The notes beneath the pieces are model-generated. The model ran no database searches and was not told where the DNA came from. It saw nothing but the letters and a program-made list of their open reading frames with translations. Below are positions 1-34,811 of a DNA stretch of 34,811 nucleotides, piece by piece (the stretch's first letter is position 1; each line of letters opens with the position of its first letter). This DNA comes from a virus. Where the stretch lies: the IMG/VR virus record IMGVR_UViG_3300021364_000082, positions 1 to 34,811 of that record; one strand, given 5' to 3'. The position numbers were made by a program, and so were the translations under genes.

Positions 1-364
1 AAACAACTCCTTGATTATCGTCGTGGAAGGTCATTTGCACAGGCTGATAATTAATCATTTTGTATATGATTAATTTTTTGTTATATTGATTATATGTTTC
101 TGTATCAAATTGAAAACTAGGAAGTTGAGAAGTTTTAATTAGTAACCCAAATTCGTTAACGTGTTTACTTGTATAGTTTAAAGCCTTGTGTGCTGTGTTA
201 TCAACTTCAAATCTCACATAATAATTAAATTTTGTTCTTGGTGCTAATCTAAAACTGTCGTCTAAAAACAACCTAGTGGCGTGCTGGTAATTAGCCGCCC
301 TACCTTTAGGATTAGTTATACCTGTAAATACATCAGTGAGAAATCTAGTAAATTTGTTTGCCAT
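1..364 (-). CDS. Tail-tube-like virion structural protein (C-terminus beyond window)
   Basis: The first 121 residues are present, reading from the ATG at 364 off the left edge. The N-terminus (MANKFTRFLTDVF) leads into a beta-rich segment with LAPRTKFNYYVRF (about residues 41-53), a stretch LLIKTSQLPSF (about 76-86), and PVQMTFHDDNQGVV at the visible end. From memory, this combination, especially QPV.(I/M)TFHDDN, is common in tail-tube-fold structural proteins of marine T4-like phages. It may be a tube or baseplate-tube-initiator relative, but I cannot assign a T4 gene number. It follows gp18 and gp19 on the same strand and is separated from them by a terminator. There is no Shine-Dalgarno sequence; TAAATA lies exactly 5 nt before the ATG, which suggests its own late promoter and a leaderless mRNA. 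Confidence 0.75.
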   Translation of the reverse strand, partial: MANKFTRFLTDVFTGITNPKGRAANYQHATRLFLDDSFRLAPRTKFNYYVRFEVDNTAHKALNYTSKHVNEFGLLIKTSQLPSFQFDTETYNQYNKKLIIYKMINYQPVQMTFHDDNQGVV

Positions 365-369
365 ACTAG

Positions 370-375
370 TATTTA
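370..375 (-). promoter_or_regulatory. T4-like late promoter element TAAATA for the partial tail protein
   Basis: The minus strand reads CTAAATA, five bases (CTAGT), then the ATG at 364. T4 late promoters (TATAAATA) start transcription about six bases after the last A. That would put +1 on or next to the start codon. This is inferred from the motif and the spacing shared with other genes here. Confidence 0.55.
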
Positions 376-380
376 GCCAT

Positions 381-411
381 AAAAAAAGCCCGGAAAAAAT
401 CCGGGCTTTTT
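381..411 (-). terminator. Rho-independent terminator after gp19
   Basis: The 6-bp stem GCCCGG/CCGGGC (388-393 with 401-406) is extended by A:T pairs. On the minus strand it is followed by a run of seven U. It lies about 20 nt after the gp19 stop and just before the next gene, so it should end the gp18-gp19 transcript. The A-rich other side means it could also work on the plus strand. Confidence 0.85.
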
Positions 412-430
412 AATTTCAGTATTATAAGGA

Positions 431-1072
431 TTAACCTTGAGCAGCGTTTGCACCAGTAGTTGCTTCGCCGAGTGATCTTTCGACAGCAGCACCAATACCA
501 ACACCAACACCTTGCTCTCCAGCACCCCATTGTACCATATTATCAAATCTAATTGATAATGCAACTTGCATTGGTTCATTAGTTGCGTAATTAGCATCTC
601 CGTAGTCAACGTTAGTTAAGAAACAACCGTATAAGTTTGCAGTTTCAAGTACATTTACTCCTGCTGGGTTATTTCCGTTACCACCGTCTAATACTTCAAT
701 CTTAGTTGTGAATTTATAGTCGATACCTGATCTTGCTGATGCTTGTTCAACAAAGTCAAATTGTTTCTGGACCTGCTGTCCAACCATTTTTTGAACTTCG
801 CCACTAGCGTCATCACGCAAGTTAAGTGTAATTGTTTCAAATGTATACTTACCTGCTAGGTATACTTTTGAGTTGTACACATCAAGTGTCATTTCTTCAA
901 AACCAACCTTTGGTCTTGAAACATCAACAACTTGTTTTGTTAATTCAGTCGCAGCACTTACTCCGAATCCTAATAAAGTAACGCGGAAGCGATACTTTAA
1001 TTTTGGCATCAAGAGCACTTGGTTGCCTGCGTCTGTCGGTACTCCAAAGTTATTAAGTGATGTAATAGGCAT
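431..1072 (-). CDS. gp19: Tail tube protein gp19
   Basis: This 213-residue protein should form the stacked hexameric inner tube of the contractile tail, through which DNA passes. It begins MPITSLNNFG and contains MPKLKYRFRVTLLGFG (about 22-37), VSRPKVGFEEMTLDVYNSK (about 51-69) and YTFETITLNLRDDASG (about 76-91), matching gp19 of marine T4-like phages by recognition. T4 gp19 is 163 residues; the extra length includes a glycine/alanine-rich C-terminal tail. The start lies 3 nt after the gp18 stop. Its Shine-Dalgarno sequence (GGAGAA, 8 nt from the ATG) is inside the last codons of gp18, so the two are probably translationally coupled. A strong terminator follows. Confidence 0.9.
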   Translation of the reverse strand: MPITSLNNFGVPTDAGNQVLLMPKLKYRFRVTLLGFGVSAATELTKQVVDVSRPKVGFEEMTLDVYNSKVYLAGKYTFETITLNLRDDASGEVQKMVGQQVQKQFDFVEQASARSGIDYKFTTKIEVLDGGNGNNPAGVNVLETANLYGCFLTNVDYGDANYATNEPMQVALSIRFDNMVQWGAGEQGVGVGIGAAVERSLGEATTGANAAQG

Positions 1073-1074
1073 AA

Positions 1075-4000
1075 TTAAATTTCTCCTGTGTTCTTGACAC
1101 GCAATGGAATGTAGATGAATTCAATTGCCTTAACAGGTTCAATCGCAATATCAACATATAGTTCGTTACGATCGATTCTTGCAGGCGTATTGTTTGTTTC
1201 ATCACATACTACCGCGAAATCGTAAATTGCTCTAAGACCAACTAGTTCAAGTAGTAAACTTTCTACTGCTTGTTTGACCTCATCCCTTGTTATCTTGTCA
1301 TTTGGTTCAAAGATATATGGACGAGCCAATTTATTAAGTTGACTACGTAGATATACTACTAAACGAGCAACGTTGATTCTGTCTAGTGCAGAAGCATTTC
1401 TTGCTCTTGTTTTTTGACCATAGTTAACAAGACCAACACCGTTGAAGAAAGTAATTGGATTTAACTTAAGATCATAAAGTGTATCTCTTTGACCTTCATT
1501 TAATGCAACTGTTTGGAATTCTCCAGTTGCTGCATCAATGTATCCAACTGCTGTAGCGTTACTAATACCACCACGTCTTGTTCCTGCTGGTGCAAACCAA
1601 GGGAACGATACCTGATCGCTTAGTGCAATTGTTCTTAGCATCATATGTGATGCCGGTACAACTGCATTTGCACCACTTAAATCAGTGGTAAATCCATTTG
1701 GATAAAACGCTGCTAGGTATTCATCATATGTTACCAAGCCTTCGTCGCTGTTGTCTGTTACTAGGTTCGCATTTGAACCGTAGTTTGTTAGTGTAGTAGC
1801 ATCTGCTGCTAATCTTAATGGTGTATCACCAACAACAAATGCTGTTAAGCCTCTGTCAATGTTAAGATTAACAAGATTGCTCATTACTTCTGTGTAACCA
1901 GGAGCAGCAATAATGTTGAAGTTTCTACGCTCTTCGTCTCTGATTTGACTGCTTGTGTCAATTGCAGATTTCATTGCTTGAACTACAACCATACGCTGTG
2001 CTTTTCTACCAAACGAACCTGAACCGTCTTCTTGGTTTCCTGACTGTGTTACCCAACGATCAGTTGCATAACCACTCATTGCTTCGTCATTGTAGCGTGT
2101 ATTATCTGCTGTTGTGTCAATGTAGTTATTTGCATAACGTTTTACATTACCACCGCTTCTACGTAGATTCCATAGCAACATACCCTTAGGATATAGTGCA
2201 GGATCTGGAGCATCTGGATCTAAATAGTCGCTTGTTAATAGATCTACAATCGATGCTGCTGTGTTTCCTGTTGCACCGCTTAAACCGTAACGTGCATCAG
2301 CAAATAGTACACCATCTTCTGTTGTTTGATCTGTTTTGTCTAGTTGTACCCATTCTAGTGTTAAACCATTCCAACGATAAATTGTTGGGAAGTTTTCTAG
2401 ATCTGCTGTTGATACCCAAATATCTCCATCTACTAATGGTGTACCATCGCTTTGTCCTGTAGTCGCACTTGGTGCTGTTGCACTTACAATTGGACCATTT
2501 GGACTTGCATTTGGATAACCACTTACAGAATCTTGATATCCTACCCAAGTAGTTCCGTTGTGTAGCATAATATCTACATCTGAAAACTCTGGGTTGTACC
2601 ATAGTTGACCATCTGCTGGCTCATTTTCAGGATTGTCAGAACTTGCAAAGAAGTCTGACGCTGCCAATGGCTGCCAGTTAGATGCAATAAAGTCTTCTTC
2701 TGCTCCTGCTGGTGCAGAGTACATATTTTGTGTACCTAAGTTTGTATCAATACTGTATGGAGTAAAGATCCCTGCTATAGGAGCGTTAGTTCCGTCAGTG
2801 ATTCTAAAGTCACCACCTAGTTTGTGGAATACTTCAATTTCATTGTCGTCTGTTACAGATGCTTCAATATTAGTAAAGCCTGCACTGTTAATAGCATTTG
2901 CCATTAACTCTGCATCACCAGTACCCGGAGTTGTTACTGTGAAACTAACTGATACACCACTGTTTAGTGCAGTAGCACCTTTTACAGATTCAGCAATTGT
3001 AAATGTGTTGCTTCCTGCTGTAAATGAACTTGCAGTAATTGCAGCAGATTTAATTGTTGTATTGCCAGTGTTTGCTCTGCGCCATACTCTAAATGTTGCT
3101 GTGCTTGGTGTGTCATCAAAGTTTGTGTTTTCGTTTGCATTAGATTGTACAAATAGTGAATCTACAGCAAGGTTAACACCTCCGCCTGCTCTATCTAACC
3201 AATAAAGTGCACCGTGTGTTGAACCATAAATTGGAGCATCAACTGCTACCCAACTTGTTGTAGCACTTGACCAATTGTATGCTCTCCATCTTGCACCATT
3301 GTTTGGTTCGGTAGTTTTGATCCATACACTTCCTGTTGGACGTGGTGTAGAATCAGCAGTTTTCCATTCTGGAACGTTAGTGTGTGGTGTTTGCTGTAAT
3401 GCTGGACCGTGGTATGTTGCTTTTTGTATACCTAACTCATCGAAATCAATGTTAGGTGTTGTACCACCGTCACCGATAATAATTGCATTTGCAAGTGAAC
3501 TATCGCCAACACTGTCGTCTAGTGATCCATCACTGTATAGGTATAATTTGCCGCTTACGTTTCTAGCAATAATACCTTGTGTTTCTGTAATTGAACCGTT
3601 AATTGACGCTACAAGATCATCTAGTGTACCAGTTACTTCGAAGTCAGTTCCATTAATTGTAAAATGTCCTGAAGTTGCTGTAAATGTTCCGCCTTGTACT
3701 GCCGGATGGCTAGCAGTCCAGTCGTTACTACCTACGTGAACCCAAGTTCCAGCAGTTACAGTTGAACCATTACCTGCTGACTTGTAGTAAACTTTTGCAT
3801 TTTCTTTTGTTGCTGAAAACGAACCGCTTCCGTCAACAGTTTCAAATACAATTGCATAATCTCCGATTGCTCCAACTGAACCTTTAGGAGCACCGTTGTC
3901 AATTTTTGATGCATCAGCATCTGTTAAAACTATTGGTGTTTTGTTTGCAAATTTTTGTCCACCGGACGTTGTAATTGCTGCACCGTTCCATTCTTGGATA

Positions 4001-4434
4001 CCCCAAGATGTTCCACGTGTGTCTATCCACCAAGTCCCATTGTCCGGATTCGCTCCCGGAGCCTCTGCGGAACCTGCTAGTTGTCCTAGGTCGACATCTG
4101 CTCTAGTAATAAAAGCAGCATTTGAAACGCCTAATAAACTGTATGCAGATAATAAACCATATTCATTAAGTTCGCTACCGTGAATAGGTGTATTACTCGC
4201 TGTCTTTTCAAAGTTTGGTACTCCAAAAAGATCTACTAATTCTTTCTGTGATGTTACTTTAAATGCAGAACCTGCATTCGCTTTTGTAGTAGCCGCTGCT
4301 ATACCTGTGCCTGCGGCATTTGTTTTGTCTTGCGCTGTTGCAACAATAATTAGAGGTGTTGTACCTGGTTCAGCAGGTGTATAAAAACTCTCATCAATTA
4401 CCGTAACTTCTACGCCGGGTGATTGTAGTGCCAT
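1075..4434 (-). CDS. gp18: Tail sheath protein gp18, enlarged
   Basis: This is the contractile sheath subunit that drives the tube through the host envelope. The start chosen is the ATG at 4434, which has AGGAGA 5 nt upstream and begins MALQSPGVEVTVIDESFYT, the usual sheath N-terminus. An in-frame ATG at 4479 is only a few bases from the predicted transcription start and has no ribosome site. The protein is 1119 residues, against 659 for T4 gp18. The C-terminal third (about 780-1119) carries the conserved sheath core, including SFPWFAPAGTRRGG, LNPITFFNGVGLVNYGQKT and IEPVKAIEFIYIPLRV. The middle is expanded and holds at least four short modules of the type G-x-(L/I/V)-W...(Y/W)-N-G..W near residues 133, 367, 609 and 670, probably displayed on the sheath surface. 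It is followed immediately by gp19. Confidence 0.92.
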   Translation of the reverse strand: MALQSPGVEVTVIDESFYTPAEPGTTPLIIVATAQDKTNAAGTGIAAATTKANAGSAFKVTSQKELVDLFGVPNFEKTASNTPIHGSELNEYGLLSAYSLLGVSNAAFITRADVDLGQLAGSAEAPGANPDNGTWWIDTRGTSWGIQEWNGAAITTSGGQKFANKTPIVLTDADASKIDNGAPKGSVGAIGDYAIVFETVDGSGSFSATKENAKVYYKSAGNGSTVTAGTWVHVGSNDWTASHPAVQGGTFTATSGHFTINGTDFEVTGTLDDLVASINGSITETQGIIARNVSGKLYLYSDGSLDDSVGDSSLANAIIIGDGGTTPNIDFDELGIQKATYHGPALQQTPHTNVPEWKTADSTPRPTGSVWIKTTEPNNGARWRAYNWSSATTSWVAVDAPIYGSTHGALYWLDRAGGGVNLAVDSLFVQSNANENTNFDDTPSTATFRVWRRANTGNTTIKSAAITASSFTAGSNTFTIAESVKGATALNSGVSVSFTVTTPGTGDAELMANAINSAGFTNIEASVTDDNEIEVFHKLGGDFRITDGTNAPIAGIFTPYSIDTNLGTQNMYSAPAGAEEDFIASNWQPLAASDFFASSDNPENEPADGQLWYNPEFSDVDIMLHNGTTWVGYQDSVSGYPNASPNGPIVSATAPSATTGQSDGTPLVDGDIWVSTADLENFPTIYRWNGLTLEWVQLDKTDQTTEDGVLFADARYGLSGATGNTAASIVDLLTSDYLDPDAPDPALYPKGMLLWNLRRSGGNVKRYANNYIDTTADNTRYNDEAMSGYATDRWVTQSGNQEDGSGSFGRKAQRMVVVQAMKSAIDTSSQIRDEERRNFNIIAAPGYTEVMSNLVNLNIDRGLTAFVVGDTPLRLAADATTLTNYGSNANLVTDNSDEGLVTYDEYLAAFYPNGFTTDLSGANAVVPASHMMLRTIALSDQVSFPWFAPAGTRRGGISNATAVGYIDAATGEFQTVALNEGQRDTLYDLKLNPITFFNGVGLVNYGQKTRARNASALDRINVARLVVYLRSQLNKLARPYIFEPNDKITRDEVKQAVESLLLELVGLRAIYDFAVVCDETNNTPARIDRNELYVDIAIEPVKAIEFIYIPLRVKNTGEI

Positions 4435-4492
4435 TCCATTCTCTCCTGGTAATGTAATAAATTCAAATTCATTACGCAATGTCTTGCTAATG

Positions 4493-4498
4493 TATTTA
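4493..4498 (-). promoter_or_regulatory. Late promoter element TAAATA for gp18-gp19
   Basis: The minus strand reads ACTAAATACATT. Transcription would start near 4487, giving a leader of about 50 nt that contains the AGGAGA ribosome site for the ATG at 4434. The motif matches the core of T4-type late promoters and recurs before other virion genes in this window. Confidence 0.5.
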
Positions 4499-4554
4499 GT
4501 GTAATTTTACAAAAATGGTGTTTTAAGGCATTAGAAAAAGGGGTAATAAAGGTG

Positions 4555-4560
4555 TAAATA
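4555..4560 (+). promoter_or_regulatory. Late promoter element TAAATA, 5 nt from the ATG at 4566
   Basis: The sequence GTGTAAATA, then TACGT, then ATG has the same TAAATA-N5-ATG geometry as four other genes here. No Shine-Dalgarno sequence sits in the usual window. The predicted mRNA is leaderless. Confidence 0.5.
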
Positions 4561-4565
4561 TACGT

Positions 4566-4901
4566 ATGAGACCACTTTGTAAGTGTGGATTACGACCACG
4601 TGCTGTAAACTATAAGAAGGGTAAGAAGACTTATTATAGGAGTCTGTGCGAAACCTGTATGACATATGGTATAGGACACGGAGTTCCAAGATGGGTTACA
4701 GCAGGTTACAAGCCTAAGAAATCTTGTGAAAAATGCGGATTTAAATCCCAGCATAAAGAGATATTCAGAGTATTCCATATAGACGGAAATCTCAATAACT
4801 GTAGATTTACTAATTTAAAAACTCTGTGTAGTAATTGTAGTTTAGTACTTGCTAAAGAAGGAATTAAATGGAAACAGGGTGATCTAATAGCAGACTTTTA
4901 A
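4566..4901 (+). CDS. Small zinc-binding HNH-like protein
   Basis: This is a 111-residue basic protein with several cysteine pairs: CKC (5-7), CETC (28-31), CEKC (55-58) and CSNC near residues 88-91. The second half, HIDGNLNN...TNLKTLCSNC, follows the treble-clef HNH pattern (H-x-D-G-N...N-L..L-C-x-x-C). Two catalytic positions of typical HNH nucleases look changed. The usual HH before IDG is FH, and the His expected after the last CxxC is Ser. It may therefore be a weakened or non-cleaving DNA-binding relative rather than an active nuclease. It lies on the plus strand between two minus-strand genes, and its 3' end overlaps the end of the dNMP kinase gene by 38 nt. Confidence 0.65.
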   Translation: MRPLCKCGLRPRAVNYKKGKKTYYRSLCETCMTYGIGHGVPRWVTAGYKPKKSCEKCGFKSQHKEIFRVFHIDGNLNNCRFTNLKTLCSNCSLVLAKEGIKWKQGDLIADF

Positions 4902-5496
4902 CGTTGTTATATAGATCATCAATACTGCCATCATTGCTTAATTCATAGTCAAAATTACTGCCAATCCAAGCCCATTCGCTGGCGTGGATCTTTTTTATCT
5001 TCATTTCATTAATTGCAAAATTTGTACCTTTATTTGCTTCAACAGCAAACTCATACCAATCAGGAAGTTCACCACGCTTGACCCATATGATTTTTCCACC
5101 TAGATTCTTAATTGCTTTGATTTCGTTTGGAAATCGCACATCACTTACAACTATATTATCTTTGCTTTGACGCAGTTTGTTTTCAAGACTGGCAATCCAT
5201 ATGTCATCGTGGAATGTTTTACGACACACTTCAGTACCCCAATATTGTAGAACCCATCTAGGAGTAAGTGTAGGCATATTCAAACGTTCTGCCCACCAAG
5301 GATCTATCTGCTCTCTCCATTCACGTGATTGCTTTGTTCTTCCTTCAAGCATTGTTCTGTCCCACCCAAAAACAGCAGCAACAGAATCTTTGAGTGAATC
5401 TGCAAAACTTTCTCTTCTAAATTCGTGAAAATTAACTAGATAGTCTGCTACGGTATCTTTTCCGCAACCAATAAATCCACAAATACCTATAATCAT
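4864..5496 (-). CDS. Deoxynucleoside monophosphate kinase
   Basis: This 210-residue protein resembles T4 gene 1 dNMP kinase, which phosphorylates deoxynucleoside monophosphates for phage DNA synthesis. A P-loop, GFIGCGKDT, is at residues 7-15. Other family features are DRTMLEGRTKQSREWREQ (46-63), WVLQYWGTEVCR (81-92), the VVSDVRFPNE segment (116-125, D119 and R121) and HASEW (171-175). The start at 5496 is fixed by TAGGAGAAG a few bases upstream. It is a nucleotide-metabolism gene among virion genes and has its own sigma70-type promoter, so it is probably expressed earlier than its neighbours. The 3' end overlaps the opposing HNH-like gene, so antisense interference is possible. Confidence 0.9.
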   Translation of the reverse strand: MIIGICGFIGCGKDTVADYLVNFHEFRRESFADSLKDSVAAVFGWDRTMLEGRTKQSREWREQIDPWWAERLNMPTLTPRWVLQYWGTEVCRKTFHDDIWIASLENKLRQSKDNIVVSDVRFPNEIKAIKNLGGKIIWVKRGELPDWYEFAVEANKGTNFAINEMKIKKIHASEWAWIGSNFDYELSNDGSIDDLYNNVKSLLLDHPVSI

Positions 5497-5523
5497 ATAA
5501 AACTTCTCCTAAGTAGTTTTTAT

Positions 5524-5552
5524 ATGTTACTAGAATAATTGAGATTTGTCAA
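5524..5552 (-). promoter_or_regulatory. Host-type sigma70 promoter for dNMP kinase
   Basis: On the minus strand TTGACA (5552-5547) is followed by 17 nt and TAACAT (5529-5524). The -35 matches consensus in 6 of 6 positions and the -10 in 4 of 6, with ideal spacing. The kinase ATG is about 28 nt downstream with a good ribosome site. No TAAATA element is nearby, which points to early transcription by unmodified host RNA polymerase. Confidence 0.6.
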
Positions 5553-5558
5553 GTTGAA

Positions 5559-5867
5559 TTATACGTATTTGTTTAATCTTCTTACCAATCTTGTTGCAGT
5601 ATTGATCTTTTTGGTTCTTGATTGGCGTCTTGCTTGTTGATATTGTGTTTTCTTTCTGGTTGTTTTCATACGTTGTGCTTGAGCAACATCTGGATGATCC
5701 CAACATTTAGAAGGGTGTGAAACCTGTCTACTTTTTCTAGGCCCTGATGGACAACGGAATTTTAATTTTACTTTGCCGCCTCTAGCAGTAGATTTTCCTC
5801 TACCCCAAACTAGTGCTTCGTAAAATTCTTCTAATTCGCCTTCTACTTTAAATTCTTCAAACTTCAT
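5559..5867 (-). CDS. Small highly basic phage protein
   Basis: This 102-residue protein starts at 5867, where its ATG overlaps the gp13 stop (TAATG), so it is probably coupled to gp13. The N-terminal 25 residues are acidic and amphipathic (MKFEEFKVEGELEEFYEAL). The rest is very rich in Arg and Lys, with KSTARGGKVKLKFRCPSGPRK and a C-terminus full of TRKK/ARRQSRTKK. The layout resembles T4 internal head proteins, whose MKTYQEF-type leader targets them to the prohead ahead of a basic body, but this is a resemblance only. A DNA- or RNA-binding or neck-associated role is equally possible. An ATG 15 nt upstream is less likely because it lies inside gp13 without a ribosome site. Confidence 0.7.
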   Translation of the reverse strand: MKFEEFKVEGELEEFYEALVWGRGKSTARGGKVKLKFRCPSGPRKSRQVSHPSKCWDHPDVAQAQRMKTTRKKTQYQQARRQSRTKKINTATRLVRRLNKYV

Positions 5868-6625
5868 TATCCGATAATCCAACTGTATCCTTGACCGCCT
5901 GGAACCTGTGTTACCAGTTCTGCTGTCAATCTTTCTAAATCTGCTTGACCTTCTGCTTTTAGTGCAGGACCATTAAGAGCCGTACCACCTTGTGGACCTG
6001 CAATACTTGCAAATTTTTCTCTTGCTTGACCTAACATAATTTTACAGTTAGCAAGTGTGTAATCTTTAATCCACTGTCCTGCATATACATCTTGTAGTAT
6101 TACAAAATCTGGTTTAGTGTTGTAACACCATAGAAGAACATTTTCTTCTCCTCTAGGACGTTGCATAATAGTTAATTTTTTGCTTTGTGGATGCCAAGTA
6201 AAGTTAATAAATGACCCAAACATTTTACCTATAAGTTCCTGATAGCCAGCAAACAATTCATATGTAGCAAGTCCGCCCATATTGGTCGAACTTAAAAGAT
6301 ATGTATTTGTGTATGCTAAGTTAAAAGGTTCAAACACTGTTCCGCCTGTTCCGCCACCAGTTCTACTTCCTACTGATCTTCTGTAGATTTGTCTTACCTG
6401 CTGTATTTCTTGTGGCAGCACATAATCATTTTTGTCTTGTTCTAGTGTTAGAGTGATGTAACTTTCTTCAACAGCATTATCACTACGCTGTCTAAACACA
6501 CCTAACGCCCTAGTAAGAGATGCTTCATAGTGTTCAGGGTCTAATTCTACGTCAATCATTCCTTCACCTAGGAATGCTTTCACATAGTCAAAAACCTTTT
6601 GTTTTTCAATATCAATTTGGCTCAT
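5867..6625 (-). CDS. gp13: Neck protein gp13
   Basis: This 252-residue head-completion protein sits at the portal-tail junction in T4-like phages. The N-terminal ELDPEHYEASLTRALGVFRQRS (about 27-48) corresponds to the T4 gp13 segment beginning ELTPDQIYDCIQRAL. The C-terminus, WIKDYTLANCKIMLGQAREKF...ALKAEGQADLERLTAEL...WIIG, matches the T4 gp13 tail (WVKDYATALAKE...RLIEEA...GILVG) in order and spacing. T4 gp13 is 309 residues. It is transcribed away from gp14, whereas the two are usually co-directional. There is no Shine-Dalgarno sequence, and TAAATA sits 5 nt before the ATG. Confidence 0.88.
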   Translation of the reverse strand: MSQIDIEKQKVFDYVKAFLGEGMIDVELDPEHYEASLTRALGVFRQRSDNAVEESYITLTLEQDKNDYVLPQEIQQVRQIYRRSVGSRTGGGTGGTVFEPFNLAYTNTYLLSSTNMGGLATYELFAGYQELIGKMFGSFINFTWHPQSKKLTIMQRPRGEENVLLWCYNTKPDFVILQDVYAGQWIKDYTLANCKIMLGQAREKFASIAGPQGGTALNGPALKAEGQADLERLTAELVTQVPGGQGYSWIIG

Positions 6626-6630
6626 ATTAC

Positions 6631-6636
6631 TATTTA
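6631..6636 (-). promoter_or_regulatory. Late promoter element for gp13
   Basis: The minus strand reads GCATAAATA, then GTAAT, then the ATG at 6625. The TAAATA-N5-ATG spacing is the same as at 364, 4566, 15369 and 32457, predicting a transcript that begins at or next to the start codon. Confidence 0.6.
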
Positions 6637-6655
6637 TGCCTTCTGCTAGAAACGG

Positions 6656-6661
6656 TAAATA
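6656..6661 (+). promoter_or_regulatory. Late promoter element for the gp14-gp15 operon
   Basis: GGTAAATA is followed by 8 nt and the ATG at 6670. With the oppositely oriented element at 6631-6636 it forms a back-to-back pair of late promoters in the 44-nt gp13/gp14 gap. No clear ribosome site is present. Confidence 0.5.
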
Positions 6662-6669
6662 AGTATACT

Positions 6670-7989
6670 ATGCCAAGACTAAGTTTATATCGTCCGGAAA
6701 AGGGCAAAGATTACAAATTCATTGACAAAACTATTTGGGAAATGTTCCAAGTAGGAGGTACCGATGTACACCTGCACAAGTATCTAGGAAGCGGTGCTGC
6801 TATACAAGGAGACACTCCAAGTACACCTGAATACGATAGTCTAGACCCTACAAACATACAAGATATGCTGTTTTTAGAAAACAGAGATAGAAAGTATGAT
6901 TCAGACGTGTATGTTATGCGAGGTGTGTACAATGTACAGGATATTGACTTTAATTTAAGCCAATTTGGACTGTTTTTGCAGAATGACACACTGTTTATAA
7001 CATTTCATATCAATGATACTATTGAAAGATTAGGGCGTAGAATTATTGCTGGTGATGTCTTAGAATTACCACACTTAAAAGATTACAATGCTCTTAACAA
7101 CTTACAATTTGCACTTAAAAGATTTTATGTAGTTGAGGAAGTAAATCGTGCTGCTGAAGGATTTTCAGTAACTTGGTATCCACATCTATATAGAGCAAAA
7201 TGTAAACCACTAGTAGATTCACAAGAATTTAAAGATATTTTAGATGGTATTGCTAACCGAGAAGGTTACAAAGGTACATATAATCCTGATAGCACATACT
7301 ATCCAGGAGATGTTGTAGATTACAACGGTGAAAAATACGAATGTGTAATTGAAACAAGCGAAGCACCTCCGAGCAGTGGTTGGAAACTTGCTGATAGTCT
7401 CAAAGACATTATGTCTACATACGAAAAAGAAATGCAGATTACTCAAGCGGTATTAGATCAGGCAGAAGAAGATACACCACAGAGTGGTTATGATACTACA
7501 AAATTATTTACATTACAAAGAGACGAAGCCGGCAAAGCAGAATTAGTATCTGCTGATACTACCTTAGACGATGCTACACTAGATTCTGTAACAGCAGATG
7601 CTGTATATGCCAATGCTGAGAAAGAAGGCTACACAGGTTATCTACTTGGAGACGGTGTTCCACCGAATGGTGCTCCTTTCTCGCAAGGTATAGCATTTCC
7701 ATTAGGAGCCTCAGAAGGACAATATCATCTAAGAACAGATTACAAGCCTTCAAGATTATTCATCTATAAAAAAGGGAGATGGAGTAAAGTAGAGGACGAT
7801 GTGAGAACAAATATTACAAACCTAGGTTCGACTGATACAGCAGACGGTGCGGATTTTGCAGGTAAAGTTGAAAGAGAAACACAGAAAACATCATTTATTA
7901 ATAACACAAATGAAACGGTTATAGACGGTGAAACTATCAAAGAAAAACAGAGTTTATCTAAAGCACTTAAACCAAAGGCAGATAACTAA
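6670..7989 (+). CDS. gp14: Neck protein gp14 with C-terminal extension
   Basis: This 439-residue head-tail joining protein begins MPRLSLYRPEKG. The core (1-195) has the conserved marine gp14 run from FLENRDRKYDSDVYVMRG (68-85), through NVQDIDFNLSQFG (88-100), to AGDVLELPHLKDY (127-139), then YPHLYRAKCKPLVDSQEFKD. T4 gp14 is about 256 residues. The extra C-terminal half contains a module at about 200-240 (YNPDSTYYPGDVVDYNGEKY, ending SGW) that resembles small carbohydrate-binding (CBM5/12-like) domains. A second module near 367-385 has the pattern LRTDY.PSRLF.YK..RW. I start the gene at 6670; an ATG-free extension upstream would run through gp13. It opens a plus-strand operon and its stop overlaps the next start (TAATG). 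Confidence 0.88.
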   Translation: MPRLSLYRPEKGKDYKFIDKTIWEMFQVGGTDVHLHKYLGSGAAIQGDTPSTPEYDSLDPTNIQDMLFLENRDRKYDSDVYVMRGVYNVQDIDFNLSQFGLFLQNDTLFITFHINDTIERLGRRIIAGDVLELPHLKDYNALNNLQFALKRFYVVEEVNRAAEGFSVTWYPHLYRAKCKPLVDSQEFKDILDGIANREGYKGTYNPDSTYYPGDVVDYNGEKYECVIETSEAPPSSGWKLADSLKDIMSTYEKEMQITQAVLDQAEEDTPQSGYDTTKLFTLQRDEAGKAELVSADTTLDDATLDSVTADAVYANAEKEGYTGYLLGDGVPPNGAPFSQGIAFPLGASEGQYHLRTDYKPSRLFIYKKGRWSKVEDDVRTNITNLGSTDTADGADFAGKVERETQKTSFINNTNETVIDGETIKEKQSLSKALKPKADN

Positions 7990-8168
7990 TGAAGATAAAT
8001 GAAATATTAGGATTTGCAACAAGCAGACCAAAGAAACATACAGTAAAAAGACGTCCGCCTGAAAAAGATGACGATTCAGTTGCTGTTAAATTAAAAGCGA
8101 GACGTGCTGCTGCTGCTAAAGGTGACGAAAAAGCATTTACACACGACTTTAAAAAGGCGAGTAAATAA
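7989..8168 (+). CDS. Small basic protein, 59 residues
   Basis: The ATG overlaps the gp14 stop and the TAA overlaps the gp15 ATG, so the gene sits tightly between two structural genes. The protein starts MKINEILGFA and then becomes strongly basic, with RPKKHTVKRRPPEK, KLKARRAAAAKG and FKKASK. I recognise no domain. The short hydrophobic leader and lysine/arginine-rich body recall small head- or DNA-associated proteins of T4-like phages, but this is inference. Stop/start overlaps at both ends support it as a real gene. Confidence 0.7.
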   Translation: MKINEILGFATSRPKKHTVKRRPPEKDDDSVAVKLKARRAAAAKGDEKAFTHDFKKASK

Positions 8169-9670
8169 TGGATTTTTTCTACGACGGACAAATTAGAAGA
8201 TACGTAACACAGTTTATGAGATTATTCATAGGCTTCAAGTATCAGGCTGGTAATGGCGATCAGCAAACTGTTCCAGTTATGTACGGTGATCTTACAAGAC
8301 AAGTTGCTAATATTATTAGAGACAACAGCGAAAACAAAATGCCTACAGTTCCTCGAATGGCTTGTTATATTACTGGACTACAAATGGATACCAGCAGATT
8401 GGCTGATCCTACATTTGTAAGCAAAGTTAACATACGTGAAAGGCATTATACTGTCGACGAAGCCGGTGAAAGAAATTACACTGGAGCACCAGGTAAAAAT
8501 GTTACTGTTGAAAGATTGATGCCTACACCATATATTTTAACAATGAAAGCAGATTTATGGACTAGTAACACAGATCAAAAATTACAGTTACTAGAACAAA
8601 TACTCGTATTGTTTAATCCTAGTTTTGAAATACAAACAAACGACAACTATGTTGATTGGACAAGTTTAAGTGTTGTCTATCTAACAAATCAAACATTTAC
8701 ATCTAGATCAATTCCTGCAGGAACAGAATCAGATATTGATATCTGTAGTTTAGATTTTGAGATACCTGTTTGGATTTCACCACCAGCAAAAGTTAAAAAA
8801 TTAGGAATAGTAAGAAGTATCATTGCAAACATCTTTACAGAAGATGGCGATGTAAAAGATATCGGATCTTTAATTTACAATGACACTACAGGTAGTGGAA
8901 GTGGAGTAAGTACTGCTACATACGGAGAAGGTGGTAAGCAATCATTGTATACAAATCCACGTTATCCAGTATTACTATTCAAAGCCAATAATGGCCAAGA
9001 TTATGATTACGAACTATCTATTGTAGACAATAACGCTGCTATTGTTGCACTAAACATCGATGAAAAAGAATACATTGCACAAGGTAAAAAACTTGACTGG
9101 AATGGTGTAACAGCACTTCTAGGAGGATTTGTAGAAGGAACTAGTATGGTTCATTTCAAACAACCTAACGGTAATGAAATATCAGGAACCTGTGCTATAA
9201 ATCCAAGAGATCCGTTTATAATGTTAGTAAGCGTTGATCCAGATAGTGTACCAGCAAACACTGCAATACCTTCAGCAAATAGATCATCCAATAGTTTGAC
9301 AACACTAGATGCTATTATTGACCCTACTAGATTTAATCCTATCGAAGCGTGGAATGGAGTAAACAATATTCCGCTAGGTACTAGATATCTACTACTTGAA
9401 ACTATAGGAGATACTAAAAACACTGATGGTCCTGATGGTTGGAAGGGTTCTGCTACAGCAGGTAACTTTAAATTAGTTGAAAACAGTATTGTTGAATGGG
9501 ACGGAACTGCTTGGCAAACAGTGTTTGATCCTGATACAGTTGAAGATATTACATATATTACAAATCTTAAAACTGGTGTACAATATAAATGGGATGGAAT
9601 CCAATGGCTGAAATCCTTTGAAGGTGAATACGCACCAGGTTATTGGAGATTCGATCCAGAAGGCGCATAA
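8168..9670 (+). CDS. gp15: Tail sheath stabiliser/terminator gp15, C-terminally extended
   Basis: This is the protein that caps the tail and joins it to the neck. The N-terminus MDFFYDGQIRRYVTQFMRLF corresponds to the T4 gp15 start (FYNSSFRRYATLMGDLF). Further matches are VPVMYGDLTRQ, MPTPYILTMKADLWT (about 117-131), LEQILVLFNPSFEI (about 141-154) and the LDFEIPVWISPPAKVKKLGIVR segment that ends the T4-like core near residue 215. T4 gp15 is 272 residues and this one 500. The extra region includes a C-terminal part with VEWDGTAWQ, YKWDGIQWL and YWRFDPEGA, similar to the short W/G modules in gp18. The start overlaps the stop of the 59-residue gene. Confidence 0.88.
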   Translation: MDFFYDGQIRRYVTQFMRLFIGFKYQAGNGDQQTVPVMYGDLTRQVANIIRDNSENKMPTVPRMACYITGLQMDTSRLADPTFVSKVNIRERHYTVDEAGERNYTGAPGKNVTVERLMPTPYILTMKADLWTSNTDQKLQLLEQILVLFNPSFEIQTNDNYVDWTSLSVVYLTNQTFTSRSIPAGTESDIDICSLDFEIPVWISPPAKVKKLGIVRSIIANIFTEDGDVKDIGSLIYNDTTGSGSGVSTATYGEGGKQSLYTNPRYPVLLFKANNGQDYDYELSIVDNNAAIVALNIDEKEYIAQGKKLDWNGVTALLGGFVEGTSMVHFKQPNGNEISGTCAINPRDPFIMLVSVDPDSVPANTAIPSANRSSNSLTTLDAIIDPTRFNPIEAWNGVNNIPLGTRYLLLETIGDTKNTDGPDGWKGSATAGNFKLVENSIVEWDGTAWQTVFDPDTVEDITYITNLKTGVQYKWDGIQWLKSFEGEYAPGYWRFDPEGA

Positions 9671-9678
9671 GTATCATT

Positions 9679-10065
9679 ATGCAAAAAAGAGCAGGACTAC
9701 TATACCTATCGTTATCAACTAGACGAGTACTGTTAATCTTAGAAAACGAAAAATGGACAGTGCCAACGTTTTCTCGATCTGGTAGTTTGATTAATGATTC
9801 TAAAGATTTACAAGAAGTATTTGCTCCCGGTAAAATTTTACCAATTGAATTATATCTTTCTAAAGACAAAGGTTTTGAATATAGCACATATATTTGTTTA
9901 GTAGATGATGAATTTTTACCACAAGAAGTTTTTACATATTGCTGGGCAACACTAGATTATCTACCCAAGAACATACATATGGGTCTGCGCAACACATTAA
10001 ATAGTAATCTAATAAGAACAAAAATAGAAACTGTTTTGGAGTTACAAAATGCAATCTTTGATTAA
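9679..10065 (+). CDS. Nudix-like protein lacking a Nudix box
   Basis: This 128-residue protein begins 9 nt after gp15. It opens RAGLLYLSLSTRRVLLILENEKWTVP, which fits the first strands of the Nudix fold (aGvl.ls..t.r.LLl.....W..P), and ends with a typical distal portion (YSTYICLVDD...CWATLDYLPKNIHMGLRNTL). Between them, where a G-x5-E-x7-RE-x2-EE box should be, is SGSLINDSKDLQEVFAPG, with no REXXEE. It is probably not a hydrolase of the usual type and may bind nucleotide or act structurally. Assignment to the fold is by pattern only. The start chosen is the ATG at 9679; an upstream ATG would overlap gp15. Its end overlaps the next gene by 17 nt. Confidence 0.6.
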   Translation: MQKRAGLLYLSLSTRRVLLILENEKWTVPTFSRSGSLINDSKDLQEVFAPGKILPIELYLSKDKGFEYSTYICLVDDEFLPQEVFTYCWATLDYLPKNIHMGLRNTLNSNLIRTKIETVLELQNAIFD

Positions 10066-10324
10066 AAGCGAAAAAGTTAGAAAAGATATTGAAAGATATA
10101 GATCTCGAATCGATCAAATTAAAGTAGCAGCAATTAAAAATGAATGTTCAAGATTACTTGCACAACTAGAAAATGAAATTAAATCAATTGATATTGCACA
10201 TCAAGAATTATTTAAATCTAAAACATTACCAAATATGACTAAAGATGTTAGAGAAGAAATTCAAACAATTAGAAAATCTTTAGATAGAAAACTTTCCGAC
10301 GTAGAAAAAGCAAAAATTAGATAG
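10049..10324 (+). CDS. Predicted coiled-coil protein
   Basis: This 91-residue protein consists almost entirely of charged heptad-like helix, for example EKVRKDIERYRSRIDQIK and CSRLLAQLENEIKSIDIAHQEL, ending in SLDRKLSDVEKAKIR. I do not recognise a family. It is the last gene of the plus-strand gp14-gp15 operon, overlaps the Nudix-like gene upstream by 17 nt, and overlaps the opposing tail-fibre gene by 8 nt. A helical assembly or scaffolding role is possible but unproven. Confidence 0.65.
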   Translation: MQSLIKSEKVRKDIERYRSRIDQIKVAAIKNECSRLLAQLENEIKSIDIAHQELFKSKTLPNMTKDVREEIQTIRKSLDRKLSDVEKAKIR

Positions 10325-11915
10325 TTGAGAATTGCTTAATTGTTATAGTACCAACCATTGCTCCGTGGCTTCCACATTGATATCTATAGTTTCCTGATAT
10401 ACTGGAAGGAATTTTCCAATATAAAACACCACCGGTTTGTCCATTAGCATCAGAACCTGTAGTAACTGTACCGTTACTGGTAATATGAATTAGTCCTGTA
10501 TCGTACTGCACACCTGCGGCTGTTTGTATCCAGAACGGGTGTGATGCACTCACACCTGATAGATCAAATGATATCGTTGTACCATTGATAGCGTAAATTG
10601 CTGGATTATCAGTTGTACCATATTGATCAAATCTATATCCAATTGTTCCGTTAACACTTACAACCAACTGTGTTATTGCAGGTATGTAAATGTTACTAAT
10701 ATCTATACCTGCTGAAGTTACATCACTAAGTTCACTAAAGTTATCAACACCACTGCTTACTGTACTTGTAATTGTTAAAGTATCTGTACCGTCGTTTGTT
10801 GTTATAGAAATTCCTGTGCCTGCTGCAATATTTAATGTATCTGTAGTGCTATCTGCTGCAATAGTATTTTGGCCGCTTACAGCAACATTGCTAAATGCGT
10901 TTTGATTGGCGTCGCCGCCGCCACCACTTGTTACAGTAGTGAATGTAAATCCACCGGCACCGTCTGTGGTTAATACTTGTCCGCTAGTACCATCTGTAAT
11001 GCCTAAATCTAAAATACTATCTGGACTGTCTGTAATTCCGTAACCAGCAATTGTGGTTGGTTTGTTTGTTAAATTACCAAAGTTTCCATCAAATGCATCT
11101 GTGATACCGTAACCTGAAATAGTAGTTGGTTTTTCAATAATGTCTGCAAATGGTATTGCTGGAACTTCTGTAAGATAACCTGATAAATCAGGTGGAGTAA
11201 ATGTAAACACACCTGTGGTATTATTGTAAGAAATAGAACCATTTCCTGATGGAGTATTTTCTGCTCCTACACTTAACGCATCTAGTTCTAGTATATCAGG
11301 TTTATTGTTTAAGTTAGAATAATTTAAGAAGTAAGAACTGTCAAACCCATCTAGTGTATCAGCATCGGTACCCCCACCTCCAGAAGTTGCATCAATGCCT
11401 GGAGCCCAACGAGAACCGTTCCATTTTAATACATTTCCTGTTTCCGGTGGACTGCTTGTAGTATCAACATCCATTAAAAAGTCTATTGAAAAACTTTCTA
11501 AGTTTACTTCAACAGTATCTGTGCTACTGTTGGCATTTGTTGTGATGTGAGTTCCCCCAGCAATTGTTAACGTATCGTTTCCTTGATCTGCTACTGATGA
11601 TCCTACATCACCTACAACTGTTCCAAACGATTGTCCTGCTGCGCTCGATGTAATAGTAACACTATCTGTAGCAGGATTTGTTGTTAGTGTTATTCCACTT
11701 CCTGCAACTAATTGAAGTGTATCTGGTGCAGCATCTGCTACAACATTAGATTGTCCTGCAATAGAGATAGTTCCAAAGGCATTACCGCCACCACCACCAC
11801 CGCCGGATGTGCTGACAACATTCCAAACTCCTAGGCTAGCATCATACTGCCAGGTTGTACCACCTTGTGTAAAACTTTGTCCGTCTGCTGGACTATTTGG
11901 AAAATTAATTGCCAT
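10317..11915 (-). CDS. Tail-fibre-like protein with C-terminal cupredoxin-like domain
   Basis: This 532-residue virion-type protein begins with a short W/G module (MAINFPNSPADGQSF..GGTTWQYD..LGVW), followed by a Gly tract. The body is built of beta-repeat segments typical of fibres: LQLVAGSGITL, LNIAAGTGISI, two copies of KPTT(I)(S/A)GYGITD, and an LGITDGTSGQVLTTDGAG segment. The C-terminal ~110 residues look like a cupredoxin: a His in SHPFW (H459), then a strand ending YRYQCGSHGAMVG with C514, H517 and M520. This gives the His...Cys-x2-His-x2-Met order of type 1 copper sites. A trailing beta strand (TITIKQF) closes the domain. The gene is last in a three-gene minus-strand group and meets the plus-strand operon tail to tail. 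Its ribosome site GAGG lies about 7 nt before the ATG. Confidence 0.8.
   Translation of the reverse strand: MAINFPNSPADGQSFTQGGTTWQYDASLGVWNVVSTSGGGGGGGNAFGTISIAGQSNVVADAAPDTLQLVAGSGITLTTNPATDSVTITSSAAGQSFGTVVGDVGSSVADQGNDTLTIAGGTHITTNANSSTDTVEVNLESFSIDFLMDVDTTSSPPETGNVLKWNGSRWAPGIDATSGGGGTDADTLDGFDSSYFLNYSNLNNKPDILELDALSVGAENTPSGNGSISYNNTTGVFTFTPPDLSGYLTEVPAIPFADIIEKPTTISGYGITDAFDGNFGNLTNKPTTIAGYGITDSPDSILDLGITDGTSGQVLTTDGAGGFTFTTVTSGGGGDANQNAFSNVAVSGQNTIAADSTTDTLNIAAGTGISITTNDGTDTLTITSTVSSGVDNFSELSDVTSAGIDISNIYIPAITQLVVSVNGTIGYRFDQYGTTDNPAIYAINGTTISFDLSGVSASHPFWIQTAAGVQYDTGLIHITSNGTVTTGSDANGQTGGVLYWKIPSSISGNYRYQCGSHGAMVGTITIKQFSTI
10927..11010. repeat. Fibre module shared with the gene at 13989
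   Basis: The DNA coding LGITDGTSGQVLTTDGAG and the following FTFTT is closely similar to 14810-14890 in the other fibre gene. By eye about four in five bases agree over roughly 65 nt. It is probably a duplicated or recombined fibre module. Confidence 0.6.
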
Positions 11916-11931
11916 TATTATACCTCATACG

Positions 11932-11937
11932 TATTTA
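11932..11937 (-). promoter_or_regulatory. Late promoter element TAAATA before the 532-residue fibre gene
   Basis: The minus strand reads ACTAAATACG, 16 nt before the ATG at 11915. Transcription would start about 10 nt before the ATG, just after or within an ATGAGG segment that provides the ribosome site. It lies at the very end of the protease gene, so this fibre gene may be transcribed separately as well. Confidence 0.45.
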
Positions 11938-13980
11938 GTATTTCTTAACCCTGATGTTAAAACCGCGTCTTACGGTCAATCTAGACAGGATATTTCTGCG
12001 TCCTTTTTTAAATCTAGCGTCAATCGGTGCTTGATATAAAACTCTAGCAGCACCTCCTTCTAGACTTCTATAATCTGTCCACGTTCCGCCAGTTGGTGTG
12101 GTATTTTCTGCACCAAAATAAAAATCAGTGCCAGATTGTGTGTCTAGATTTAATACCCATTCTTTTAATTCTTTCCAAGTCCAATCTCTATTGTGTTCCA
12201 GTATAGTTGCTAAAAATCCTGCTGCTACAGGACAGGCTGCACTAGTACCGCCAAATGCGCAATCTTCTGGAATTCCTGCACCACTGCCACTGTTAAACGT
12301 AAACCCGTCATAGGTCGCAGGATATCTTCCTTCTGCTGTATATGTTTTATTTGCTGCTAGTGTACCGTCACCTGCTGCATAAACATCTATCTGCTCTCCT
12401 CTATCACTGTATCCTACCTTGCATTCTAATCCACCGTTATAATCATCATCGAGAGCGCCAATGTTTATTGTTTTATAATCTATGCTACCATCTTCTTTTG
12501 TATACTTTCCGCCCTGTTGAGGAAAGCCTGTTCTGTTTGTAGTTCCGTACACAGAAACACCGAACTCAAAAAATTCTGAATTTTCTAAACTTTCACCATC
12601 TGTATCTGTTATATAATTGTTATAATCAGGATGGCCGGATTTTACTACTTTTTGATTGGAATTTCCTGCTGCACCTACAAAGATTACACCTTCGTCTATC
12701 ATTTCATCCAGTGCAGTTGTTAAACTATTTGTACGCATTTCTGATTTCCAGCGACCGCCATCGCCCTGTGTCCCCATATGACTAATGAATGTGGGTTCAG
12801 CAGTATATGAAACATTTGTACTTGCACGATGAGTGTAATAATAGGTAGCACCACTCGGATCTTTGTTTGCACGGTATCCCCAACTGTTTGAAGAAAGTGT
12901 TGGATCTTTTACACCATATGCAGGATTGACTGGTTTCATTCTATGAAACAATTTTTGTAGATCAAACCCTTGTTCAATGCCTGAACCATTAGCCCCGTAC
13001 AAATCAATGGTCCACTTGTTAGCATTATAGGCCCAACCTTGTGTTCTACCGTACGTTAATGCGCCGCAAGGTGTTCCGTGTTCGCCATCGCCGTTGGTTG
13101 GTTGTGAAGTAGGACTTCCGCCGGTTGCATTTCTAGTGTACAGTGGTCCTATAGTTACCGTTCCTTCGTTTTGAAATTTTGCACTGCGTTGTGTACTATT
13201 ACTCCACCAAGTCTTTGCAACATTTTCTACAGGAACTATTGTGCCGTCCCAGCGTGTAGTTAATCTGTTATCAGGATCTGCATCAAACCATTCAGGATCA
13301 ATGTAATATGGAGAATCTAGTACTAGATCTAAAACATCACAATGCCCGTCACCTGGTAGTAGATTTCCTCCTGTGTATCCTGCTGGTTTTTCTACAGGAG
13401 TTATTCCGTCTGATAATAACACACAGTTGTTTTGAAATTCTGGATGTCCGATCCACATTCCTTCGTCTGCAACGATAACATCGATGTCTCTGCCTGTTCC
13501 ATATTGTGAAATAGTTTCTTCAGGCACAGCATTATCTGCTAGTCCGTTGTCTACCCAGGGATCTAAAAACTGTTGATGTCTATACAGTGAATAACTTGCA
13601 CGATTAGAATCAGCAGCAACAGGAGATGCTGGCAATGTGTTTGATACTTCAAATTCTCTGTAATTTTTAATAGTTCCTGCATACCTAGATATTAACTCGG
13701 GCCTGGCTGCTTGTAGTTCATCTTTAGGTGGTTTAAATTCTTCATATTTTGAGTAATCAATGTTTATAAATTTAACTCTGGGATCTTTTTTAAGTTCTTC
13801 TGCTTCTTCTGCCGTTAAAAGATATGTTCCGCGTGTTGGACTGTGTAATTTTTCATCTTCAACACTTACTTTTCTTATTGGTACTGCTTCATACAAATTG
13901 CCATCTGCTATTAACTCAGCGTGTAGTTCTTGCCATTGCTCTTCAGTATGCGTACCTAGTTGATAATATTTTTCAGCCAT
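11935..13980 (-). CDS. Subtilisin-like serine protease (S8 family)
   Basis: This 681-residue protein carries all subtilase catalytic blocks in order: Asp172 in DVIVADEGMWIGHPEF, His301 in GDGEHGTPCGAL, the oxyanion Asn440 in GVIFVGAAGNSN, and Ser580 in FGGTSAACPVAAG. Residues 1-165 have no signal peptide and may form a virion-docking or pro-region; TYLLTAEEAEELKKDPRV at about 52-69 resembles the end of an inhibitor-like propeptide. The C-terminus is basic (RFKKGRRNILSRLTVRRGF). S8-type domains are found in structural genes of some marine phages. Placed between two fibre genes, it is probably virion-associated, acting on fibre maturation or host surface proteins (inference). Confidence 0.88.
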   Translation of the reverse strand: MAEKYYQLGTHTEEQWQELHAELIADGNLYEAVPIRKVSVEDEKLHSPTRGTYLLTAEEAEELKKDPRVKFINIDYSKYEEFKPPKDELQAARPELISRYAGTIKNYREFEVSNTLPASPVAADSNRASYSLYRHQQFLDPWVDNGLADNAVPEETISQYGTGRDIDVIVADEGMWIGHPEFQNNCVLLSDGITPVEKPAGYTGGNLLPGDGHCDVLDLVLDSPYYIDPEWFDADPDNRLTTRWDGTIVPVENVAKTWWSNSTQRSAKFQNEGTVTIGPLYTRNATGGSPTSQPTNGDGEHGTPCGALTYGRTQGWAYNANKWTIDLYGANGSGIEQGFDLQKLFHRMKPVNPAYGVKDPTLSSNSWGYRANKDPSGATYYYTHRASTNVSYTAEPTFISHMGTQGDGGRWKSEMRTNSLTTALDEMIDEGVIFVGAAGNSNQKVVKSGHPDYNNYITDTDGESLENSEFFEFGVSVYGTTNRTGFPQQGGKYTKEDGSIDYKTINIGALDDDYNGGLECKVGYSDRGEQIDVYAAGDGTLAANKTYTAEGRYPATYDGFTFNSGSGAGIPEDCAFGGTSAACPVAAGFLATILEHNRDWTWKELKEWVLNLDTQSGTDFYFGAENTTPTGGTWTDYRSLEGGAARVLYQAPIDARFKKGRRNILSRLTVRRGFNIRVKKY

Positions 13981-13988
13981 TATCTAAC

Positions 13989-15281
13989 CTATATTAAATT
14001 AACCCAAGAACCGTTTTCGTACCCCTGAAATTTATTTGTTGTTGTATTGTAAATTATATCACCGTTCTCGGCAATCAAATTATCTCTTTCAGTAGTAGTA
14101 AACGATGCCATTTTAATCGGAGACGATGTAAGTTCTACTCTTGTGCCAGCAGTTAGTTGAATTTCGTTGTCTGAAAAAATTTCAGGTACTCCTGAACCTT
14201 CACTAGAAAAACTTCCTTGTACTGTTAGATTATTTGTTACTGTTAAATCTTGACCTACAGTTAAATCATTTCCTACCTGAAGATCACTTAACATTGAAAC
14301 TAATGGAACAATTTCAAGTGCTGTACTGTCATCAGAATCAATAGTGTTTCCTGTAAACGTTACATTTCCAGTGTCACCGCTACCTGATATTACTATGTTA
14401 CCAGATCCTAGTATACTTGTTCCGTTAACAGTTTTTATATTTGTACCACTTACAAGTGCAGCCTGTGCATCTGTAATACCATAACCCGAAAGCGTTGTAG
14501 GCGTTGTTCCTAAATCTGCAAAGTCTACAACAGCACTACTTTCGTTTTGTACTGCTGACCAAGCACCGCTATGTGCATAGTAAAGTTTACCTTCTGCGTG
14601 AACGTGTGCGATTGCACCGTGATATGTTGATGCATCCGGTAAATCTCCCAGTGTATCATATAAAAATCTTATCTTGTGATTGGCAACTGTAGGTGCATCA
14701 ATAGCACCTGTCATTGTTCCGCCGGCAAGGCCTAGTGCATCAGTTATTCCGTATCCGCTTAGTGTTGTAGGTGTTCCTGTTAGTTCACTCCAGTCACTCG
14801 CTCCACCTGAAATTGTTGTAAATGTAAAACCACCTGCTCCGTTTGTAGTTAATACCTGTCCGTTAGTACCATCGCTAATACCTAGGTCTGTTAAACTGCT
14901 AGGAACATTTTCTGTACCTGATACTGGTTGAATCCATTGATTAGAATCACCGTCGTTGACATAAACATACAGTCTTGCATTCGCAGTATTAAACCATATA
15001 GTACCTGCATCTGGAGTGCTAGGTGTATTATCCCCAACATTAATACTTCCGCTGCCGCCTACTCCTGCTGACTCTGCTTTTGCAACAAATGCTTCGTTTG
15101 AAATGTTAGATAAATCTACCTTAACAAGAGCCATACCGCCAGCATTTTCGCTATCAAAAACTCTTAAGGTATTATTATCTTTATCATAGAATATTTCACC
15201 TCTAGCACCGGTTTTTCTATCTAGAAAATCGGCATCTCTAGGTACTACTCGTAAATTATTAATAATAGGTATTCTTGCCAT
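13989..15281 (-). CDS. Tail-fibre-like virion structural protein
   Basis: This 430-residue protein starts MARIPIINNLRVVPRDADFL, an N-terminus I associate with structural proteins of marine T4-like phages. The sequence RKTGARGEIFYDKDNNTLRVFD follows. Next come a W-ending module (TIWFNTANARLYVY...QWIQPV), an LGISDGTNGQVLTTNGAG segment, two copies of PTTLSGYGITDA, and late strands such as LTVGQDLTVTNNLTVQGS that suggest beta-helical fibre repeats. The C-terminal NLIAENGDIIYNTTTNKFQGYENGSW resembles modules that cap phage fibres. It opens a minus-strand group with the protease and the 532-residue fibre protein. No transmembrane segment is present. Confidence 0.8.
   Translation of the reverse strand: MARIPIINNLRVVPRDADFLDRKTGARGEIFYDKDNNTLRVFDSENAGGMALVKVDLSNISNEAFVAKAESAGVGGSGSINVGDNTPSTPDAGTIWFNTANARLYVYVNDGDSNQWIQPVSGTENVPSSLTDLGISDGTNGQVLTTNGAGGFTFTTISGGASDWSELTGTPTTLSGYGITDALGLAGGTMTGAIDAPTVANHKIRFLYDTLGDLPDASTYHGAIAHVHAEGKLYYAHSGAWSAVQNESSAVVDFADLGTTPTTLSGYGITDAQAALVSGTNIKTVNGTSILGSGNIVISGSGDTGNVTFTGNTIDSDDSTALEIVPLVSMLSDLQVGNDLTVGQDLTVTNNLTVQGSFSSEGSGVPEIFSDNEIQLTAGTRVELTSSPIKMASFTTTERDNLIAENGDIIYNTTTNKFQGYENGSWVNLI
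14810..14890. repeat. Fibre module shared with the gene at 10317
   Basis: This is the partner of 10927-11010. The encoded LGISDGTNGQVLTTNGAG is nearly identical to the corresponding segment of the 532-residue fibre protein. Confidence 0.6.
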
Positions 15282-15311
15282 ATTTTTGAAACCAATCCGT
15301 TATTGTATAGT

Positions 15312-15319
15312 TATTTATC
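15312..15319 (-). promoter_or_regulatory. Late promoter GATAAATA for the fibre/protease group
   Basis: The minus strand reads GGATAAATAACT, about 30 nt before the ATG at 15281. It differs from the T4 late consensus TATAAATA only at the first base. It is back to back with the plus-strand late promoter at 15356. Confidence 0.6.
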
Positions 15320-15355
15320 CTATGCCATATCTATTGTATTTGAGTGTTGACCACC

Positions 15356-15363
15356 TATAAATA
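15356..15363 (+). promoter_or_regulatory. Late promoter TATAAATA for the first oxygenase/halogenase operon
   Basis: This is an exact TATAAATA, the T4 late-promoter consensus. The final A is also the first base of an ATG at 15363. The second in-frame ATG (15369) follows 5 nt later, where transcription should begin, so 15369 is probably the true, leaderless start. Confidence 0.75.
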
Positions 15364-15947
15364 TGCGTATGAAACTCACAAAAGACATAGGTGTATTTGA
15401 AAACGCTGTTAGCGATGAAATTTGCGATGACCTAGTTGCATATTATGCCAAACTAAGCGAAATGAATATGACACACTCTAGAATGAGCACAAAAGATGCG
15501 CCAGGACATCTAAAAAAGGATACTGCTGCATTTGTGCTAGAGGAACCAGCACTTACTGTTAGCACAGATAATCCAGCAGTACGAGAAAGCATTCAACAGA
15601 TCATATACTGCTGGGAGCAGTACATTGATCATTACAGTATTTTAACGACTGTGGATCCTCATAGGATCTACTATATGAAAATTCAAAAAACATTGCCCGG
15701 TGAAGGATATCATCAATGGCATTTTGAATCTGACAGTAGAGAAAGATCAGGTAGAGTAGCATCTTGGGGATTGTATCTTAATACTGTAGATGAAGGTGGC
15801 GAAACAGAATGGCTATATCAGAGTGTTAGAGTACCGGCTACCAAAGGAACTCTTGCTATATGGCCTGCAGGATACACTCATACTCACAGAGGAAATCCTC
15901 CGTTGAGTAATGAAAAATATTTGTTAACTGGTTGGATAGAATATTAA
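15363..15947 (+). CDS. 2-oxoglutarate/Fe(II)-dependent oxygenase
   Basis: This protein has 194 residues from the first ATG, or 192 if translation starts at Met3 (15369), which fits the promoter better. It has the prolyl-hydroxylase-like double-stranded beta-helix pattern. The proximal ligands are in GYHQWHFESD (H120-x-E122), followed by WGLYLNTVDEGGETEWLYQ. The distal part is GTLAIWPAGYTHTHRG (His173 or His175), with a final KYLLTGWIEY that would supply the 2OG-binding basic residue. The H-x-E variant and the GYH.WH context occur in marine phage members as I recall. It starts the plus-strand enzyme operon, and its stop overlaps the next start. The substrate is unknown. Confidence 0.8.
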   Translation: MRMKLTKDIGVFENAVSDEICDDLVAYYAKLSEMNMTHSRMSTKDAPGHLKKDTAAFVLEEPALTVSTDNPAVRESIQQIIYCWEQYIDHYSILTTVDPHRIYYMKIQKTLPGEGYHQWHFESDSRERSGRVASWGLYLNTVDEGGETEWLYQSVRVPATKGTLAIWPAGYTHTHRGNPPLSNEKYLLTGWIEY

Positions 15948-16573
15948 TGGAAAAAGTAAAACTCTTCCCTACAGATGTATTCGTTTTTAGAAACAATACT
16001 TTTGATAATAAAGCAATGATTGAACATTGTGAAAAATATGCCGACTTTATAAATGATGCTGAAGTGATTAGTTCTATGCGTAACTTGCACGATAAAGTAG
16101 AATTAAAACCTTTGTTTGATTGGTTTGATTCTTGTTTAGATGAGATACGAGTTTCTTGTCAATATGACTGTGAGAAATTTGCAATCACTAGTAGTTGGTT
16201 TAATAGAGCATTACCAAAGTCAGGTATGAAACTAAATGTGCATAGGCACAGTATGAGTTTTTTCAGTGCGGTGTATTACTTAACAGACGGGTCACCGACT
16301 GTGTTTGAAGATCCTGTAATACATAGATCACAAGCACAATTAGAAGTTTTACGTGTACACGATCAAGAATCAAGTCCACACCAAACAATAGATGCTGAAG
16401 CAGGAAAATTAATTATTTTTCCAAGTTGGTTATTTCATTTTAGTGCTCCACACATTGGTGATGAAGACAGATACATAATTAGTTTTAATACAATGCCAGA
16501 AGGCGATGTAAACTATAATATTGCAACTGACAGTGTTGCTTCTATAAAAATTTTAAACAGAGATAAAAGATAA
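15947..16573 (+). CDS. Putative 2OG-Fe(II) oxygenase (PF13759-like)
   Basis: This 208-residue protein starts at the ATG overlapping the previous TAA. The motif NVHRHSMSFFSAVYYLT (97-113) fits the N-x-H-x-H-P-x-S-x-x-SGVYY pattern of this putative oxygenase family. It is followed by VFEDP and the distal motif FPSWLFHFSAPHIGDEDRYIISFN, with His164 and Arg175. The W.N/W-F-N segment (ITSSWFNRALPKSGM) before the ligand motif is also typical. It is one of three such family members in the window (also 25577 and 27003). It precedes the first halogenase gene by 3 nt. The substrate is unknown; the genomic setting suggests virion-protein or small-molecule hydroxylation. Confidence 0.78.
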   Translation: MEKVKLFPTDVFVFRNNTFDNKAMIEHCEKYADFINDAEVISSMRNLHDKVELKPLFDWFDSCLDEIRVSCQYDCEKFAITSSWFNRALPKSGMKLNVHRHSMSFFSAVYYLTDGSPTVFEDPVIHRSQAQLEVLRVHDQESSPHQTIDAEAGKLIIFPSWLFHFSAPHIGDEDRYIISFNTMPEGDVNYNIATDSVASIKILNRDKR

Positions 16574-16576
16574 ACT

Positions 16577-18073
16577 ATGATTAATGATCTAATAGTATTA
16601 GGTGGTGGAAATGCAGGTCTAATGGCAGCATTATATCTACGTGCCGCATACCCTAATATGCAAATAAAAATTATTAAAAGTTCTAAAATAGGAACTATAG
16701 GAGTAGGCGAAGGAAGTACTGAACATTGGGCAAGATTTGCCCAAGCGACTGATATCTCTATGCCTGATATGATCAATCATTGCGGTGCTACTTTTAAGAT
16801 TGGTATTAAGTTTGAAAATTGGCACGGCGATGGAACTAGTTATTATCACAGTCTAGCAGAACCTTTTATATGGATGGACACATACAATGGTGCTGCACAT
16901 ACAATGATGCGTATGATTGCAGACGGTGTTGACAGTCAAAGCCTACACTGGCAATTGCCTGTAGATGGATATGTTGCTGAGCCTTTAACTGATTATTATC
17001 AATTCCACTTTGACAGTGAAAAACTAAATGCATATCTGCAAACAAAATGTATAGAAAGAAATATAAAAGTTGTCGAAGCAGAAATAGTAGATGCAAAACT
17101 AGATCAAGATGGTTTTGTTGAATCTATCGTAGATAAAGATAATATAGAATATTCAGCAGAATTTTTCATTGACAGCAGCGGCTTTAAAAGAGTTATTGCT
17201 AGTAAACTAGGAGCAGAATGGGTTGATTGGTCAAAGTATCTGCCAATGAACAGTGCTATTGCTTTTCAAACTCCTTATGAAGAAAAACTTCCTCCATACA
17301 CACTAGCAAAAGCAATGGACGCAGGATGGCATTGGAGGAGTCCTGTACAGGATAGATTTGGTAATGGCTATGTATTTGCAGATCAATTTATTTCAGAACA
17401 ACAAGCAGTTGACGAAATACAAAAACACTTTTCAGATACAATTAAGATAGGTCGTAAAATTAATTTTATATCTGGAAAAGTAAACAAAGCCTGGATTAAA
17501 AACTGTGTAAGTATTGGATTAAGCAGTAACTTTGTAGAACCTTTAGAAGCAAGTAGTATTTCAACTACTATACAACAAACAAAGTTACTAACCAGTGCAA
17601 TTTGGAACTGGAGTAGAAAAGACACAGGAACTATTAAAGAATATAATAGAGTATTTGATGATACACTTAATAATGTTTTAGATTTTATTCAATTGCATTA
17701 TTTTACAGAACGTACAGACACTGAGTTTTGGCGTTGGTGTAAGAATGAAATTACGATGACAGATTTTAATAAAGAAAATATAGAAATTTTTAAGAAAAAT
17801 TTTGTCAATCAAGTATTACTTCCTGAAGATGGTTTAATGAACAATTATAGAATTTATGATCATTTAAATTGGATCCAGGTTATGCACGGACTGCGTATGT
17901 TTGACGTTCCTAGTATCAAAAAAATATATGAAACATATTTTAGTAAATACAGGGTTGGTGATGAACAGCAGATTTCAACACTTCCTACTAAGCCAAGTGA
18001 AGGTTGGTATACCTGTAGAGAAGGAATAGAAAAAGTCAAACAACAATCGAAAGGTATTACGTACAAGTTATGA
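16577..18073 (+). CDS. Flavin-dependent (tryptophan-type) halogenase homologue 1
   Basis: This 498-residue protein has the FAD-binding GGGNAG at 9-14 and GVGEGSTEHW at 42-51. The catalytic lysine is in CGATFKIGIKF (K74, matching Lys79 of RebH/PrnA). FIDSSGF lies at 197-203, and the halogenase signature W-x-W-x-x-P is GWHWRSP (W251, W253). The active-site glutamate is in FVEPLEASS (E324, matching the Glu of EPLEST). Such enzymes use FADH2, O2 and halide to make an enzyme-bound haloamine on Lys. Both key residues are kept, but the usual Ser after Glu is Ala. The gene overlaps the next halogenase by 4 nt (ATGA). No flavin reductase is seen in the window, so FADH2 would come from the host or elsewhere. 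Confidence 0.87.
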   Translation: MINDLIVLGGGNAGLMAALYLRAAYPNMQIKIIKSSKIGTIGVGEGSTEHWARFAQATDISMPDMINHCGATFKIGIKFENWHGDGTSYYHSLAEPFIWMDTYNGAAHTMMRMIADGVDSQSLHWQLPVDGYVAEPLTDYYQFHFDSEKLNAYLQTKCIERNIKVVEAEIVDAKLDQDGFVESIVDKDNIEYSAEFFIDSSGFKRVIASKLGAEWVDWSKYLPMNSAIAFQTPYEEKLPPYTLAKAMDAGWHWRSPVQDRFGNGYVFADQFISEQQAVDEIQKHFSDTIKIGRKINFISGKVNKAWIKNCVSIGLSSNFVEPLEASSISTTIQQTKLLTSAIWNWSRKDTGTIKEYNRVFDDTLNNVLDFIQLHYFTERTDTEFWRWCKNEITMTDFNKENIEIFKKNFVNQVLLPEDGLMNNYRIYDHLNWIQVMHGLRMFDVPSIKKIYETYFSKYRVGDEQQISTLPTKPSEGWYTCREGIEKVKQQSKGITYKL

Positions 18074-19575
18074 TTAAAAGTCTATGTGTATTAGGTGGCG
18101 GAACTAGCGGATTAATTGCTGCATTAATGATGCGCAAAGCCTATCCTAATATGAAAATATCAATAATAGAATCCTCAAAAATAGGAATTATCGGAGTAGG
18201 TGAAGGTAGTACAGAACATTGGAAACAGTTTATGGATTATATCGATATCGATGTTCCTACAATTGTAAGAGAATGCGGTGCAACATTTAAGATAGGTATT
18301 AAATTTACTAATTGGAACGGTGACGGTAAAGCATACTGGCACAGTCTTACAGAACAATTTAGCACTCTACATACCGAAAATAATGCTCCACTTACTTGGA
18401 TGAAAATGATTGCAGAAAATTGGGATCCTGAAGAAACCTGTTGGGATTTATCTAGAAAAAGTTGGCACGTAGAACCTTATCACGATATATTAAGTCAATA
18501 TCACTTTGACACTTTTAAACTTAATGAATTTTTTCATAAACTGTGCAGCGAAAGAAATATTGAAATAATTGATACTGAAATCCAAGATGTTGTATTAGAT
18601 AACGAAGGTTATGTATCGCACTTAAAAGATAACGATAGACAATATGCATATGATTTTTATATAGATTGTTCAGGATTTGGTAGAGTTATCGCAACTAAAT
18701 TAGGTGTAAAATGGATTGATAAAAAAGATCAATTGCCAATGAATAGTGCTATTGCATTTCCGACAGGATACAAAGAAGAAATTCCAAGTTACACAGAAGC
18801 AACTGCACTTAGTAGTGGATGGGTATGGCGTATTCCTACACAAGAACGCTTTGGTAACGGCTATGTTTTTTGTGATGATTTTATTAACGAAGACAAAGCC
18901 TACGAAGAAGTTTCAATGCACTATAAAAATAATCTAGGAATTGATGATGAACTTAAAATAGGGCGGAAAGTAAAATTTGGTGCAGGTTATGTAGATAAGT
19001 TTTGGTCTAAAAACTGTTTGTCTTTAGGATTAAACGGAATGTTTGTTGAACCACTAGAAGCAAGTAGTATAGGTTCTACTATACAAGAAATGAGATTGTT
19101 TATACCAACTATACTTTATTGGTCAAAAGGCGAACAAAGAACTGAGAAAATTTTTAATGACAGAATGTCTGTGATTGCAGAAAACATTGTAGACTTTATT
19201 CAACTTCATTATATTACAAAAAGAAATGATACAGAGTTTTGGAGATGGGTGAACAACAACATCAAATACACAGATTTTATTAAAGAAAATTTAGATTATT
19301 TTAAAAACAACTATCCTAATGCACAGATTTTTAACGAAACTTTACAAATGTTCAGTTATTTAAATTGGATGCAAATAATGCACGGGTTAGGGTTGTTTAA
19401 TTATGATAAATGCAGTCAATATTGGAAAGAAACGTTTGCTACTGAACACGACGATCCCTTACTACGTCATATAAAAATCAACACAACAGTAAAACCTGAG
19501 CACGGTGCAAAACCTCATAGAGAAGTTTTAGAAATTTTAAAAACTAGATACGGCGAAACAAAATATGAATTCTGA
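18070..19575 (+). CDS. Flavin-dependent halogenase homologue 2
   Basis: This 501-residue protein is a close tandem paralogue of homologue 1, sharing GVGEGSTEHW, CGATFKIGIKF, LPMNSAIAF, RFGNGYVF and FVEPLEASS. GGGTSG (9-14) binds FAD. Lys74 and Glu330 are the expected catalytic pair, and GWVWRIP (W251, W253) is the halogenase signature, closer to canonical than in homologue 1. FYIDCSGF lies at 197-204. The ATGA overlap upstream and an 11-nt overlap with the third halogenase indicate coupled translation. The pair may form a heteromer or act on different positions of one substrate, but this is only inferred from the duplication. Confidence 0.88.
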   Translation: MIKSLCVLGGGTSGLIAALMMRKAYPNMKISIIESSKIGIIGVGEGSTEHWKQFMDYIDIDVPTIVRECGATFKIGIKFTNWNGDGKAYWHSLTEQFSTLHTENNAPLTWMKMIAENWDPEETCWDLSRKSWHVEPYHDILSQYHFDTFKLNEFFHKLCSERNIEIIDTEIQDVVLDNEGYVSHLKDNDRQYAYDFYIDCSGFGRVIATKLGVKWIDKKDQLPMNSAIAFPTGYKEEIPSYTEATALSSGWVWRIPTQERFGNGYVFCDDFINEDKAYEEVSMHYKNNLGIDDELKIGRKVKFGAGYVDKFWSKNCLSLGLNGMFVEPLEASSIGSTIQEMRLFIPTILYWSKGEQRTEKIFNDRMSVIAENIVDFIQLHYITKRNDTEFWRWVNNNIKYTDFIKENLDYFKNNYPNAQIFNETLQMFSYLNWMQIMHGLGLFNYDKCSQYWKETFATEHDDPLLRHIKINTTVKPEHGAKPHREVLEILKTRYGETKYEF

Positions 19576-21109
19576 TGTAGTAATACTCGGCGGCGGCTCT
19601 GCTGGATGGTTAACAGCATTATTTGTACAACGTTACTGGCCAAACCTTAATGTAACAATTGTAGAAAACCCTAAACGACCTCCTATTATTGCAGGAGAGA
19701 GCGGAACAACAACATTTGTTAGATTACTAAAAAGCATAAAAATAGATACTGAAGACTTTGTTAAGAAAGTAAATGCCACTCCTAAACTAGGAGGTAAGTT
19801 TACAGATTGGAATGGTGTTGGAACAGAATTTATTCATTGCTTACAAACTGACTACGCTCCTTGGTTAGACGGCTGGACAGATTATATGCAAAAAGATGCA
19901 ACCGATGACGAACTCAGATTAGGTAATCTTGTTAGAATACTTTCTCAAGAAAGAAGTAAAGACACATATCTTAGAACGATTGTAGGAAATGATATCCCAT
20001 TAGCCGATGCATTTTATGCTCAACAGTTTATACAAAATAACAAAGTTCCTTTTGGTCATTCAACAGATGACTTACCAGTTATTCCTATGTGGCATTTTGA
20101 AAGTAGGGCGGCAGCAGCGTATTTTAAAGAAATTGGTTTAGATCGTGGTATTAACCTTGTCGAAGGCGAATATGTTAAATCTAACCTTAGCGATAATGGT
20201 AACATCAAAAGTATTGTACTAGATGATAACAGAGAACTTTCTGCAAAATGGTTTTTTGACTGCTCAGGTTTTGCAAGACTGTTATTAGATAAAGTTTTAA
20301 AAGAACCGATTCTTGATTACAGTAAATATTTTCCTGCAAGAGCAGTAGTTGCGTGGTGGGATGATCCTTGTTATTGTGTAACAACAAATGCTATAGCAAT
20401 GAAATATGGTTGGAGTTGGAACATTAATCTTAGACATAGAAGCGGTAATGGTTATCTATACGATCCAGATCATTTAAATTTAGAACAAGCAATACAAGAA
20501 GCAGAAACACGATTCAATAAGAAAATTGATCCTATTGCAAACTTTAGTTTTCAGCCAGGTATGATGCGTAATACGTGGAAGAAAAATGTAATTGCTATTG
20601 GTTTAAGTAATGGATTTTTAGAACCATTAGAAGCAAATGGTATTGCAGTCATTATTGAAAGTTTGTATGCACTGCAAGATCACTGGAAGCCTACAGAAGA
20701 AACTATACCTAATGATAGGTTTAATCAGAGAGTATGGGAAGTAAGTGAAGATATTAAAGATTTCCTTGCACTACATTATAGAGGTCAACGACAAGACACA
20801 GAGTTTTGGTTAAGCCACAAACACGATGAAGATAGAATACCCGAAACTTTGAAATTAAAATTATCTGACTGGGAAGAGTGGTATAAAAGCCCTAATCTAA
20901 GCGAACCTACTTTTAACGGCTATAGTCCTACTGCTTGGTTGATGGTAATACAAGCACTAAAAATATTTAAAAATGATGTAATACACGAGCATTTCAACAA
21001 GGTTCTACCAATAGGCACAAAAGTGCTAAATAAGAACATAAAACGTTACAAGGAGCTCAGTGCTCCGTTTTGGACCATTGATAAATGGGTTCAGGAAATT
21101 GATAAATAG
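19565..21109 (+). CDS. Flavin-dependent halogenase homologue 3 (divergent)
   Basis: This 514-residue protein has GGGSAGW at 9-15. The second flavin motif is altered (IIAGESGTTTF at 41-51 instead of GVGE). The Lys region is NATPKLGGKF (K74), FFDCSGF is at 230-236, W-x-W is GWSWNINL (W283, W285; the proline is replaced), and the Glu region is FLEPLEANG (E356). The catalytic Lys and Glu are kept, but flanking residues differ from the other four halogenases, so it represents a third subtype with a likely different substrate. It ends the run of three halogenases on the plus strand. Just at its end lies a late-promoter-like GATAAATA that may serve the following small gene. Confidence 0.85.
   Translation: MNSDVVILGGGSAGWLTALFVQRYWPNLNVTIVENPKRPPIIAGESGTTTFVRLLKSIKIDTEDFVKKVNATPKLGGKFTDWNGVGTEFIHCLQTDYAPWLDGWTDYMQKDATDDELRLGNLVRILSQERSKDTYLRTIVGNDIPLADAFYAQQFIQNNKVPFGHSTDDLPVIPMWHFESRAAAAYFKEIGLDRGINLVEGEYVKSNLSDNGNIKSIVLDDNRELSAKWFFDCSGFARLLLDKVLKEPILDYSKYFPARAVVAWWDDPCYCVTTNAIAMKYGWSWNINLRHRSGNGYLYDPDHLNLEQAIQEAETRFNKKIDPIANFSFQPGMMRNTWKKNVIAIGLSNGFLEPLEANGIAVIIESLYALQDHWKPTEETIPNDRFNQRVWEVSEDIKDFLALHYRGQRQDTEFWLSHKHDEDRIPETLKLKLSDWEEWYKSPNLSEPTFNGYSPTAWLMVIQALKIFKNDVIHEHFNKVLPIGTKVLNKNIKRYKELSAPFWTIDKWVQEIDK
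21101..21108 (+). promoter_or_regulatory. Late promoter GATAAATA before the 56-residue gene
   Basis: GATAAATA covers the last codons of halogenase 3. It would give a leader of about 17 nt that includes the TAGGAG ribosome site before the ATG at 21131. Confidence 0.5.
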
Positions 21110-21130
21110 TACATATAGGAGTTATTTGTA

Positions 21131-21301
21131 ATGGCAAAATATAAAATTATTTTACGCAAAGAAACAGGAAAATTACCTGTAACACAAGATTTTTGTGAAG
21201 CAAAAAACAGTGTAGAAGCGCAAAAGATCTTTGAAGAAAGACACGGTCCAATCAATGTTGTTGGTGGTCCTTTCAAAGTAGTTGAAGAACAACAAGCGTA
21301 A
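21131..21301 (+). CDS. Small protein, 56 residues
   Basis: The sequence MAKYKIILRKETGKLPV then DFCEAKNSVEAQKIFEERHG then INVVGGPFKVVEE suggests a compact beta-alpha-beta domain. I do not recognise its family. TAGGAG lies 9 nt before the ATG, the reading frame is clean, and a late-type promoter overlaps the end of halogenase 3. Together these support a real gene. Its stop is one base from the stop of the opposing operon. It could be an accessory or regulator of the halogenases, but position alone supports that. Confidence 0.65.
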   Translation: MAKYKIILRKETGKLPVTQDFCEAKNSVEAQKIFEERHGPINVVGGPFKVVEEQQA

Positions 21302-21302
21302 G

Positions 21303-21929
21303 TTACCTATCAAAGCCCATTTGCTTACGAGCATTCTCTAACTCATCTTTTACTGCTTGATTAACAAATTCGCCGGGTAAACCTAAACAAGGCCTAGTAT
21401 CCCATTTCAAATGTGCATACGGGCCTTTTTCATCTACATACTGTAAAAATGCCTGGATAACTTTTTGTCCGGTATAAGGTTCTCTCCAGTGTTCGTGTCT
21501 ACGACCACTGTATATTACTATGTCGCCTACATCAAGATTTATTTCGTGTGTAATACCTTTTTCATTTTTTATGTACAACGGCCAGTCTTGTTCTTCTTTT
21601 GATATAGCAACACTTACACTTATTTCAGAACTACTTCTATCAAAGTGCTTTCCTAATTCTGATCCGTTATAATAAATCCTTGCATAACTGTATACAGGAA
21701 CAAGGTTAATTCCTACTTTTTCACTTACAAGAGGACATAATTTTACCATTAGTGCTTCAAACATTAATGGCGCATATCTTGCAAAAGTGTGTTCGCACAT
21801 ATCTGCTAGATTAGCACCAGGATATAAAACTTTGCAGACATCATTCTGCATCTCATATTCAAGTGCCATAAACTCACAAAGTTCTTTGCTTACAGCATTT
21901 TTAACTATTATGTAATCTTCTTTCATCAT
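21303..21929 (-). CDS. 2OG-Fe(II) oxygenase (prolyl 4-hydroxylase-like)
   Basis: This 208-residue protein has a canonical double-stranded beta-helix oxygenase pattern. YSYARIYYNGSELGKHFDRSSSE contains the H95-x-D97 pair, after the Y.R.Y..G..L..H.D arrangement of P4H domains. The distal motif is GDIVIYSGRRHEHWREPYTGQKVIQAFLQY, with His145 or His147 and Lys156 as the likely 2OG contact. The C-terminal 40 residues (RPCLGLPGEF and a helix) lie outside the domain. The start is the ATG overlapping the upstream TGA (ATGA); a second ATG follows immediately. It is the last gene of the 14-gene minus-strand operon and meets the plus-strand operon tail to tail. Confidence 0.85.
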   Translation of the reverse strand: MMKEDYIIVKNAVSKELCEFMALEYEMQNDVCKVLYPGANLADMCEHTFARYAPLMFEALMVKLCPLVSEKVGINLVPVYSYARIYYNGSELGKHFDRSSSEISVSVAISKEEQDWPLYIKNEKGITHEINLDVGDIVIYSGRRHEHWREPYTGQKVIQAFLQYVDEKGPYAHLKWDTRPCLGLPGEFVNQAVKDELENARKQMGFDR

Positions 21930-22480
21930 ACTAGCGGCATCATACTCATATTACCAAAAGGTCTTTCAACATAATTTCTAATAAACTTATTATCAGGAAT
22001 TGTGTGTATATCAAAACCTAATGTTGTTCTTACACCTTCAAATGGTTCTAAAACTTCTACCTTGTGATGTACATTCCCAGGTCCGAAATATATTTGTCCA
22101 GGTGTATTTTCGATAGTCCAATCCTCAAAAACTGTATTTGTTTTTTTAGGATCTACACAAATGTATCCGTGGTAATCAAATTCGTGTCCGTGCCAATCTA
22201 AAACTTCATCACACTTATGATAATTAATCCAAGATTGAAACCATAATGGTCTATCGTCGCCTAGAATTTGTCTTACAAATGTTCTGAGTTCTTTATATAA
22301 AATATACCAAGCGGTGCTAGGTGCTGTAAGTGCAAATACATTATATTTGTGATACGACCAAGTACTTTCGTCATTAGGAAAAACTGTTTTAAAAACTCTA
22401 TGTGCATCTTCTAAACAATGCATTATTTCGTCTTTATTTTCTAATATAATATTTGACTTTGTTAAATGGTAGTCTTTCAT
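21926..22480 (-). CDS. 2OG-Fe(II) oxygenase-like protein
   Basis: In this 184-residue protein the predicted core has WFQSWINYHKCDEVLDWHGHEFD (H97-x-H99 with nearby Glu/Asp), GYICVDPKKTNTVFED, and the distal FGPGNVHHKVEVLEPFEGVRTTLGFDI (His138 or His139, Arg151). The W.N....D.L.WH.H arrangement and the distal H...G.R pattern fit 2OG oxygenases of phage and natural-product clusters. The proximal acidic ligand is not a simple H-x-D, so the exact iron site is uncertain. It overlaps both neighbours by 4 nt, consistent with translational coupling. Confidence 0.72.
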   Translation of the reverse strand: MKDYHLTKSNIILENKDEIMHCLEDAHRVFKTVFPNDESTWSYHKYNVFALTAPSTAWYILYKELRTFVRQILGDDRPLWFQSWINYHKCDEVLDWHGHEFDYHGYICVDPKKTNTVFEDWTIENTPGQIYFGPGNVHHKVEVLEPFEGVRTTLGFDIHTIPDNKFIRNYVERPFGNMSMMPLV

Positions 22481-23088
22481 ATCATTATCTTACTTAAATT
22501 AATATTAATTACACATCTAAACTTACTGTCTCGTGCCCAAGACGAACTGTGATAATATTTTCCTGGAAATACAACTACCCTTCCTTGTTTAGGTTCTACT
22601 CTTTGTTTAACTGTGAAATTTCCATTCTTAATTCTTACTATATCATCTTCGCCACTACTGTAGTTGTCATTAGTTTCGTTAAAAATTACAGTGTCACCAT
22701 CACAATCATTTACGTAATAGATAGCATTCCAATGTTCAAAAAAACTATCTATGTGAGGCATATGCCAATCAAGTTTACTTGTTTTATTAGGTAATGTTAA
22801 ATTCGCTCTCATTCTAATTAATCTATTAACCGGAACTTTAGTATTACTTGTAATACTTAAAACTAAAGGATAGATAAAATTAAAGTGCTGACTCTTAGGT
22901 TCGTTATCTTCAAAAAAGAAGTGATTAAATCCTGCGTGATTATCTTCTTGGTTTTGAAAATCGTCATCTGGTGAAACCATTGATTGGTTGAAAACCCAAC
23001 CTAAGTCCCAACCTGTCATTAAACGTAATATCTGATCTGAATAATCTTTAGGAATAACATTATCAATTACAATTATATCATCACTCAT
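22477..23088 (-). CDS. 2OG-Fe(II) oxygenase
   Basis: This 203-residue protein has a clear facial triad: PHIDSFFEHWNAIYYVND with H112-x-D114, and FPGKYYHSSSWARDSKFRCVINI with His180 and Arg191. The segment DCDGDTVIFNET between them is shared with the protein at 24309 (ADGDTVIFHET), as are the RLIRMRANL and PLVLSITS regions. The two are therefore paralogues from a duplication inside this operon. It overlaps both neighbours by 4 nt. The substrate is unknown. Confidence 0.85.
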   Translation of the reverse strand: MSDDIIVIDNVIPKDYSDQILRLMTGWDLGWVFNQSMVSPDDDFQNQEDNHAGFNHFFFEDNEPKSQHFNFIYPLVLSITSNTKVPVNRLIRMRANLTLPNKTSKLDWHMPHIDSFFEHWNAIYYVNDCDGDTVIFNETNDNYSSGEDDIVRIKNGNFTVKQRVEPKQGRVVVFPGKYYHSSSWARDSKFRCVININLSKIMI

Positions 23089-23609
23089 ACTGCTACTCCA
23101 TAAAAATTAATAAACAACGAACTTGTTTCTTTTGTGTTTCCTACAAATTTTTCTATTTTATGTAAATGCGTAGGGTTAAACATAACAAGTCTGTTAAACT
23201 TATTCTGAATTAAAACACTAGGAATTAGGTTGTCGTCAACTTCATTATAAAATGTCATTCCTGTGTTCTCTTCCGGATCTGGATTCAAAAATATTATACC
23301 TGCAACGTTGAAGTTACCTTTTATCTGTCTCAGTTCACCAGTTCTACCATTGTTTGTTTCGTCTACAAGTTGATATTCGCTGTGCATAAAAGTAAAATGC
23401 TGTTTGAAAGTCACGTGTGTTATTAATTTAGATAATGATCTTTCAAAGAAATTAGGATTTATTTGATCTATTGTTTTACTTCTTAATCCTGGAAAAATCT
23501 CGTTATCTTGATCTATGAATTCTTGTTTAAGTGCATTGTGACGCACAAGAGTAGGTGCTTCAAAGAAATCGTCAACTATTTTTATAGGCTGTACTACTTG
23601 TTTTTTCAT
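23085..23609 (-). CDS. Oxygenase-fold protein missing its iron ligands (DUF6445-like)
   Basis: This 174-residue protein is a paralogue of the gene immediately upstream (23606). They share the DDFFEAPTLVRHNAL-type N-terminus, a PGLRS segment and N.AGIIFLN. Where the paralogue has WVHDDD, this protein has ELRQIK (92-97), so the predicted H-x-D is R-x-I. The distal His is kept (PTHLHKIEKF, His150), but the Arg that should bind 2OG is Ser. It is probably catalytically dead and may serve as a partner or substrate-binding subunit for its paralogue. The reading frame is intact and the coupling overlaps are normal, so it is not a decaying pseudogene. The DUF number is from memory. Confidence 0.7.
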   Translation of the reverse strand: MKKQVVQPIKIVDDFFEAPTLVRHNALKQEFIDQDNEIFPGLRSKTIDQINPNFFERSLSKLITHVTFKQHFTFMHSEYQLVDETNNGRTGELRQIKGNFNVAGIIFLNPDPEENTGMTFYNEVDDNLIPSVLIQNKFNRLVMFNPTHLHKIEKFVGNTKETSSLFINFYGVAV

Positions 23610-24316
23610 TCTGCCCTCACAAAAAATACTTGAGTTAATCTATTTGTATCAACACTGTTGCCAAAGAATTCTTCTGCACTATGCCAGCATCTAGTATCAA
23701 AAATAATGCATCTATTAAAAACACTTTCCATTGTTATTGTTTTATCAAACAGTTTAGTTTGTTCTTCTCTGTATTGTTGATAAGGTTCTCTTTCTTCGGG
23801 TGTTTCTGAAAGAACATCTTTCATAAATTTATCTGCATATTCGTCCAGATTAATATCTTCTTTATCATTGTAAATTACAGTTCCACTGCCAAGCGGTGCT
23901 TTTTCATTTAGATAGATTACACCTGCAATGTTTAATTTAGGATCATCGTCGTGTACCCAGCCTCTTCCATAACTAGCATCTACCATATGAAATGCTGTTT
24001 GAAATTGTGAAAATCCTGTGTATCCATAATCTCTGATATAAAATAATAACTTATCCCAAAAAACTTGTAACATTGGCATATTGTTTTCGTGAAATAGTTT
24101 TGTTCTTAAACCCGGCCAACTACCGCGTTGTCCTTTAAAAAATTCTTGGTCCAAAGCAAAGTCTCTAACAAGATCTGGCTCGTCATAGAAATTATCAATA
24201 ACCATTGTAGGAAAATAAGGATACAATATTCTGTTTTTCAGTTGATGGGTATAGATATGTTCGCTAGATTTTTTATTATCATCTAGCAATGAATCCATAT
24301 ATTCTTTACTATCCAT
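23606..24316 (-). CDS. 2OG-Fe(II) oxygenase-fold protein (DUF6445-like)
   Basis: This 236-residue protein has VIDNFYDEPDLVRDFALDQEF (39-59), SWPGLRTK (66-73), GRGWVHDDDPKLNIAGVIYLN (H122-x-D124), and the distal CIIFDTRCWHSAEEFFG (His212) with Arg226 further on. The order D-x-F-Y-x-x-P-x-x-V-R...(F/W)PG-x-R...H-x-D...AGV.YLN matches the group I know as DUF6445, which belongs to the 2OG oxygenase superfamily. The insert at 155-195 is acidic and helical. It overlaps its upstream neighbour by 8 nt and the degenerate paralogue by 4 nt. Confidence 0.75.
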   Translation of the reverse strand: MDSKEYMDSLLDDNKKSSEHIYTHQLKNRILYPYFPTMVIDNFYDEPDLVRDFALDQEFFKGQRGSWPGLRTKLFHENNMPMLQVFWDKLLFYIRDYGYTGFSQFQTAFHMVDASYGRGWVHDDDPKLNIAGVIYLNEKAPLGSGTVIYNDKEDINLDEYADKFMKDVLSETPEEREPYQQYREEQTKLFDKTITMESVFNRCIIFDTRCWHSAEEFFGNSVDTNRLTQVFFVRAE

Positions 24317-24899
24317 TTATTTCACTCGCAGTAAAATTCATTGTCATTACTATTCTTTTTGTCATTACCATAGGACAAGTACTAGCGTGAAAATGCCAAC
24401 CGTTGAAAACAACAACCTTACCTTGTAAAGGAGTACTTTTTAAAAGAGGACGGTACTTTTCACCTTCGGGTTTAGGTTCTGTTTCGTGAAAAATCACAGT
24501 ATCACCGTCAGCATTATTCACGTAGTAGCACGCCACATAGTGTTCTTGTTCAAAATCTCTATGCGGAGTGTTATACTTGTATCCCATAGATGGTACAGGA
24601 TACTTTGTATTCAATAAAAATCCTAATCTCATACGCAGAAGTTTGTCTAGTTTTAAACCTGCTGCATCACAAGTTGAATTTAACAAGGGTAAGAAAAAAT
24701 CTAAATGTGGACCGTTTTGATTATTTTGATGATACACTAGATTAGCAAATGACGGAGTTGCAAATCTCGGATCATTTGTTTTTTCATATGTTGTATCATC
24801 CATATAATGCCAATCAAAATTTATATCTGTGACATAGTCATAGATCTTTTCTGAATATTCTTTATCAATTACATCATATATTTCTTTTGGTTCAAACAT
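24309..24899 (-). CDS. 2OG-Fe(II) oxygenase
   Basis: This 196-residue protein has its triad in NTPHRDFEQEHYVACYYVNN (H113-x-D115) and FNGWHFHASTCPMVMTKRIVMTMNF (His171, with Arg182 as the likely 2OG contact). NADGDTVIFHETE lies between. It is paralogous to the protein at 22477, with similar length, the DGDTVIF segment and the LRMR strand. It overlaps the JmjC-like gene upstream and the DUF6445-like gene downstream by 8 nt each. Confidence 0.85.
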   Translation of the reverse strand: MFEPKEIYDVIDKEYSEKIYDYVTDINFDWHYMDDTTYEKTNDPRFATPSFANLVYHQNNQNGPHLDFFLPLLNSTCDAAGLKLDKLLRMRLGFLLNTKYPVPSMGYKYNTPHRDFEQEHYVACYYVNNADGDTVIFHETEPKPEGEKYRPLLKSTPLQGKVVVFNGWHFHASTCPMVMTKRIVMTMNFTASEING

Positions 24900-25656
24900 C
24901 TTCTATCCTATACATTCTTCTATCAATACTTGCTTCTTCTGGTTCCGTTGGTAATTTCTGCCAACACGGAATACTCATTGATAATCTTTTGCCTTGTGGA
25001 TACGCACAATGATACATTCTAGAAGGAATGTAAAGTACGTCTCCTGGTTTAAGTGTTACATCTAAAGATAATTCTAAATCTTTTTCTTGTAATTTGTTTG
25101 CAAGTAATCCTGTTCTATGCATATAAGTTATTCTATTATTAAAAATTTTCCATCTAGTTTCCCCTTCTACTTGTATGATAAAGTTCGCTGGGTAATCTTC
25201 GTGTATGTTAAAACTTTTTGCATCTTTTAATCCAAAATATACGTGTATAGCAGCATTTATACTGTACATACTTTCAAACATTGCTAATAGTTCCATAGTT
25301 TTTTCACTATAAAAACCATAGTCCATATTAATTAATCCATAACCTTCGTGTAGTTTATCGAACAGAAACTTTTTATCTTGTACATTAAATTTGCCCCAAC
25401 TTTTATTATACGCTGGAACTTCTATTTTACTGCCTGCAGGATCAATTACTTCAAAATTATATTGTGCAGAGTTGTTTAATGTCCACTCTACATCTTTCCA
25501 AGTACAATATACACTCGGATCGGGAATTAGATTTTCCCAATAATGCGGTGCATCATTGACAAGTAAATCTGTTTCTTTAAGTATTCTTTGGGAAATATCT
25601 GTCATCATCTGTTCTGTAAAGTTTAACATTCCAAGAAATACTAATTCTGTCCTCAT
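24892..25656 (-). CDS. JmjC/cupin-type Fe(II)/2OG hydroxylase
   Basis: This protein has up to 254 residues. The JmjC-like core has AAIHVYFGLKDAKSFNIHEDYPANFIIQVEGETRWKIF with H152-x-D154, and the distal block LKPGDVLYIPSRMYHCAYPQGKRLSMSI with His216. The order fits bacterial ribosomal-oxygenase and asparaginyl-hydroxylase relatives (Cupin_4/Cupin_8), in which G-D-x-L-Y-I-P-x-x-x-x-H is diagnostic. Known relatives hydroxylate protein side chains, which favours a protein substrate here. The start is uncertain. The ATG at 25656 overlaps the upstream gene by 80 nt; later in-frame ATGs at 25629, 25608 and 25605 reduce this overlap. None has a good ribosome site. Confidence 0.8.
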   Translation of the reverse strand: MRTELVFLGMLNFTEQMMTDISQRILKETDLLVNDAPHYWENLIPDPSVYCTWKDVEWTLNNSAQYNFEVIDPAGSKIEVPAYNKSWGKFNVQDKKFLFDKLHEGYGLINMDYGFYSEKTMELLAMFESMYSINAAIHVYFGLKDAKSFNIHEDYPANFIIQVEGETRWKIFNNRITYMHRTGLLANKLQEKDLELSLDVTLKPGDVLYIPSRMYHCAYPQGKRLSMSIPCWQKLPTEPEEASIDRRMYRIEDV

Positions 25657-26203
25657 CTGTGTTATTTCTTTCTACTCCGTGAGGTAAGTTTCCTGGAAAT
25701 ATTAACATTTTTCCTTTCTCTGCTTCGTATCTTATACCACTTGCACTTATTGCAGTATGTGTTTCAATAGGCGCTCTGGATGCTACTATATAATCTGCAT
25801 TATAGTCTTTGTAAAAAATAATTCCGCCTTGTTCCGGCATTGCTTTTACATAGAATGCACCACTGATAAAAGAATTATCGTGGATGTGTACACTATTTGT
25901 ATCACCTTTTTTGTTTATGTTAAACCATAAATTTTCTATTACAACAAATCCTGCATCTTTTTTATAACCATAATCGTCTACACATCTGTTTGCTTGTTCT
26001 AGTATCAAGTCTTCTAGAGGTTTTAATTCAGGAATAGTATCTGGACGAAAATCCATTGATTGCCATCCTCCCTGATTACTAAGGGTTCTTCCTACTTTAT
26101 CTTTTTCGTATAATTCATATGCCAATTTTTCTAAACTATCACAATCAATAGCAGTATTTGCCCACCAAACTGGCATAGGAAAAAATTGATCAAAGTTCCA
26201 CAT
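25577..26203 (-). CDS. Putative 2OG-Fe(II) oxygenase (PF13759-like)
   Basis: This 208-residue protein is a good match to the family pattern: FFPMPVWWAN at the N-terminus, SNQGGWQSMDF (42-52), NLWFNINKKGDTNSVHIHDNSFISGAFYVK (H106-x-H108), GGIIFYKD, and KMLIFPGNLPHGVERNNTDEDRISISWNV (His175, Arg186). It is the most canonical of the three family members in this window. Its ATG overlaps the last base of the upstream stop (TAATG). The C-terminal end overlaps the JmjC-like gene. Confidence 0.85.
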   Translation of the reverse strand: MWNFDQFFPMPVWWANTAIDCDSLEKLAYELYEKDKVGRTLSNQGGWQSMDFRPDTIPELKPLEDLILEQANRCVDDYGYKKDAGFVVIENLWFNINKKGDTNSVHIHDNSFISGAFYVKAMPEQGGIIFYKDYNADYIVASRAPIETHTAISASGIRYEAEKGKMLIFPGNLPHGVERNNTDEDRISISWNVKLYRTDDDRYFPKNT

Positions 26204-27006
26204 TAAAATTTAATCTCCTTCATTGTAGTTGGAGGACTTAGATGTGAATATGCAAATGCGTGGCTCCATCTAAATTTTACATTATCTGAAATAACAGCAC
26301 TATGGCATATGTCTGCTTTATACATTGTCATTTTTCCTCTAATACTAGGCGCTTGTCCTTTAAATTCAAAACCCCATTTTTCTAATTCTTCGTCCGGTAT
26401 ATTAAACCAAGCATCTGCTCTAGTAGGATTTTCTGCTAATTGTTTCCATTCTTTGTGCATAGGATGTTTTTCATCTATTTGAAAATCATACACACTATCT
26501 TTTATCTCTCCTTTATACTTATAGAGCTTTGTGCTGCTGTCTTCTATATCGTGAGATGTAAACCATAAATTGGCTACCATACCTTTTGGATAATCAACGT
26601 GAGGTATTCTCCAACAAGTAATTGGCTTTGCTCTTTCTTTGTAATAAACATTACCCCATTCGTGTATTTGAGGTTCCATAATAGGAGGGTTATTGTAATT
26701 TGCAATATAAAAATCTTTAATCAAAACACAAATATCTTCATAAACCCAGTTTGGTAAATGAACAGTGTCAAACGGATTAGGGTCAAAATTATCAGGATGA
26801 TTATTGTCTTTTACAATAGGAAAACACTGTACTAATTGTTCGAACGTTTCGAATCCCTGATCATCTTCAAATGGATGGTCGGTTAACCAATAACCGATGT
26901 CGTCACCTAAGTCGATGTATTCAGCATTTAATTGGTCATACTTTTTAAATTTGAATACTTGGTGAAAATAATTAGCATCTGGATAACAAATTTTAAAATC
27001 TATCAT
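26203..27006 (-). CDS. 2OG-Fe(II) oxygenase-like protein
   Basis: In this 267-residue protein the predicted triad is in ITCWRIPHVDYPKGMVANLWF (H136-x-D138) and KMTMYKADICHSAVISDNVKFRWSHAF (His235, Arg246). The N-terminal 130 residues have no recognisable domain and are rich in Asp, Tyr and Pro. A long insert between the two halves (150-225) includes EWKQLAENPTRADAWFNIP, which could form a substrate lid. Related H-V-D...W.SHAF arrangements occur in uncharacterised phage proteins. It overlaps both neighbours in TAATG or ATGA fashion. Confidence 0.72.
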   Translation of the reverse strand: MIDFKICYPDANYFHQVFKFKKYDQLNAEYIDLGDDIGYWLTDHPFEDDQGFETFEQLVQCFPIVKDNNHPDNFDPNPFDTVHLPNWVYEDICVLIKDFYIANYNNPPIMEPQIHEWGNVYYKERAKPITCWRIPHVDYPKGMVANLWFTSHDIEDSSTKLYKYKGEIKDSVYDFQIDEKHPMHKEWKQLAENPTRADAWFNIPDEELEKWGFEFKGQAPSIRGKMTMYKADICHSAVISDNVKFRWSHAFAYSHLSPPTTMKEIKF

Positions 27007-27584
27007 TTTATATTAAATGTCATAACTATTCGTTCTTGGTCTGTTTCATTGGGCTGTACTCTATGTTTCAACCACCCAGGAAAAATTAATACATCATTAG
27101 TTTGAACTTGTACTGAAGTATAGTTCATTTCATTAACAATAGGAAATGTTGTTTTATGATATTCAAGTGGATCTTTGAATTCGATATTGCCTGTATTAGG
27201 AGGACATAATACATAACAACTTGCTACCCAAGTTGTAAAATTGTGAGAATGTTCTAGTGTATATCCGCCTCTGAAATGTCTATTAAACCAAGATCCCATT
27301 ACTGTTGATTGGCGCTCATAGAAATCGTGTTCGTCTTTGATGTGTGTTAATTTTTCACCTAGCCAAGTTTGGAAATTGTGAAGTTCCATCCACGTGTGAG
27401 GTTGATGTATTTCATCTGATGAAACAGTAGAAAGTGCTTCTCCTTTTTCAAGAAGAGAGTTTTTTTCTACATCTTTGATTGCAGCATCTATTCTTGGTCT
27501 TAACTTATCTAAATCGAACTCATACGTAAACTTATAAATGTAAGGCAAGAATATGTGTATGCCGCCATTACTCTGCATTTCCAT
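27003..27584 (-). CDS. Putative 2OG-Fe(II) oxygenase (PF13759-like)
   Basis: This 193-residue protein is read from the ATG at 27584, which has AGGAAG 6 nt upstream; an in-frame ATG at 27599 has a weaker site and a longer overlap. The family pattern is present: GSWFNRHFRGGYTLEHSHNFTTWVASCYVL (H112-x-H114), NIEFKDP, and DVLIFPGWLKHRVQPNETDQERIVMTFN (His174, Arg185). The GSWFN segment matches the SSWFN of the protein at 15947, so these two are probably the closer pair. It follows the coiled-coil gene with a short overlap. Confidence 0.82.
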   Translation of the reverse strand: MEMQSNGGIHIFLPYIYKFTYEFDLDKLRPRIDAAIKDVEKNSLLEKGEALSTVSSDEIHQPHTWMELHNFQTWLGEKLTHIKDEHDFYERQSTVMGSWFNRHFRGGYTLEHSHNFTTWVASCYVLCPPNTGNIEFKDPLEYHKTTFPIVNEMNYTSVQVQTNDVLIFPGWLKHRVQPNETDQERIVMTFNIK

Positions 27585-27825
27585 CTGTTGCTTCCTCATA
27601 GGCTTCCAATGCTAACTGTAGGCCCATTTCAGTACCTTCCATTTTTAGAATGTCCTGAGAAAGTTCTTGTCTTTTGGAAAAATCAATAGATGTGATTCCG
27701 TATGGATTTAGTTTAACGTCTTGGAAATCTTCTTCCAATTTTGCTAATTCTGCTGTTGCTTTATTTTTTTCTGCTGTAACGTTTGCTAACGTTAAGTTCA
27801 GTTTTTCTTTATATTCTTTTGTCAT
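27568..27825 (-). CDS. Small coiled-coil protein
   Basis: This 85-residue protein begins MTKEYKEKLNLTLANVTAEKNKATAELAKLEEDF, a heptad-rich helix. A break at KLNPYGITSIDF follows, then a second helix (SKRQELSQDILKMEGTEM...LALEAYEEATD). This suggests a helical hairpin. I recognise no family. It has a good ribosome site (GAGGA) and a possible internal late promoter upstream, and it lies between the halogenase part and the oxygenase part of the operon. It may be a scaffold for the enzymes, but there is no direct evidence. Confidence 0.65.
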   Translation of the reverse strand: MTKEYKEKLNLTLANVTAEKNKATAELAKLEEDFQDVKLNPYGITSIDFSKRQELSQDILKMEGTEMGLQLALEAYEEATDGNAE

Positions 27826-27826
27826 A

Positions 27827-28612
27827 TTATTCCATCCTCTGCTTGTACTTATTTAAAACGTTTGCTGCTCTCTGTAATCTTGAAGCAAGTGGATCTTTCT
27901 CCAAAATTGTGCAATTTGCAGCATAATTATAGGCTTGTTCTTTTCTATAATCTTTGTCATTTCCTTCATCTATTATAACATCATATTCGTTATAATTCAA
28001 GTCTTTTCTTTTCATAGGAACATATTGGCATAACGGAGTTCCTGCACGTATCAAAGTTGTATCGTTTAGTACTTTCCAAAACAACTGAACATTTACTACG
28101 TGTGAATATCTTGGATCTAATATGCCAATAGCACTTTGAAATCTATCTTCATTGTTATAAGTTACAGGAAGTTGTAGAAAAACTATATCATCACTGCATT
28201 CTATTCTCCAAGGTGTTTCTATTTTTACAACAGTTCTTAATGTATCTTTTGGATCATCTAATATAGGATCTGTTTGAGCAGCATCGTGCGAAGTTATATA
28301 ACTTTCAGAACCAGGTACTCCTTTATGGAATTTCATTGGCTCTCTCCAACTAAAACTTGCACCGTCACCTGTAGTAGATATTTCAAAATCTGCAGGAGCA
28401 GTTACTATAAATCCGGTGGTTGCTATTTTTCTAATACCTGGACAGTTTTTAACTGGTAAAACACCTTCTGGGCTTGATGACTTAGTAAAAGGTCTTTTGA
28501 CTTCTGCTGATTTAATTATTGGATGCAAATCTTTTACACCTGGATATATTGAATAAAATCTAATATATGGTTTCTTACGAAATTTATCAAATATTTTTTT
28601 AAGCATAATCAT
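27827..28612 (-). CDS. Conserved-looking protein of unknown function (possible DUF6065-like)
   Basis: This protein is 261 residues from the ATG at 28612, chosen for AAGG 5 nt upstream and minimal overlap with the halogenase stop. The N-terminus is basic (MLKKIFDKFRKKPYIRFYS). The core has VKNCPGIRKIATTGFIVTAPADFEIST, then GASFSWREPMKF, FLQLPVTYNNE and GTPLCQYVPMKRKDL. The C(P/x)G...G(F/Y)....P.D then AGTPL.Q..P layout resembles uncharacterised DUF6065-type proteins found near 2OG oxygenases and halogenases, as I recall; I could not verify this. No metal or nucleotide motif is evident. It follows two halogenases directly, so it could be a substrate-binding or delivery protein. Confidence 0.6.
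   Translation of the reverse strand: MIMLKKIFDKFRKKPYIRFYSIYPGVKDLHPIIKSAEVKRPFTKSSSPEGVLPVKNCPGIRKIATTGFIVTAPADFEISTTGDGASFSWREPMKFHKGVPGSESYITSHDAAQTDPILDDPKDTLRTVVKIETPWRIECSDDIVFLQLPVTYNNEDRFQSAIGILDPRYSHVVNVQLFWKVLNDTTLIRAGTPLCQYVPMKRKDLNYNEYDVIIDEGNDKDYRKEQAYNYAANCTILEKDPLASRLQRAANVLNKYKQRME
27850..27857 (-). promoter_or_regulatory. Possible internal late promoter TTTAAATA
   Basis: The minus strand reads TTTTAAATAAG, about 25 nt before the ATG at 27825 and inside the end of the upstream gene. It would add separate late transcription of the coiled-coil and oxygenase genes. The match is weaker than at the other sites. Confidence 0.35.
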
Positions 28613-30209
28613 CTTTGCCTTTGTATATTTCATTTAGCAAAAAGTCATAATGTGTAGGACAGTTATTGACTATATTCTGTACGTACTCTTTATATTGATA
28701 GTATTGTTTTTTAACAAATTCGAGTTCTTCAATTTTATCTCTATTAAATCTTGTACCGTTTAGTATAACCAATTCTTTAGTTGAAATTGGTTTTAATCCC
28801 ATACCTGCTGCAATAAACAACGCTGGAGGAAAATTAGAAATCCACTGTTGATCCATAGTCATTGTTCCGATCAAATTCATATACTGAGCCTGTCTAGTGA
28901 CATATTGATCAAGCATTTCTGTACCAAACTCGTGTTCGTTTGATTGATATTGCCAGTAAGGAGTATCTTCACGGAGACTTAGTGCATAGTGTTGCGAAAC
29001 AAAATCTCTAAATTTTAGTACTTCGTGTTCTACAGCAAAATTAAATCCTAATTTTTCTGTTCCAGTAACTGCTCCGTTGCGTCTATTTAATATTTCAACT
29101 AATTTAATAATATTTTCGTGTGTTGTTAGTAGTCCTGTTGATTCAAGTGGTTCGACAAAACCGTAACTTAATCCAACCCCTACTACATTCTTTTCCCAAC
29201 CTTTTGCTCTTCTTCCGTGCTTAATATTAATATGATACATTTCTGCATTTTCGGCTCTTTCTTTAGATCCTGTAGTTGCTAAATGCTCTCTAAATTCTTT
29301 TTGTGCTTGATCTTTATCTACAAATTTACTACTATAAACATAACCTGTTCCAATTCTATTCCAAAGAGGTATATTCCAAACCCAGCCATTTTGGATAGCG
29401 TGACAGTCTGTGTAGTTGTGCATTTCATTAACACGATCTTCATACGGAATACGACAAGCCCAGGCACAGTCATTTGCTAAATGTGTGTCAAAAGACTTGA
29501 ACTCAACCCCTAAATATTCGCCTAATAACAGCGATTTAAAGCCCGTACAGTCGAGGAAAAGGTCTGATGCTAGTGTTGTACCATCTTCTAGCGAAATATG
29601 CTTTAAACCGCCGTTATTTTGGTACTCACAGCCCTTAATATGTCCGTGTATATGTTTTACACCATTAGGAATAGCGATATTATCCCGAAGGTATTCTCCA
29701 AATAACTGAGCATCTACGTGATAAGCAGTATCCCATCTAAAGTCGTAGTGTCTTAATGCACCATCTTGGTTTTTTGTTTGTTTGTTTTGATCGGATAGCA
29801 ATGTGTTAGCCGTAGCATAAAACTCAGCAAATGTATTTGGTCCAAATTCTTCCGGATAGATAGTTGCTAATTCTCCCCAGGTTATAATACCGTTTGGTTT
29901 ATCTGTTAGATCAAAACCTAAACTAAAAGGATACTGAAAACTAGTTCCGTCATTTTCTCGAAAATTTGTAAATCTGATAGAATTTTTATATGTGGCATTA
30001 CAATGAGGCATCCAATCCTCATCTTTAAGTCCGAGTAAACCTAAGAACTTAGTAACGTGTCCTAGTGTGCTTTCACCAACACCTATAGTTTTAATCTTAC
30101 TTGATTCAACTAACGTAACATCTATATGAGGACACAGTTTTGATATTGCTGCTGCTGCCATCCAACCCGAACTGCCGCCGCCGACAATAGTAATTGTTTT
30201 AACTTTCAT
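28599..30209 (-). CDS. Flavin-dependent halogenase homologue 4
   Basis: This 536-residue protein has the canonical halogenase motifs: GGGSSGWMAA (10-19), GVGESTLGH (43-51), CNATYKNSIRF with Lys75, FLDCTGF (218-224), GWVWNIPLWNRIGTGYVY (W276, W278), and FVEPLESTG with Glu356-Ser357. All residues that place tryptophan and form the Lys haloamine in PrnA/RebH-type enzymes have counterparts. It resembles the halogenase type reported from cyanophage Syn10 (VirX1), which iodinates and brominates varied aromatics; this is by general class only. It is a tandem paralogue of homologue 5, which is 8 nt upstream. TAGGAT upstream of the ATG is the ribosome site. Confidence 0.9.
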   Translation of the reverse strand: MKVKTITIVGGGSSGWMAAAAISKLCPHIDVTLVESSKIKTIGVGESTLGHVTKFLGLLGLKDEDWMPHCNATYKNSIRFTNFRENDGTSFQYPFSLGFDLTDKPNGIITWGELATIYPEEFGPNTFAEFYATANTLLSDQNKQTKNQDGALRHYDFRWDTAYHVDAQLFGEYLRDNIAIPNGVKHIHGHIKGCEYQNNGGLKHISLEDGTTLASDLFLDCTGFKSLLLGEYLGVEFKSFDTHLANDCAWACRIPYEDRVNEMHNYTDCHAIQNGWVWNIPLWNRIGTGYVYSSKFVDKDQAQKEFREHLATTGSKERAENAEMYHINIKHGRRAKGWEKNVVGVGLSYGFVEPLESTGLLTTHENIIKLVEILNRRNGAVTGTEKLGFNFAVEHEVLKFRDFVSQHYALSLREDTPYWQYQSNEHEFGTEMLDQYVTRQAQYMNLIGTMTMDQQWISNFPPALFIAAGMGLKPISTKELVILNGTRFNRDKIEELEFVKKQYYQYKEYVQNIVNNCPTHYDFLLNEIYKGKDDYA

Positions 30210-30217
30210 CGGCTATC

Positions 30218-31840
30218 CTACTCAGTGTCGTATTCGTCTTTGCCGCCGTAAACGTGTTCCTTTAGAAACTCATAATGTGTTGGCATCTTTTTTACTAGAT
30301 CTTCAACATAATCTCTATACTCTTCGAATCTACGTCTAGCATATCCCATTGCCTCTTCTCTCATACTTTGATCAATTCTATCACCAAAGTTATAAACTAG
30401 TTTTGGAGTTCCTATTGGCTTAACTCCTTGACCTGCTGCAATAAACAAGTTACCTGTGTACATTTCAGGATAGTTGTATGAACTTGCAATGTTACCAACA
30501 ACATTAGGAAACTGTGCTTGTTTCATCATTTCAGGGTTAAACATATTAGGATCATATTCATTAAGTTCTGTACACCAACGCCAGTATGGAGTATCTTCTC
30601 TAGCACTCAATGCATAGTGTTGAGCAACAAAATCTCTAAACATCTTAATTTCCCAATCAACTGCTAGATTAAAACCATCTCTTTCAGATCGTGTTACAAA
30701 ACCATCACGTCTGTTAAGTGCTTCGACTAGTTTGATAATATTTTCGTGTGTAGTAAGTAATCCTGTTGACTCAAGCGGTTCAACAAATCCATAACTTAAA
30801 CCTACACCAACTACATTACCTACCCACGCTCTTGATCTACATCCGTGTCTAATTTGTATATGCATCATTTCTGCTTGTTCAGCAATTTCAGGTGTATGTG
30901 CTTTGGCAAGATGTGCTCGGAATTCTTTTTGTGCATCTTCTGGAGTTATAAATCTTGAAGAAAAAACATATCCAGTTCCTACTCTATTCCATAATGGAAT
31001 ATTCCATACCCAACCGTTGCCAAGTGCGTGACAATCTGTAACGTTATGCATTTGATTTTTTCTATCGTGATATGGTAGTCTACAAGCCCAGGCCATATCG
31101 TTTGCTAGATAATTTCCAAAAGATTCAAATCTAGATCCCATCCAGTTTTCTAATAGTACAGATCTAAAACCTGTACAGTCGATCCATAGATCAGAATTTA
31201 AAATTGTTCCATCTTCACAAAATACCTGAGTTAGATATGTGTTAGTAGGATCTTTTTGATGTGAATGAATATCTGCTTCAATGTGTTTTACACCTAAAGG
31301 TAAACAAATTGTTTCTTTTAAATATTGACCAAATGCCTGTGCATCCATATGATAGGCTGTATCATATTGAAAGTTGAAATTTCTCAGTGCACCGTTTTGA
31401 TTTTTTGTTTGTCTATTATGTTTTGCAAGTAATGTATTACCTGTGCAGAAAAATTCTGCAAAACTTTCAGGACCAAAATCTTCAGGATATGTTGCTGCAA
31501 GGTATGCCCAATCATTTAATCCGTTTGGTTTATCTGTGTGATCTAGTCCGTCGCTAAAAGGATACTGAAATACTTCTCCTTTATTTTCTCTAAAGTTGGT
31601 AAATTGAATTGAATTTTTGTAAGTAGCATTACACGCAGGCATCCAATCTTCATCTTTTAGATCTAATAATCTAAAATATCTATTAATATGTCCTAGTGTG
31701 CTTTCTCCAACACCTACTGTGCCTTTAAATTTGGATTCAACTAATGTTATATCCAAATGAGGACATAATTTGGCTAGTGCTGCGGCTGTCATCCATCCCG
31801 AGCTGCCTCCGCCAATAATTGTTACTGTTTTATATTTCAT
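30218..31840 (-). CDS. Flavin-dependent halogenase homologue 5
   Basis: This 540-residue protein has GGGSSGWMTA (10-19), GVGESTLGH (43-51), CNATYKNSIQF with Lys75, WIDCTGF (219-225), GWVWNIPLWNRVGTGYVF (W277, W279) and FVEPLESTG with Glu357-Ser358. It is very similar to homologue 4 along its whole length, so the pair arose by tandem duplication. The ribosome site is AAGGTGA before the ATG, and a late promoter lies 35-42 nt upstream. It is the first gene of the 14-gene operon. The C-terminal helix ends YVEDLVKKMPTHYEFLKEHVYGGKDEY, like homologue 4. Confidence 0.9.
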   Translation of the reverse strand: MKYKTVTIIGGGSSGWMTAAALAKLCPHLDITLVESKFKGTVGVGESTLGHINRYFRLLDLKDEDWMPACNATYKNSIQFTNFRENKGEVFQYPFSDGLDHTDKPNGLNDWAYLAATYPEDFGPESFAEFFCTGNTLLAKHNRQTKNQNGALRNFNFQYDTAYHMDAQAFGQYLKETICLPLGVKHIEADIHSHQKDPTNTYLTQVFCEDGTILNSDLWIDCTGFRSVLLENWMGSRFESFGNYLANDMAWACRLPYHDRKNQMHNVTDCHALGNGWVWNIPLWNRVGTGYVFSSRFITPEDAQKEFRAHLAKAHTPEIAEQAEMMHIQIRHGCRSRAWVGNVVGVGLSYGFVEPLESTGLLTTHENIIKLVEALNRRDGFVTRSERDGFNLAVDWEIKMFRDFVAQHYALSAREDTPYWRWCTELNEYDPNMFNPEMMKQAQFPNVVGNIASSYNYPEMYTGNLFIAAGQGVKPIGTPKLVYNFGDRIDQSMREEAMGYARRRFEEYRDYVEDLVKKMPTHYEFLKEHVYGGKDEYDTE

Positions 31841-31874
31841 ATAATTTCACCTTGCAAGTTATAATGTACGCATA

Positions 31875-31882
31875 TATTTATC
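31875..31882 (-). promoter_or_regulatory. Late promoter GATAAATA for the 14-gene enzyme operon
   Basis: The minus strand reads TTGATAAATATATG, one mismatch from TATAAATA. It lies downstream of the terminator at 31902-31930 and before halogenase 5. The leader of about 30 nt carries the AAGGTGA ribosome site. This would place the whole enzyme operon under late (virion-phase) control. Confidence 0.6.
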
Positions 31883-31901
31883 AATAGATCTCAGAGGTCA
31901 T

Positions 31902-31930
31902 AAAAAAAGGCGCCACCGTAGTGACGCCTT
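31902..31930 (-). terminator. Rho-independent terminator after the fibre-assembly gene
   Basis: On the minus strand AGGCGTCAC, a TACG loop and GTGGCGCCT (9-bp stem with one G-U pair) are followed by seven U. It lies about 20 nt after the TAA at 31951. It insulates the adhesin operon from the enzyme operon, which then starts with its own late promoter. Confidence 0.88.
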
Positions 31931-31950
31931 AGCGTAATAGAGACTAGTTT

Positions 31951-32457
31951 TTATAGAGGAACGTTTTTGTTCGTCCACCCTCTATAGCGTTTCCAAGCAG
32001 GCATTTCTTGAGTACTTGGCATATTTGGTTTATCCTCGCCAGGTTCTGTAGTAGCCGCACGTGCTTGTAATTCTTCTAGTGTTGTAGGTGGTGGCGGAGG
32101 AAGTGGTTTGTCAATAATTTGCTTAACTGTTGTTAAATGTTGATACCATTCTCCGTTTTGAGATATTGATCCGTTCTCTTTAATTTCGTGATACAACATA
32201 TCTAGTTGTTCTCCAACTTCACCGTATGCAACTTTTCTTGCAATTGCATTTGCATCTGGTGAATATGGTGCATCTCTTTCTACCCAAACCATTTCTTGTT
32301 TAGACGGTGACCATTCTAGTGTCCAGTCTAATGTAATTTCGTCTGGTGCGTCAACCCATTGCATATTCGCATCTGGGCCGTTGTAAATTTCATAATCTTC
32401 GCCAGGATTTCTAATTTCCGAAACCCAGCCTTGATATCCTATTAGTGCTTTTTTCAT
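31951..32457 (-). CDS. Tail-fibre assembly/chaperone-like protein
   Basis: In this 168-residue protein the N-terminal half has W-rich beta segments (NMQWVDAPDEITLDWTLEWSPSKQEMVWVE). The central part is ARKVAYGEVGEQLDMLYHEIKENG...GEWYQHLTTVKQIID. The Y.....QLDM(L/I)YH(D/E) pattern followed by a VK..I motif is frequent in small phage proteins encoded next to tail fibres. A proline tract (KPLPPPPPTT) and an acidic/proline-rich tail follow. It comes after three adhesin-like genes and is closed by a terminator, which supports a fibre-folding or attachment role. There is no Shine-Dalgarno sequence; an exact late promoter lies 5 nt before the ATG. Confidence 0.65.
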   Translation of the reverse strand: MKKALIGYQGWVSEIRNPGEDYEIYNGPDANMQWVDAPDEITLDWTLEWSPSKQEMVWVERDAPYSPDANAIARKVAYGEVGEQLDMLYHEIKENGSISQNGEWYQHLTTVKQIIDKPLPPPPPTTLEELQARAATTEPGEDKPNMPSTQEMPAWKRYRGWTNKNVPL

Positions 32458-32461
32458 AGTA

Positions 32462-33316
32462 TTATTTATACTCCTCTATTACGCATATTCCGGGTCTTCC
32501 ATCTGATCCTCTGTGACCGTGGAAATATCCTCCTGTGCCGCCTGTGCCTGGCGCACTATGTCCTTGGTGATTGTGTGCAAAATGTCCACCTTGTGGATGT
32601 CCTGATGGTGCAGCGCCACCAAAATAACCGCTACCTCCTGGACCAAACGAGTGGTGATGAGCACCACCGCCACCTTGGTGAATGTTTAGGTTACCTCCAC
32701 CAGCGTTGCCGCTTACTCCACCTGAGTGGTTTGCTTGCCTATTTGCTCCGTGACCGCCTTGTGCTGATAGATATGGACCAAAACTTGATCCGCCTCCATT
32801 GCCAGCTCTACCATTGTAATAGGTGCCGCCTCCGCCACCGCCAATGGATACGCCCACAGAACTAATACTTGTTACATCTAAAATTCTTTCTGAGTAACCA
32901 CCTGCACCACCGGATTCTCCGTGCCCACTTGCACCACCTCCAGCAGCGTGTAGTTTTACTCTAATATATCTTACGCCACTTGGTCTGTTCCAAGTTCCGC
33001 CACCTGTAAAAACCTGCATACCTGAAAAACCAATAGTTCCGTATTCTAGTGCATTACCAGCACTGTTCATTTTTAAAACTGTATGGTTACTACCAACACT
33101 AGTTAGTCCTGTACCACCTTTGTTTACAGGCATTGTACCTGATACATCACTACTGGATAAATCTACAGCAGCATTTGCAAGTTTACCGGCAGTAACAGCA
33201 TTACCAGCAAGATCATCTGATGATACTGTATCATCTGCTATTTTAGCGGCTTGAATAGTACCGTCATCAAACGCTGTTCCTGTTAACTTTTTTAGTGATT
33301 GATAATTAAATGCCAT
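32462..33316 (-). CDS. Glycine/histidine-rich adhesin-like tail protein A
   Basis: This 284-residue protein begins MAFNYQSLKKLTG. Residues 18-70 carry short A-K-(I/L)-A-x-x-(T/A)-V repeats and NKGGTGLTSVGS, as in phage fibre shafts, then QVFTGGGTWNRPSGVRYIRVKL (101-122). From about 125 to 275 it is dominated by glycine with many His, including GGHGANRQANHSGG, HPQGGHFAHNHQGHS and YFHGHRGSDGRPG. This resembles polyglycine-sandwich receptor-binding tips such as gp38 of Salmonella phage S16. The segment at 217-238 differs completely from its neighbours, while both flanks are nearly invariant. It probably determines receptor specificity. The ribosome site is AAGGA. Confidence 0.78.
   Translation of the reverse strand: MAFNYQSLKKLTGTAFDDGTIQAAKIADDTVSSDDLAGNAVTAGKLANAAVDLSSSDVSGTMPVNKGGTGLTSVGSNHTVLKMNSAGNALEYGTIGFSGMQVFTGGGTWNRPSGVRYIRVKLHAAGGGASGHGESGGAGGYSERILDVTSISSVGVSIGGGGGGTYYNGRAGNGGGSSFGPYLSAQGGHGANRQANHSGGVSGNAGGGNLNIHQGGGGAHHHSFGPGGSGYFGGAAPSGHPQGGHFAHNHQGHSAPGTGGTGGYFHGHRGSDGRPGICVIEEYK
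32463..32470 (-). promoter_or_regulatory. Late promoter TATAAATA before the fibre-assembly gene
   Basis: An exact TATAAATA on the minus strand is followed by ATACT and the ATG at 32457. The spacing predicts a leaderless transcript. It lies in the 4-nt gap and 3' end of the upstream adhesin gene. Confidence 0.7.
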
Positions 33317-33333
33317 TGTTTTTCCTTACCCAA

Positions 33334-33341
33334 TATTTATT
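33334..33341 (-). promoter_or_regulatory. Late promoter-like AATAAATA before adhesin A
   Basis: The minus strand reads TTAATAAATATTG, overlapping the end of adhesin B and 17 nt before the ATG at 33316. It has one mismatch from TATAAATA. The leader includes AAGGA. Confidence 0.5.
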
Positions 33342-34197
33342 AATAAAACTCCGTAATCACTACCAAACCTGGTCTGCCGTCTGATCCTCTATGTCCACTA
33401 AAATATCCACTAGTTCCGCCAGTTCCTGGTGCACTATGACCTTGGTGATTATGAGCAAAGTGACCACCTTGTGGATGTCCTGCTGGTGCAGGGCCTCCCC
33501 AAAAACTTTTTCCGCCCATTCCTGATGATCGTTGTTCGTGACTTCCGCCACCACCGCCATAAATGTTTAGATTGCCGCCTGATCCAACGCCTGGTAATCC
33601 ACCGTTGTGTTGATTGTGTCTATTTGCTCCGTGTCCACCACTAGCAGAAACATATGGACCAAAACTTGATCCTCCTCCATTTCCGCCTGCGTTAGAATAG
33701 TATGTTCCTCCTGCGTTTCCTGATACAGAAACACTTACAGAACTTACGCCAGTAACGTCAATAATTTCTTCTGCATATCCGCCTGCCGCTCCAGATTCTC
33801 CGTGTCCTGATGCACCTCCGCCACCGCCTTGTACTTGTACATATACAAAACGCACTCCTGAAGGTTTGTTCCAAGTTCCGCCTCCTGTGAATACTGTCAT
33901 ACCTCTAATACCTGTTGGAGCAAAAGTATAACCATTGTTTGAACTGTTTACTGTTAGACCTTGGTATGCGCTACCTAATGCGGTAATTCCTGTACCACCT
34001 TGTGCTAATCCAATAGCACCTGTAGTAATTGAAGATCCTACATCAACTGCGCCGGTGCCGATTTCGTCACCTGTGATTGTATTATCAGCAAGTTTAGCAT
34101 TTGTTACCGCAGAAGTAGCAAGGTCGCCGGTATTGACCGTTAAATCTTCAAGCGCAGCGTTTGTTAGCCTTTTCAGTGATAGATAGTCAAATGCCAT
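33340..34197 (-). CDS. Glycine/histidine-rich adhesin-like tail protein B
   Basis: This 285-residue paralogue of adhesin A has the same architecture. It has an N-terminal MAFDYLSLKRLTN, shaft repeats (LATSAVTNAKLADNTITGDEIG), TVFTGGGTWNKPSGVRFVYV (101-120), the glycine-rich tip, the invariant HPQGGHFAHNHQGHSAPGTGG (241-261) and GHRGSDGRPG. The segment between GGNLNIYGGG and GHPQGG (about 217-239: SHEQRSSGMGGKSFWGG) differs from adhesin A. The start is supported by AAGGAG 8 nt before the ATG. It sits between adhesins A and C on the same strand. Confidence 0.78.
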   Translation of the reverse strand: MAFDYLSLKRLTNAALEDLTVNTGDLATSAVTNAKLADNTITGDEIGTGAVDVGSSITTGAIGLAQGGTGITALGSAYQGLTVNSSNNGYTFAPTGIRGMTVFTGGGTWNKPSGVRFVYVQVQGGGGGASGHGESGAAGGYAEEIIDVTGVSSVSVSVSGNAGGTYYSNAGGNGGGSSFGPYVSASGGHGANRHNQHNGGLPGVGSGGNLNIYGGGGGSHEQRSSGMGGKSFWGGPAPAGHPQGGHFAHNHQGHSAPGTGGTSGYFSGHRGSDGRPGLVVITEFY

Positions 34198-34207
34198 TGT
34201 TTACTCC

Positions 34208-34811
34208 TTAATAATAATTTGTTACGACAACAATTCCTGGTCTGCCGTCTGACCCTCTATGTCCGTGGAAGTGAGCTCCTGAACCACCTGTACCTTGTGT
34301 ACTATGATTTTGGTGATTATGAGCAAAGTGACCGCCCTGCGGGTGATTACCTGGTGTACCACCTCCAAAAAAGTTATTCGCACACGATTGTGAACTGTAT
34401 GAGTGGTGACAGAATCCGCCACCTTGGTGGATGTTTAATTGCCCTCCACCTGCTCCTCCACTAACACCTCCTGAGTGGTTTGCTTGTCTATTTGCTCCGT
34501 GTCCACCTTGTGCTGAACAATACGGGCCAAAAGATGTAGTACCACCATTACCGGATCTACCGTTATAGTATGTACCACCGCCACCGCCACCGATGTTAAT
34601 GCTTACAGAACTAATTCCTGTTACATCTAAAAATCTTTCTGTATATCCGCCTGCTGCACCACCTTCGCCGTGACCTGAGCCGCCGCCGCCTCCGCCTTGT
34701 GCTTGAACTTTGATATACCTTACTCCACTTGGTCTACTCCAAGTGCCGTTACCTGTCCAAACCTGTATACTTGCAACACCGTGATTGTCATTTGATAATG
34801 CGCCGCCATCA
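34208..34811 (-). CDS. Glycine/histidine-rich adhesin-like tail protein C (N-terminus beyond window)
   Basis: Only the last 200 residues are in the window. VWTGNGTWSRPSGVRYIKV matches the junction of adhesins A and B. The glycine-rich tip follows, with GGHGANRQANHSGG, the GQLNIHQGGG flank, HPQGGHFAHNHQNHS and HFHGHRGSDGRPG, then IVVVTNYY and the stop. Its variable segment (FCHHSYSSQSCANNFFGGG) has two Cys, and a third Cys occurs earlier in FGPYCSAQ. Adhesin A has one Cys, near its C-terminus, and B none. Cysteine pairs might cross-link this tip. The gene ends 11 nt before the start of adhesin B. Confidence 0.75.
   Translation of the reverse strand, partial: DGGALSNDNHGVASIQVWTGNGTWSRPSGVRYIKVQAQGGGGGGSGHGEGGAAGGYTERFLDVTGISSVSINIGGGGGGTYYNGRSGNGGTTSFGPYCSAQGGHGANRQANHSGGVSGGAGGGQLNIHQGGGFCHHSYSSQSCANNFFGGGTPGNHPQGGHFAHNHQNHSTQGTGGSGAHFHGHRGSDGRPGIVVVTNYY

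Follow-up and report, generated by a model that had tools for sequence, protein, structure and literature searches.

An adhesin-linked block of flavin halogenases and oxygenase-fold proteins in a jumbo-phage-like virus: a candidate tail-adhesin modification cassette

VirX1 of cyanophage Syn10 (a near-twin of Syn9) is a flavin halogenase with a large, open active site, and the review PMC8407142 lists no native substrate for it. Halogenating activity is on record only for this relative (PMC8407142); the window enzymes described below are predicted halogenases. The genome of cyanophage S-CREM1 encodes ten 2-oxoglutarate (2OG) proteins and one PrnA, which its authors interpreted either as auxiliary metabolic genes or as a protection against antibiotics (PMC9964418). 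Among phage tail tips, the glycine-rich domain of Pam3 gp24 touches the receptor (PMC9608196).

We analysed a stretch of viral DNA of 34,811 nt (the window) that encodes five flavin halogenases (FDH1-5) and twelve double-stranded beta-helix (DSBH) proteins. The same convergent arrangement, with 4-5 halogenases and 12-16 oxygenase-fold genes, was found in at least 23 related viral contigs, and an assembly artefact was rejected because the layout recurs across many contigs. The enzyme genes, the small genes among them and the flanking block are as follows.

10317..15281, minus strand: flanking block of two fibre genes (10317-11915, 13989-15281) and an S8 peptidase (11935-13980); phrog_677, phrog_9729, PF00082
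15363..15947, plus strand: OX1, PF13640 oxygenase-fold protein, HxE..H (PF13640, E 6e-9)
15932..16573, plus strand: OX2, PF13759 oxygenase-fold protein, HxH..H (PF13759, E 9e-15)
16577..18073, plus strand: FDH1, predicted flavin halogenase (PF04820, E 1e-104)
18070..19575, plus strand: FDH2, predicted flavin halogenase (PF04820, E 5e-99)
19565..21109, plus strand: FDH3, predicted flavin halogenase (PF04820, E 2e-86)
21303..21929, minus strand: OX12, oxygenase-fold protein, HxD..H (phrog_2954, triad)
21926..22480, minus strand: OX11, probable oxygenase-fold protein, HxH..H (phrog_2696; phrog_81, E 6e-6)
22477..23088, minus strand: OX10, oxygenase-fold protein, HxD..H (sub-threshold Pfam, triad)
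23085..23609, minus strand: OX9, DUF6445-type, metal triad lost (PF20043, E 3e-8)
23606..24316, minus strand: OX8, DUF6445-type oxygenase-fold protein, HxD..H (PF20043, E 1e-17)
24309..24899, minus strand: OX7, oxygenase-fold protein, HxD..H (sub-threshold Pfam, PHROG, triad)
24892..25656, minus strand: JmjC oxygenase, relative of the NO66 histidyl- and L16 arginyl-hydroxylases, HxD..H (PF08007, E 8e-18; PDB NO66, E 5e-7)
25577..26203, minus strand: OX5, PF13759 oxygenase-fold protein, HxH..H (PF13759, E 6e-21; PDB 3bvc, 2rg4)
26203..27006, minus strand: OX4, oxygenase-fold protein, HxD..H (phrog_3234/1644, triad)
27003..27599, minus strand: OX3, PF13759 oxygenase-fold protein, HxH..H (PF13759, triad alignment)
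27568..27825, minus strand: sm85, small conserved protein with an LNPYGITSIDF motif (alignment)
27827..28633, minus strand: p7084, dUTPase-fold protein (AlphaFold pLDDT 88; Foldseek dUTPases, E 1e-4)
28599..30209, minus strand: FDH4, predicted flavin halogenase, VirX1-type paralogue (PF04820, E 2e-104)
30218..31840, minus strand: FDH5, predicted flavin halogenase, VirX1 orthologue (PDB 6qgm, 646 bits; 53.5% identity to the Syn10 gene)

The first-pass annotation had proposed five halogenases, each with its catalytic Lys and Glu intact, together with twelve DSBH proteins, ten or eleven of them with an iron site; both proposals were borne out. The PF04820 matches of the five halogenases span E 2e-86 to 1e-105, all five carry the catalytic pair, and Lys75 and Glu357 (FDH5 numbering) are invariant in 252/252 full-length homologues. 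The N-terminal FAD motif GxGxxG is present in 240 of these 252 and was read directly in all five window copies, while the WxWxIP motif is intact in FDH2, FDH4 and FDH5 and altered in FDH1 (WHWRSP) and FDH3 (WSWNIN). Seven oxygenase-fold proteins lie above the Pfam cut-off (OX1, OX2, OX3, OX5, JmjC and, via DUF6445, OX8 and OX9), OX7 and OX10 have Pfam matches below threshold, and OX4, OX11 and OX12 are placed by PHROG relatives, OX4 and OX11 also by GenBank-annotated S-CREM1 orthologues. A comparison of the OX11 and OX10 profiles gave no useful match. An HxD/E..H facial triad conserved among orthologues was found in OX1, OX4, JmjC, OX7, OX8, OX10 and OX12. OX2, OX3, OX5 and OX11 have a conserved HxH..H in its place and are not claimed as canonical 2OG enzymes; OX9 is without the His pair and is a probable pseudoenzyme, so that 11 of the 12 retain a possible metal site. 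JmjC is of the ribosomal-oxygenase type by its PF08007 match, its HxD..H triad and its relation to NO66 and the L16 hydroxylase.

Upstream of FDH5 lie three glycine-rich genes and a small gene, phrog_1787 (p1787).

31951..32457, minus strand: p1787, small protein between adhesins and halogenases (phrog_1787, E 9e-22)
32462..33316, minus strand: GLYa, predicted glycine-rich tail-tip adhesin (PF21722, E 6e-6; aligned with GLYb)
33340..34197, minus strand: GLYb, predicted glycine-rich tail-tip adhesin (phrog_863 tail fibre assembly, E 1e-48; AlphaFold and Foldseek)
34208..34810, minus strand: GLYc, predicted glycine-rich tail-tip adhesin, GLYb paralogue truncated by the contig end (PF21722, E 1e-9)

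A PDB sequence search with GLY returned a spurious antibody match only, and a fold search was therefore needed: the GLYb AlphaFold model (pLDDT 78) matched the Pam3 fibre (7ypx, E 9e-8) and the Bxb1 tail tip in Foldseek, and on this modelled tip fold GLY is a predicted receptor-binding glycine-rich adhesin. His makes up 6.3% of the GLY tips versus 1.0% of other structural proteins. In the isolates Syn9 and S-RIM44 the glycine-rich tips are gp38/gp39 and gp167-169, respectively. p1787 is possibly a tail-fibre chaperone, judged from its position, and the role remains inferred because no relative was found in the PDB.

The linkage of adhesins and enzymes was detected at every p1787 locus. GLY genes are directly upstream in 42/42 loci (the window included), at a spacing of -4 to 126 nt, and a halogenase is next or second downstream. 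Among 50,697 phage records p1787 is present in exactly 20, the same 20 that carry a VirX1-type halogenase, and GLY matches occur in 18, all inside these 20. The co-occurrence with glycine-rich adhesins, which the first-pass annotation suggested checking, thus holds in related phages, and among phage records it is exclusive. Eight contigs of 114-278 kb have their only Gly_rich_2 genes no more than about 4.5 kb from the VirX1-type halogenase (random-placement product 6e-11 over the eight contigs, kinship ignored). Pairing with an alternative adhesin, phrog_2415, was not seen among the records listed, where one adhesin family is strictly paired. Remoteness from fibre genes, which by the first-pass annotation would have refuted its interpretation, is not seen for the VirX1-type half and applies only in part to the plus operon, next to which either fibre genes or neck-region genes are found on the other side.

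Two S-RIM44 isolates with flanks about 95% identical differ in that GLY, FDH, p7084 and six OX genes in one are replaced in the other by a non-Gly adhesin and one OX, which by sequence comparison is a joint exchange of adhesins and enzymes inside one species. Similar pairings occur further afield: one phage-like contig from an actinobacterial MAG holds a His/Gly-rich protein, OX, FDH and p7084 together; actinophage DSL-LC01 has collagen-like genes upstream of FDH, with no oxygenase adjoining the halogenase. The carriers of the adhesin-linked cassette are large aquatic phages, with up to 5 halogenases and about 12 oxygenases. Distant phage halogenases away from fibres occur in Campylobacter phage CP21, S-B64, S-SCSM2R and as the third S-RIM44 copy. 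No VirX1-type relatives were found in the bacterial genomes searched, and relatives of the FDH1 type occur in ordinary loci of bacteria, with the other cassette genes almost absent. The records MT835646 and MT837902, labelled phage, resemble bacterial halogenase loci and were left out of the counts.

The order GLY-p1787-FDH-p7084-sm85-OX is kept in two unrelated phage backbones, and a near-fixed order of 15 genes is kept across unrelated backbones. The closest sheath and neck genes of the window are those of jumbo phages Phosso, PA5oct and Atu_ph07, with cyanophages further off, and the backbone is assigned on its structural genes to a PA5oct/Phosso-like jumbo phage and not to a Kyanoviridae cyanophage; the earlier label of a T4-like marine phage was too narrow. 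Of 16 large contigs searched for psbA, a gene that most Kyanoviridae carry, 15 lack it, and these contigs may be incomplete. The minus-strand half of the window shares synteny with published cyanophages, among them Syn9, Syn10 and S-CREM1; on its jumbo-phage backbone, the cassette has thus crossed phage lineages.

Promoter-like boxes point to the timing of expression.

15356..15363, plus strand: late-type box TATAAATA heading the plus operon and overlapping its first ATG (box search, positional test)
31875..31881, minus strand: late-type box ATAAATA upstream of FDH5 (box search, positional test)
31907..31930, minus strand: intrinsic terminator in the p1787/FDH5 interval (10-pair stem and T run)

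In the positional test over 21 loci, ATAAATA stood before gene starts in 61% of cases versus an anagram median of 7%. The box is common to the enzyme operons and structural genes, in agreement with the late-type promoters noticed at first pass, and supports late expression. TATAAATA itself occurs twice in the window versus 4.8 expected, no excess over chance, and the sigma-70 scan and Rfam gave nothing exceeding chance or threshold.

We suggest that the block is probably a tail-adhesin modification (maturation) cassette, and we stop at this strength because the evidence is comparative and the chemistry putative; enzyme families, catalytic residues, adhesin linkage, joint exchange, the shared box and the adhesin fold are the directly established elements. 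The co-travel of the enzyme block with tip genes suggests that these viruses modify their own attachment proteins chemically. We give an even chance to a fuller proposal: the phage system would be mobile, its dedicated halogenases and as many as about 16 oxygenase-fold enzymes would halogenate and hydroxylate the phage's own receptor-binding tip after translation, host recognition would depend on non-encoded chemistry, and this would be the native role of VirX1. Late in infection, the GLYa-c tips, p1787, the halogenases and Fe-dependent oxygenases would be made from one block, with p1787 probably acting as the fibre chaperone. The oxygenases would hydroxylate adhesin side chains, and the nearest solved relatives of JmjC, His/Arg hydroxylases of polypeptides, point to peptide substrates. 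The halogenases would use host-derived reduced FAD, O2 and halide to halogenate exposed residues, presumably His, Tyr or Trp, of the Gly/His-rich tip, p7084 with its dUTPase fold and sm85 may serve as scaffold or helper, and the modification could change how the tip binds its receptor or how stable it is. The second, convergent cassette of jumbo phages, OX1-OX2-FDH1-3, would widen the repertoire.

Phage fibre regions are exchange hot spots that gather accessory genes, and for this reason adhesin linkage alone could mislead. The distant phage halogenases away from fibres, the varying neighbour of the plus operon and the DSL-LC01 halogenase with no adjoining oxygenase also count against the proposed cassette. 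The cassette might be a set of such accessory genes for modification of a host protein (ribosome), 2-oxoglutarate/nitrogen control or DNA/nucleotide modification, in line with the similarity of JmjC to the ribosomal oxygenases NO66 and L16 hydroxylase, the p7084 fold and the 2OG drawdown put forward in PMC3037559; the near-fixed 15-gene order on unrelated backbones and the strict adhesin pairing, not extended to phrog_2415, make this quite unlikely. Co-inheritance of adhesin and enzymes would also be accounted for if the enzymes altered a glycan, lipid or outer-membrane protein of the host surface to which the same adhesin binds, so as to exclude superinfection or limit progeny loss on debris, and the substrates of PF13640/PF13759 oxygenases are unassigned. 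However, flavin- and iron-dependent enzymes would work in the cytoplasm, no secretion signals were seen in the sequences read by eye, and JmjC relatives target proteins; we regard the host surface as an unlikely target.

A fibre-linked island making or altering some small molecule, for example a secondary metabolite, as an antibiotic, signal or toxin for the infected cell would fit the usual setting of flavin halogenases in natural-product pathways, the antibiotic protection earlier proposed for cyanophage PrnA (PMC2984593, PMC9964418) and the interpretation of the distinct S-SSM7/S-SSM6a cluster as a system for secondary metabolites or for decoration of the capsule (PMC7824862). This is unlikely: in the cassette, unlike in S-SSM7, neither a scaffold-building enzyme nor a carbamoyltransferase, a sugar enzyme or a transporter was found, and the adhesin linkage and joint exchange would be left unexplained. 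A 56-aa ORF lies at 21131-21301, and either it or sm85, which is small, conserved and inside the enzyme operon, could be the precursor of a peptide natural product tailored by the cassette enzymes; yet sm85 is helical-looking with a conserved centre and shows no variable core with many Trp, Tyr or Pro residues, and neither a protease nor a transporter turned up in the enzyme operons, so we consider such a product highly improbable. The S-TIM4 2OG gene ORF23, mutated in host adaptation (PMC6224464), was rejected as support, since it adjoins CP12 near gp5, outside the cassette.

If adhesin modification is the correct reading, host binding would be tuned by enzymatic halogenation and hydroxylation of the adhesin, a layer of variation not visible in sequence. 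VirX1 is an iodinating enzyme prized in biocatalysis, and the adhesin linkage offers it a concrete candidate substrate; the same candidate applies to cyanophage 2OG genes, so far loosely explained by nitrogen control, DNA repair or antibiotics. Cassette-type genes occur in the cultured isolates Syn9, Syn10, S-CREM1 and S-RIM44.

Comparison with known systems supports the earlier interpretation in part: comparative evidence favours serial halogenation and hydroxylation of adhesins, but it was wrong to claim that only single halogenases were known in marine phages and that a system this large had not been described. Syn9/Syn10, P-TIM40 and P-RSM6 have two halogenases and S-RIM44 has three, and the greater part of the minus operon already occurs in Syn9 and S-CREM1; the gene cluster itself is in databases, and its enlarged form was previously unrecognised. 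The S-SSM7/S-SSM6a cluster (PMC7824862) resembles the window in combining a phage halogenase with several oxygenases, but has carbamoyltransferases, sugar enzymes and a methylase, all three absent from the window cassette. The halogenase loci of Sphingomonas, Caulobacter and Alteromonas belong to the same family (29-40% identity, often at least two copies), but unlike the window they nearly lack OX, p7084 and adhesin homologues, and long ORFs nearby suggest TonB-receptor contexts. The glycine-rich receptor-binding tail tip fold predicted for GLY is that of Pam3 fibre gp24 and phage S16 gp38. S-CREM1 ORF66-80 keep the same order, with two glycine-rich proteins, p1787, p7084, sm85, nine OX and one FDH versus five in the window. 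The neighbourhood of VirX1 (PDB 6qgm), earlier unremarked in Syn10 and read here in Syn9 gp38-gp54, has the same adhesin-p1787-FDH-p7084-sm85-OX order, with FDH5 about 53% identical to the Syn10 gene, and the window adds the convergent operon of FDH1, FDH2, FDH3, OX1 and OX2 and the jumbo-phage backbone.

We detected five flavin-dependent halogenases (FDH1 to FDH5; Pfam E-values 2e-86 to 1e-105) in the window, a linear IMG/VR virus contig of 34.8 kb, with the catalytic Lys and Glu invariant in 252/252 orthologues collected, as the first-pass annotation had claimed for the window's own five. Twelve double-stranded beta-helix (DSBH, oxygenase-fold) proteins, OX1-OX5, JmjC and OX7-OX12, are encoded alongside; among the orthologues collected, HxD/E..H is kept in seven, HxH..H is conserved in four and the metal site is lost in OX9, leaving a possible metal site in eleven (the earlier reading had ten or eleven apparent iron sites). 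FDH5 is the orthologue of VirX1, the cyanophage Syn10 halogenase (PDB 6qgm). Among solved structures, the JmjC protein is most closely related to the histidyl hydroxylase NO66 and the L16 arginine hydroxylase. Further genes in the minus operon specify the small proteins sm85 and p1787 (phrog_1787), and three paralogous glycine-rich tail proteins (GLYa-c) are encoded immediately upstream.

15932-16573, plus strand, OX2, HxH..H in place of HxD..H
21926-22480, minus strand, OX11, HxH..H in place of HxD..H
25577-26203, minus strand, OX5, HxH..H in place of HxD..H
27003-27599, minus strand, OX3, HxH..H in place of HxD..H
27827-28633, minus operon, p7084

Viral-contig scans detected at least 80 loci each for FDH1 and FDH5, and 11 for FDH3. 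Most of the 40 large contigs counted carry four or five halogenases within ~14 kb in two convergent groups, and wherever four or more halogenase ORFs occur (23 contigs), the contig has 12 to 16 oxygenase-fold genes. The minus-side order is near-constant, GLYc-GLYb-GLYa-p1787-FDH5-p7084-sm85-OX3-OX4-OX5-JmjC-OX7-OX8-OX9-OX10-OX11-OX12, as is the FDH3-FDH2-FDH1-OX2-OX1 series head-on against it. The jumbo phages Phosso, PA5oct and Atu_ph07 have the closest relatives of the window's sheath and neck proteins of the tail region (40-47% identity), a window-type sheath (48-85%) was present in 14 mega-cluster contigs among the 20 contigs searched, and psbA was missing from 15 of the 16 large contigs searched, which may be incomplete; the backbone is not cyanophage. 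Two Syn9-like contigs match the window sheath at its C terminus only. The same cassette in two unrelated backbones implies that it moves horizontally as a unit.

The glycine-rich adhesins, whose co-occurrence the first-pass annotation had proposed to check, were found -4 to 126 nt upstream of p1787 in 42/42 p1787 loci, and the next downstream gene in all 42 is a halogenase, or OX5 followed by a halogenase. Among 50,697 phage records, p1787 occurs in 20, the same 20 that have a VirX1-type halogenase (~40% identity or more), and all 18 records with GLY matches fall within this set; in the two P-TIM40 records GLY was assigned by gene order, read in one of the two. Two S-RIM44 isolates with ~95% identical flanks differ by one block, consisting in the first of a long fibre, three GLY, p1787, two FDH, p7084 and six OX, and in the other of a fibre 51-58% identical, a phrog_2415 adhesin (294 aa, not glycine-rich), a small phrog_2504 protein and a single OX, so adhesin and enzymes are swapped as one. 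An OX4-like gene lies ~2 kb downstream of phrog_2415 in ACG-2014d records (KJ019xxx, ~165000-167600) and S-SSM4 (156300-158780), so other adhesins may come with oxygenases but no halogenases.

Outside these lineages, a phage-like contig of an Actinomycetota MAG (RHAS01000028.1, 2-4451), probably phage DNA, carries tail-like genes and encodes a protein rich in His (20%) and Gly beside a 138-aa protein, OX, FDH and p7084; in actinophage DSL-LC01, collagen-like genes sit one gene upstream of FDH. The halogenases of S-B64, CP21, S-SCSM2R and the third S-RIM44 copy are away from fibres, so our claim covers just the VirX1-type cassette and its extended form in jumbo phages. MT835646 and MT837902, labelled Bacteriophage sp., resemble bacterial halogenase loci and were not counted as phage; ORFs of the former include large outer-membrane-receptor-like ones and one that is SapC-like.

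ATAAATA stands just upstream of the gene start in 67/110 cases in 21 jumbo-type loci (anagram median 7%), and from sequence it would be a promoter. It marks FDH5 (17/21), p1787 (14/21) and OX1 (6/18), and the structural genes fibre 13989 (8/8), fibre 10317 (6/8) and neck14 (6/10). The box at 15356 overlaps the first ATG of OX1, making its true start uncertain. An intrinsic terminator lies between p1787 and FDH5.

The GLY model (pLDDT 78, >90 across much of the tip) matched the Pam3 fibre (E 9e-8), the Bxb1 tail tip and then ALK/LTK glycine-rich domains. Pam3 gp24, similar to S16 gp38, recognises the host via its glycine-rich domain (PMC9608196). Gly makes up 30% and His 6.3% of the GLY tips, versus 1.0% His in the phages' other structural proteins; conserved candidate target residues include W109, Y167, H197, H220, H249, H251 and H254 (GLYb numbering). 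The adhesins are most likely modified by the cassette enzymes while the virion is assembled. NO66 and the L16 hydroxylase act on polypeptides, and the VirX1 active site is large and open (PMC8407142); we infer the substrate, residues and benefit. The main risk to this reading comes from the fibre loci, which are hot spots of exchange; that the cassette is merely parked there is disfavoured by its strict pairing with one adhesin family, the fixed gene order in unrelated backbones and the enzyme-adhesin pairings found elsewhere. The first-pass observation is confirmed and its interpretation partly supported: adhesin modification, its main idea, is strengthened.

The p7084 AlphaFold model (pLDDT 88) has a dUTPase fold, and its invariant D82, G170 and D173 and near-invariant Q203 may match dUTPase motifs; several contigs have a weaker paralogue close to the plus operon. 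A 56-aa plus-strand ORF (MAKYKIILRKETGKLP..., 21131-21301), with ATAAATA just upstream, is located 3' of FDH3. A subtilisin-like S8 peptidase (11935-13980) is flanked by two fibre genes, and in S-B64 a gene annotated as peptidase is directly downstream of the halogenase. A plus-strand ORF at 4566-4901 overlaps the dNMP kinase gene where that gene ends, and has a Cys-rich pattern of HNH-like or zinc-finger type.

RefSeq names oxygenase-fold orthologues in Syn9, S-RIM44 and P-TIM40 as DNA endonuclease V, ferrochelatase or minor coat protein, probably misannotations that apparently came via PHROG names. The S-CREM1 authors counted ten 2OG proteins and interpreted the genes as auxiliary metabolism (PMC9964418). 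Our literature search, which covered few subscription journals, found no paper tying halogenases to adhesins. Public genomes already contained the individual parts as well as the minus half, unrecognised as an adhesin-linked module. Against the earlier view that no system of such size had been described, Syn9 gp38-gp54 and S-CREM1 ORF66-80 already contain the minus half in the same order, with shorter versions in S-RIM44, P-TIM40, P-RSM6, Sf-FP1, S-WAM1 and Sf-FR1.
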